Shown here in pieces: positions 1-64,000 of a stretch of DNA of 64,000 bases. The stretch is from Carya illinoinensis (Eukaryota; Streptophyta; Magnoliopsida; Fagales; Juglandaceae). The notes under the pieces are model-generated. The model was not told the origin of the DNA. It saw only the letters and a list, made by a program, of their open reading frames with translations, and did no database searches. Both the position numbers and the translations under genes were made by a program. The stretch spans positions 50,128,653 to 50,192,652 of the forward strand of contig NC_056752.1 of NCBI RefSeq assembly GCF_018687715.1. The letters run 5' to 3'. Positions within the stretch are counted from its first letter, which is position 1; the number at the start of each line of letters is the position of its first letter.

Positions 1-835
1 TCACATCTAAATGATGATTCAGTATATTCGTGTTTTTAAAGAAGATAGATAGACTCTCGCTCAGACAGCTTAATCATTCCCAACATTGTTCTTATAATGC
101 CCCATAGTTTTTCCAGGATTTTGAGTGTTGGGCGAACTTTTAACAAGCCCAACATGCACTCTTTATGTCCCAGCAGTGCCGTGCGGAGCTCCACTGCGAT
201 TTCTCATTGTAGTAGAAAAATCAAATGAGTACGTAACAATATTATCACTAACTGTATCCATGGAGATCCCTTTCTTAACATCTTGGTCTAGAAAATATGG
301 GGATTAACCGAATTTCTTTGCTCCCTTTTTTGGACCGCATCAGTTGCCATGAGAGGTTATTATTGGGGTCTCATGACATGACTTTCATCCCTCGTTTTGT
401 ATCTTTAATCTTATTAATTGTCGTGTCTCTTCAAAAAATCACCATCTCAAAACAAATATTTTGTATCAAATGATTCTCCGGATAATATAAAGTTGATAAT
501 TTTTTTTTTATTTAAGCTAAAATGGAATTATACTATTTTTCATATTACCAACCAAAAAGAGTCATTTTTATGGGTTCTTTGAAAAATTATCAAAGGAAAA
601 TAGATCTAAGAAATAAAGAAAAAATAATGGTAAAATTTGGCGACCATTAAGTTTCTTTGGAAAATCAGAAACGTTCGCCTCCATAGCCACCTGCCTCCTT
701 TATTGATTCGAACAAAGTCGCGATTAAAACAGAGAATATCGCCTTAGTGTGTTGTAACGACTAACAAGAATGACGAAAACATTAAAAGTTATGTCGTCGT
801 AATAGCATTAATTTTTATGCTGGACCCTTTGGTGA
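1..835. other. Upstream spacer, no gene recognised
   Basis: I see no supported gene here. Short open frames (for example 125-307) have no recognisable motif. The last 250 bases probably include the promoter of the RRM gene that follows, but no clear TATA box stands out. Confidence 0.5.
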
Positions 836-1021
836 ATGATTAAGCTAAAACCTCAAGCCTCTCCCGCATCGAATCCTGTGAACTACCAGCTTCACCATTA
901 CCGGCACCGCCGGAAGGCCCCGCAAAAGCCACCTTCTTTCCGATATCAGCAGCCGAGATGGCTCATCACCAGCCATACGATCCCTACTACCTCCACCACC
1001 AACCACAGGCACAACAAGTAG
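836..1021 (+). promoter_or_regulatory. Possible upstream ORF overlapping the RRM start codon
   Basis: An ATG at 836 opens a 61-codon frame that runs past the main start at 958 in a different frame and stops at 1019-1021. If transcription begins before 836 this uORF would overlap the true start and could lower its translation. The transcription start is not known, so the call is tentative. Confidence 0.25.
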
Positions 1022-3546
1022 ACTTCAACGATGACCGGAGCAGAATCAACACGCTCTTCGTGTCGGGGCTCCCCGACGACGTAAAGGCGCGTGAGATTCA
1101 CAATCTATTCCGCCGCCGCCCTGGTTTTGACTCTTGCCAGCTGAAGTACACCGGCCGCGGAAACCAGGTTCTTCTTTTCTCCCTAATTTTTCTTTATAAG
1201 ATTTTCACTCTTTGTTTGGTTCCCGAGCAAATACTAGCCATAGGAAAACCTACAATCCCTCTAAACAGGAAAAATAAAAAAACTTTCAATGTTCTGTTGC
1301 TTCGTTGAACTTTTGACGATAAAGACCTCGATTGGTTGAAGGGAGGCTGCTGGTCCTAAGTTGTTTGTGAATTTTGAGCTTCAATTTTTCTCTGCTTCCT
1401 TACCTAGAAAAATATTAGATGAAGAAATAAGATTTTTATATGAGTATCATGACTCTGGTGAATTCGGAAACTTTTGTTATCCCATTACAATGAATTAATG
1501 AGAATTCTGACATTATAAGGGTTTTCTGTGTGCGTGAGTCTGTTGCTTTTACGGCATTCTCTACAACTAGAGATAATTTAGAGTTTTACATTGCTTGTCA
1601 AGAGTGTCAAGTCCTGGTTAGTAATTGTAGTCTCCAATTTTTAATTCTACTGAGGATCTTCAGTGGACGTTTGATGATGATGATGATTTAAGTGGGCTAG
1701 ATAACACATTGGAAGGTTCTTATTATTTTCGCAGGTCGTGGCATTTGCCACCTTCTTCAATCATCAATCAGCAATTGCAGCACTGCACGCTTTAAATGTG
1801 AGAACCTATTTCCATCACCAAATATAATGGTTTCTTTCACCCGTATACCTGCGTTCTGGTTTGGTTTTTTTATTGTCTGTTTGGCATTCCCTTCTTTTTT
1901 CGCCAATGTCAATCTATGTAATATTATATTCAAGGGCTTGAAGACAATTTAAAATTTGACACCATCTAATTTCAGAAGTCAACACTTAAGTAACCTTTTT
2001 TTTTATAAGTTAATATTTAAGTAACTTATTAGGTATCGAGGCTTGAACTCAAGTGCATTTATCGTTCAATTTTCTTGTTGGATGGCCTATAGGGAAATTG
2101 GACCGATGAGAATGTTTTTATCTCTTCCCTGACGAGCTTTTGGATTGTGAAAGTTGCAGTCTTTCTGATTCTGTTTACCCCATGATTGTTGTGTTCAGGG
2201 TGTAAAATTTGATCCTCAAACTGGATCTGTTCTTCATATTGAGCTTGCAAGATCAAACTCCAGGAGAAAACGTAAACCAGGTCCATAATTTTGTGTCATA
2301 CCGATTCAGCTTTTTGTTCCACGGACTTCTTTATAACAAATACCAGTTTGCTGTGATCTTTGATTCCAGTCTCTTCGTGGGTTGTTTTTTCTTTCTTGGT
2401 TAGGTAGTGGAGCCTATGTTGTTATAGATAAAAGAACTAAGTCTGACACAAATGCCCAAGAAACATCTGGCGACGATGGTAATTTTCTGTTTTAATCAAG
2501 AAATTTCAGTGGAGAGGAAAATTGTGGTCTCAGTTGCTACTTTCGTCATTTGAGCCAAGCACCCCTTATATATTTCTTATCATCTTATCATTGCTCCATT
2601 AAAAGAAGAAAATAAATTGCTTGTGTAATCTAATCTTTCACTAGAAACAGGCATTCCCTTCTGAACTAGATTATGTGGCTCACTTGCGTGGCCCTTCTTT
2701 GCACATTCAGGAGACAGTGAATCTGATGAACCGTCAGGGACTGAGAATCCTGAATCTGGCGAGAATGATGATTTAGTGACCTCAAAAAGGTTGAAAAGCA
2801 CACATAAACACAGTAATAGTTTTATAAGAAAGTTCTCTATTATGAACTTCATACTGCCTAGTGAATAAACTGCAGTCCTTTTTTTTTATTAGTTCTGTCG
2901 AATCATCATTTGGATCACTATTGCTATTTCTGTCTGGTAATGTGCAGCGGCGAGACGGCTGGTGGTCCTGACAATGTTGTGGCTTCGGTCAGTACTGAGT
3001 TCTTTCTATAAATATACGTGAGATCAATTCTTCTATGTATTCATCAGTTGCAGAAACAGTTGTGTAAACAGTGTTCTCCTCCGGTTCCACATAGATATAA
3101 TCAATTGTCTTTCATATTTAAAATGTGAAGGATGTTTTGTTGATACAATCTGTATGTTCCCGTCTCAAAACATTCACCAGAAGTCTTCTATAGTCTATTG
3201 ACCTTACTAAAAGTGATTTGTAGTACAAGAAAGTTTTGATGCTGTAACAAACAACATGTGTGTGTATTATATATCTGGTGGGATCTTGCTGTATAAAATT
3301 TTAAATTTCTTCTGCAATGATTACGCAAAAGTTTGTTAAGTTCATGTGAAGATTAATTTTGTAGGTAAGGCTACTCATGTAATTTTGCATTAACATGTTT
3401 GATGCTGATCTTGCTATTGATTGCCTTCTGCAGGAGCAGGCAGAGAAGCCTGTCGATGGAGGACCATGTTCCACTCTATTTATTGCAAATCTGGGACCGA
3501 ACTGCACTGAAGATGAACTGAAGCAAGCACTATCTCAGTGAGTTGC

Positions 3547-3644
<98 letters not shown>

Positions 3645-4413
3645 GTGTATATGTATATGCATATCTCATGCTCCTGCTTTTTCTCCTTGGGGAAGGGAAA
3701 ATACAGGCTCTGGCCCCCTCTCCATGTCCATATAACTATTGTGTTCATTAACGACTGACTTGCCAATCAACTTACCAAAAAAATAATTAAAACTTATCAA
3801 AATGACTGAGTTGCCAATCAGAAAATGTGGTGCGTTCAATTCTTTGTCCTTCCTTTTGTCAGGTATCCAGGATTCAATATGCTCATTTTGCGTGCTAAAA
3901 GTGGAATGCCAGTTGCATTTGCAGACTTTGAGGTATCCCGTACGTCATGCCAGGAATCTTTTATATGTTACTTCATACTGGAAATTATAGGCATGGTTTA
4001 CTAAAAAGCAGAATTGGCCTGGGTTGTAAACTTGTATTTAGGAAAAATGATGTGCTCGACTTGATTCAAACATTCCAAACATGAAAATCTAAACCTGCTC
4101 TCTTTGGCTAAATGTTAAAATCCATGTTATTAGCTGGCATTTGATTCTTGGCCAAACCCAAGTTGAGTCACATAATTAATATGATTTTAATGTGTTTATT
4201 TCGGCAGGAAATTGAACACGCAAATAAAGTAATGGAGGAACTTCAGGGGAGCTTGTTACCATCATCGGATAGGGGTGGCATGCATATAGAGTATTTTCTT
4301 ATTTCTTAAGAAATCATATACCTGTGTGTAATAATTGCCTTTCGTTTTGATTAACCGTTATATCTGGACTCCTGCTCTTTAGGTATGCAAGGTCTAAAAT
4401 GAGGAAACGGTAG
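958..4413 (+). CDS. Two-RRM RNA-binding protein (RBPMS/Scw1-like plant family)
   Basis: Ten coding exons join into a 278-aa protein: 958-1167, 1735-1797, 2199-2280, 2404-2478, 2711-2789, 2948-2987, 3434-3537, 3863-3932, 4208-4290 and 4383-4413. All introns are GT-AG and phases match. RRM1 spans about residues 31-105, with RNP2 TLFVSGLP at 32-39 and the RNP1-like strand VVAFATFFN from residue 71. RRM2 begins near residue 197 (TLFIANLG) and has an RNP1-like strand, PVAFADFE. A Ser/Glu/Asp-rich linker of about 80 residues separates them, and the tail ends in basic residues (SKMRKR). The family binds RNA, usually in mRNA processing; the exact target cannot be read here. The start was chosen because it opens a Tyr/His/Gln-rich N-terminus directly before RRM1. 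The gene converges on the kinase gene at 5808. Confidence 0.9.
3549..3644. repeat. (CT)38-(AT)10 compound microsatellite
   Basis: A perfect CT run (3549-3624) passes straight into an AT run (3625-3644). It lies in intron 7 of the RRM gene and begins only 11 bases after the 5' splice site at 3538. The long Ser-Leu and Arg-Glu frames here are artefacts of this repeat. Confidence 0.98.
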
Positions 4414-5807
4414 GGGAGAAATGTCGTCAAAAGCGTCTATGCCATGAAGTCAATTTTCGATGTATAAGAAAAGGGTCGGAGGTGACTTTGCAGAACTTTT
4501 TATTTCGATCATACATTATAATTGCATGTTACTAGTACGCTGGATTTTGAAACCCAACGGTGTAAAGCTCTAGGAAATTGCTGCGTCTGAAATTGTAGCA
4601 AAGGTTGAAGTTTGACTAGAACTGAGATCATCCTGTTAATTGCCAACGTTCTCCTATTTAGTTTGTGAAAGATGGAGCGCTTTTTTGCGGCGGCTTCCGC
4701 TTGCACAAGATCTTTACCCACGTGTTGCTTGTGAAGAGTCTTTAACCATTGTTTATCTAGATTCTTTAGTTTTCCTGGATTGCGCGTCTGTCAGTTGCAA
4801 GGGATAAAAACAGAGAGCTTGTGGGCCAAGCAGGGTCACTTGTGAGCAAGAACTTGGAAACATTGTCAAACCGACATATCAAGTCATTAGGTACGAGGAA
4901 CCAAGACTGTATCAAGAACGATTCACTTGATTCCCTTGGCCCTCGCTCACCCAAAATTGCCAAGTCATTCTCTCTTGGGAGAAAATCACTAGCTTTGGGA
5001 AGTCGACGTGTTCGTTGAGCGATTGAGGAGTTGGGAAAAATATTCGCCACGCTCTACTATCGGATCGTTCACTGTAGCCGAAATCATAACGTGTCCACAT
5101 CGAGGAAAAATGACATGTCGTTGAACTACTCGCTGCAACATCATGCTTTTTAGGTTGTAACGTTATTCAATATTCAAGGCCAGACTACTGCTCGCGGTAA
5201 ATATACAATATAGACCTGTCCTCGTTGCCGATCCAGATCCAGACTGCGCCTGGGTCTCTTTATAAACTCGTTTTACGTAGAGATGGAGATTCGAATTTGG
5301 TGACTCTTAATCCCAAGAAAGAAAAGAAAGTTTGAGAATGGCAATTCTATTTTCTTATATGGAAAGGTAAGACCAACCTTGAGCCACGCGGGTGAGATGA
5401 GCTGTCTACCAAAAAACTAAAAAAAGTTAATAACTTTTTTTATATTTTTTTACACACTCCACTAATATAATTGATTACATACTTAAAAAAATTAACATAA
5501 CAAATTACATCAATAAAATATACAAAACGTTCGCAAAAATAACTTTTATCTATCATTACTACTCTACAAAACATATTCACTTTTGAGTTTGGAAACGTGA
5601 CCGTTTTAGACGTAATTTTCTTCATTTCTTGAAGAATTACAAAACCTTGCTAATTCACTACTAACCATCCACTATACTGAAGCAAAATATAGATGGCTTT
5701 GGACCAAAAATATAGAAGGGAGAAGAAAATCTAAAACAAAAATAAAAACATAAAGCTCTGATCACGAACTTGGCACTTGGTTTTAAACGGGTGAGGTGAG
5801 CTGTCTA
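4414..5807. other. Convergent intergenic region
   Basis: This is the space between the stop codons of the two convergent genes, so it should hold both 3' UTRs. Overlapping frames at 4766-5100 have no recognisable motif. I see no additional gene. Confidence 0.5.
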
Positions 5808-8800
5808 TTAATCATCATCACACAAAGTCCTACTTGCTTTCTCTCTTTCCCAATACGGTGGCCTCCCATTTCCCAGAGACAGCTTCCCGCTAAGCCCTTC
5901 TATTGCCTCATTCAGCAGGGGACCGCTGTAATGTTGCTGCTGCTCTCCGCAAATCCGACCACTCCTGCTTCCCACATCATATCCAGGTGCTGACGCGCAA
6001 CTAGGATCCATGATCATGTCACCTTCGAGTATGCGGAGCACCTTCACCATTAATACGTGAAAGAAGTAAGCCAAAGCACGTCCTAGTCGTCATTACATGT
6101 TAGGAGTACTGTTGGGTTAATAACTATAAGCAAATTACTGGTCCATGAAACCTAGAGCAAGCAAGCCAGCTCTTTTTTCAGGGAAACAGGCTCCCACTTA
6201 TCATCTCACAACGCTCAAAAATCAAAAAATTCAAAACCTTGGATTTCGGCTCTTGATTTGTTTCTTTGACATTACCATCCACTAATATAAATCCAGCCGA
6301 ATCCCACCACCTATACTACTGTTAGTTTTCACAATTTCTCTTATTTCATCTCATCTATCATTATAACTTTTTAAATTTACACACAAAATAAAATAAATAA
6401 TTCAACTTTTTTAATTTTCAAAACAAAAATAATATTAAAATATATATATATTTTAACAGTATTTTATTTAACTTTTAACTTTAATTTTAATTCATCTTAT
6501 CTCGTCTGGGAAAACAAACGAGGTATCTTCTAATTCTAGCTAACCAAAACATGCGGACAATTCACTTTTTTCCCAAATCTCAGTAGTGTTTCTTCCACGG
6601 GCATTTGCATATTTTTTTGTTGCATATCCTCTGAGTGACAGGATTTCAACATAACCCCTGCTACTGGCGTTTCTGACCCCTAGTATTTGTTTTTAAATCA
6701 AAATTAAGTAATTAATGTTTTCTTTAAATTTTCTCTTACCTGTGACATACGAGGCCTATAGTGAGGATCCCGCCGTATGCATAAAGATGCAGCATGTAGC
6801 ATGCAATAGACCTCATTTTCTGAATAGTTATTCCCTAATCGTGGATCAATCAGTTCCTGGATGGCATATTCCTCCAATAATGGGCGTGCCTGTTCCAAAT
6901 CAAAAGGCATATATAAATCAACAAGAACCAACTTAAGAACCAACAGCTAGAAGCAACCACATTAACTTGTTTCTTTTCTATTTGGCCTTGTCAAGAGCTT
7001 AGCATGTTTCTGAACACCTTCGTTGATTATGCACTCGATAAAAACAAGATGGACCAACATGGATTAACAGAAATATAATTAGAATCCAACAAATCATACC
7101 CATTCTGTTAGACACTGCTGGCCCTTAGGACGGTTGAGATCCACTGCTTTTCTTCCAGTAACAAGTTCCACCAATACAACCCCAAAAGAATAAACGTCAG
7201 CCTTTTCAGTGATTTGCCCACTTTGTGCATATTCTGGGGCCAAGTACCTACATCACAACAGATCATTGGATTCTGAATTGCATGGGGAAAGTAGAGCTGT
7301 AACGCCCCAATGGAAATCTCAAGCCACTTGACTTACACTCTAAAAGTACTAGTCAATGATACAATTTGAAGCCCATTAGAACATTGTAAAGAGCAATAAT
7401 TTCTCCTTCCCAAATAATGTGGAATCTCATACACCACCTACTTACATTTATCACTTATCAGAATGGGGTATCAGAAGAAAATAAAAAGAAAGGCTGTAGT
7501 ACTTACCCGAATGTTCCAATTACTCTAGTTTCCACACCTGTGTCCCCATCAGGCTGCCACCTTGCCAGGCCAAAATCCCCAACCTTGCAAAACAAAAGTT
7601 GAACCAAGATCACAACACTATACAATTTCTTTACACACTGACAGGTGAAATAACACATTTGATGCACCTTGAAAAACACCTAAAGCAACATCTCACTATG
7701 AACAGACCTAGAAAATTTGAAAAAAGTTAATATCATTATATTCTATGATGTAACTGTTGTATTTAAAAAAATTTCACAATATTAACTTTAGAGAGAAAGG
7801 AACCAAAAAAGGCTCCTTCGGTGTCAAAGGATCCAACAGCAAAGACTTGACAATTAACCATCAGAGTATAATTTCTCCACATTAGATAGGACCCTATAGA
7901 ATTTCCATACCAGTGGTTCAAAATCATGGGTGATAAGGATGTTGTTTGGACGCATGTCACGGTGGACAATGCAACCCACCCTACATTCTTCATGAAGATA
8001 TCGCAGCCCTCGAGCAGCTCCCACAGCAATTTTTTGTCGTGCAGACCATTCTAATGGCTCTTGATGTCGTCCTGAAACAAACCTAGATCTTCAGTAAATT
8101 AACATGAGTAGCTAGCAAGAAAATTAACTTCCTAAATCTAATCTAGTAATTTATTAAAAACCTGAAAACGATAATGATTGTATTAAAGTCGAACAAGTAG
8201 GTTTTGAAGACTAATCCAGGAAGACTTCATCAAGTTTGTTGTGATCTTTTTTTTTATAGGTAGGTTTGTTCAGATATTACTGCTTACATTATCAAGTTCA
8301 GAAGCAGCAGAGTATAATATTCCTCATTGTAGACGCTATAAGTTGTGTTTTAAAGGAAGTAATAATCTAGTTAATAAAAAAGCAGAAACAGTCCGTATGT
8401 ATCCTCCTAATTCCGAATAAATTACCATATAAATGAGAATCCAATGACCCATTGCATATATATTCATAAACCAGCAACCTTCTTCTGTCCTCGATACAGA
8501 ACCCAATCAGCATGACAACATTTCGATGCTGAGCACAGCTCAGAACTTCCACTTCTGAGCAAAACTCAAGATCCCCCTGAGAACTAGCCAATTTGTGTTG
8601 CTTGACAGCAACTGCCTGACCATCTGGAAGTACACCTCTGTGAACAGATCCAAACCCTCCTTCTGCCAAGAAATTGGCTTGTGAAAATCCACCTGTAGCA
8701 AGCTCGAGTTCAGCATAGCTAAACCACCTTGGGGGTTTCCCAAACACTGGTGCCTTGTGTTGACATATTGAACACAATGGAGGGGGCCCAGGAGGTGCAT

Positions 8801-10871
8801 TTCTTGATAAGGATATTGCTTCTCTCACATTTCCACTGAACTCAATATCAGTTCTGTAGTTCAGCTTGCCAATTCCAGCTTCTCCATCAAGTTTTGAGAA
8901 CTTCTCGAGTAAAGCTTTGGATGTTGATGCTTGAGGCTCATCAACATGTCTCTTTGAACTTCCATCTATGTGCTGTGAGGACTGATGAGTCGAACTTACA
9001 AATTCAGCCACCCAAGGCTGGAACCTCAAACTTGACGAGGATGAAGATAAATGCTCACTATCTGTGTCTGAACTGGTCTCATCAAGATCCTGGTTTTGTT
9101 TAATGACTAAAGAATCATCTTTCTTAAGATCTCCATTCATCTCTGAGATGAAAAATGGTGAAGTTCCTGGATCTGAGCTTGACACTGATGAAGCTCCAGC
9201 TTCAGTGGCTGTAAATGGTGTCCCTAGCTCTGGACTACTAGATGGGGTCACAACTGGTCCTTGAATAGAATTTAAAGAATCATTTTTCTTTTTGGGATGC
9301 TTTTTAGATGTTTCATCAAACTTGGAAGGTAAAGAACATGCTACTTCAGGTAGTTTCTTAGCCGGCCCAACCAAATTCAAGCGTAGTACTTTTGGCTGGG
9401 AACGCTTCATAACCACAATGTTACACTGCAACTCTTCCATGCATCGTTTTTCCTCATGTTTGAGCTGTCTGTTTAAAATTATATAAATAAATTAGATAGG
9501 CCCAACATGCATAATGAAAAGCAAGAACATAAATTCTTAATGGAGATATCAAAAGTAAAGAACTTCAAGAATATCTCATGTCCCTCAAAATCTTAGATTC
9601 TTATGCATATAGACTGAGCAAATGTGAAAAGAAAAAAATAAAAAATAAATATATTACTTGTCTAGTACCACCCAACTGGCTTGAATTCTATTGGCCTCTG
9701 CAGCCACTGCGCCACAAGGAGATCCAGAAACAATTTTTATCTTTACATTTATCTGCAAAACAGAATCAAGACGAGAATTATCGTGGAAGAAACAACCGGA
9801 GAAGCATACCTTTAACAATTCAAATAAATACATAAGCCACTTACCTTATTAGGATTATAAACATCATGAAGTTGAAGAATCATTTGGGAGCAAGAATCTG
9901 TAATATCACACTTCTGATCTGAACTTGCTCCCGAATGAGATTTCTTGTGACCACCAGCACAATCCCCTGCAAATCTTGGGAAAACCCATAGTTTCCTTCC
10001 TGAATAATTGTGGCAAAAATAGTGTCAGTCGGTGCTTATCTACCAGTAAGCATAATTAGAAAGTGTTGAAGGATTCACAGGATTTTTGGAGCACGAAACC
10101 CAAGGTTTCATCTTGATAACGGGCTTCCCTAAATCTTAATCAAAACTCTAGCAACAAAACCAATGGCAGTTTTTTTATTACTGTTATCAGAACAAAAATA
10201 CCATCCATGGGAGAAAAGCGAGATCCGCAAGGTGGTCATGTCGAAACATTATTCCTTTCAAAAAATTAAACTATAATTAGAGTGTAGAGGGAGAGGACCC
10301 AAGGTTCACATGCCCATTGTCATCTCCAATACTTTCTCGGCAACCCATAGAAATCAAGCCTCAAACCCAAGATACGGATCAAGAAACACATTTCTTACCA
10401 TTAATTGAAAATGAACCCGCTGTAGCAATATTGACCAGCAGGTCGAGAATTTAAACTACTAATCTAAACAATCAAACATCAAACTGAAAAAAGTACCAGG
10501 GGGATTGACATATAGATTAACACCCTCATAAACTTGGACGGAATAAAAGGAAAACATCAATTATGATAAAAGTGCAAAAGCGACTTTGAAGGATATTCCA
10601 ATACAAGGCATCAACTTAAACATCACAACCAATTAAAATTCGATAGCAAAAGGAGCACAGATCAACAGGGGTAAGAAAAGATACCGGAACTTTGCGAAGG
10701 TACAACCACAAGCAATGTAATGCAGTCTCCGGGTTGAACAACATGGGTCAAGGCCCACACCAGAGCTGTCTTGGGAATATCTTTTGATGCCTTAACTGCA
10801 ACGACGACCTTCTCGGCGCCATCGGAGCTTTTCTCCTGCTGCCCTCGATTATGTTCTTGACTCATGGACAT
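5808..10871 (-). CDS. USP-domain receptor-like cytoplasmic kinase (SELMODRAFT_444075-like)
   Basis: Nine coding exons on the minus strand give 749 aa: 10871-10685, 9999-9845, 9752-9658, 9468-8426, 8071-7911, 7583-7507, 7247-7100, 6889-6740 and 6041-5808. All introns are GT-AG with consistent phases. Residues about 15-160 form a universal-stress-protein/adenine-nucleotide alpha-hydrolase-like domain (KVVVAVKAS near the start). A Ser-rich linker follows, then a kinase domain from about residue 395. The Gly-rich loop EGGFGSV is near 415-421, the VAVK lysine near 435, HRD at 530-532, DFG at 550-552 and APE in the next exon. The HRDxK lysine is Arg (HRDMRPNN), typical of this plant family often labelled inactive. 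No signal peptide or transmembrane segment is seen, so it is likely cytoplasmic or peripheral. A second in-frame ATG at 10865 is an equally plausible start. Length matches the family. Confidence 0.92.
6312..6524. repeat. MITE-like element, family 1, in kinase intron 8
   Basis: AT-rich block with ATTTCATCTCATCT at the left and ATCTCGTCTGGGAAAACAAACGAGG at the right edge. It shares layout and words with the copies at 12793, 44103 and 45384. It sits in the last intron of the kinase gene (6042-6739). Confidence 0.55.
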
Positions 10872-12650
10872 CGCAATACAATCAACCTCTTTGTTCAGCA
10901 GATCCAATTCTCGAAAACCATCAAACCCACTCCAACACAAGCGCTGAAGCACATGACCAAAGCGACACAAACAAAAACACAAGCATTATTATTCTGCCCC
11001 CACCATGTTGGATTCCAAAGACATGTACCACCGACATGCTTACCGTTCAATTAAGAACCAGAGGAGCCACAAATGACAAGACTGTTTTCACCAATTCACA
11101 CAAATCCCCTCTACGAACACTCGCTTGTCCCGTCTGAGCCAGTGAAACCTTGGAATAAAAATTCCCAAAATGGTAACGTTGTTATTGCATCTAATTACCC
11201 TTTCGGCGCAAAAAGCAAGACATGTTTCTCCTTGAAGCCTCGATAGTAAGAGAATCCGAACACTGTTATGCAAGGCGATACAAAATGAAAGACGACACAA
11301 CAGCGAAAGTAGACTGCCTACGAGCCTTCAAATCAATGAGTCATAACGATGAAAGAAACAGCTCCAAAGGTGAAAGTGAGTTGTCAAAATTTGGATCAAC
11401 TCAGAGATGATTACTTTGTCGCCAGAAACGAAATTGAGAAAACTCAGGCCAAATATAGGTGCAGAGAAAATGACCAGGTGAGTCTAGAGGCCGTATACAG
11501 GCGCGGTTAAAAAGTTTCACTAGCTCTACGAATCTCAAACCCCACCGAATGCTACCCTGCACATGCCGGATTAAAATTATAGTCAGAATCGGTACCCTCA
11601 CATTAAAGACAAAATCTCTGTTTGGGGTTCAGAGATACCGAAGGAAACTTTCGAAACGAAATTTATTTAAAAGCGAAAAAACATTTCCATTATGGTTATA
11701 TTCGGTTCAGAATCAGAAGACACTCCACCGAGCATGTCTTCATTCCAGTTACATGTTATTTCTTTTTCTTTTTCAGAAAATAACAAAAGTATTGCATGGG
11801 ATCCAAAGCACACAGTTTCCTCACTCTTTACTTCAATTTTCCCGACAGCCAAACAGACGCCAACAGAATGGAAAAAAAAATTTAAAGAAGTGCGCACCTG
11901 CATACAAACATAAACACAACAGACTCCAAAAATCCAAACGAACTGCAAGGCAGATTCAACAGCAGCACTAATTCCAATCTCACGGGAAAAGAACAAACGC
12001 ACTAGTCTCCAAAATTGAACAGATTAACCTTATTTCAAATATCTAAAATAACATTACCATTAAAATAATAGAGCTATACTGTTTCTTTTTGTTCTGTTCT
12101 TTCACATCAGGGCGGCGCACAACACAAACAGATACAAACACAAAAGCAATCGAATTCAAAGGCTGACAAAGAGAGCGTCAAAGCGAACAATCCTTTAAGT
12201 TTTTCAACTACTGAATTTACATCCCGAGATAGAGAGAGATGCGTACAGTTACGAGTTTATGGAAACATACAGTATTCAAGGAAATGATTATGAATTATGA
12301 TCTCCTTCCTCCATGCACAGTGCACACAAATATATGCAGCAAGCACCTGTCTTTTACCTGCGGCTTGTGTCTCCGCAGATGGTCACACTACATCGGTTTC
12401 GTTGATTTTCCTGTGCATCCTCATCGAGTTTCCGTCACTGACAATTTTCAACCCCCCTGGTTTTGGACCATATTTCGGATTTGACCCTCCAAATCCCAAA
12501 CTTACTCAACGGTGGGCAGCTTCGCTTTGTATGAGACGGCGTCGTTATATGGTCCGGTTTTTCGATTTAAGATTTGAAAATTTGTGTGGGCGCGGCGAAG
12601 TTTAGGAAAAGGTTAACTTTGGCTTATGGGCTTTGTCTTTATTTAACATT
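10872..12650. other. 5' region of the kinase gene
   Basis: This stretch precedes the kinase start on the minus strand. A pyrimidine tract ending in CAG near 10945 (minus strand) could be the acceptor of a 5' UTR intron, with a noncoding first exon somewhere near 11.9-12.2 kb. Several small open frames here lack motifs and are not called. Confidence 0.4.
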
Positions 12651-12792
12651 GGCGGCGAATAGCCTTTTTCGGTTTTTAAAATGGTCATGAATTTGTGGGT
12701 CCCTATACTCCTTTGGTTCAAATTAAAGAGTATATATTTTTCACGTTCAAAAAAAAAAAAAATGTATATCTTTTTCGGATAACAACTAAACT

Positions 12793-13144
12793 CCCGTTTG
12801 AATACAAAATTTAAATAAAATACGATAAAATATTTTAAATAGTAATAAAAATTTTAAATTAAGATAAAATAAAATAATTTATAAAAAAAATATGTTTAGA
12901 TAGTGAGATGAGATGAGATGAGATAGTTTTTAATTTTTAAAATTTAAAAAACATGTACTATTTATATATTATTCATACATTGTTCATGTTAGATTTTTAC
13001 TGTTTATGTATTATTTATTACTAATTATTTAAAAAAATATTTTTAAAATTTAAAAATAAAATATAGTATATTTGAATAAGGAAAACTAGTATACGGTAGA
13101 GATAAGGAAACATCTCATCTATGTTAGCCGTCCAAACCAGGCCT
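12793..13144. repeat. MITE-like element, family 1
   Basis: The block opens with CCCGTTTGAATAC and closes with GTCCAAACCAGGCC, an imperfect inverted pair. It holds GTGAGATGAGATGAGATGAG near 12903 and CATCTCATCT near 13111 at opposite sides. The interior is AT-rich and noncoding. The boundaries were set by eye. Confidence 0.65.
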
Positions 13145-15332
13145 AAGATTTACCAACATTATTTCTTAACACCTTTTATTTTTAAAGCAAGCATATTCAT
13201 TAAACTAGATAAAATGATACATGAGAGAGGGGTGGGATTCCCCCTAAATTACCCCAAAACAAATATAAATAGTGCTAAATGGAAAGAGAGAGAGAGGTTT
13301 ATTTGGGACCAAAAGCTTGATCCCTACCCATGTCCTAAAACAAGACGTCATCTTATAAAAAGATGGAATAAAAAGATTCGCTAAAAAGCAAACAACGAAA
13401 CAATCGCCAAAGGTAATAGTTCCTCCGCTCGAAGCAATGTATGTGACTGGAGCACTATCATAGGTTGTTCGAAATAAGTTGCAAGGGTAATCCACAATCC
13501 CACTATCAAGATCACGGATTATTAGAAGTGAAAAGATATGAACGTAGCAGTCAATATTGAGTCGCCAATAGAGGTTCTCCATAGGTGTGTGAGATAATAA
13601 CGGCACATAAAACACATGCACCACCTAAAGTAGAGTAAAACAGTCCCTTCCAAGTGATCCAAGGCCTCTGAAACCAATGCAACCTCACATGATGTCAATA
13701 GTTATTCCAAACTGCAGTAGCACAATCGACAAAGTGTACGGTAAGAGCTGCACATGTGGCCAACGTGTGGGCCAGAATCGCAGCCCCCCACCTCAAATAG
13801 GAAGATCGGTGATTGGAGAAGTCAATGAGCCCGCGCGTGGTGGCTGGTGGTCGCCATTTGTTAGTAGATCGGTGGTTGGCACTACTAGACTTGAAAAAAC
13901 CAAAACAAACTATAAAAAGTTACAAAAACACTAAGAAAAACATAATAAAAAAGAAAAGAGATGGGAAGAGGTGGTCAGAGATGAGGTTCGAGCCACCTCT
14001 ACCTATGTCAACAGCAATATTCGAGAGACCTTCAACTGGTTGAGAGAAAAGAAGAGAGATGCAATAATAGTCTCTCATTATTTCTTATCACCTATTATAA
14101 TTAAGTATAAACTTGCTAGTAATAAGCTTGATAAATAAATAAATAACTATATATGAATTTTATAAATTTGAAAGAAAAAATAATTCTCAATTTTCATAAA
14201 ATAAATTTATAAATTTTTATTTGATATATTAAATTTATTTTGTGATTTTATTTTTATATAAATATTTTATCAAATATTTATTTTAGAGCGGGCAAGAACA
14301 GAGTCGAGATTGTAGAAGCGACAAAACACATTACTCAATAATGAATGGTACACTGACCCTCCAGTTGCCACGTGTAATGATTTCCTCTGCCAAACCCGTC
14401 TGCAGCTAAAAGATAAATAGAGATTTTGCCATAATCGTAAATAACTAGCGAAACATGCCCTTTTCCCCAACCAATCCCTCCGATGCCACTCCTTCCTCCA
14501 CAATTCCCATTCAATATTTAAACCTCGACATAAATGCGAAAGCGTGAACTTAACCAAAAGCTCACGTTAGCATTCACTCCTCTTACTCTCCCGTTGCAGT
14601 ATGCTAGTACCACAGACAGATGTCCAACCGTGACCACCCAATGAGGGGCCCACACGACGTTACGCATCGCCGTCAGGGTTAGCTACTCGCTGCCTCAACC
14701 CCATCAGCTGTCAGACAGATTCGTACTCGTACCAATTCCCGAGGCAAACGTTCAATCCGAATCTAAATCCAATGCTCTGTTAGATCACGGCGCACCCCCT
14801 CTGCAATAGTCTGCATGGTTGGAACCGTGACCCAAAGCCCGCTGGCGTTTCGGCGACTTGACGTGACTCACGTTTTGACGCCAAGTATCCCGGATCGTGT
14901 CACACAGCTTTCCGAACCTGCGAAACACTTGATTACTCCGTATGCTGTTCCAGGACTACGTTATTTTACGCTAATTAATTTTAATGCCAATGGCCACACC
15001 TTTTTTTTAGAAAAATTTTTCTTATCATCTTTACATTTTATATATTATATTTATTTTAATTTATTTTTTATTTTTTTATAATAAATATATAGTGTATAAA
15101 TAATAAATAGAATAATTTAATTAGTTTAATAAGAATAAAATAAAATAAAAAATAAAAATAATAAAAAATATTATTTTAATATATAAAATATGTGGTGTGA
15201 GATGATGTATAGCATTTCTCTTTCTTTTATAATTTCTTATAGACAAAAATAATTTCTGTCTTGACTCTTGTGCGACAGTTTTCGTAGAAGACATAGGCAT
15301 GCATCGAAAAGGCTTAGGTCCTTTTGCATATT
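13145..15332. other. Spacer, no gene recognised
   Basis: Frames at 13244-13624 (minus, 126 aa) and 13677-14043 have no recognisable domain and no homolog I can name. The stretch 13730-14000 is less AT-rich and could be an old repeat fragment. Nothing else is supported. Confidence 0.4.
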
Positions 15333-15425
15333 CCGTTTGGATAAGATATTTTAAATAATAATAAAATTTTTAAATTAAGAAGAAATAAAATAATTTATAA
15401 AAAAATATATATTTAGATAATAATA
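15333..15425. repeat. Partial family 1 MITE-like fragment
   Basis: It starts CCGTTTGGATAAGATATTTT and repeats the left half of the copy at 12793, including the AATTTATAAAAAAATAT stretch and the TTTAGATA word. The right half is missing. Confidence 0.5.
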
Positions 15426-17890
15426 TAAATGGGATTATATAAAACTAACTAAAAAATATCTAAAAGAGGGTGAGAAAGAAGAAGCAGACAAGGAACAACT
15501 GAGAAGATGCAGAGATGAGAAATAGCATAATGGTTAGTTTTCAAATTTAAAAGTAATAGTGTGATAAAGCGTTTAACTGGATTATGCCAAGTGTATTTAC
15601 AGAATAATACAACGTGCAGCGATTATCACACGTTTCAACGCAACAAGGCCGACTCCATACGCTGTAAGGCAAAATTTTGACTGAGATCTTTTTAATTTTA
15701 AAAAATAAAATTTTAAAAATTTATTTTTTATTTTTATTTTTACACTATATTTTTATTTAAAAATCATTCTTATCCTTTTATAAAATAGAATTACTTAATT
15801 AAGATTTTATACCATATTCTCAATTAATAATTGACTTAATCTTTATTAAAAAATTATCGATTTATAAAATTTTTTATTAAAATTAGTTTTATAACATATG
15901 CTTTAAATTCTCAAAATTAATTAGATTCATTATTATAAATAAAGTTCTATAAACACATGCATTTGGAAAAAAAAAAGGAGGGGGGCTTTGTCTTTTCAAA
16001 TGATTATACTAAAACCTTTTATGAGCATTGAAAAGTATATATTTTTTTATATTTTTCATGCTGTATATTAAATTAATAATGATAAAAGACAAGTTTATCA
16101 TAGAATGAGATTATGCGAAATAATTATTATGTGGAGATAATGTGAAAATATCACTTTATATCTCAGTACCAACACTATAAATGAAAATGAGATGGATAAA
16201 AAAAAAGTTTTATTATCATCAAGTGAACTAAAATATAATAAAATTAAAAAAAAAAAAGAAATTTTAATATTAACATATATATTTAGAAATATAATCATAA
16301 TGATTCAAGAACACTTGAGTAAAAAAAAAAAAAAAAAACTCATGCCAATGAGTACATTTTTTATACTTGAGAGCATTATTAACATTTTTATAAATTAATG
16401 ACTTAATATGAAAATAAAAATTTTAATGGTAAATCAAAAGATTAAAACAAAAATATTATAAACCAAGAAAAGTTTAATAAAATGTTAAGTTTATAGAAGA
16501 AAAGAAAAATATGATCATCCAAAAGGTAATTAAGTACATAAAACTTATTTAATACTTTAAAAAAATTATTAATTTATTTTATTTTTTTAATTACTTTTGT
16601 TCTTTTAAAAAATTTTACTTTAATATTTTTTTAGAGGCATCTTCCCTTATGCAATTGCGACTTCCTAATGGAAGAGCCGGCCCTGCAACGCAAATCGGTT
16701 GCCTGTATAATATCTTACTTCAACGTAAATTTGCGTGATTATAGTAATTAAAAAAAAAAGAAAAATATAGTTATAAATATAATTATATATTAATCTGTAT
16801 ATTGATATGATGTGATTGATTAAAAATTAAATTTTATTAAAAATTATGTTAATTTAAATTTTAAATGTAAATAAATTAATATTAATATATAAATTAATAC
16901 GTAATTATCATTATATGCAGCAAAATTTTTAAAAAAAGATGCGGTTGAGTGCATGGGGGAGAGTGCGAATAAAAGATCGTATTTAAGCACGCCCGAAAGG
17001 TGTTTTTGTCTTCTTCCCGGTCTTAATAAAGTTGGGACAACCACCCTCAATTTCATAAGCTCGCTAGACACCAAGCTAAATCACAATTTATATATAACTG
17101 CGGTCCATCCTAAATCCCAGTGTTTTGAACCATGCACCGGAGACGTGACAATTTTCTCTATATTTATTCTCAGTTTTGTATTCATGCATGAAAGTCTCTC
17201 CTCTTGTAGGGGACCCAAAAAAACAATGATTTTTAGGATAAGCTCTGGATGGATGGATGTGCGATATTCAAAATGAAAAATTATAAAAAGGGTTACCATT
17301 TGCCAAAACCATACGCTTGATTTTTGTGTTACGTGTTTACCAAAAACAAAAAAGAAACTCATAATCATCCATATTCACACGTTAAACGCAGATGGGCCTT
17401 TTCTTGTCTCTAGAGTTGCTGCTGATCTACAGCTAAGAGTACTACGTACTGTCCAATTAGTACGCGAGTGTCTGACATACTTGCTTGTCCACATGAGCTG
17501 CAACTTGGGAACTTGCTTCTGTTTTTTCAAATCTTGGATACGTAGCTAGCTAGCTTTAATTAATGAACAATTTTTGAATTCTCTTCATTTCCTCCTTATT
17601 CTTAAGGTGACATAAATTGATTGGCATTGATGTTGGTAGGTGAAGGCCGTCCCCACAAAGAAAATTTATCAACGCATGCATGTTTTGAATGGACAACATG
17701 GAATGTTTTTGTCGTTTAAAGGTTGTTTTTGTTTATGTTTGACTAGTTGTTAGGATTTACCGCTATTAGCGTGAAATCACCACTTTTTCAATAACCTAAA
17801 CTAATAAAAAGAGATAAATGGAATTACGTTATATTATAATTTCAACACTACACCATGTAAATCAGACTCTTTTATAATGACTAGATTATA
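15426..17890. other. AT-rich spacer
   Basis: It holds long A- and T-rich tracts (for example 16190-16340) and no convincing gene. Frames at 16844-17368 have no recognised domain. Confidence 0.5.
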
Positions 17891-20800
17891 TGTAACAACC
17901 CGCTAAAAATTTAATTGTGAAATTTTTATTAACTTTAAGAACCTCGTGAAAACTTATCCATTAATCGTATAAGTTTTTGTCTAACTACATAGTTAGTGTT
18001 ATTATTTACTATGGTATCAGAAGTGTATTTTTGATTATTGGAGATAGTTAGAAGTGTCAAAATGTATTATGATTTGTGCCATTAGACTCGAAGAGTTATT
18101 TAAAGTCTTATGGCGCAATAACATTTTTTCATATTTTCGGACAAAAAGTCTGTTCAAAACTGTAGATATTATTGGATAAAAAGAAATATCTTGAGATAAT
18201 TTTCGTGAATATTATTGGGTAAAAATATTTTGAATTGATTTTTATAGATATTATTAGATAAAAATATCTTAAGTTGATTTTTTGTAGATATTATTGGATA
18301 GAATATTATGAGATAATCTTTTATAGATATTTTGGGTAGGAGAAAACCACACTCAACTCTCAACTCCAGCCTTATCACCTCCCTTATCTCGTCCATAAAT
18401 ATGTCCAGCCAGCACCCATGAACTTATCTTCAATTACACCTTCCAATAAAAGATTATCAAACACTCTCTCTCGGACAGCTTTTAGGAGATCTTTTGCACG
18501 CCCATTTCGAAGCTGTTGTAAGTGTTTTATCATAAAGTCTCCTTCATATAAGTTGTTCCTTTTTTAGTCTAGTTTACATGGATATCTTATTTTCCCCATT
18601 TGAAGATCATTTGGTTAGTCAAATATTGTGTAAACTATAGAAAAGTCATTCTGTGAGATAAACTGGAGAATATGTTATAGTTTGGAGTTTTTGACCAAGC
18701 TAATGGATAGATATTGGTCCGAAATTTTTATGGAGTATTGTTAACATGTATATGTGACTATTTGTTGAGGATTTTTGCATGATTAAAGGTTTTGATGAAA
18801 GATTTTCTTAGATTTAGAAACTTAGAAACTGGAATAAGAAAAACAGTTTCTGTTTTGAGAAAGTTTAACTCTTTGGTGGTCTAAACCTATTCTAATGACT
18901 TTAATAATTTTATTGGAAGATCTTAAGTATCTTATATACATGTTATATTATTATCTTGAAGATATTTGATGTTAGTTTCAAAGATATGAAATTTTATGCA
19001 AAGAGATATTCAAATAAGCCAAAGTGTGGATATTCTTGGCTAAATTTATGTTTTGGTTAATTTCTAACCATGTGATCTTGAATTAGAAGCTTATATATGT
19101 TTTAGGACATCTTTTTAAACCATGTGATGGTTTGGTTTGAAGATCATATATTTATAAGTCATAGATCAAGAGATTTATCAAAACTAGTTGAGGAAAAAAG
19201 TTTCTGTTTTTGGACTAAGTGTAAAACCAAAAATTTCAAATGTTATTTTGTGATTTTGGTGACTTTGGTTTGATGATTTAAAGTATGGTTGATGTTAAGA
19301 TGATATTATGAATATGTTAGAAGTAAGATTTGATTTTTGAAACTCTTGGAGATGTTTTGATTTAAGGTCAAAACTTGTGATTCAAGTGCTTGGATCTTTT
19401 TACAAAAAAGTTTGGTGTTAATTATTAGCTTTTTCTAAATGGATGTTTTAAGTATGATTTTGAACTTAGGATTGGAAGATGTTTGTTGTAAAATTTTGGT
19501 TTAAGCATGAGTTTTGAAGTTGAAAAGAATTGCAAAAAAAAAAAAAAAAAAAATCAAGGGAAATGACCTATGGATGTTTCGGCCATAGTGTGTTTTCCAT
19601 AGTTATGTTTTGTTTTAAATTTTTCTAAATTGATATTTAAGTTTAGGACAAAATTTACATGAGGAATGTAAATTTTGGAAACTTTTGGAGTTAGTATGCA
19701 AAATCCTTAAGTTATGGGTAAAACGGTCATTTTCCCACATGTAGAGAGTAAAATGAAAATTTTACTCTTTAAGTTAGTATTTTCCATATTTCAAATTATT
19801 AGTGATTTAGTTCTAACTTTTAGAATCACTAATTACAGTTCCTCGTGATCGCACTTGAAGTTTTATAAGAAACGCGGAGATCGAGGTAAGTTAGTTTTTA
19901 ACTTACTAGCAGTCTACTGTGTATGTGTGCTAAGTAAAGGAACTATAGTGTATGTATGTATGTTATCATATATGTCATGTCATGCCAAGTTATCACGTAA
20001 TTATCTATTATACAGAATTTATTCTGTCATCAATTTTTATCTGTTACATAATATATTCTGTCATGTATTACTGTACATTACAAGTATGTCATGTTAAATA
20101 TGTTGTCTATTATATGTTATGCCATGTTACGAAATGTTTCTATCTCAAGTTGGTCATGTATTTCAAGTTATGTTCAAATCATGTTATGTTACGTCAGGGC
20201 TCCAGTCCTTTAGTTTTCTAGTCACGTTTCATCTTGAGTACATTCAGTTTGTGTAGAATACATGGGGCCATAACAACTGTGGAGTATGTATTTAACAGCA
20301 TTGTGATGTGTAGAATACATGGGGCCACAACAACTGTGGAGTATGTATTTTTCATGTTAAGTCAAGTTTGCGTAGAATACATGGGGCCACAACAACTGTG
20401 GAGTATGTATTTTTCATGTTAATTCAAGTTTCAGAGTAAGTTCATACTAAGTCAAGTTTCAGATTAAGTTCATGTCAAGTCAAGTTCAGTTCATGTTTCA
20501 ATTTAAGTTATGTCAATTATGCTATGTTGTACGCTAAGTTATGTTTTAATTATTTATAAATTTGATTATACATTTATATTTTTACTGTCATCCATACATC
20601 ATTAGCATGTGTGGAAGTTTTTTGTTAACTTGCTGAGATTTGAAATCAAATCTCACTGTGGTAGTCCCAACTACCATTCCCCTCGAATGGTAGATCTTGT
20701 TACAGGACCTGAAGGAGGATCAGGAGCTGACCAACTAGACACAGTCGATTGAACGACGGTGCGTCGTTAATGTTAATATAGTAGTTAAATTACTACTTGT

Positions 20801-21101
20801 ACGATGGAGTTGCATTTTCAGTACTTTTGGATCATAACTATTTTGGACTAGTGTTGTGATTTTAGTTGTTCAATAGGTTTTTATGTATGGAATATGTTTT
20901 AAGCATTTGAGATATTTTCAATTTGGTGCATAGTATTACTAAAGAAAAAAAAAATTATCCGCTGCGAATATTGCATATTGTTAGATGCATGTTAGGAACA
21001 TTGCATCTTATATGTCATGAACGGGGGCAGGTAACCTTGTGTTGCATGTCTCGACGCTTCAAATTTCCGTTCGATCCCAAATGGAATTTGGGGGCGTCAT
21101 A
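17891..21101 (+). mobile_element. Solo LTR of a Ty3/gypsy element (long-LTR family)
   Basis: It begins TGTAACAACCCGCTAAAAAT and ends near GGGGGCGTCATA, matching the complete 5' LTR at 59596-62894 along its whole length. No primer-binding site or gag follows, so it is a solo LTR. The flanking 5-mers TTATA and CTATA differ by one base, as expected for an old target duplication. It carries the AT-rich GATATTATTGGATAAAAATAT repeats near 18165-18310 and the TAGAATACATGGGGCC repeats near 20250. Confidence 0.85.
20253..20412 (+). repeat. Tandem repeat array inside solo LTR 1
   Basis: Three copies of a core reading TAGAATACATGGGGCC followed by ACAACTGTGGAGTATGTATT, with spacers of variable length. 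The short open frames here come from the repeat. Confidence 0.85.
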
Positions 21102-23883
21102 CTATATATGTAAAATTTTTAATTAAATAAGAATAGATAAATTTGATTATGTGCATGATTATATTCTTAAAAACTAGAAACTTTTTATAGTTTAATAATA
21201 AAAACAACAAACATCAAAAGCAGAGTGTAATTATCTAAAATTGAAATAAACAGCTAAAATATTATAGTTGAGCAAAATGGAAAATGAGAATATCTGTCAC
21301 CTTTTATACAATAACAGAGACAATGATATTACTTTCCATGCATATAGTTGACTATATATATATATGATTATATAGAAACGATCGATGAGAACATCATAAG
21401 TTCCAGAAAAAAGACAATCCGGACTGTCCGAACTTTAAAGAACCAGAGTTCCAAATGATTTAATATTTTTTTCATGATGATGATATCGATCATATCATGA
21501 TCGATGATATGTCTGGATGGATCCCATTGGATCCACTTTCTAATAAATTAATAATTGCATGCCGCCACCTATCCGGATCCAAAGTCCATATACATAAAGT
21601 TAAACAAGAATCAAGATGAATAAATAAAAAGTAGCAATTGACAACCACGTGAAATTTATTAACAAACACCATATGTATGCATGTGTGTGTCTTTTTAGTT
21701 CTTGACACCTTGATTTTATGTTGCCCTAATCAAGGGATTAAAATAAAGAATAATGTCACGTTTACAAAAGAAAAAATAAAAATGACTTTATATAATAATA
21801 ATTGTATGATTTGATTTAACACGTCGGATTACTTATAACTTAATGAATGATATTTATATTTCCTTTAATAAGTTTGATATTTTTAGAAAAAAATTAATTA
21901 ATTAATTAAATAGGTGGTAAGATCACCTGAACAAATTGAATGTGAATCGATAGAACGTGAGACCATTTTAAATAAAGAAGGTCAGAGTGCTTGTATATGG
22001 CCTACATGTCCAGTGCATGTTATCTTTAATAATGCGATCATGGTGGACCTAATGCTGGTCGCATGCATGCATGATCCTATTAATCATACGTTTATATATA
22101 CAACGATACATATATAACTTTCACCGACGCCTGTACGTGAGCTGTTATTTCTATGTAACTTTTGACCCAATCCGTAGTATTCGGTGACGGGCCTTTTAAG
22201 ACTTTTAAGTACGAGGTCGTGGCCACATAGCCCAATTCGTCCAAAGGCCCAACTTTATTTTTACAATGGGCCGCATCCTCAACGCGAGCATGACTAACTA
22301 TTACACTTAGGAGGCCGATACGGTTCATTGGAAAAAGTAAAGAATCCAAAGTTTAATTTTACATACAATTAATTAATAAAAGTCACCATCCCTTGTACAC
22401 TAACATTACGAGAAATGGACCCCTTTTTCTGAAGTAAATATGGGATTTCAGCATCGATAAAAGTCGTGGCGGTAAACCATCATCTCACTGGAAATAATTA
22501 GAGTTAATCATGAAATATTGGACTGCATAGCCTTATGCCTCAAAATAAATGGAGATAGTCGGATAAACGATCGACGAAAAGAAGCTAAAGTAGTTGTTCT
22601 GATGGATATGATTATCTGCATTCTCCCGTATATATCTTTAATCCACACACGTAGGAGTCCTAAGATTAATTCTATCTTGCTGGGCCCTATATAGAGAAAT
22701 TAAGCAGCTTAAATTCGTGGAAAAAATGATATTTATAGTACTTGCGTATCCTTTTAAAAAAGATAAAAAATATATGAGATTTATATAAAAAAATTATTCT
22801 TTTAATAGTAATCTATATATTTTTTTAAAAAGAGTATATAGATGCTACAAATTTTAGGACTGTATATAATATTATTCAAGCCGGTTCTGAATGCGAAGAG
22901 ACATTCATGTACGGTTTAGAGGGTAAGCATATATATATCCTGAACCTTCTATCATTAAACAATTATACTTATCATTTCATACACCATACACCACATATTT
23001 TTTTAATTTTTTAATTTTATTTTTTTATAACAAGTATGTGGCTATAAAATTTGAGGATGGGCAGCCCATGCAAATGGTGACATGCTTGTCAGTTTTAATA
23101 ATCTGAAGTATATATGAAATATAAAATCTCTGATAATTTAATAATTTTAAGCTTGTCTTTGGTATACATGAACTTAATTGTCTTTTAAGCTTGCTTGCTG
23201 GGTGACTTTCCTAACAAAGATTCGTTTCTTTCATCATCTTATATTTTAAATTTTGTAATTCAAATAATATGAATGGTTCTTTCATTTTATAATTTGGAAT
23301 ATGGTGTCTGATCTCTCACATCCGGTGGTGATCATGATGATTTGCCATGTAAATCCATATATATAGCTAGAATTAATACAATGTGACACTCAATCATCGT
23401 GAGATGATTATGAGATCAGTTATCAGCTTTATTATAAGAGATGATGATACATTTATTATTTTTTTAATATATTTATTATTTTAATATATTTAAAATTTTT
23501 AATTTAATTTAAATTTTTTAAAATATTTTTTAATATATTTAATTATTAAGAAAAAGTTAGAAAAAAAATAATTTTATTAATAGTCATTTTTAATTATTAA
23601 ATAAATAAATAAAATTTAAAAAAATAATAAACATGTAATAGAAGGTTAGTAAACGTATCATTATTCAATTATGAGTGCCGGGATTCTTAATTATTTATTG
23701 CCAATATCGAGGAATGATGATGATGAGGAGAATTCAAAAAGCTATGGTCTATCATTAAGAACTTGTCTCATCGGGAATTAGGTTGATGACGGAAAGTAGT
23801 GCATGTATGGCGGGCGGACTTGGCAAGGTTTAAAAATAAAAGCTCTGTGGGAAAAATTAAAGTTCTTTTGAGAATTCGGAACT
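21102..23883. other. AT-rich spacer
   Basis: Between the solo LTR and copia element A. Small frames near 21490-22349 have no recognised motif. Only the MITE-like piece at 22727 can be named. Confidence 0.5.
22727..22865. repeat. MITE-like element, family 2
   Basis: A palindrome-like AT-rich block opening GATATTTATAGTACTTGCGT and closing near GGACTGTATATAATATTA. It shares its order of words (GTATCC/TTTTAAAAAAG, ATATGAGATTTATATAAAAA, TTTTTAAAAAGAGT) with blocks near 34543 and 45170. Confidence 0.4.
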
Positions 23884-24095
23884 TGTTATAAACTATCTTG
23901 AATTGTATGACCACATTTATCTAGTCGTCAAATGCATAGTGCATAGTGCTAGCATAGTGAGCTAGCATAGTCCCCTTTGTACGCCTATATATATCGTTGA
24001 ATTCTTTAAGAAATATATCTTTTGATAAGAGATCAATAAGTTAACCTCTCTCAATCTCTTGACACTCTCTCTCCTTTTTATTAAGTTTTACAACA
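23884..24095 (+). repeat. 5' LTR of element A
   Basis: 212 bp, identical to 28716-28927. It is followed by CGTTATCAGCACGATGC, which is in the primer-binding position but matches initiator tRNA-Met only loosely. Confidence 0.95.
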
Positions 24096-24102
24096 CGTTA
24101 TC

Positions 24103-24760
24103 AGCACGATGCTGAAGAAAAAAAAAAAATTCTACTGCCGCATGGTTCTTGATTTTCTATCTCCATCTTTCTGTTCTTCTTTCTTCTTCACCTTGCTGCT
24201 GAGCTGCAGATTTCATGGAGCCACAGCCATGAATCCGAACCCGGAAGAGAGGCCATCTCTCAGCATCAACCCAGTTTTTCTTTGGGGCTCTCGGTTGGTC
24301 TTGGTCAGCTCGTCCCTGAATCCCTGCCTGTCTCCAACGTAAGGTCCTTCGTTTCATTTGCTCTCCACTTCTGCTTAGTATGCTAGTTGGCTGGGTGAGA
24401 ATCAGCCTACCAAGCCACCTACCAGGCCAACTCTACCTACTCCAGCACTCATCTCTCTTTGGCCAGCTGGAATACTATTGTAGTGGGAAAGCGTTTGGTT
24501 TTTGTAAAAAGAAAGATTGATGAAGAGGACAAACTGCGGGTCTGAAAAGAAAAAGAATGGAGAAGAGTTGCATGCTGGTTGCTGGAGATGACCCCACTTC
24601 ACCAACCATTTTGTCATTGTCCAGGGAAGTGGCTTTGGTGCTAGTGCTTGGTACTATAGCACATCCTACCCGACGAGATAAGTCCACATTTTATGATAAG
24701 ATTTTATTTCAATTATCTTACTATCACATTTTATATTTTATTTTGTAGGTCCATGCATGC
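24103..24760 (+). other. GC-richer leader block in element A, possibly captured host sequence
   Basis: Where gag should begin there is instead a 650-bp block of more balanced base composition. A frame at 24109-24342 starts with Met and then a hydrophobic stretch (FFFTLLLSC), and CCAACGTAAGG near 24337 resembles a splice donor. No gag domain or zinc knuckle is visible. I cannot name a source gene. Confidence 0.4.
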
Positions 24761-26298
24761 AATTTGAGCATGTGAACCAACATCTCTCTCATTTTTTTTT
24801 TGGTTGCTGAGCACATGACAAAAATAGAACTATGATCAAATTCAAAGCATGCAACTGACTAACTATCTTTATAATAAAATAAAATAAATATAATAGGTTG
24901 GTGGGTGGATTTTTTTGGCCCTATGATGGTTGCTGCCCGCCTACACTCCTGCAGCCTGCTATATGCTTTCTTTATCTTATTTGATTATTTGTTTATAAAT
25001 AAAATTTTGTATTAAGATAGAAAGCATGGAGACAGACTGATCAACAAGGAAAAGGGGCTGTGAGGAATCATTCAGTACGCTGCGTGTGTATGGTTCTAAT
25101 GATTCTGAACTTAAGTAAGTTTTTAATATATTATTGTTGAGATGAATATTTATGATTATATTCATTATTATTACTTGATAAACTCTATGTTTATTTACAT
25201 AGTTTAGATACAAGTTTTATTTATTGATGATATGATTTATCTGAGAATAGAAATGGAGCATCCCTGAAGGATCGCCCTAAAATAATAGCTTTTGAGTATC
25301 TCATAATTTAAATGATTGATACTTGTACCAAAAGCTCATTATGATTTATGCACTTGAAGTTGCATAATTGAAATTGTGGAAAGAATATATATTTGAATAA
25401 ACGTCTCGAATGTGCTCTTGAAGTAGCAATATGAAATGCAAACGTTCACAATATATTCTAAATTTATATCTGGTCTTTCAGTGACTAAGCAAAATAATGA
25501 GTTTTTGATAAAAATCATTAGTCACGTCTTACTAGATCTATATCATTCCCTGAAGTGAATGATAATGAATTTATATCATTCTATTTCCTGAAGTGAAAAG
25601 AATGATGCATTTCATTTAAAGAAACTGAGAGATTGGACGTGATAATGAATATCTTTTCGGGCCAGAAGCTCGTATTAGAAAAGCTATAAACTTTCTCTTT
25701 GAGATGATATTATACAATTATTGAATCAAATATTATGATGCATCAAAAAGTGATATGATTCAAAATATTTGTATCTTTTCATGATTATTTTGATAATCTA
25801 AAATGAATTACGATAAGTTGAATGATTTTCATATGGACGTCCATGAAAGAACCGGAAGATTCTTTTACTATAAAGTCTTACCATCAGAAGTGGAAAGAAA
25901 AATTTGCCAGAAGCAAATAAGATGAAATAATTCGACGTTATCTTGATTATCATATGTGAACCAGAAGTTCATATGATAATTAAATTATGGATGCAATAAG
26001 ATAAAAATGTCTCATATTCGAGCTGCTAAAATCCCAGCGAGGATTGAAGTCCCTGAAGGACAATTAAGAAATTCAGCAGTCTAATGAACATAAGACATGT
26101 CTAAAGGCATGTGAGACTTATTGATACAAAAGATAGAGCATCTCAAAAAGAGAAAGACACAAATAATTGGTGCTCCTGAAGAGGCCATACCCACGAAACA
26201 AGCAATAAAGTTCATCCAGATTTTCTGTATAAAATTCTCCTATATAAAATCTTGAAGAGTACAAATCTCCTGAAGAGTGCATCCTGAAGAGGTTTATC

Positions 26299-26960
26299 AT
26301 GAAAATGTCTTCCCTTGAAGAGGGACAAATACCTGAAAATAACGAGATCTCGTTACATTTCATGAATAATGGAGAAATTATGGATAGAAATAAAATCGTT
26401 GTCGACAACGTATTTCCATATGAGATGGCAATTGACATTACCAGAAGTAATGTAGCAAGTGAATCAAGAACCGTCGAAGAATACCGACGTAAAATATTGG
26501 CCAATATTCGAAAGAAATAATTCCTGCAGAATTGATTCACTAGTAAAATATGATGCATCGGGACTTATAGTCCAAACACCTAAAGAGGTAATGCTTGTTG
26601 AATGTCTGTGGGTATTTATAGAAAGGAAATAAAAATGTGATATATAAATCACGAGTCAGTTTCTCAATTCCTGCAGAATTGATATCACTCAGTAAAATGT
26701 GATAAATATGGACTTGAAGTCCAAACACCTAAAGAGGTGATTTTTGTTAAATACCAGTGGATATTTATATACATGATATAAAAAAAGTCTGAAACTTTTA
26801 ATATGAAAATGTGATATAGAAATCACAAGTTAGTTTCTCGAAGAAACAATATTGATATGATTTTAAAATGGTTGAAATCATATTGAGATTTTTATTAGCT
26901 TGAAAGTTACCGAGAGTTTGGATATGCATGATTAACTGCATATTTATATGGATCATTGGA
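26299..26960 (+). pseudogene. Decayed copia pol (integrase-RT junction region) of element A
   Basis: The frame at 26299-26520 contains IVVDNVFPYEMAIDI and RTVEEYRR, which resemble the copia segment just before reverse transcriptase. The next 260 bases hold two successive copies coding VQTPKEV followed by W-x-F/I-I, also an RT N-terminal signature. Frames are then broken by stops and shifts, and no YVDD motif survives. Confidence 0.7.
26521..26780 (+). repeat. Tandem duplication of about 140 bp in element A
   Basis: Two adjacent diverged units both begin TTCCTGCAGAATTGAT and both contain GTCCAAACACCTAAAGAGGT. The same stretch of the pol remnant was duplicated in place. Confidence 0.8.
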
Positions 26961-27376
26961 TCATGATATATATATAAAAATCCCTGAAGGATAGAAAATG
27001 TCTGAAACTTCTAATCAAGTTTCAGAGATCCTTATATAATCTAAAGCAATCCAAACGAAAAAAAAAAAAGGCTATTATTGCAGTTTATATATATGATTTA
27101 AATGTCATTGAGGCTCCAGAAGAGCTCATGAAACTGCACATATTTGAAATATAAATCTGAAACCCTTGCAGCTTCAAGGGGAAGATGGATGATGTTATTA
27201 GTCATGAAATACCATCTTTTAAATACAATTAGTATTTCAGATTCATATTATAGGTTTGATAAGGAGTGTGCATTATTAAAGAAGAAATAAAATGAAGAAC
27301 ACGGAACATCTACCAGAAGATAGAAACACAAATATGAATATTTGTGAAATATTATTTTATTATCTTGAAGCAAGAA

Positions 27377-27802
27377 TTACAGAAATTTAAGGCACTTTGC
27401 CTCATTCTTCAAATACTCTTGTTCTTCAAGAATCTGCATGTCATCCCTATCTAAAGCGGTGGGCAATCGAAAAGAAGATTTAAGCAAAGATTTTAAATTC
27501 CTATTCTCTTTCTTTATTGATTCTATCTTCATGTTGGACTCCAGAAGAAGTCGCTGAAGTATAGTAATATTCTCGTGGAGATAGTCAACTCCACAAGTTC
27601 TGGATTGCAGTCGCTGAGAAAATGCGACAATGGATGATGAGTATCGGGTACCGAGACTCACAAGCTCATAGATAGCTTCATTATCTGCCCTATGAGTCAG
27701 ATCATTACATTGCATGATAGCACCTGTGGTAGTAGCAGGTACAGCTGATGAACTAGGTGCAGAGTACCTCATATATTGGCTACGAGAAGATCGCTGAGCC
27801 AT
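27377..27802 (-). CDS. Antisense ORF of element A, 141-aa coiled-coil-like protein
   Basis: An intact frame runs opposite to the retrotransposon. The protein begins MAQRSSRSQYMRYSA and has a conserved core, LGTRYSSSIVAFSQRLQ. A Leu/Ile/Lys/Glu-rich stretch follows that looks like a coiled coil, then SLLKSSFRLP, and the C-terminus is EAKCLKFL. It aligns end to end with the antisense ORF at 52559-52996, about half identical by eye. No known domain, signal peptide or membrane segment is recognised. It lies between the decayed RT part and the RNase H remnant of element A. A TATA box lies 107 bases before the ATG. Expression and function are unknown. Confidence 0.7.
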   Translation of the reverse strand: MAQRSSRSQYMRYSAPSSSAVPATTTGAIMQCNDLTHRADNEAIYELVSLGTRYSSSIVAFSQRLQSRTCGVDYLHENITILQRLLLESNMKIESIKKENRNLKSLLKSSFRLPTALDRDDMQILEEQEYLKNEAKCLKFL

Positions 27803-27902
27803 TGCAGAATAAAAATGCAGAAAGAAATTGCAGAGTAAAATGCAGTATGATTACAGAAAAGTGAAGAAGATGAGATGCGAATGAAAATGAGCTGAATATC
27901 TC

Positions 27903-27909
27903 TTTTATA
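27903..27909 (-). promoter_or_regulatory. TATA box for the antisense ORF of element A
   Basis: TATAAAA in the minus-strand context TTCTCTATAAAAGAGA, 107 bases before the ATG at 27802. The same CTCTATAAAA word stands at almost the same distance in element B. Confidence 0.55.
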
Positions 27910-27964
27910 GAGAAAATTATCTCTCGTGAAGCAAGAGAAAAGAGACGAAATATAGCTTCATAGC

Positions 27965-28065
27965 TCTGCGGCGCCTGACAGCACGCTTGACAGCTGAGGC
28001 ACCTGACAGCACGCCTGATAGCACGTCTGACAGCTGCGGCCCCTGACAACACGCCTGACACCTAC
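27965..28065. repeat. Short imperfect repeats upstream of the antisense ORF
   Basis: About six degenerate copies of CCTGACAGCACGC-type units, GC-rich against an AT-rich background. They lie 55-155 bases upstream of the TATA box of the antisense ORF. No equivalent is seen in element B. Confidence 0.7.
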
Positions 28066-28271
28066 AGAAGAGTTGAAAAAGCCTGCGATGCTTGTCTGAT
28101 CTAAAAAGGCTGGCCACCGTTTTTATGAGGTTAGTGGTTTAATGTTGATGAATTCTCCACTAACTGTATTATTTACAAGAACTCCAGAAGAGTACAACTC
28201 CAGAAGAGTAGTGATGAGCAGAAAGATCCAGTTGTGATTAATTTACCAACATGGATCAAGTCCACAGTTAG

Positions 28272-28493
28272 TTGGATGTACAGATGCGAGTTATCTTTCA
28301 GATACACACAAGAAGATCAATTGAAATTCATGAGAAGAAAGTTGAAATTAATATCAAGAAGGTACGGTCAAGTAAAAATCTGGCAGATTTATTCACTAAA
28401 GCATTACCAACTGCAACATTTAAGAAGATTATGCAGAACATTGGAATGCGGAGGTTTGAAGACATGTTATCATACACTTTTCAGGGGAAGTAA
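28272..28493 (+). pseudogene. C-terminal RNase H fragment of copia pol, element A
   Basis: The frame contains VRSSKNLADLFTKALPTATF and then IGMRRFEDM, the typical end of copia RNase H. The upstream catalytic part is missing; the antisense ORF and its promoter occupy the position where it should be. Confidence 0.85.
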
Positions 28494-28705
28494 TGTCTTG
28501 AAGACTTGTGCTGATTGTACTCTTTTTCCTTCGCTAAGGTTTTATCCCACTGGGTTTTCCTTTGCAAGGTTTTAATGAGGCAATCTTAAAGCACTCGGCG
28601 ATACATATGAATAATGTACTCTTTTTCCTTCGCCATTGGTTTTTTCCCACAGGGTTTTTCCTTGGCAAGGTTTTAACGAGGCATATTCTTTAAATATGGT
28701 CATCC

Positions 28706-28715
28706 AAAGGGGAAG
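28706..28715 (+). promoter_or_regulatory. Polypurine tract of element A
   Basis: AAAGGGGAAG directly abuts the TG of the 3' LTR, the expected place for plus-strand priming. Confidence 0.85.
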
Positions 28716-28927
28716 TGTTATAAACTATCTTGAATTGTATGACCACATTTATCTAGTCGTCAAATGCATAGTGCATAGTGCTAGCATAGTGAGCTAGCAT
28801 AGTCCCCTTTGTACGCCTATATATATCGTTGAATTCTTTAAGAAATATATCTTTTGATAAGAGATCAATAAGTTAACCTCTCTCAATCTCTTGACACTCT
28901 CTCTCCTTTTTATTAAGTTTTACAACA
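28716..28927 (+). repeat. 3' LTR of element A
   Basis: 212 bp, identical to the 5' LTR; followed by the target duplication GAACT. Confidence 0.95.
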
Positions 28928-30714
28928 GAACTCAATTTTTTATAAATAGTAATTAATTGAGTTAATAAAATAAATTATATAAAAATTATTTATAATAAAT
29001 TTATATAGATTTAAATATTAATATAAATTTAATATTATTTATGATAAATTAAAAAATATTATAAGTCTTATGCGTAAAAAAATTTTGAATTAAGATAAAT
29101 TTATTAATTTAAGAATTGACTATTTAAATATTAGATTCAATTTAAAAATAGACTGATCAACTGTAACAACCAAACGATTCCTAAATAGTAAATATCATTT
29201 CTATTAATTTATTAAATGCTGCATATATATCTATATAATATTTGAGGATGTTAATTACTTCATGAATCCATTATTAATATTATACTTTATAATTTATATT
29301 CATCTCATCATGTGGCTTTAACATTTCTGTTATTTTTATTATGATATATACTTCCTCATCTTGGATCAGGCCAATTAATGTGCACATTATGTGTACATAT
29401 ATACTAGGCAATGTTGTGATTAACTTGGAGAATGGCTCTGTTGATAGGTTTATCTAGAATCTTAGATAGATACGTCGCTAATGATTTGGAAACATCTCGG
29501 ACTGGATTACTTCTTCTGGATTGCATCGAGTTTAAATTAGCTTCAGTTTCTTCAATAAAGTTTGCGCCTTTATCTCTTCAACTGACTATTAGACTCGAAA
29601 CATACATAAGACTCTTGTAGACTCTTATTTTATAATATCAACAAGATTTAATCAGAGTTATAGCTCGAACACTTATCCTTATCGGATAACTTCTATACAA
29701 ATACTCATCCTTATCGGATGCAATCCTAGAGTCATATTAAAAATTACATTTATCCATAATTCAAATTTAAATATAAACTCATCTAATCCTAACCAAACAT
29801 AAGTTATATTTACAAGAATTTTTTATACCGAACCACATAAATCTATATGTGTCTTTTAATTAGATTTGATTTATTATTGACTTCCATGAATGAATGCAAG
29901 AGTATTGTATCAACGGCCAAGCCACGATCGTAGGCCATTTATTCGCATTGTTGGGCTCCAGCCATACCAAAAAATGCATCAACATCTACTTTAAGATATT
30001 TATATTTCTATTTAAAAGTAGTGTATTGTGTAGCTAGAAGTACCTAGCCCTTATGCATATACTACGTATAATATGCTCGAAGACTAACTTCTCGCTTCCT
30101 ACTTCCCTTTTGTGATTATTAACTTCAATAGTATATATTGAATAATTGGACTCAAAAAAGATTTATCTATTGTATTTATCTTATGTATTAAACTTTTTTA
30201 TCCATATTTTTAAATTAAAAAAATTTCTAAGTTAATTTATCTATCCAAACTATTTGTTTGAGAAGTTAAAGGAAAATCATCTCCTTTTTTTTTTTTTTTC
30301 AAAAAAACAAAAAAGAAACAAGTTTGAGCTCAAAATATTCTTTAGACAAGCCAAGTTTGAACAAGGATATTCAAGCTGGAGCTGATTTCAAATTACAATA
30401 TATATTTATCTAGTTCGTACAACCTTTTTTATTAGGTTAAAAATCAGCCATATTTTTTAGATCTCTTTTATACTAACATGTGGTCCTTACATATATTATG
30501 ATTTTTGTTTTAGTTTGTTTTAGTTGGATTAATTTTTTTTAATATTCAATCAATCACATCAATGGAGTGCATAAAAGAGTATGCAAAATTGACTGCACAT
30601 AAAATTCTTATTATGAAAGATAGATCATGAAGAGGCGCGCAACTCCTTGGAAAAGATCATATGATCTATATATGATACCTAACAAGTGTTGCATCTTTGA
30701 TGGAATGTGTCAAC
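28928..30714. other. AT-rich spacer
   Basis: No supported gene. The 62-aa frame at 29432-29620 has no recognisable domain. Confidence 0.5.
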
Positions 30715-33700
30715 TGTAACAGCCCGCTAGAAATTTAATTGTGAAATTCCTATTAGCTTTAGGAATCTCGTGAAGACCCCATAAGTTTTCACGAATCGAC
30801 TAATCGCATAGGTTTTAGCCTGTCAACATAGTTAGTGTTATCACTCACTTTAGTGCCAGAAATGCGATTTTAATTATTTGAGATAGTTAGAAGTGTCAGA
30901 ATATATTATAGTCTACACCACTAGGCTTAATTGAATATTTAGGATTTTTCAGTACTAAGTTTATTACGTTTATTTTTGGAGTGAATAGTAACCTCGGTAA
31001 ACGTACTAAGCGCAGTGTTTTCAAAATCACAGTGTGTAATGTCTAAATTAGGTTAGTAAAATTTTATTTGGACACTTGGCAAGATCTTAACCACACATAA
31101 TTAATAGTATTAGATACTTGGCACAAAAAGAAACCATTAGATGGAATTGTGAAGGAAATCAAGGTGTGAGATCATGACACCTAAGCAAAATATTTTTCAT
31201 CTGATCAACCAAATTGAGGCCCACTAAGGCTCACGAATTTGGCCACCCTGGCAAGACTTCTTGGAGAAGTTTCCTCCCCCACTTGTCAGATCATTCATTG
31301 CCACAAGTTGCACTCAATAGTATGGAGGAACCCACCCCATCAAGCACCATGCCCCATAGCTTTTGTCCTTTGACCCCCACTATCCTTCACTTCATGTCAC
31401 ACGTATACCTTCACTCAATGATCATTAAGGTCCAAATAATTCTCCTACAGAAGTCTTGAGTCGTGCAAGACACTTTTACTTCACTTTAATAATTTCTTCA
31501 TCCCATTCTTAGAGAGAAACGCAAAAGAGCTCTCAGATAGATTTATGGGTCTTCTTGCGTGGAGAGTTTCAACTATTTATAAGTATTTTCACACGATGAC
31601 TCCTTCATAAAAGTTGTTCCTCTTTGAGTCTAGTTTCCGTAGATGTATTTTTTGTATCATTCCATGGTCATTTGGTCAGTCAAAAGTATTTTTAACCATA
31701 GAAAGGTCATTCTAGGAGTGAATATGGAGAGTATGTTATGTTTTGGAGTTTCTTAGATCTAGAAACTTGAAAACTGAAAGTGGCAAAACAGTTTTTATTT
31801 AAAGAAAGTTTGAATATTTCGAGGTTTGATCTTACTCTAAAGGCTTTGATATTTTTATATGATGATCCTAAGTCTCTTATTTTCATGTTAGAATGTTATT
31901 TTAGAGATATTTAGTATTAGTTTCAAATATATGATTTTTCTATGCAAGAGGATTTCGGTTAGGCCTAAGATTTGATGTTTTTGGATTAGATCCATGTTTA
32001 TTTTTTTTCTAGCTATGTGATTTTAAGTTTGATGGTTGGATCCTATTTAAGACACATCATTAAACCATGTGATGCTTTATTTCGAAGATCTCACCTTCTT
32101 AAGCCATTGATCAAGAAATTTATCAAAACTAGTTGAGGAAAACGTTTCTGTTTTTAGACTAAGTGTAAAACCAAAAACTTCAAATGTTATTTTATGATTT
32201 TGGTGACTTTAGTTTGATGATTTAAGGCATGGTTGATGTTAGGATGATATTGTGAATATGTTAGAAGTAAGATTTGATTTTTGAAATTCTTGGAGATGTT
32301 TTAATTTAAGGTCAAAACTTGTGATTCAAGTGCTTGGATTTTTTTACAAAAAAGGTTTGGTGTTGATTATTAGTTTTTTCTAAATGGATGTTTTAAGTAT
32401 GGTTTTGAACTTAAGATTGGAAGATGTTTGTTGCAAAACTTTGGTTTAAGCATGAGTTTTGAAATTGGAAGGAATTGCAACAAAAAATTAAGAGAAATGG
32501 CCTATGAATGTTTCGGCCATAGTGTATCTTCCATAGTTGTGATTAGTTTTAAATTTTTCTAAATTGATATATGAATTGAGGATAAAATTTACATGACGCA
32601 TGTAAATTTTGGTGACTTTTGGAGTTAGTATGCAAAATCCTTAAGTTATGGGTAAAACGGTCATTTTCATACATGCAGAGAGTAAAATAGAAATTTTATT
32701 CTTTAACTTAGTATTTTCCATATTTCAATTTATTAGTGATTTAGTGCTAACTTTTAGAATCACTAATTACAGTTCCTCGTGATCGCGCTTAAGGTTTTAT
32801 AAGAAACGCGGAGATCGAGGTAAGTTTAGTTTTTAACTTACTAGCAGTCTATTGTGTATGTGTGCTAAGTAAAAGAACTACAGTGTATGTATGTATGTTA
32901 TCATATATGTCATGCCATGCCAAGTTATTACGTAATTATCTATTATACAGAATTTATTCTGTCATCAATTTTTATCTGTTACATAATATATTCTGTCATG
33001 TATTACTATACATTACAAGTATGTCATGTTAAATATGTTGTATGTTATATGTTATGCCATGTTACGAAATATTTCTATCTCAAGTTGGTCATGTATTTCA
33101 AGTTATGTTCAAGTCACATTATGTTACGTTAGGGCTTCAGTCCTTTCGTATTCCAGTCACATTTCATCTTGATTACTTATGTATGGGGTCACAACAATTG
33201 TGATGCATACACTACGTGAGACATAGCAATTGTGACACGTAGAATATATGGGGCCACAACAACTGTGGAGTGTGTATTTAAGCAGTTAAATAATAAGTTT
33301 CCGTAGAATACATGGGGTCACAACAACTGTGGAATATGTATTTACACGTAGAATACATGGGGCCACAACAACTGTAGAGTATGTATTTTTCATGTTAAGT
33401 CAAGTTTGTGTAGAATATATGGGGTCACAACAACTGCGGAGTATGTATTTACACGTAGAATAATGGGGTCACAACAACTGTGGAGTATGTATTTTTCATG
33501 TTAATTCAAGTTTCAGAGCAAGTTCATGCTAAGTCAAGTTTCAAATCAAGTTCATGTCAAATCAAGTTCAATTCATGTTTCAATCTAAGTTATGTCAATT
33601 ATGCTATGTTGTACGCTAAATTATGCTTTAATTACTTATGAATATGATTATGCATTTATGATTTTACTGTCATCCATGCATCATTAGCTTGTGTGGAAAT

Positions 33701-34186
33701 TTTTTGTTAACTTGCTGAGATTTGTAATCAAATCTCACTGTGGTAGTCCCAACTACCATTCCCCCCGAATGGTAGATCTTGTTACAGGACCTGAAAGAGA
33801 ATCAGGAGCTGACCAACTAGACACAGTTGACTGAGCGACGATGCGACGTCAATGTTAATAAAGTAGTTAACGTAAATTACTACTTGTACGATATAATTGC
33901 ATCTCCAGTACTTTTTGAATCATAATCATTTTGGACTAGTGTTATGATCTTAGTTGTTCAATGAGTCTTTGTATATCAAGTATGTTTTAAGCATTTGGGA
34001 TATTTTCAATTTGGTGCATAGTATTGCTAAAGAAATAATTTATCCGCTGCGAATATTGCATAATGTTATATGCATGTTAAGAACATTGCATCTTATATGT
34101 CATGAAAGGGGACAGGTAATCTTGTGTTACATGTCTCGACGCTTCAAATGTCCGTCTAATCCCAAACGGAATTTGGGGGCGTCACA
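30715..34186 (+). mobile_element. Solo LTR of the long-LTR Ty3/gypsy family, variant form
   Basis: It starts TGTAACAGCCCGCTAGAAAT and ends GGGGGCGTCACA. A perfect 5-bp duplication, TCAAC, flanks it (30710-30714 and 34187-34191), so it is a solo LTR left by recombination between two LTRs. From about 30945 to 31570 its sequence differs completely from the other two copies, while the two sides match well. Confidence 0.92.
33180..33495 (+). repeat. Tandem repeat array inside solo LTR 2
   Basis: About six partly diverged copies of the TAGAATACATGGGGTC/ACAACAACTGTGGAGTATG unit, more degenerate than in the other two LTRs. Confidence 0.75.
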
Positions 34187-35884
34187 TCAACAGTATCATA
34201 AATAGAAAGGGAATGGTCCCTAACTTAACATGATAATTCCAAGTCAAATTTATAGTACTCTATCCGCAAGGCCGGCTAGCGAGGATCGATAAGAAAGAAG
34301 AATCATTTCCGAACTCAAGTGAGAGAACATTCAATGAAGACTAGGGTTTAAGGTAAGTAATTCATCTGCATTTTCACCGCATATTCATGTCCAAATTGAA
34401 ATTAGTTGCTACAACATTCTAATCTTTTTTGAAAATCAGCGGAGATTAACCACAAAAAATCAGAAAGATTAATAGAATTTGTGGTGTGATAAAATCATGA
34501 ATTTAAGCACTTGATCTCACATAAAATTATTATTTTAATAAGTAATACTATATACAGTCGTGAAATATGTAAGTGTCGTGCAGTTGTTTTCAAAAAGAGT
34601 CGGTTCTACTCTTAAAAAATTAAATTTCTTTTCATGTAAGTCTCATATTTATTCATTTTTTTCAAAATAAATTGAACGGCATTTGGATGCTTATGACTGT
34701 AAATATAATTTATCTTATTTTTATAGTCTAATTGTTAAGACTTCCCTTAGGTAGGTGGTGCATGGTTATTATGTATGGGGTGGGCTTGTTGTACCTACTC
34801 TCCATATGCTGTACTGATTGTAATGTAAACATGGGCAGAGCCTAATTCTTGTGGAAGTTCACGAGGCATGAATTTTCTTAGTGAAGAATTACCCCAAAAT
34901 AGAAGAAATGTTAGCTTGAAAGTTTGATTGTTCAACTTCTTTTTGTGGGTTTGAATGAATATTTGTATTAATATGCATTATATATGTTTCATTTGTAAAA
35001 GAAATAAGTACAAGAAAAATGAATATTTGTGACGGATTATTTACGACTATTTGCGACAAAAATAGACTTATTTGTAAAAAGAAACAAGTTGGTGGTTACA
35101 ATTTTAATATGCTGATACCAAAATTTGAAACTTTATATATTTATATTAATAGATTTTTATGTTCATGTATAAATACATGATAATATCGACTAATGCGTTT
35201 AATTTTTCACCGTTTATTTGTTTATTTCTTTTAAAGAAACAATACATATATGGCATTTTTGTAATATGTAACTTCATTTATTTGCTTTGATCCTAGTCAC
35301 TAATAGTTGGGCAACGTGTAAGGGATGTTCGCTCAATGTATAGAAATATTATTTTTATTAAGGAAAAAATTTTGATTAATAATGTAATGCTTTTAGAAAA
35401 AAAAAATATAATTTCTAACATCAAATAGTAAGATAAACTTAAATTCAATTTTAAAGTATTTAGAATTAAAAAAAAAATGAACCTTGAACCAAAACTGTGC
35501 AGCGTAAAAGATAAATCGTTAACAGTAAAGTAACATGCAAAGTACGTTTTTTTAGTTTAATAAAACGATTATTTTTAAAATGTGATATAATTTTTATAAA
35601 GAAATAAAATACTAAGGTTTTTATAAGATATTATTATTTGATTTTAATGTTTCATAATGAATTTAAATTGATAAATAAATAATATTTTATTGGAATGATT
35701 GTATTTATAAATGTAGTTAGTAAATAGATTTAAACTTAATTATTTTACATTTCTCTTTATTTATATAAGGAATGAATAGAAATTTTAAATCACATATATA
35801 AATTATAATTTATATAAAATGTCATAATATAATAGAATATAGAATATACATGTATATAATTTATATAGATATATATATATATAT
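34187..35884. other. AT-rich spacer
   Basis: No gene is supported. A MITE-like block lies at 34543-34706. The last 50 bases are TA repeats into which the viral sequence is inserted. Confidence 0.5.
34543..34706. repeat. MITE-like element, family 2
   Basis: It opens ACTATATACAGTCGTGAAATA and closes GACTGTAAATATAATTTA, a loose inverted pair. AAGTGTCGTGCAG at the left and GGCATTTGGATGCTTATG at the right resemble other family 2 blocks. Confidence 0.45.
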
Positions 35885-36094
35885 AATAATATATATATAC
35901 TGAAATATATATAGAGGAATTAAACGTGAGCAAGAATATGTTGCAGCTCAGCCGACCTATGCATGTATGCAGTACTGAAATATAAATATGATTGCAGAAT
36001 ATAAATATGATTGCAGGAAATAAATATGAATATGATTGCAGAAAATAAATAATGAAAAATATAAAAAAATAAGCAAATACTGAATATAAACAAG

Positions 36095-36100
36095 TTTATT
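36095..36100 (-). terminator. Viral polyadenylation signal
   Basis: AATAAA on the minus strand, about 170 bases beyond the viral TATA box. It is in the expected place for the terminal redundancy of the pregenomic RNA. Confidence 0.5.
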
Positions 36101-36265
36101 AAAATAAACAAGTTTTAACAAGATTACAGAAGAATATCTGGAGAGGTTGGGGATGAAGAAGAAGAGAAGGAAGGTGAGGGAGAAGAGAGGCTCTGTGTGT
36201 AGTACCTAGAGTCGAGGGATAAGCTCTAAAAATTATTTGTGCCTAATGCTGAGGCCAGACATTCC

Positions 36266-36272
36266 TTTTATA
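36266..36272 (-). promoter_or_regulatory. Viral pregenomic RNA promoter TATA box
   Basis: TATAAAA in the minus-strand context GCTTTATAAAAGGAATG, after the end of ORF2 and before a pyrimidine-rich leader (CTTCTCTTCTTCTTCATCC). This is the usual location of the caulimovirid transcript promoter. Confidence 0.65.
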
Positions 36273-36444
36273 AAGCAAGGAAGCACTGTATACAATCATT
36301 AAAGTAGAGATACAGTGAAAGTAAAAGTAAATGGTACTGTACACGATCATGAGTAGAGGTACAATAAATATGTCACCCCGTGATTGAACAATGTATTCAA
36401 TCCCGTGAATCAAGGTAGCTGGCTGTCAGCTGAATAATGATGGA

Positions 36445-37724
36445 TCAGTCATCAGATAGTCTTGGAGTGTCTTCCGAATCATGTCCAAATGTGTTAATGT
36501 AAGAGGCTTCAGAGGAGGCTTCTGATTCTAGGTCAGAACTGTCTTCTTTCAGCGATTGTTGGAGTAGGTGAATTAAATCCTTCTTTATTAGTCCCGTAGA
36601 AATATTCTTTTTCTTGGACTTGGAGGATTGAACAGACTTCTGGGAAGAGGAAATAGTTGCTTTCTTCTTTGAAGTGGTCGAACTGGTCGGTGCTTGGATT
36701 AATGGATATTCAGGCGCTGATCGGTCAATAGCAGGGAAATCTTCAGAGTTTTTCAGATTAAGGGTAGTCTGACCAAACTCTTTAGAAATAGTATTGATCA
36801 TGTTTGCCATGTGAGGGAATCTGTCCCACCATTTAACAAAGGCAAACCTATGTAGAATATCACCATTTTTCTCGTAGGACCATTTTAGGATCCATGGAGG
36901 TTTGAATCTTTAACTGAAATGAATGCAGTATGGAAATTTAGTCTCATATGCATCTAACTTTGGAGAGATTGCTTGAATAAAGGATTTGTAGGCCCGTTGG
37001 AGTTCTTCTGGGAAAATGTCCGAAATGAGTCCAAATTGGTGCCACCATTTATTGAACCATAGTGGAATTTTTCCTCTGAAATTCTTATCAAAGTTAAAAA
37101 ACCACGAATGTGACATATCTGGTGTCTGGAAAAGCATGAACCTGAACCAGGCATCAATGCAGTCATAATAATTGTAAGCAATTTCTGAATTCGGAGTTTT
37201 TTGGAAGTAGAGGGGTGTGTACCCCAATCTTCTTCAGTGATGAATCTGAGAATATAAGCACTATGATAAATCAGTTTGGAATCATCTGTTTTATCATAAA
37301 TAGGTTGAATGGTTAAGGAATCAGTGTGGATCAGGATACTGGAATAAAACTGGAGATTTTTGGATGGATTCTCCGGGATCCAATGGAAATTGAGGGGAAA
37401 ATAGCGGGTAGCTATTTTGTAGGGATCTGTGTCTATGGATCGATTGGGTTCAATGTAGAATAGGTCCCAAGAATACATTTTTTTGATATATTGGGTTTTT
37501 GAAGCAGGGAGGAATAATTGAGTAGGCCTTGCTGTTGCTGAAGCAATAGGTTTGGCATATGGATCATATGAAGCTGAAACAGTTGAAGCAAAAGAAGCAG
37601 GTTTTGATATACTACCCAAGGTAGTAAATCGGTTGGCAATTTCCACAGGAGGTGCCGGTTTGGTTGAAACAGGTAGTGGTGGGGCGGGGACAATTTGTTT
37701 TCCTTTATCTCGTTTTTTGCTCAT
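36445..37724 (-). pseudogene. Viral ORF2, unknown function, broken
   Basis: The start ATG overlaps the ORF1 stop as ATGA (37721-37724). The frame is open to near 37225, then shifts by one frame, continues to a stop at 36910-36912 and resumes in that frame to 36445. The N-terminal part is rich in Pro, Ala and Ser; the C-terminal part is Ser/Lys/Glu-rich. No known domain is recognised. Position matches the second ORF reported for florendoviruses, a match made from memory. Confidence 0.7.
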
Positions 37725-38944
37725 GGTTGCTGCAAGAATTTACAAGTAAGGAAATCAGGAATAGAGTTATCAGAACCTTTAATATACTCAATATCAAAGT
37801 CAAAAACACTTAAAATAGCTTGCCATCTGACGAAAATATGTTTAGATGCAATGTTTTGAACATCTTGTTCTAATACATATTTAGCACTCATGCAATCAAT
37901 GCGTAACATGAATTTTTTGTTTAATAAATCACTTTGGAATTTTGATATGCATAATACTATAGCAAGTATTTCCTTCTTAATAGTGTTATAATTATGATGT
38001 GCAGGGTTCCAGACTCCAGAATGGAAACGAACAATTTGCTCAGAAGAGTCTGGTGAAACTTTTTGTTTCAGAATGCCGCCATAACCTATGTCTAAGGCAT
38101 CTGTTTCCACAATTTTGAAGGAATCAGGAGTAGGAATACCAAGGCATGGAAGAGTTTTGACATATGTCTTGATCTGCTTAATAAGATTGGTATGAATATC
38201 TGTCCAAACAGGATGATTAGTATGCAGACGATCAAACAATGGTTTACATTGTTTTCTCATATTTTGATAGAATTCAGCAACATAATTGAGGGAACCAAGG
38301 AATCTTTGTAATTGATTTTTATCAGTGATGACATCAGGAAATTTGTCAGCAAATTTTATAACCCGATTGATGGGTCTAATTTTACTTTCTGAAATATCAT
38401 AACCAAGGAAACGAATCTTGGTCTGGAACAGATTGATTTTCTTTGCAGAAACAACAAGACCATTTATTCTGATGATATCAAGAAACGTTTGCAAATGTTT
38501 CCAGTGTTCATCAATGGATTTGGAGAATATAAGAACATCATCAATGTAAACAATGGTAAAATGGGTGAAGGCATTGAAAATGTCATTCATGATATTTTGG
38601 AATTCACTAGGGGCATTTTTGAGGCCAAAGGGCATTACGTTCCACTCATAATGACCAAGGGGAGTAGTGAATGCAGTTTTGTATCTATCTGACTCACAGA
38701 TCTGGATTTGCCAAAATCCTGACTTAAGGTCGAATTTGGAAAAGACTACTGCATCACTTAATCTCTGTATTAAGTCATTTTTATTAGAGATGGGATACCT
38801 GATCCACTCTAAGATTTTGTTCAAAGGTTTGTAATTCATAACTAGACGAGGAGTACCTCTTTCTATTTCAGCATTTTTTTGGATATAGAAAGCAGCACAA
38901 GACCATGGAGACTTACTAGGTCTAATAATGTTTTTAGCAAGCAA
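37721..38944 (-). pseudogene. Viral reverse transcriptase-RNase H segment
   Basis: A 407-residue open stretch. It has the caulimovirid RT motifs KFDLKSGFWQI, the MPFGLKNAPSEFQ block and the YIDD active site near 38537-38548. The RNase H part follows, with the first Asp in ETDALD. This segment is uninterrupted, but the upstream protease-capsid frame leading into it carries several stops. The stop overlaps the ORF2 start. Confidence 0.92.
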
Positions 38945-38956
38945 ATTTTTGATTTC

Positions 38957-39600
38957 TTATTTACAGAATTCTAAAGTTTCACTATTCATCTAAATAGGGA
39001 GAGCTTTAGTGGGAATGTTTTTCTCAGAGAAATCCTTAACATAAGGAAGGGAAACAACATATTTTTTCCTATGCCAAAAAGCATTGGGGAGATCATAACA
39101 AATATCAGAGATTAATCTTTGATTAAAATCAGCAATTTTTGATTGGAGCAAAGAATTAGACAAATGTTCAGAGATCTTTTTGTATTTGATTTCCTGTAGA
39201 AGGGAATTCAAATGTTGGGTTTTTGCCAAAAGCAAGGATTTCAAGCTTTTGTCAGTGTCGATTTCAAATTTTATAGTGAAAGTAAATTTCACTTTCTGTC
39301 CAAAAGGATCAGTAATGATACCATCTTTGTCAGAAATAAAAGGATATAAAGCAGAGATAAAAGGGATTCCTAATATGACTTTATCAGACATATTTCAGAC
39401 TAAAACAGAAGGGATTTTGAAGCAAACATTATCTTGGCAAACATGAGCATTGCTTAACTCATAATTAATCTTCATCTTAGATCCATTTGCCGCAGATAGC
39501 TTTTCAGTAGATTTTTCATAATATCTACTGGGAACTAATCCTTATTGGATACAATTCATATCCGATCTGGAATCAATCATAGCAATAACAGAGAATTTGA
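38957..39600 (-). pseudogene. Viral aspartic protease region, broken
   Basis: It lies in the same frame as the RT and before it. Near 39560-39580 the active-site triplet reads Asp-Ser-Arg where Asp-Ser/Thr-Gly is expected, so the key Gly is lost. Further along, VILGIPF and then LYPF are typical of retroviral-type protease flaps and ends. In-frame stops lie at 39542, 39395, 38990 and 38957. Confidence 0.7.
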
Positions 39601-39838
39601 AATCATGAGCAATGATAATGTTAACACGTGAAAACCATTTGGGGGGAATGGAATGGTGAATTAAAGCAATCTGATTTTCTGAATATTTCTCTTCAGTTTT
39701 TTCAAAACTAGAAGGCTGCTCATCATCAGAAGGGATGTTATGATCAAACTGTTTATCAATTTTAACACATAAAAGCTCTTGCTGTAAAGCAGAGTTTGAA
39801 TCTTTGAATTTATTGACCTCAGTCTTGAGTTCAATAAT

Positions 39839-41548
39839 CTATTTTTTGATTAGATTTACTTCATTTTGTAAATCTTGGGTGGAAACTTCTTTAGGTTTTT
39901 TCTTCTAAAACATTTCTAAAATTTCTTGAAAATTGATCATTTTTTTAGGAGGCTCTGACTCAGGATGAGTCAGTGTCTTCTTGAGCTTAAGAAGGTATTC
40001 TTATTTAAGCTCTGGATCCTGAATTTGTGAAATCATAGTTAATAAAAGATTTTCTTGTTCTTCACCTTTGGATAAAATATTAATTGTTTTTCCTGTAGGT
40101 TTGCAACAAGAGTCAGTGCAGTTACAACCAAGCTTAATAATGGGAGAATCAGAAGATTCAGTTTCTGAGTGATATTCTGAATCACTAGAACTGAATTCAC
40201 TCATGTCAGAGGAAGAAGCTTTCATTTCCATGAGTTAGAATAATTCTTCTTGATCAATGACACTAATATTTAACGCATTAATCTTATTTTTGAATTTGTT
40301 AGGTTTCTGGGTACATTTATCAGCAAAATGTCCATTCTTCCCACAATTAAAACATTTTCCTTTTGAAGCATTTTGGAAATTCTTCTTTTTAGGAAAGGAT
40401 TTCTTGTTAGGTGATTTTTTGTAAAAATCATCACGGGGTTTTCTCCTGTAACCACCACGAGGTTTGGAAAACTGTTTAAACTATTTGGTCTTTCGTCTAG
40501 AAGGAGCAATAGGAGAAAGTAGACGAAGGAGCAATAGGAGAAAGGCCATACTGTTCACAAAATGTTCCCATTTTGTACTTGGCTTTCTTACTATTTTTCA
40601 ATTGTTGACGAAGCATACGTTGATCATTGCACATACTAATACTCAGCTTCTTAATTACGCTAAAAATATCACCATAAGTGAAATTATCATAATTAAGAAA
40701 CCCTGAGGTATCAGTGAGTTCATCCTTGACTTTGAGAGCAAAAAGATGAGGTAAACCATCGATGAATTTTTCCTTCCAGTAAGACTTCTGACTGTCGTCC
40801 CGAAGCATTACTCTGGAGGTAAAAACATCTTGAAACCATCTGTAATCCGACATTTGACGGCATCGCAGATTATTTAAATAATCAGAAACACGATTTGTAA
40901 TATTAGAAGAAGTACTAATAAAGTGCTTAATAATAGTATAGATTAAGGTATTAACACCATCAAAAGGAGTAGAGTTAATAGAGGGATCAAAAACAGGAAG
41001 TCCATTGTCATCTTTTTTGACGGCATGTTGGATTGCTTCTCTGGTCTCCGGAAAAGGTGTTTATCCCACCAATTACGGATCATTCCAGTAAAACCAGTGG
41101 TTAAGATAACAACAATATCAGGTTCTCTAATATTATTATTAATGTAAGCATTTGCAACTAAAGACATTTTACTCATGGTATTTAGTATTTCTTGTTCAGA
41201 CATACCATCAATATTCCATTCGTAAGTTTTATCAGCGGAATAAGAAGATTGAGATTGAAAGATTTTTTCTTCGAATTGTAAATCAGGGGGTGTAGGTTTT
41301 GAATACCAGTTTCTTGTAAAACTCATTAGATTGGGTTTGGATTCAAGACCAGCAAGTTTGAAATCATCTTGGTGAAAATTCTTTTCGAGTAAATCAATGT
41401 TTCGAACAGTTGAGGAGTCACTTTCAGATGAGTCTGCGTCAGTAGTTTGAACAAAACCATATTCTTCTTCTTTGTTAGTTAAAGCACTAGTTGAAGGTTT
41501 TTCAGGTTTACTAGAGGAAGGTTTTTCAATCTTGATATTTTTTAGCAT
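39839..41548 (-). pseudogene. Viral capsid region with CCHC zinc knuckle, broken
   Basis: Residues like a caulimovirid coat protein occur at 40497-41548 (MSKMSLVANAYI, WWDKHLF, YWKEKFIDGLP). A CX2CX4HX4C knuckle is encoded at 40313-40354. An acidic, Ser-rich segment at 40001-40231 follows. The region shifts frame near 41050 and near 40500, where a short tandem duplication is seen, and has in-frame stops at 40235, 40001, 39905 and 39839. Confidence 0.75.
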
Positions 41549-41591
41549 TTGATTAATTTGATCAAGAGTTTTGGTTTGTTTTGTTATGTGA

Positions 41592-43355
41592 TCAAAGATT
41601 GGCCTTTTTTTCTGGTAAAATAATCAAAGGTTTGTTAGCAGACTGAGAAACAGGTGTTGAAGATTGGATAGAAATTGGATTTTCTATCTTTTCTTCTATC
41701 CTATCCAGTTGTTGTCCTATGGTTTGGAGATAAGTATTAGAAAAATTATTCTGTTGGATAATTTTCTTTGTTTCGGACAAAACTGTGTTAATTTCTTGAT
41801 TATTAGACTCAGTATTGGGTGCTTTAAAAGGTGAAACGGTTAAATCAACACCTAAATGAGAAATAACAATTGCCTCTGAAGGAGGATGGCTGGACTTAAC
41901 AGTAGTCCTTCCTTCTTCCTTAACAAAATCAGTTTTTAAAACATTCAAACTATTTTTTGAAACATAATAATTTTCAAGGAAATCAAAGAAAAGAATATGT
42001 TTTTGTTCGGTGTTCATCTTTTCTTTCCATTTACGTTTAACACGTGATTTTTCGAAATTAGAAAAAGTCGCATGATAAGTTTTTCTCTTATCACGGTTTT
42101 CTTTTGAATTGTAATCTTTGAACAGAGAAATTAAATCTATTTCAAAATAATTTCTGTTAATGACATTAAGCTGACTAGGTAAAGGAGCAATGGAAGCAGC
42201 CATATCTGAAGCTGTAGGAGACAAAGTTGAAGTATCTTCATCATCCTTGTTAGCTTCTTCCTTTATGGATTTGCCTTTAGATGTTTCAACATCTTTGGCT
42301 GAATAAAAGGCAGAGGTAATTTGAGAGGACGTAGAAAGCCCTTTCATTTTTAAATTAGAATTATTTAAAACAGGTTGAGCAGCTTTTGCAGAATCCTTAA
42401 GAAAGATATTGAGATTTTGATCTTTTCTTTCACAGTCTTCTGCTGCAGGATTAAAAGAAGATCTAGATCCAGCAAAAGAGTTTCTTCTGAAACTTGTAGC
42501 TGGAGTTGGATCAAAGCTAATTTTAACAGTACCATCTAAATATTGTTGAATATAATCAAGATCAGGTTTGGCAAATAAGATGGGAGCAGGTGGAACTTCT
42601 TGGTTTAGGATCCATTCATTAGAAAGAGAAATATATTTCCAATGAATCATTGTTGGAACCTTTACGTTGGCATCAGGGGTAGAACTTTGGATTAACAAAG
42701 TTTTTCCTCCTGTAGATTTCAAAACAGTTTTGGGATTTAAAGTTGATTTTAAAACCCTGTAATAGATTCGGTAAATAACAGCAAGGGGTTTGCTTCCTTT
42801 GATCATATCATAACTAGAGGTAGCAATGTTTAAAGTTAAAACTTTTAGAATATTTGGATTATTCAAAGCAAGTGGTAAATCAGGAAAGCAATCAAAGTAA
42901 ACAGGACCATTGAACAAAGAAGATTGAATCATACCAAGAATGCTAGTTTCAAACTGATTATGTCTAGCATCTCTTAAGCATAGAAGAATAGAAGCATTAA
43001 TTCCTAATCTTGTTAATGGTTTAACAGCGATCTGAACGGATCCAATATGAAGAAACTTATAACCTTTTGACAAGAATTCCTATATGGATTTCTTAGTGAA
43101 AAGATAATATTTTTCTTGAACATTGGAGACTTCACAAGTTTGTTCAACAATTTTAACTTTGAATTCTGAATTAAAACTGAGATTAGACTTAAACCAACTT
43201 GTTTGATAAATAGAACTGGGTTGAATACGTGGAATCGTCCATTGATTCCAGTTAACAGAAGGATCAGTTTCTTTAACTGAGAAATCTTCCTCATTAATGA
43301 TATCAGGGGGTTCAATCCTAGAACTAGAACTAATAGTTGAATTAGATCTATACAT
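41592..43355 (-). pseudogene. Viral movement protein region (30K-like), broken
   Basis: The ORF1 N-terminal part begins at the ATG at 43355. An in-frame TAG at 43080-43082 splits it; the same frame then stays open for 493 codons to 41592. The central part, with LTRLGINASILLCLRDARH and a YFDCFPDL segment, fits the caulimovirid movement protein. The C-terminal half is Ser/Thr/Lys-rich. A frameshift in an A/T run near 41605 separates it from the capsid region. Confidence 0.75.
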
Positions 43356-43609
43356 TTTACTTACTTTGTTTTAAAACAAAACAGTGTCTCACACCTCATA
43401 AGTCTCAGGTACTTTCAAAGCTAATCTCACATTGGTGTCCAAATGCCCTACGCTCACCTAGCAATGGGTCTTAGAGGACAGTAGGTCTCTTGACAAGTCT
43501 GGGGATAACAAGACAGAGTAGGAGCTCGGTCTTTGGTTTGTAGAACAACAAAATAAGTGAAATGATAAGAAGTAATTACGAACTATTAATTACCAGGAGC
43601 CGAAAAGAT

Positions 43610-43622
43610 GGCTCTGATACCA
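43610..43622 (-). promoter_or_regulatory. Viral tRNA-Met primer-binding site
   Basis: The minus strand reads TGGTATCAGAGCC, complementary to the 3' end of plant initiator tRNA-Met, as in all Caulimoviridae. It lies at the very end of the viral sequence, directly against the TA-rich flank. Confidence 0.9.
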
Positions 43623-44102
43623 ATAATATATATATCTATATAAATTATATAGATATCTAATATACTTCCTAAATAAATGATCATCAATGCATGGGTTATA
43701 GGATCGATGTATGCTGCATAAATTTTAATAACTATGAATTTATTCATAAGTGATTAGGGAAAGAGATTAAAAAAGTAAGAACTTTTAAGAAGAAGGAGAG
43801 AGAGCCACTTTAATTTATTCATGTAACTAACGACATTAATTTTAACGATAAAACAACAAAAATTATTAAACCAATAAAATTCTGTTAAATAATCACTTTA
43901 TATATACAAAGATATATATTTGATTGTATTGCATAATTAAATAATCATGTGCTATTATAAGACGATGATGATGAAGAAGGTCATCATTAATTCAAACTCA
44001 AGTACGCCCTGCACATGGAGAACTTATAAGTCATGAGAGGACATTAATAATTTTTTTTATTAAATTTACTTATTTACTCTGAAAATATCATCAAATAACC
44101 AA

Positions 44103-44288
44103 GGCCTCATTTTATAAAACATATCATCATTATAATTTTTTTAAATTTTTATATAAAATATAATAAATAATTTAATTTTTTCAAATTTTAAAACAAAATT
44201 AATAATAAAAAATTATATTATAATAATATTTTACTTTACTCTCATCTCATCCCATTTAATCTCATATTTACAAACAAACTAGACCTAA
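44103..44288. repeat. MITE-like element, family 1
   Basis: It opens GGCCTCATTTTATAAAACAT and closes CAAACAAACTAGACCTAA, an imperfect inverted pair. It includes CTCTCATCTCATCCCATTT near its right end. Confidence 0.6.
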
Positions 44289-45169
44289 GAACTAACAAAA
44301 TAAAGTTTGTAAATAAATATTTATTTAGCGGGAAATTATAACCAAATTTAAAGATAGATAGGTTAATTCCAAAATCTAGTAATTATCTCATAAATTTATA
44401 AATCTACAAGCACTTTATTTAGTGAAATGTTATTGAAAGATCTTTACACCACACAATATTCACGTGACATAATTTTACTTTTATTTAACTATTATTCACT
44501 TTTAAGTAAAGTGATATAATATCGTAATAGTTATAAATTAATTGTAAGTATATTATTATCTCCAAACTACCAACAAGAATGAAATTAGAGAAGTTAAAAA
44601 AAAAAAAAAGTACCGTATCCATCCAGTATTAGTGGACCCAACCAAACATGCATTTTGGATGTTCCAACATGTTGGCAATGGGTATATCCTATGATCAAGT
44701 TGTGAGATTATTTAACTTCCACAACTCTAGGGAGTTATTCGGAATTATTTGTTAACTCCCTAATACCATCACAACTCTAAGGAAGTTATTTAACTTTCAC
44801 ATATTTAGGGAGACGTGAAAACTCTTTAAATAAGAGTACCTAACTTAATTGTGTGTGTGTGAAAAAGTTTAGAAAAAGATAAGAAATATCATCTCTATTC
44901 AATTTTCTAGAAAAACCATCTAGGTCTTTTTGTCTTGAAGCAGGAAATTTTTTTAAAAATTCTAGTAGCCTCCAATAAGATGTAGAAGTGCAAATAACAA
45001 AGTGACGTGAGCCAACGAGCAAAAATCCGATCTTGTGGGAATTCTACCCCTTAAGATAATTCGATTTAACCTTATTTAACAAAAAACAAAAAGTTTAAAA
45101 ATTCGTTTGAAATAAAAGCCAACTATATATAAAATAAGAAATTTAAAGACAACTTTTGTTTTTAAATAA

Positions 45170-45305
45170 ATGATATTTATAATTATAGAATATGTAAGCG
45201 TCATGTATATTTAAAAAAGTAAAAAATATTAAATTTATATAAAAAAACTAATTTATTAATAATAAATCATACTATTTTTTAAAATAAATACACAATCCAT
45301 AACTA
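45170..45305. repeat. MITE-like element, family 2
   Basis: It opens GATATTTATAATTATAGAATA and includes GTAAGCGTCATGTATATTTA, then AAATTTATATAAAAAAACTA, the same word order as the block at 22727. Confidence 0.4.
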
Positions 45306-45383
45306 AAAAGCAGAAAATCAAATATCTATTATGAGATGGAGAGAGTAATTCTTAATTGATTTTCATGTGCTTGATCGTTGGGT

Positions 45384-45580
45384 AGGTTTGGAAATCTAAA
45401 ATTCTCATTTTAAATTCAAAATTCTCATCTTATCATTACACATTTTTCAAATTCTCATATAAAATATAATAAATAATTTAACTTTTCTAAATTTCAATAT
45501 ACCTTTTTCAAATCTCAATACAATAATATTATTAAAATTAATATTTTAAATTTTCATCTCTACTTCTAAACCTCTCCAGC
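45384..45580. repeat. MITE-like element, family 1
   Basis: It opens TAGGTTTGGAAATCTAAAAT and closes TCATCTCTACTTCTAAACCT. It shares ATATAAAATATAATAAATAA with the copy at 44103. Confidence 0.55.
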
Positions 45581-46378
45581 CAACTATTACTAGGGAATGG
45601 AGAATCGTAGCATTAATAAATTTGATAAGGACACGAGACAAAGCAATATGACAAGTATTGATCCGATGCATTTACTGACACCAACACAAATTCCTTCCCC
45701 ATATCATGTGCCAAGCTATATTTTTATATATAATAAAATAATATTTCTTCAATATTCAACATCAATGATCAAGTCAATAATTCAAAAAGGCCCCCCCACA
45801 TTAATACATTATGAAATGGCGACAATTCATATAAGACATGAAGTGGCACTTGGAAGTCGTCTTGACAATTGTCGGTTCATCCAGCATCCTAATAATTCAT
45901 ATAAGTTCTCGTGTTGTTACCGTCAATAATGGAACATACCATGAAATTACAATAATGAAAAAAAAAAAAAAAACCCCGCAAACCAAGTTAAGAAATCAAC
46001 CAAAAAAACCTTCTCAATTTGTTGGTCGAATTTAAAATCTTAAATGAAAAATAAATAAAAATGTACAGTAGACCGTATTATTTTAATTGATAATACTTGC
46101 AGTTGCAACTATTTTTATAACTATTTTATAATTTATTTTAAACTAATTAATATAATTATGACACTTTATTAAAAATAATTTTAATTTTACTTGGGTTCCT
46201 TTATTTTAAGTCGAGTGATAAACTAGTTAAAGAATAATTATAATTTTATTATTTCTCACTCAAAAAACCAACTCATTTTCACTGTAAAAAGAGAAGTTCA
46301 TCACTGGCTTTATCCACTCAACAGTATAGCTCCAAGTCTGCGACATCTCTTGGAACATCTTGAAACGCTGTTTTGAAC

Positions 46379-47671
46379 TGTTGAATCTAAAGTTTTAAGT
46401 TTTATGTGATTATAAATCTACACATAAATTTTGATGATAACAAATGAATTCAAAGAATAAAAGAGTTTCAAGCTCAAGTTGTTCACACAATGGAATCAAG
46501 CACATCAAAAAACTAAGCATGAGCAAGAAGGAAATAAGTTCACATTAAAGTCACAGAGTAATGTTGTAAATCTTTTAAAATTCGAAATTAGGATTAATGC
46601 TCAAAATTAATATTTTATCATAAAGCATTAAAATACATTTTCCACATGTGCATGAATATTTTTGAAAATTTTGAAAGATGATTGATTGTCATCTTTTGCA
46701 TGTGCATGCTTTGATTAAATGGTTGAACTTTGAAAATATTAAAGATGATTGATTGTCATCAATCATCTTTCACATGTGCATGTTTTATTTGAATATTTTC
46801 AAAAGTGATTGATGCTTTTTGAAAAGGAAAGTGTGCTCATTTTGTCATATGCTAAAAGTAAAAGATTAGGTTTGATTTTTTTTGGAAAAATGAATGATGT
46901 TGTTTTTGACAATTGAAAAAGAAGAACTTTTTATTTGAATTCTTTGAAAAAGTGAATGATGTTGTCTTTGACAATTGAAAAAGAATAACCTTTTATTTGA
47001 ATTTTTTGAAAAAGTGAATGATGTTGTCTTTGACATGTGAATCTTTTTAAATTTGAATATGAAGTCTCATATGCCTATAAATAGATCATTTGAGAGCTTC
47101 ACATTCACAACACCAAGAGCATACAACATTCATTCAAAACTTTCATTCTCTCTTCTCTAAGCATTGAGCATTAATCCTTATTCATTTTGAGAGATATCGT
47201 TTGCACTGTATTGTTCTTATTTCACTCATTGAGGAGTGTTTTCTGATAACCTACCCATTATCAGCTTTTGTATCAGAAAAAGGGTGTGTATAACCCTTGT
47301 GTGTGTAGAAAGTATTCTACACGGGGAATAGTTGAATCACTACGTGTAAGGTGATTGCAAGTGTAGAGGGTGTTCTACACGGATCCTTTGTAGCGGTGTT
47401 GTTCAAAGGTGTAATAGGTTTCTATCTCCACCTGAAAGAGGTTGAATAGTGAATTTGGGAATCCTCAAGGGGTAGCTTGAAGAGAGGACGTAGGCAGTGG
47501 GGCCGAACCTCGTTAACATACTGAGTTTGCTTCTCTCTTACCCTTACTCTTTATATTTATTGTTATTTCATATTTTGTTTATATTTTATATTATATATTT
47601 GATTTATAATTGTTATTGTTTTTAATACAACTCAATTCACCCCCCCTCTTGTGTTAGTCATTTGGGCAACA
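46379..47671 (+). repeat. 5' LTR of element B
   Basis: 1293 bp. It contains about three tandem units of roughly 62 bp at 46890-47040 (GAATGATGTTGT then TTTGACAATTGAAAAAGAA), and a TATA-like CTATAAATAGATC near 47076. Confidence 0.93.
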
Positions 47672-47673
47672 AT

Positions 47674-47685
47674 TGGTATCAGAAC
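47674..47685 (+). promoter_or_regulatory. Primer-binding site of element B
   Basis: TGGTATCAGAAC, three bases after the LTR, matches initiator tRNA-Met with one mismatch. Confidence 0.85.
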
Positions 47686-47730
47686 TAAGAGCTCTATTAT
47701 AAGATTAACTATCTTTTGAGTTAAGATCTT

Positions 47731-49320
47731 ATGGCTAACATTGTAACTTCATTTGGTGAAGGTCAATCTAGTAGTCGGCCTCCACTCTTTTGTAGAGATA
47801 ATTACTCATTCTGGAAAGTTAGAATGAGAATATTTCTTCAAGCTCAAGGAAGAGAAATCTGGAAATGTATTGTAAATGGACTTTATATTCCAACAAAAGT
47901 GGTTGATGGAGTAAAGGTCAAAAGGGAAGAAGAAGAGTTTGATCGTGAAGACGATAGACTTTATACTTTAAATTTAACTGCTATGAATTTATTATATAAT
48001 GCTCTTAATGGAAATGAGTTTAATAGAATAATGAATTGCGCTACGGTAAAGGAAATTTGGGATAACTTGGAAGTAACTTATGAAGGAACTTCGCAAGTCA
48101 AGGAATCAAAAATTTATATTCTTACTCATGAATATGAAATGTTTAAGATGAATGATGATGAATCTATTTCTAGTATGCACACTCGTTTTACTAATATCAT
48201 AAACAGCTTGACAGCTCTTGGCAAAGTTTATTCCAAGGTGGAGATAGTAAGAAAAATTCTCAACTCTTTACCAAAACGTTGGGAATCAAAAGTTACAGCG
48301 ATTCTTGAAGCTAGAGACCTCAAGAAGCTCGAAGTCAATGAACTCATCGGGTCACTTATCACCCATGAGTACACATTGAAAAGAGGAGAAGAATAATGAA
48401 AGCCAAAGAAGAGCTTAACACTTAAAGCTGTTCCTCATGAAAGTGAAAGTGATGAAGATGAGGAAAATGACGATAAAAGTGAAGAAGTTGCGATGATAAC
48501 AAGAAGAATTCAGAGGTTCTTGAAGAAAAATAGAACTCCTCCGAGGAAATCTTTGAAAAAGTTTTCCAAGAAAGATTCAGGTAAAAATGACACTTTAATT
48601 TGTTATAAATGCAATAAACCTGGTCATATCAAGCCAGATTGTCCTCTGCTAAAGAAAGATCGAAACAAGGGCAAGAAAGCAATGAAAACTACATGGGATG
48701 ATGATTCAAGTAGCTCAGATAGTGAAGCAAGCAATGAAGAATCAGCAAATCTTTGTCTTATGGCTAAAGATGACATTGAGGTAACAAATCTTGATAATAT
48801 TGAAAATCCTTCATACGAAGAATTGCAAAATGTTTTAGAAGAGATTTATAAGGAATTTGAAAAATTGGGTATCAAGTATACTGCTTTGAAAAAAAAATTC
48901 TTCTTTAATAAACGAAATTGAAATTTTAAGAAAAGAAAGTATCATTTTGAAAGATAAAAATTTTGAATTGAATAAGAAGAAAACCGATTTAGAAAATATT
49001 GTTGAAAACTTTACGAATGGAAAAAGAAATTTTGAAAAACTTCTTGGTAGTCAAAGATGTGTTTTTGACAAGGCAGGATTGGGATATATGCCAAAAAAAA
49101 ATACAAACCTTATAAAAATTTCTTTGATAATCATTCTACATCAAAGACTAATATTCAAAATACTTTTCATAAAAATAATTTTGTCAAAAAAGGATATTAT
49201 TATAATCATTCAAGTTTTTTATATATGTCACATGCTATTTGTAATTTTTGTAATAGAAATGGTCATAATTATCATACTTGTCCTATTAGAAGAAATCATG
49301 CAATGACTATTAAGGCCATT
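47731..49320 (+). pseudogene. Gag region of element B, broken
   Basis: The gag starts at ATG 47731 with a copia gag domain (FWKVRMRIFLQAQG, then a WDNLEVTYEG segment). An in-frame TAA at 48394 interrupts it. The same frame then encodes a knuckle, CYKCNKPGHIKPDC, at about 48601-48642, and an acidic stretch. Shifts occur in A runs near 48890 and near 49093. A second Cys/His motif (CNFCNRNGHNYHTC) lies near 49240-49281. The product would normally package RNA. Confidence 0.85.
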
Positions 49321-49420
49321 TAGGTACCTAAAAATCTTATTTCTTCTAATACTAATAAATAAAGGACCCAAAGAATTTGGGTACCAAGAAATATCATTTT
49401 AATTGTTTTTATAGGTATGT

Positions 49421-52400
49421 ATGAAGTCATCCACAAGCAAAAATAAGTGGTTTTTAGATAGTGGATGTTCAAGACACATGACGAGAGACAAGACTAAATT
49501 CTTTGATCTTAGATCTAAAGAAGAAGGACACGTGACATTTGGAGACAACTCGAAAGAGAAGATCGTGGGAATAAGTAAAATTGGTAATGAATCTTCTCTC
49601 ATAATTGAAGATGTTCTACTTGTTGAAGGTTTAAAACATAATCTTTTGAGCATAAGTCAATTATGTGATAAAAGATTTACACTTACTTTCAAAATGGATA
49701 AATGCATTATTTTGAATGATCATGATTGTAATATTTGTTTTATTGCTTTTAGAAACAATAATGTTTATACAATCGATTTTGAAGAAATTACCTCACAAGA
49801 TGCTATTTGCTTTTCAATTCAAAATGAAACTAGTTGGCTATGGCATAAAAGATTAGGTCATGCCAATATGGAACTTATTTCCAAACCTTCAAAAAATGAT
49901 CTTGTGAGAGGTTTACCAAAAATAAATTTTCTTAAAGACAAAATTTGTGATGCATGTCGATTTGGTAAACAAACAAAAACTTCTTTTAAAACTAAGAAAC
50001 ATATTTCCACTATTAGACCATTACAACTGATACACACGGATCTTTTTGGACCAAATAGAGTTGCAAGTCTAGGAGGAAAATATTATGCATTTGTTATTGT
50101 TGATGATTTCTCTAGATATACTTGGGTCATCTTTCTTACTCATAAAGATGAGGCACATAATGCTTTTACCAATCTATGTAAGAGAATTCAAAATGAAAAG
50201 GGCTATACTATTTCAAGTATCCGAAGTGATAGGGGAAAAGAGTTTGTTAATAAAAATATTGAAACATTTTGTGATGAAAACGGTTTTGTGCATAATTTTT
50301 CTGCTCCTCGAACTCCTCAACAAAATGGGGTAGTAGAGAGGAAAAATAGATCTCTTCAAGAGATGGCAAGAACAATGCTCAATGAGAACAACTTGCCTAG
50401 TTATTTTTGGGCCGAAGCGGTAAGTACTGCATGTTATGTTATAAATAGAGTTATGCTAAGGTCTAAGTTAGATAAAACCCCCTATGAGCTTTGGAATGAA
50501 AAAAAGCCCAACATTGGTTACTTTCATATATTTGGATGCAAATGTTTTATTTTGAATGACATGGATAATTTAGACAAGTTTGATGCAAAATCTGATGAAG
50601 GTATCTTTCTCGGGTATTCTACTAATAATAAAGCTTATAGAGTATTCAATAAAAAGACTTTGACTGTACAAAAATCTATGCATGTAGTATTTGATGAATC
50701 TAATTCTCCACTCTCCAAGAAATCTATTGATGAAGAAACAGGAGGTATAAATAACACAGAAAATCTCAATCTCAATAAAGAGAAAACAATAGAGGAAGTT
50801 CAACATAGAGCCATCAGGAAAGATCATCAAAATTTAATACAAGATGCAACCAAACAGTGAAAATTTGTGAAAGATCATCCAGTGGAACAAATTTTGGGAG
50901 AACCTTCACAAGGTGTAAGTACTCGATCATCTCTTAGAAATATTTGCAATCATACTGCTTTTCTATCTCAAATTGAACCCAAAAATATTGATGACGCACT
51001 TCTTGATGAATCTTGGATTCTAACTATGCAAGAAGAGTTGAATCAATTTGAAAGAAATGATGTTTAGACACTTGTTCCTAGACCCAAAAATCATACTATT
51101 ATTGGAACAAAATGGGTTTTTAGAAACAAGAAAGATGAGTCCGGAGTCATTACTAGAAATAAGGCTCGACTTGTAGCCCAAGGTTTTAATCAAGAATAAG
51201 GAATCGATTATGATGAGACATATGCACCTGTCGCAAGATTAGAAGCTATTCGAATGTTACTTGCATATGCTTGTTATAAAGATTTCAAACTTTTTCAAAT
51301 GGATGTTAAAAGTGATTTCTTAAATGGTTTTATAAATGAAGAAGTATATGTTGAGCAACCTCCAGGTTTTGAAAATCATATTTCCCCAAATCATGTTTTC
51401 AAACTCACAAAAGCACTATATGGACTCAAACAAGCTCCTAGAGTTTGGTACGAGAGACTCAGTGGTTTCTTGATTGAAAAAGGTTTTTCAAGAGGAAAAA
51501 TCGACACAACTATTTTCATTAAATATGAAAATGATGATATTCTTTTGATTCAGATTTATGTTGATGATATAATATTCGGTGCTACTAATGAAAATATGTG
51601 TCAAGTTTTTGCTAAGACTATGCAGGAAGAATTTGAGATGAGCATGATAGGAGAATTTACATTCTTTCTCGGATTACAAATTAAGCAAGCAAAAAGTGGG
51701 GCATTCATCAATCAATCAAAATATATTAAGGAATTACTGAAGAAATTTGGGATGGAAAATGCTAAGGAAATTGGAACACCAATGAGCCCATCAACTAAAC
51801 TTGATAAAGATGAATCCGGTAAGTCAGTTGACTCGAAGATATATCGAGGTATGATTGGTAGCTTATTATATTTAACAGCCAATAGACCAGATATTATGTT
51901 TAGTGTGTGCTTATGTGCACGCTTTCAATCATCTCCAAAAGAATCATATTTAATTGCAGTTAAGCTCATTTTTAGATATCTTAGTGGTACAATTAACCTA
52001 GGGTTATGGTACCCTAAGCACACATCTTTCGATCTAATCAGTTACACAGATGCAGATTATGCTGGCTGTAAAATAGATCGAAAAAGCACTAGTGGAGCAT
52101 GTCATTTCTTAGGTCATGCACTAGTTTCTTGGTTTAGTAAAAAATAAAATTCTGTGGCACTATCTACTGCTGAGGCAGAATATGTTGCTGCGGGTAGTTG
52201 TTGTGCTCAAGTTCTCTATATGAAGCAACAACTTGAAGATTTTAAACTCATGTATAATCACATTTCAATCAAATGTGATAATACAAGTGCTATAAATCTT
52301 TCAAAGAATCCAATACAACATTCTAGAACTAAGCATATTGAAATAAGGTATCATTTTCTTCGAGATCATGTGCAAAAAGGCGATATAATATTAGAGTTCA

Positions 52401-52510
52401 CAAACACACACGATCAGTTAGCAGATATTTTCACAAAACCTTTACCAGAAGATAGATTATGTATGATCAGAAGAGAAATAGGTATGATGCATGCTATGAA
52501 TATATCTTAA
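49421..52510 (+). pseudogene. Pol region of element B: protease, integrase, RT, RNase H
   Basis: One reading frame is interrupted by four in-frame stops: TGA 50858, TAG 51065, TAA 51197 and TAA 52145. The protease site DSGCSRHMT is at the start. The pre-integrase motif LWHKRLGHANME follows, then integrase with HTDLFGP, SIRSDRGKEF and PQQNGVVERKNR. RT holds MDVKSDFLNG, then YVDDIIFG. RNase H holds STAEAEYVAA, then LADIFTKPL. No frameshift is needed across this 3.1 kb, so decay here is by substitution only. Confidence 0.93.
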
Positions 52511-52558
52511 AAGATAGATCAGAGTCAATAAAAATAGAGATAGATTTTTTAAATACTT

Positions 52559-52996
52559 TTACATAAACTTGAGATTCTTAGCCTCATGTTTGAGACGCTC
52601 ATTCTCTTCATACAATATCATGTCATTCTTATCCATGGGAACCGGCAAGCAGAATGAAGAATTTAATAAAGATTTCAACTGTTTATTCTTCTGCCGAATG
52701 ATTCCTTCCCTTATGTGAGACTCTTGAACAATTCGTTGAAGTACAACAATTTGTTGTTTGAGCTTTTCAACTTCGTGATTTTTGGCTTGTAGCCGCTGAG
52801 AAAAAACAACAATAGAGGAAGAGTAGCGAGTCCCAAAACTCACCAAGTCATAAATAGCATCAGAATCTGACTTATTAGTCAGATTATTATTTTCTTGTTG
52901 CAACATGGCACCAATGACAGCTGCAGAAAGAACAGGAGGTTGAGATGCAGAATGCCTCATGGATGGATATAGAGAAATGTTAGAAGAATGAGCCAT
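52559..52996 (-). CDS. Antisense ORF of element B, 145-aa coiled-coil-like protein
   Basis: The frame is open upstream to 53143, but the start at 52996 (MAHSSNISLYPSMRHSA) aligns with the start of the ORF in element A. The core is FGTRYSSSIVVFSQRLQAKN. A Leu/Lys/Gln-rich coiled-coil-like stretch follows, then SLLNSSFCLPVPMDKNDM and the C-terminus EAKNLKFM. It has no stops or shifts although pol has four stops. Its stop lies 48 bases from the pol stop, tail to tail. A TATA box is 111 bases before the ATG. No known domain is recognised; the product and its role are unknown. Confidence 0.7.
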   Translation of the reverse strand: MAHSSNISLYPSMRHSASQPPVLSAAVIGAMLQQENNNLTNKSDSDAIYDLVSFGTRYSSSIVVFSQRLQAKNHEVEKLKQQIVVLQRIVQESHIREGIIRQKNKQLKSLLNSSFCLPVPMDKNDMILYEENERLKHEAKNLKFM

Positions 52997-53100
52997 TGAG
53001 AAAAGAATAGAAGGCTTAAAACGAGAATGTTGAAGGAATGCAGATAAGTTATAGAGATGAGAAGAAAACTTGATACGGATTGGATGAACTTCAGGACTGA

Positions 53101-53107
53101 TTTTATA
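53101..53107 (-). promoter_or_regulatory. TATA box for the antisense ORF of element B
   Basis: TATAAAA in the minus-strand context TATCTCTATAAAATCAG, at nearly the same distance from the ATG as in element A. Confidence 0.55.
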
Positions 53108-53552
53108 GAGATAGCATAAAGAATAAGACAAGCTATCATCCAAGTCAAAGAATAATATATTTTTTTCTGATCGGTGAAAATGACATTTTTAGAAACTCGG
53201 AGCCTTCAATCTCCTTTGTCAACAACATCAGGTAATTTTTTTCCAATCTCCAGCCGCACTTGTCGGGTCACGGACGGATGAAATTTATTTATTTATTTAT
53301 TTATTTAACTATCTACAGTGTCTACTAACGCACCGTTTTCTTCATGTTTATTTACTTGCTGCCGATCCTTTTTAATGATGCCAAAAGGGGAAGAAGTTTT
53401 AGACTAGAACATTAACGTTGTTTAAATTGTTAAACTTGTTATATATGCTTGGAATTATATTTATACTTTTGCTTGAAAAACTAACGCATATTTTTAGGGG
53501 GAGCTTAAGTATTAATACAGGTTTCAAGTTTTATCAAGTATTTGTCATCATC

Positions 53553-53566
53553 AAAAAGGGGGAGAT
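53553..53566 (+). promoter_or_regulatory. Polypurine tract of element B
   Basis: AAAAAGGGGGAGAT directly before the TG of the 3' LTR. Confidence 0.9.
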
Positions 53567-54915
53567 TGTTGAATCCAAGGTTTCAAGTTTCATGTGATTA
53601 TAAATCTACACATGGATTTTGATGATAACAAATGAATTCAAAGAATAAAGAAGTTTCAAGCTCAAGTTGTTCACACAATGGAATCAAGCACATCAAAGAA
53701 CCAAGCATGAGCAAGAAGGAAATAAGTTCACATTAAAGTCATAGAGTAATGTTGTAAATCTCTTAAAATTCAAAATTAGGATTAATGCTCAAAATTAATA
53801 TTTTATCATAAAGCATTAAAATATATTTTCCACATGTGCATGAATATTTTTGAAAATTAAATTTGAAAATTTTGAAAGATGATTGATTGTCATCTTTTGC
53901 ATGTGCATGCCTTGATTAAAGGGTTGAACTTTGAAAATATTAAAGATGATTGATTGTCATCAATCATCTTTCACATGTGCATGTTTTATTTGATCAATAT
54001 TTTCAAAAGTGATTGATGTTTTTTTAGACTTATACAAAAAGTAAAAGATTAGGTTTGAATTTTTTGAAAAGGAAAGTGTACTCATTTTGTCATATGCCAA
54101 AAGTAAAAGATTAGGTTTGATTTTTTTTAAAAAAGTGAATGATGTTGTTTTTGACAATTGAAAAAGAAGAACCTTTTATTTGAATTCTTTGAAAAAATGA
54201 ATGATGTTGTCTTTGACAATTGAAAAAGAATAACCTTTTATTTGAATTTTTTGAAAAAGTGAATGATGTTGTTTTTGACATGTGAATCTTTTTAAATTTG
54301 AATATGAAGTCTCATATGCCTATAAATAGATCATTTGAGAGCTTCACATTCACAACACCAAGAGCATACAACATTCATTCAAAACTTTCATTCTCTCTTC
54401 TCTAAGCATTGAGCATTAATCCTTATTCATTTTGAAAGATATAGTTTGCACTGTATTGTTCTTATTTCACTCATTGAGAAGTATTTTCTGATAACCTACC
54501 CACTATCAGCTTTTGTATCAGAAAAAAAGTGTGTATAACCCTTGTGTGTGTAGAAAGTATTCTACACGGGGAATAGTTGAATCACCACGTGTAAGGTGAT
54601 TGCAAGTGTAGAGGGTGTTCTACACGGATCCTTTGTAGCGGTGTTATTCAAAGGTGTAATAGGTTTCTATCTCCACCTGAAGGAGGTTGAATAGTGAATT
54701 TGGGAATCATCAAGGGGTAGCTTGAGGCGAGGACGTAGGCAGTAGGGCCGAATCTCGTTAACATACTGAGTTTGCTTCTCTCTTACCCTTACTCTTTATA
54801 TTTATTGTTATTTCATATTTTGTTTATATTTTATATTATATATTTGATTTATAATTGTTATTTTGTTTAATACAACTCAATTCACCCCCTTCTTGTGTTA
54901 GTCATCTGGGCAACA
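53567..54915 (+). repeat. 3' LTR of element B
   Basis: 1349 bp, collinear with 46379-47671 but with point differences and small insertions, for example near 53857 and 54020-54060. It is followed by the target duplication TGAAC. Confidence 0.93.
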
Positions 54916-54920
54916 TGAAC

Positions 54921-55914
54921 ATTCACATTAGTTTATATATATGTACATGTAAAATTACATTTTTTGGAAATTCAATTTACCATAAAAACAAAATTTCTAC
55001 ATTAACTTATGTAAATTTGAGATAAAATAATAATAAAATATTGTCATTTTATTATCTTTTTTGCTTTCTTTTTAATAGAGTTTGCAATTTCTATGTATTG
55101 GGTTGATACGTGTAATTAGCACTCAAATAAATTTTATTAGTACCCAATATATGTACTCAGAACCTGTGAGAGAGAGGTTTATATGTTTGATTTTCAAATA
55201 TATAAAATATTTGAGTAAAATATGTTTTAGAGAGTGGGAGGAGAGAGAAAAAATGAGTAAAATATATTTTGGAGAATGAATAGTAGATCTTCAAATATGT
55301 AAATGTACTGTTTATAATTATGTAAATATTTAAAGATGCATAATTTAATATAGATAAATTTATACTTATATTATGCAAATATAACTATATATATATATAT
55401 ATATATAGAATAATGTGGATGCTCTAAATAGATTACTTTATTAAGCGGAAGGCGCTCGCAGTGGGATATTGTGTTTACACCTGCAAATGAAAAACCACGC
55501 ATGGGACTTGTAGCAAACTAAATAATACATTTGCACGTAGGATTTTGTTTTTTTTTTTTATGATGAAGAAAATCATCATTAATTCAAACTCAAGTACGCC
55601 CTTCTCTGTCCTCCCCTTCTCACACCCTCGTCGGCCTGCTCCTTATCTCTCTCTTCAAAAATCTATAATTCACAATGGAATGTAAATTTCTAGAATTTTA
55701 CAACAGCAATAAAAAAAATATTATTAATAGAAAATTTACAATAAAAAAATCTACAGCTTTTTCAAAAATCTATGATTCACAATTTTCTAAAATTAACCCA
55801 GTTGAAATCCAAAATCATGAACCCAGTTGAAAGTCGATTGGCCATAGTCCTAGAACATTACTTTTGCAACTCTTATTACAGATTAATACACTGCAAAGTA
55901 GAAATAAGCTGAGA
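54921..55914. other. AT-rich spacer
   Basis: No supported gene. About 40 bp at 55560-55600 repeats the sequence at 43971-44010. Confidence 0.5.
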
Positions 55915-56210
55915 CACGTGTAATATTTTCATTAGTTAGATAAATCAGTTGGTTAAATCAGTTTACATTTCCTCTCTGTTTTCTTTGTGTATGAATACAG
56001 AGTCTTGTAAATGTAAACTTCATAGAAGTAAATACAGTTCATTTCATTATCTTCAAACCTCTTCTTTTCTCTTCTTCATTTAGTCTGTTTCATGGTATCA
56101 GAGAAGATACATTAAGAGAGTTCTACCATGGCCACTACAGCTTCCGTTTCTTCTTTGAGTATGGAGAGTTCTACAAGTACTTATCACCTACAAAACGGTG
56201 ATTACTTCAA
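55915..56210 (+). mobile_element. Truncated 5' end of a Ty1/copia element
   Basis: An LTR-like stretch (TGTATGAATACAGAGTCTTG then GTAAACTTCATAGAAGTAAA) runs to a primer-binding site, TGGTATCAGAG, at 56092-56102. A gag-like start follows at 56129 (MATTASVSS). The frame is lost after about 27 codons, where unrelated sequence begins. The left boundary of the LTR is uncertain, and no matching 3' LTR is seen. Confidence 0.65.
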
Positions 56211-57305
56211 AATGCATAGCTTTTGTAACGAGACAAAAAACGAAGCAAAGCAAGTCACAGAGAATGGTCAATACTCCAAGGAAGGCCTCGATTTTGCTGC
56301 ATAGCTCGGTGCTTCGACGCCTTAGTGCAAGATCGGCATGTGTGACAACCATTTTCTGAAAGAGCTTCTTTTTCTCTTGGTGGGCTAGAAATGATCGGAA
56401 CAAAAAGCCAAGGCTTCATTGCGCACTCCCAGTAAAAAATTTTAAGGTTGTAAATCGAGTTAAGGAAGAGAAATGAGTTCGTTCCAAATCATCCACAAAA
56501 TTTCTTAACAGATGAAACCATGGGAGAAAGAGGAGAAAGAGAAAATCGAGAGCTAGGTTGTGGAGAGAAAAGGATAAGAGAAGAGAGAAAAGGCAAAAAT
56601 AAAATGGAAGAAGAGATAGGAAAAAGCAAGAGGGGATGTGATGCACGAAGGGAGAAAGAAAAAATTAACTCAACTCACACATCAAAATTTCTTCGACTTG
56701 ACTTGCATGCTGGAACCTATAGCACTTCTACCCCTACTGAAAAATAAAGTTGTTCTACATGTACCCAACAATTCATTCGAAAAGTGTCGTGAGTAGTCTA
56801 TTTCATTTTTTTTTATACATTTTTTTAATCATTATAAACATTTAAAAAAATAAAAAAATCATAATATTATTTAAAAACACTTTTTTAATCATTAATTTAA
56901 AAATAAAAAAAAAATTCTACACTCATTCAGGAGATATAATATTTCTCAAAAAACAAAAGGTGATGCTAGGTTGCTTTCGAAAAATGTTTTTAACGTTGTT
57001 TGGTTAGAAATATTTTATACTATCTTATTATTATTTATAAATTAATTATTATTTTTTTATTAAATATTTGAAATCACCTTAATATTTGAATGTAAAACAA
57101 AAATACTCCATTATTTTTTTTAAATGTTAAAAAAAATTTACACATAAATTTCCTCGTAATAACTTTTATAAACATTTAAAAAAAACACTAGAGATACTTC
57201 ACGCGACCCAGCATGTCAAAAACAAAAACTGAGATATGCATGCAGGCACTACAACTAGCGGCTCCGCTAATTTGTCTTCTATTGAAACGGCAAATTAATA
57301 TTTTC
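56211..57305. other. Spacer, no gene recognised
   Basis: A minus frame at 56188-56403 and frames at 56416-56747 show no recognisable domain; the latter is a Lys/Glu/Arg-rich low-complexity frame. The rest is AT-rich. Confidence 0.45.
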
Positions 57306-57686
57306 TGTTGTGCCTTAAGCTGCCTTGATAATAAACACAAAATAGATAGAGACAATATTTAAGTGGTTCAGCAATTTGTCTACGTCCACTGAGCGGAAAC
57401 ACTATATTCAAAACAACTCTATCTCAAATGGCACACTACACACACTTCTCACACTTCTCTCTCACAATGGGATGATCTTCCCTTCATATGACCTCTCCTA
57501 TTTATAGGAGAGGCTGAACCCATCTCCCTCACATTACATCGCTGGACACCAGCTCAATTCATCTGGAGGCATATGTGAGAAACATCATCACATGGGCACA
57601 TGAGAGGAACACAATCATGTGAATTGGACACCACCAACACATGGGCACCAATGAGTTGGACGGCACACATGGGTGGTCCCCCAACA
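57306..57686 (-). repeat. 3' LTR of element C
   Basis: On the minus strand it starts TGTTGGGGGACCACCCATG and ends TTAAGGCACAACA, about 381 bp. A TATA-like palindrome, CCTATTTATAGG, lies near 57507. The left edge is inferred from the CA end and is not confirmed by a second LTR. Confidence 0.7.
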
Positions 57687-57832
57687 ATCACCCCCTCCAT
57701 TCAAGTGTGCCACATTAGGATACTACATGTTGTATCCTTCTAATGATTTCATCTCTTTATCAAAATGTTCATTTGCCATGAGAGATCTCCGCTACCAAAT
57801 GCGCCCTAAGGCGCCAATGCACCCGTAGGTGC

Positions 57833-59594
57833 TCAGCAGTATGAGATATTAATCAAGTCCAAACAGTGTTGGAACTTGATCCCGGTGACGACTTTTGTCA
57901 ACATATCTGCTGGATTATCTTCAGTGCCAATCTTTTGAAGTAGAATGTCCCATTCTTCCAATATCTCACGTACGAAGTGGAAACGGACATCTATATGCTT
58001 TGTTCGAGAGTGATATACTTGATTTTTGGCCAGATGAATTGCACTCTGACTGTCACAGTAAACGGTAACCTCTTGCTGCTTAAAGCCCAAGTCTGTTACC
58101 AATCCCTGTAACCAAATGGCTTCTTTCACGGCTTCTGTTACAGCCATGTATGCAGCCTCAGTTGATGATAGTGCAATTGTTAACTGCAAAGTTGATCGCC
58201 AACTAACTGGTCCTCCAGCCATAGTGAACACATATCCAGTTGTCGATCGGGCGTTTGTCAAGATCACCTGCATAGTCTGAGTCAACATACCCAGTTACTA
58301 GACTATCTTCACTCTTCTCGAACTTCAAACCAATATCTACGGTTCCTAAAATGTACCGTAGAATCCACTTAGCCGCATGCCAATGAGTCTTTCCAGGATT
58401 ATGCATATAGCGGCTAATTAAGATAACAGCCTGGGAGATATCAGGTCATGTACACACCATGGCATACATTAAGCTTCCTACAACACTTGCATATGGGACA
58501 TTTCTCATGTAGTCCCGCTCTTCATCAGATTTAGGAGACTGCAATGCACTGAGCTTGAAATATGGGGCCATTGGAGTACTCACCGACTTCGTCTTTGAGT
58601 CGATGTTGAAGCGTTGCAGTATTTTCTTCAAATACTGCTTCTGAGTAAGGTGAACTGTATCTTTCACCCTATCTCTACTGATCTCCATCCCCAGTATTCT
58701 TCGAGCTTCTTCCAGATCTTTCATGTCAAACTCATGACTTAACTGAGTTTTTAAGCTATCTATCTCCCCTTTGCTTTTACATGCAATCAACATATCATCT
58801 ACATATAAAAGCAAATAAATGAAAGATCCATCTGCAAGTTTTCTGAAATATACACAATGATCGTATTGGCAACGAGTGTATTTCAGATCCATCATAAAGC
58901 GGTCAAACCGCTTATACCATTGCCGAGGTGACTGCTTCAAGCCATAGAGAGACTTCTTCAGACTGCATACTCAGTTTTCTTTGCCAGCTTCTTTGAATCC
59001 TTCTGGTTGAGACAGATAAATCTCCTCTTCCAGATCACCATGTAAGAAAGCTGTCTTTACATCAAGCTGTGCTAACTCAAAGTCATATTGTGCAACCAAA
59101 GCTAGCAATATCCGAATGGATGAATGCTTCACAACAGGAGAGAATACTTCACTGTAGTCAATTCTCTCTGTCTGAGCGTAGCCCTTGGCTACCAACCTAG
59201 CTTTGTATCGCACTCCATTCTTAGCAGCTTGATCATCTTTCTGATTGAAGATCCACTTACAGCCAATTGTCTTCTTTCCTTTTGGAAGCGGCACAAGCTC
59301 CCAAGTCTGGTTATGGTGAAGAGACTGCATCTCTTCATTCATTGCCTTTGTCCATTCAACCTGTTCACTGGACTGTATGGCTTCTCTATAAGTGGTTGGG
59401 ATCTCACCCCCTTTAGCTGGTAATGCATATATCACATAGTCTGCATAACGTGACGGTACACGTTTCTCTCTTCTCGGTCTGTTGGTTGCTATTGATTCAG
59501 GTTGTATTGGAGGTACTGTGACTGGACTATCAACCTCATCTTGTCCGTGCTCTCCATTTGCTTCTCCTGAATCCTTTTGAGTGGAAAACTCCAC
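57833..59594 (-). pseudogene. Copia RT-RNase H of element C, broken
   Basis: RT begins with the region holding GCKWIFNQK, then RLVAKGYAQTE and QLDVKTAFLHG. A stop near 58971 precedes the next open part, which has YVDDMLIACKS. A stop near 58446 and a frameshift near 58250 follow. RNase H is seen at 57833-58288 (SSTEAAYMA, DNPADMLTK). The integrase and gag are outside the window. Confidence 0.9.
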
Positions 59595-59595
59595 C

Positions 59596-62500
59596 TGTAA
59601 CAGCCCGCTAGAAATTCAATTGTGAAATTTCTATTAACTTTAGGAATCTCGTGAAAAACCCATAAGTTTTCACGAATCCATTAATCGTATAGGTTTTTTG
59701 TCTAACTACATAGTTAGTGTTATTATTTACTATGGTATTAGAAGTGTATTTTTGATTATTGGAGATAGTTAGAAGTGTCAAAATGTATTATGGTTTGTGC
59801 CATTAGACTCGGAGGGTTATTTAAAGTCTTATGGCGCAATAACATTTTTTCATATTTTCGGACAAAATGTCTGTTCAAAATTGTAAATATTATTGGATAA
59901 AAAGAAATATCTTGAGGTAATTTTCGTGAATATTATTGGGTAAAAATATTTTGAGTTGATTTTTATAGATATTATTAGATAAAAATATCTTAAGTTGATT
60001 TTTGTAGATATTATTGGATAGAATATTATGAGATAATCTTTTATAGATATTTTGGGTAGGAGAAAACCACACTTAACTCTCAACTCCAGCCTTATCACCT
60101 CCCTAATCTCGTCCATAAATGTGTCCAGCCATCACCCATGAACTTATCTTCAATAACTCCTTCTAATAAAAGATTATCAAACACTCTCTCTCGGACAGAT
60201 TTTAGGAGATCTTTTGCATGCCCATTTCGAAGCTGTTGTAAGTGTTTTATCATAAAGTCTCCTTCATATAAGTTGTTCCTTTTTGAGTCTAGTTTACATG
60301 GATATCTTATTTGCCCCATTTGAAGATCATTTGGTCAGTCAAATATTGTGTAAACTATAGAAAGGTCATTCTGGGAGATAAACTGGAGAATATGATATAG
60401 TTTGGAGTTTTTGACCAAGCTAATGGATAGATATTGGTCCGAAATTTTTATGGAGTATTGTTAACATGTATATGTGACTATTGGTTGAGGATTTTTGCAT
60501 GATTAAAGGTTTTGATGAAAGATGTTCTTAGATTTAGAAACTTAGAAACTGGAAGAGGAAAAACAGTTTCTGTTTTGAGAAAGTTTAACTCTTTGGTGGT
60601 CTAAACCTATTCTAATGACTTTGATAATTTTATTGGAGGATCCTAAACATCTTATATACATGTTATATTATTATTTTGAAGATATTTGATGTTAGTTTCA
60701 AAGATATGAAATTTTATGCAAAGAGATATTCAAATAAGTCAAAGTGTGGATATTCTTGGCTAAATTTATGTTTTGGTTAATTTCTAACCATATGATCTTG
60801 AATTAGAAGCTTATATATGTTTTAGGACATCTTTTTAAACCATATGATGGTTTGGTTTGAAGATCATATATTTATAAGTCATAGATCAAGAGATTTATCA
60901 AAACTAGTTGAGGGAAAAGTTTATGTTTTTGGACTAAGTGTAAAACCAAAAACTCCAAATGTTATTTTGTGATTTTGGTGACTTTAGTTTGATGATTTAA
61001 AGCATGGTTGATGTTAGGATGATATTATGAATATGTTAGAAGTAAGATTTGATTTTTGAAATTCTTGGAGATGTTTTGATTTAAGGTCAAAACTTGTGAT
61101 TCAAGTGCTTGGATCTTTTTACAAAAAAGTTTGGTGTTGATTATTAGTTTTTTCTGAATGGATGTTTTAAGTATGGTTTTGAACTTAGGATTGGAAGATG
61201 TTTGTTGCAAAATTTTGGTTTAAGCATGAGTTTTGAAGTTGGAAGGAATTGCAACAAAAATAAAGGGAAATGGCCTATGCATGTTTCGACCATAGTGTGT
61301 TCTTCATAGTTGTGTTTTGTTTTAAATTTTTCTGAGTTGATATTTAAGTTTAGGACAAGATTTACATGAGGAATGTAAATTTTAGAAACTTTTGGAGTTA
61401 GTATGCAAAATCCTTAAGTTATGGGTAAAACGGTCATTTTCCCACATGTAGAGAGTAAAATGAAAATTTTACTCTTTAAGTTAGTATTTTCCATATTTCA
61501 AATTATTAGTGATTTAGTTCTAACTTTTAGAATCACTAATTACAGTTCCTCGTGATCGCACTTGAAGTTTTATAAGAAACGCGGAGATCGAGGTAAGTTA
61601 GCTTTTAACTTACTAGCAGTCTACTGTGTATGTGTGCTAAGTAAAAGAATTACAGTGTATGTATGTATGTTATCATATATGTCATGCTATGCCAAGTTAT
61701 CATGTAATTGTCTATTATACAGAATTTATTCTGTTATCAATTTTTATCTGTTGCACAATATATTCTGTCATGTATTACTATACATTACAAATATGTCATG
61801 CTAAATATGTTGTTTGTTATATGTTATGCCATGTTACGAAATGTTACTATCTCAAGTTGGTTATGTATTTCAAATTATGTTCAAGTCACGTTATGTTACG
61901 TCAGGCCTTCAGTCCTTTCATATTCCAGTCACGTTTCATCTTGAGTATATTCAGTTTATGTAGAATACATGGGGCCACAACAACTGTGGAGTATGTATTT
62001 AACTGCATAGTGATGTATAGAATACATGGGGCCACAACAACTGTGGAGTATGTATTTACACATAGAATACATGGGGCCACAACAACTGTGGAGTATGTAT
62101 TTTTAATGTTAAGTCAAGTTTGTGTAGAATACATGGGGCCACAACAACTGTGGAGTATGTATTCACACGTAGAATACATGGGGCCACAACAACTGTGGAG
62201 TATGTATTTTTCATGTTAATTCAAGTTTCAGAGCAAGTTCATGCTAAGTCAAGTTTCAGATCAAGTTTATGTCAAGTCAAGTTCAGTTCATGATTCATTT
62301 TAAGCTATGTCAATTATGCTATGTTGTATGTTAAGTTATGCTTTAATTACTTATAAATTTGATTATGCATTTATGCTTTTACTGTCATACATGCATCATT
62401 AGTCTGTATGGAAGTTTTTTGTTAACTTGCTGAGATTTGTAATCAAATCTCACTGTGGTAGTCCCAACTACCATTCCCCCCGAATGGTAGATCTTATTAC

Positions 62501-62894
62501 AGGACCTGAAGGAGGATCAGGAGCTGACCAACTAGACACAGTCGACTGAACGACGGTGCGTCGTTAATGTTAATATAGTAGTTAAATTACTACTTGTACG
62601 ATGGAGTTGCATCTCCAGTACTTTTGGATCATAACTATTTTGGAATAGTGCTGTGATCTTAGTTATTCAATGGATCTTTATGTATGAAGTATGTTTTAAG
62701 TATTGGGATATTTTCAGTTTGGTGCATAGTATTGCTAAAGAAAAAAATTATCCGCTGCGAATATTGCATAATGTTAGATGCATGTTAGGATTATTGCATC
62801 TTATATGTCATGAACGGGGGCAGGTAACCTTGTGTTGCATGTCTCGACGCTTCAAATGTCCGTCCGATCCCAAACGGAATTTGGGAGCGTCACA
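59596..62894 (+). repeat. 5' LTR of the gypsy element
   Basis: 3299 bp, starting TGTAACAGCCCGC and ending GGGAGCGTCACA. It matches the solo LTR at 17891 along its length and the one at 30715 except for a central block. Confidence 0.95.
61958..62210 (+). repeat. Tandem repeat array inside the gypsy 5' LTR
   Basis: Five near-identical copies of TAGAATACATGGGGCC then ACAACAACTGTGGAGTATG, with short variable spacers. The 186-aa frame across them is a repeat artefact. Confidence 0.9.
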
Positions 62895-62897
62895 GGG

Positions 62898-62909
62898 TGG
62901 TATCAGAGC
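62898..62909 (+). promoter_or_regulatory. Primer-binding site of the gypsy element
   Basis: TGGTATCAGAGC, three bases after the LTR end; a perfect match to the complement of the initiator tRNA-Met 3' end. Confidence 0.93.
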
Positions 62910-63062
62910 AATACGTCTCTGGGCAGTAAATCCACATGTCCTTAGGAAATGCACCAAATATTAGGTTTAAAATTTAGTTTTCATTAGGCTTGAATTTCTT
63001 AAAGGTATGAGAGGTATTATATGATTGTAATATGTATACTCGTGTGTTACAGGAAGAGAGAA

Positions 63063-64000
63063 ATGACTCATGGTAGAATACCTCAAAACCCTGAAGGTGG
63101 TATCAATCAGGAGAATCATGATTCCCCGATGGATGGAGGATTAGCTGAAGCTGTGCGTATGCTGACTGACGTGCTTAGACATCAGCAACAGCAACAAGTG
63201 ATCGCACCTAGACCCGAAGTTAGGGGTTGTCCATATGAGAAGTTTATGCTTTACCGTTACCCAAATTTTTTTGGTAATGAAGGACCACTGAGAGCCGAGA
63301 AATGGATTATAGATCTCGAGAGAACGTACGAGATTTGTGGATGTCTTGAGGACCAAAAGGTTCTATATGCTGGATACCTATTCCAAGGAGAAGCTGGAAT
63401 ATGGTGGGATACACGTAGGCAACTTCTAGTTAGGGAACTAGGTAGTATGGCTGCATTATCTTGGGAGAGGTTCAAGGAAGAGTTTGACAACAGATTCTTC
63501 CCAGACTCTGTCAAACAATTGAAAGCCCTGGAATTTGCGTCCTTAAAACAAGGTAGTTTGACTGTAGAGCAGTATGCTGCTAAATTCATGGCATTGGGAA
63601 GGTTTGCACCACACTTGATTTCAACTCAAAAGATGCAGGCACAAAAGTTTCAAGCAGGACTTCTGCCTAGAATCCGAAGTCAAGTAGCTTGCCTTAGAAT
63701 AGAGAATTACCAAGAGTTGGTAAATGTAGCGACAATAGCAGAGGCTGAGCAGAAGGAATTGGCAATCCAGAACATGACCGATCGAAAGAGGGCCATGCCA
63801 TTTACTACAAGCAGTAGTGCTGAGAAAAAGAGGCCTTTTTCTAGTCCGGAGAAAGGCAAGGGAATAATGATTGGAGGACAGAAGCCGTCCTTTTATTCAC
63901 CATGCCCTAAGTGTGGTAAGCTTCATTCTGGAGAATGTTACAAGGGATATGGAGTCTGTTACCGATGTGGAAAACCAGGACATATGATTAGAGATTGTCC
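63063..64000 (+). CDS. Gypsy gag, 5' part, runs off the window
   Basis: An ATG at 63063 opens a frame with no stop up to 64000 (312 complete codons). The N-terminal part is hydrophilic with a Gln run. A retrotransposon gag domain follows (AEKWIIDLERTYEICGC, then GEAGIWWDTRR and FDNRFFPDSV). A zinc knuckle, CYRCGKPGHMIRDC, is encoded at 63957-63998. The knuckle binds the element RNA during particle assembly. The frame is undamaged, unlike the copia elements nearby, so this copy may be young. It probably continues into protease and RT. Confidence 0.9.
   Translation, partial: MTHGRIPQNPEGGINQENHDSPMDGGLAEAVRMLTDVLRHQQQQQVIAPRPEVRGCPYEKFMLYRYPNFFGNEGPLRAEKWIIDLERTYEICGCLEDQKVLYAGYLFQGEAGIWWDTRRQLLVRELGSMAALSWERFKEEFDNRFFPDSVKQLKALEFASLKQGSLTVEQYAAKFMALGRFAPHLISTQKMQAQKFQAGLLPRIRSQVACLRIENYQELVNVATIAEAEQKELAIQNMTDRKRAMPFTTSSSAEKKRPFSSPEKGKGIMIGGQKPSFYSPCPKCGKLHSGECYKGYGVCYRCGKPGHMIRDC

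Follow-up and report, generated by a model that had tools for sequence, protein, structure and literature searches.

A short antisense gene family with its own TATA box in two lineages of Copia elements of Carya illinoinensis

Grande and RIRE2 are Gypsy elements. Together with Retand and PvRetro13, which are described as Gypsy elements as well, they carry the antisense genes of plant LTR elements known as the aORF-3R or eORF-3'R class, a class that includes gene23 of Grande and in which some PvRetro13-type ORFs have an SMC match, the PvRetro13 protein being 631 aa long (PMC7264820, PMC11963269, PMC4093653, PMC6317226). One review credits gene23 with a promoter of its own and a protein found in the nucleus, and in its account no function is known for the antisense genes of plant retrotransposons (PMC7264820). 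Extra genes have been reported for Copia elements too. A 2019 survey, which counted extra ORFs only if they had at least 250 codons, gives 582 Copia elements with ORFs of that length, a count not split by orientation here, and a sense eORF is reported in 74% of SIRE members.

Two further systems are worth comparing. VANDAL elements are DNA transposons, and the HBZ protein of HTLV-1 has a leucine zipper. VANC of VANDAL resembles the proteins described below—by description, not by sequence—in being an element-borne accessory protein with tandem repeats close by in some copies, and differs from them in that its function has been tested (PMC5735166). HBZ, also compared by description only, is likewise an antisense accessory protein (PMC11963269), but the antisense promoter of HTLV lies in the 3' LTR (PMC7264820), whereas the TATA box of the ORFs reported here is internal.

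We analysed a window of 64,000 nucleotides from the genome of Carya illinoinensis, in which two Copia elements each hold one antisense ORF, hereafter aORF (Table 1). The aORF, which runs antisense to gag-pol and has its own TATA box, is best read as an accessory gene of Copia elements. It sits 3' of RNase H in element-2-type copies and amid RT–RNase H remains in element-1-type copies. As in the aORF-3R class, the aORF of element 2 lies antisense between pol and the 3' LTR, and most members of a family carry the gene (27 of the 28 element-1-type elements picked by their LTRs). Unlike in that class, the aORF of element 1 sits amid pol remains, the proteins measure only about 141–148 aa and have no Pfam match, the hosts are Copia elements, and the gene is common to two Copia lineages. 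The class itself is known; what is new here is a short antisense ORF with a predicted coiled coil in two Copia lineages, and this suggests that further short antisense genes fell under the length cut-offs of surveys. Short, carried by high-copy Copia elements, conserved in its TATA box and showing signs of passage between lineages, the aORF family also makes a compact test case for the roles of antisense genes.

Table 1. Features of the two host elements and their antisense ORFs, in window coordinates.
Feature	Position	Strand	Description	Basis
Element 1, Copia-type LTR element	23884..28927	+	5044 bp, TSD GAACT	
Element 1 LTRs	23884-24095 and 28716-28927	+	identical to each other	
Element 1 primer site	24097..24116	+	16/20 nt match to tRNA-Ile(AAT)	
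Control antisense frame, element 1	26118..26558	-	146 aa, over pol remnants; codon positions vary alike in other copies	
Element 1 RT remnant, left of aORF	26935..27015	+	RT match	
Element 1 aORF	27377..27802	-	141 aa, antisense to host element	ORF list, alignment
TATA box CTCTATAAAA, element 1 aORF	27903..27912	-	starts 110 nt before A of ATG	
Short tandem repeat	27972..28060	-	unit CGCCTGACAGCA read on +; upstream of element 1 TATA box	
C-terminal remnant of element 1 RNase H, to the right of the aORF	28329..28448	+	RNase H match	
Element 2, Copia element	46379..54915	+	8537 bp, TSD TGAAC	
Element 2 LTRs	46379-47671 and 53567-54915	+	K2P 0.035 between them	
Element 2 gag-pol	47731..52510	+	gag, CCHC, integrase, RVT_2, RNase H region; stops and frame changes	
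Element 2 aORF	52559..52996	-	145 aa, antisense to host element, flanked by pol and the 3' LTR	ORF list, alignment
TATA box CTCTATAAAA, element 2 aORF	53101..53110	-	starts 114 nt before A of ATG	

The two aORF proteins align end to end with 51% identity (72 identical residues), and each gene lies antisense in a Copia element bounded by LTRs and 5-bp target duplications, which bears out the initial annotation on both counts, since it had judged the ORFs to be homologous along their full length, about half identical, and antisense to their host retroelements. Element 2 is assigned to Copia by its RVT_2 match, and the ORF list holds no sense ORF of at least 100 aa 3' of its pol. In element 1, pol is ruined and a usable RT is absent; the aORF is flanked by RT and RNase H remains and is not 3' of pol. 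The resemblance of the pair is more than chance. When sequences were simulated 1000 times under neutrality to the divergence seen in the pair, only 10 runs remained stop-free, and among 300 stop-avoiding neutral simulations none had second-position changes as few as 31 and none had identical residues as many as 72; for the window pair, this speaks against frames that are open only by chance, a possibility raised at the outset. It had also been argued that the ORFs are open while the sense pol is broken. Pol is indeed broken in both elements, but this is weak evidence and largely a length effect, because at element-2-like loci the aORF is intact in 13/19, RNase H (118 aa) in 11/18 and RT (297 aa) in 5/18, and because another antisense frame, 146 aa long, is open in element 1 (the control frame in Table 1).

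The genome searched, of 674 Mb, holds many copies of the aORF. It is antisense in 12 of 12 LTR-paired element-1-type copies, eleven of which come from the typed part of 150 aORF places, and at element-2-like loci it is antisense and 3' of RNase H, with RT and RNase H adjoining 18 of the 19. A candidate aORF-free partner, L062, proved to carry the gene too. At least 10 of 40 element-2-like RT places (element 2 itself included) match an antisense aORF among the best 150 aORF matches, and all five pol-picked element-2-like places that were fetched have an intact one, these places being one recent burst without statistical power. Stops are absent from 26 of the 58 places picked by protein match, while a third clade consists of three copies only, all with stops in the aORF. 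Five places (L001, L042, L039, L055 and L058) were dropped as duplicates of window elements 1 and 2, L002, L011 and L015, and L083, with no aORF within the stretch fetched, was dropped before the counts.

At E ≤ 5e-25 the last profile search listed 25 database proteins, a number that counts the query members, and about half of the 25 are full length; family proteins are basic. Structure prediction places a helix at residues 44–114, with pLDDT >90 over residues 51–110 by block, and together with a coiled-coil prediction this agrees with the coiled-coil protein proposed by the initial annotation, the long predicted helix being suited to such a fold. For both proteins nothing in Pfam scored above cut-off, including Transposase_28 and the plant mobile domain. 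Searching solved structures by sequence returned a single row (E 0.28), Foldseek found no structural relative in the PDB, and no aORF relatives were found in phage records or in two scans of viral contigs.

The same word, CTCTATAAAA, precedes both window aORFs, and the TATA itself lies 107 nt (element 1) and 111 nt (element 2) before the ATG, as first noticed. Within 200 nt upstream, CTCTATAAA occurs in 32/36 element-1-like, 18/19 element-2-like and 1/3 third-clade copies (L062 excluded), against 11/2900 mononucleotide shuffles. TATA-box words rank among the best shared upstream words, between subfamilies as well, and are conserved above the median upstream word. The recurrence of the antisense orientation and of the TATA box across many copies supports the view that gene and TATA box are antisense cargo of different Copia lineages. 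Besides the TATA word, the upstream DNA of the two window copies shows no alignment beyond chance (32/200 shuffles score as high); for their downstream DNA, 6/200 shuffles score as high as the real alignment. The repeat motif CGCCTGACAGCA is present, in variable repeat number, in some element-1-like copies and is absent upstream in 19/19 element-2-like and 3/3 third-clade copies. Because the motif is confined to part of the element-1-like copies, the upstream repeat was ruled out as a common target site.

Relations among aORFs conflict with those among pol genes. Pol pieces of element-1-type copies are 30–41% identical to those of element 2, leaving out L003, whose right-hand RT match starts at residue 49 and may belong to another element; the RT matches left of element-1-type aORFs are individually weak (E 0.004–0.02). 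L017 is a near relative of element 2 by RNase H (72–75% identical), and its aORF is 49% identical to that of element 2 and 57% to that of element 1. L010, with RT 61–72% and RNase H 46% identical to element 2, has an aORF 52% identical to that of element 2 and 51% to that of element 1. This equal similarity of aORFs across distant and near pol argues that the gene has probably been exchanged between Copia lineages.

The proposal that the gene is kept by selection fared differently in different samples. The window copies differ at 53/31/64 sites by codon position, with a bootstrap dN/dS of 0.25–0.67. Shared-variant sites in element-2-like copies number 17/7/23 in the aORF, 21/12/32 in RT and 4/5/10 in RNase H. 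In element-1-like copies, variants shared at three copies fall at 53/34/55 in the aORF versus 48/55/51 in the control frame, and those shared at two copies at 68/50/65 versus 77/73/76. Protein-picked places gave 202/159/222 for 19 disjoint pairs of element-1-like and third-clade copies and 26/19/41 for 9 element-2-like pairs; compared with the control frame, protein-picked loci differ at Fisher p 9.7e-5. However, both samples were mostly chosen by protein match, which biases them toward low replacement rates, and since such samples favor conserved proteins the test was redone on the 28 element-1-type elements chosen by LTR and not by ORF. In 27 LTR-picked copies codon bias was not detected (27/30/31; shared-variant sites 8/9/8), aORF dN/dS was 0.72, and stops occurred in 6/27; the control frame gave 29/40/47 and a dN/dS of 0.53, lower than that of the aORF. 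Gaps were found in 0/27 of these aORFs versus a control frame intact in 6/26, a contrast weakened by shared ancestry. The signal is gone from this sample, and the view that every family maintains the gene by selection at present is not supported. The claim of selection rests on the deep comparison and on variants that several copies have in common: judged from codon patterns, the deep comparison and the protein-picked element-2-like copies show purifying selection, and the element-1-like copies show it weakly. Conservation of the aORF likewise resembles that of RT in the protein-picked element-2-like sample, but not in the LTR-picked element-1 copies. The aORF of element 2 has five private residues, four of them at otherwise invariant or nearly invariant sites.

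On balance, we think it rather probable that the aORF is a Copia accessory family with its own TATA box, an antisense mRNA and a self-assembling coiled-coil protein serving Copia elements in trans. Transcription by RNA polymerase II from the TATA box would yield a short antisense mRNA, and the protein would self-assemble and act in trans for Copia elements, its target most likely being the element's chromatin or its RNA or particle, rather than the host. Because the product can come from other copies, the aORF of non-autonomous element-1-type lineages would be under weak or no current selection, like the lost pol. Exchange may have proceeded by recombination between co-packaged genomic RNAs, a route consistent with the gene being antisense in each of the two hosts. 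The flat codon profile and the stops in LTR-picked element-1 copies would also be expected if the aORF were a passenger, an old leftover ORF that is open since the copies are young and whose protein is unused; the decay-like aORF of element 2, with its private residues and LTR divergence, and an intact fraction near that of RNase H, point the same way. We regard this as unlikely, although it carries some weight: it is opposed by the deep comparison, whose constraint no neutral simulation reached, by the shared variants of element-2-like copies, by the family proteins that are full length and, subject to shared ancestry, by the ungapped LTR-picked aORFs.

Retention of the aORF after RT loss in nearly all LTR-picked element-1-type elements, and a motif that some copies hold, in variable repeat number, ahead of the TATA box, recall a VANC-like selfish protein acting in cis, which would lift the silencing of its own element; undetected codon constraint in those same elements and the missing motif in the 19 element-2-like and three third-clade copies make this quite doubtful. 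We give slightly more credence, though still little, to a mobile, promoter-bearing coiled-coil module that hops between lineages, always antisense, can enter pol and favors its carriers, for example by lifting silencing; if so, a non-autonomous family would spread with the aORF as its sole long-kept gene. That the antisense RNA is the product, regulating the sense transcript or feeding siRNA while the frame is secondary, would suit the conservation of the TATA words, and dsRNA regulation is among the topics discussed for such ORFs (Vicient and Casacuberta 2020). This appears improbable in view of the codon-position pattern and of a protein conserved end to end while the upstream DNA of the subfamilies does not align. 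Two gene models of the family are annotated as hypothetical proteins of Carya illinoinensis, as might befit a gene captured from the host and now serving or manipulating it, but high copy number, the RT and RNase H beside 18 of the 19 element-2-like loci, the near-constant presence in LTR-picked elements and the lack of a related Pfam family or solved structure render this most improbable.

As to the host lineage of element 1, a half-tRNA-Ile primer site is the mark of the Bianca lineage of Copia (PMC6317226), and element 1, which has no usable RT, carries such a site. The site matches the reverse complement of nt 22–41 of this genome's tRNA-Ile(AAT) at 16 of 20 nt, with one of the mismatches at the first base of the anticodon, where a half-tRNA-Ile primer with inosine would be expected to give one.

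In the small antisense ORF (aORF) carried by two Copia elements in the window, both the frame and a TATA word are conserved, the orientation is antisense and the relations are at odds with those of pol. The two frames (see the table) lie where the initial annotation placed them. Their proteins are 51% identical on end-to-end alignment, and CTCTATAAAA starts 110 nt (element 1) or 114 nt (element 2) 5' of the ATG. Across the genome, CTCTATAAA lies at most 200 nt from the ATG in 32/36 copies resembling element 1 (el1-like), 18/19 resembling element 2 (el2-like) and 1/3 of a third clade (L009, L010 and L017), against a background of 11/2900 mononucleotide shuffles. TATA-box words rank among the most shared 9-mers in both large families, taken separately; across the two, the element 1 TATA words are the top shared 9-mers (19-21/22), the median word being unshared.

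Features of the window
Feature	Position	Strand	Description
Element 1 (Copia-type)	23884-28927	+	two identical 212-bp LTRs; TSD GAACT
Primer site	24097-24116		after 5' LTR
Control frame	26118-26558	-	146 aa, over pol remnants
RT remnant	26935-27015		E 5e-4
Element 1 aORF	27377-27802	-	141 aa
Short tandem repeat	27972-28060		upstream of TATA box
Sense ORF	28234-28575		overlaps RNase H tail in different frame
RNase H tail	28329-28448		E 6e-5
Pararetrovirus fragments	36445-43315	-	caulimovirid-type, endogenous
Element 2 (Copia)	46379-54915	+	gag and pol on +; LTRs 1293 and 1349 bp; TSD TGAAC
Element 2 aORF	52559-52996	-	145 aa
Third Copia element	57833-59594	-	RT and RNase H frames
Long repeat, three copies	17891-21099, 31750-34186, 59596-62892	+	75-91% identical in pieces; internal tandem repeats

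The genome (674,387,116 bp, 17 contigs) was searched with the aORF proteins, keeping the best 150 of 4511-4604 unverified first-look candidates per search, and with host sequences. The element 1 LTR gave 40 matches forming 12 LTR pairs of 5.0-5.9 kb, of which 11 hold an aORF from a subset of the best-150 list, antisense each time, and the twelfth has one too, also antisense; a listed aORF lies near 13/16 unpaired matches, always antisense. Once fetched, 27/28 LTR-picked copies have an aORF (L083 has none in the fetched stretch), 21/27 being full length without stop or gap. The element 2 RT gave 40 scored matches (element 2 counted) among 1785 candidates, mostly from one recent burst with 97-98% identity; an aORF from the best-150 list sits at the expected offset in 10/40, and it is intact in 5/5 places fetched. 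Three series of regularly spaced aORF copies (G000:C1:15282936-15306896, 4 units 7842 bp apart; C11:10623660-10648298, 5 units 6057 bp apart; C11:28784438-28796526, 3 units 5839 bp apart) are probably head-to-tail arrays of LTR elements.

The two hosts are distinct. Element 2 (LTR pair 92% identical by BLAST, K2P 0.035) has several stops in gag and pol, with matches to RVT_2, integrase and CCHC, and its aORF lies 48 bp past the RNase H frame, ahead of the 3' LTR. In element 1 no gag or pol frame survives and only one sense ORF reaches at least 100 aa. At 16/20 nt, its primer site agrees with tRNA-Ile(AAT) nt 22-41 of the same genome, read as the reverse complement, and a mismatch on the first anticodon base fits the edited half tRNA-Ile that marks Bianca elements (Neumann et al. 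2019, PMC6317226). Its RT and RNase H remnants lie on either side of the aORF (best E in ten shuffled controls, 0.03). Among 36 el1-like loci, RT matches left of the aORF (8 loci; weak, E 0.004-0.02) all fall within element-2 RT residue 73 or the corresponding stretch of the third Copia element, and on the right RT or RNase H is matched in 18, the matches to element-2 RT starting no earlier than residue 151 outside L003. The aORF thus most likely sits inside RT in the element-1 family. The motif repeated in tandem before the TATA box in element 1 occurs 0-5 times, in a single orientation, in el1-like upstream stretches and is absent from el2-like ones.

Had the aORF descended with pol alone, the copies in elements 1 and 2 should be far more diverged than the pair in element 2 and L017. 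The third clade has pol related to element 2 (identity to element 2: L017 RNase H 72-75%, L010 RT 61-72%, L010 RNase H 46%), whereas identity to it is 30-41% for pol pieces of element-1 type (L003 excluded). However, third-clade aORFs are 49-54% identical to that of element 2 and 51-57% to that of element 1; in the same codon alignment, identity between the element 1 and element 2 aORFs is 48%. The position of the aORF within its host differs as well. The simplest reading of these comparisons, made on local matches to three decayed third-clade copies and without an RT lineage tree, is that the aORF was exchanged between Copia lineages.

Whether the frame may be kept by selection, as the initial annotation proposed, depends on the comparison. 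The window pair differs at 53/31/64 sites at codon positions 1/2/3 (NG86 dN/dS bootstrap range, 0.25-0.67); 0/300 neutral simulations avoiding stops were as low at position 2, and 10/1000 neutral simulations remained open. Sites at which at least two of 19 el2-like copies share a variant number 17/7/23 (in 18 of these loci, RT 21/12/32 and RNase H 4/5/10). For 59 el1-like copies, requiring three copies to share a variant gives 53/34/55 and requiring two gives 68/50/65, against 48/55/51 and 77/73/76 for the control frame (49 loci). However, constraint was not detected in the 27 LTR-picked element-1 copies, in which the count over 13 disjoint pairs is 27/30/31 (dN/dS 0.72) and that of shared-variant sites 8/9/8; the control frame of LTR-picked elements gives 29/40/47 (dN/dS 0.53) and 13/20/17. 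Because the signal is gone there, the earlier positive tests on loci picked by protein do not count as independent evidence, a weakness that the el2-like sample shares. The aORF has gaps in 0/27 LTR-picked copies and the control frame is intact in 6/26, a contrast weakened by the shared ancestry of the copies. A fair reading is that the aORF has been under long-term constraint, which is probable in el2-like lineages, weak in el1-like ones and undetected in the LTR-picked element-1 group.

The coiled coil anticipated for the protein agrees with an AlphaFold2 model (15 sequences; mean pLDDT 79, pTM 0.38), which predicts helices at 25-40, 44-114 and 123-143, with blocks 51-110 above 90; in both proteins (pI 8.8 and 9.3), 74% of the a/d positions are hydrophobic when the best heptad register is used. 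No relative was found in Pfam, PDB sequences or PDB folds. The last profile search listed 25 proteins, about half full length and most from unlabelled short ENA contigs; two database relatives carry the name Carya illinoinensis. Two family members labelled Streptomyces (P0021 and P0027, contigs of 1013 and 673 bp) are probably plant DNA within bacterial assemblies. We propose that an antisense mRNA would be made from the aORF and that its product, a putative self-associating coiled-coil protein, may serve Copia elements in trans through chromatin or RNP, which would explain relaxed constraint in non-autonomous element-1 lineages. The orientation shared by the two hosts would fit a move of the aORF by template switching between genomic RNAs while they were being reverse-transcribed.

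Antisense ORFs between pol and the 3' LTR have been reviewed for Grande, RIRE2, Retand and PvRetro13 (Vicient and Casacuberta 2020, PMC7264820), and bean has an antisense ORF2 in 15 Gypsy families (Gao et al. 2014, PMC4093653). In the same account, the extra ORFs of bean's two Copia families that have one are sense and envelope-like. An extra ORF of at least 250 codons, the only size class counted, was present in 582 Copia elements and 3372 Gypsy elements (Neumann et al. 2019, PMC6317226). No description of this aORF family was found in the literature covered (titles and abstract starts, with few subscription papers).

Elsewhere in the window, the pararetrovirus fragments match movement protein, RT with RNase H, and DUF7588/DUF7746. 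The third copy of the long repeat starts beside the RT frame of another Copia element. The third Copia element is 28-46% identical to element 2 in matched pieces.
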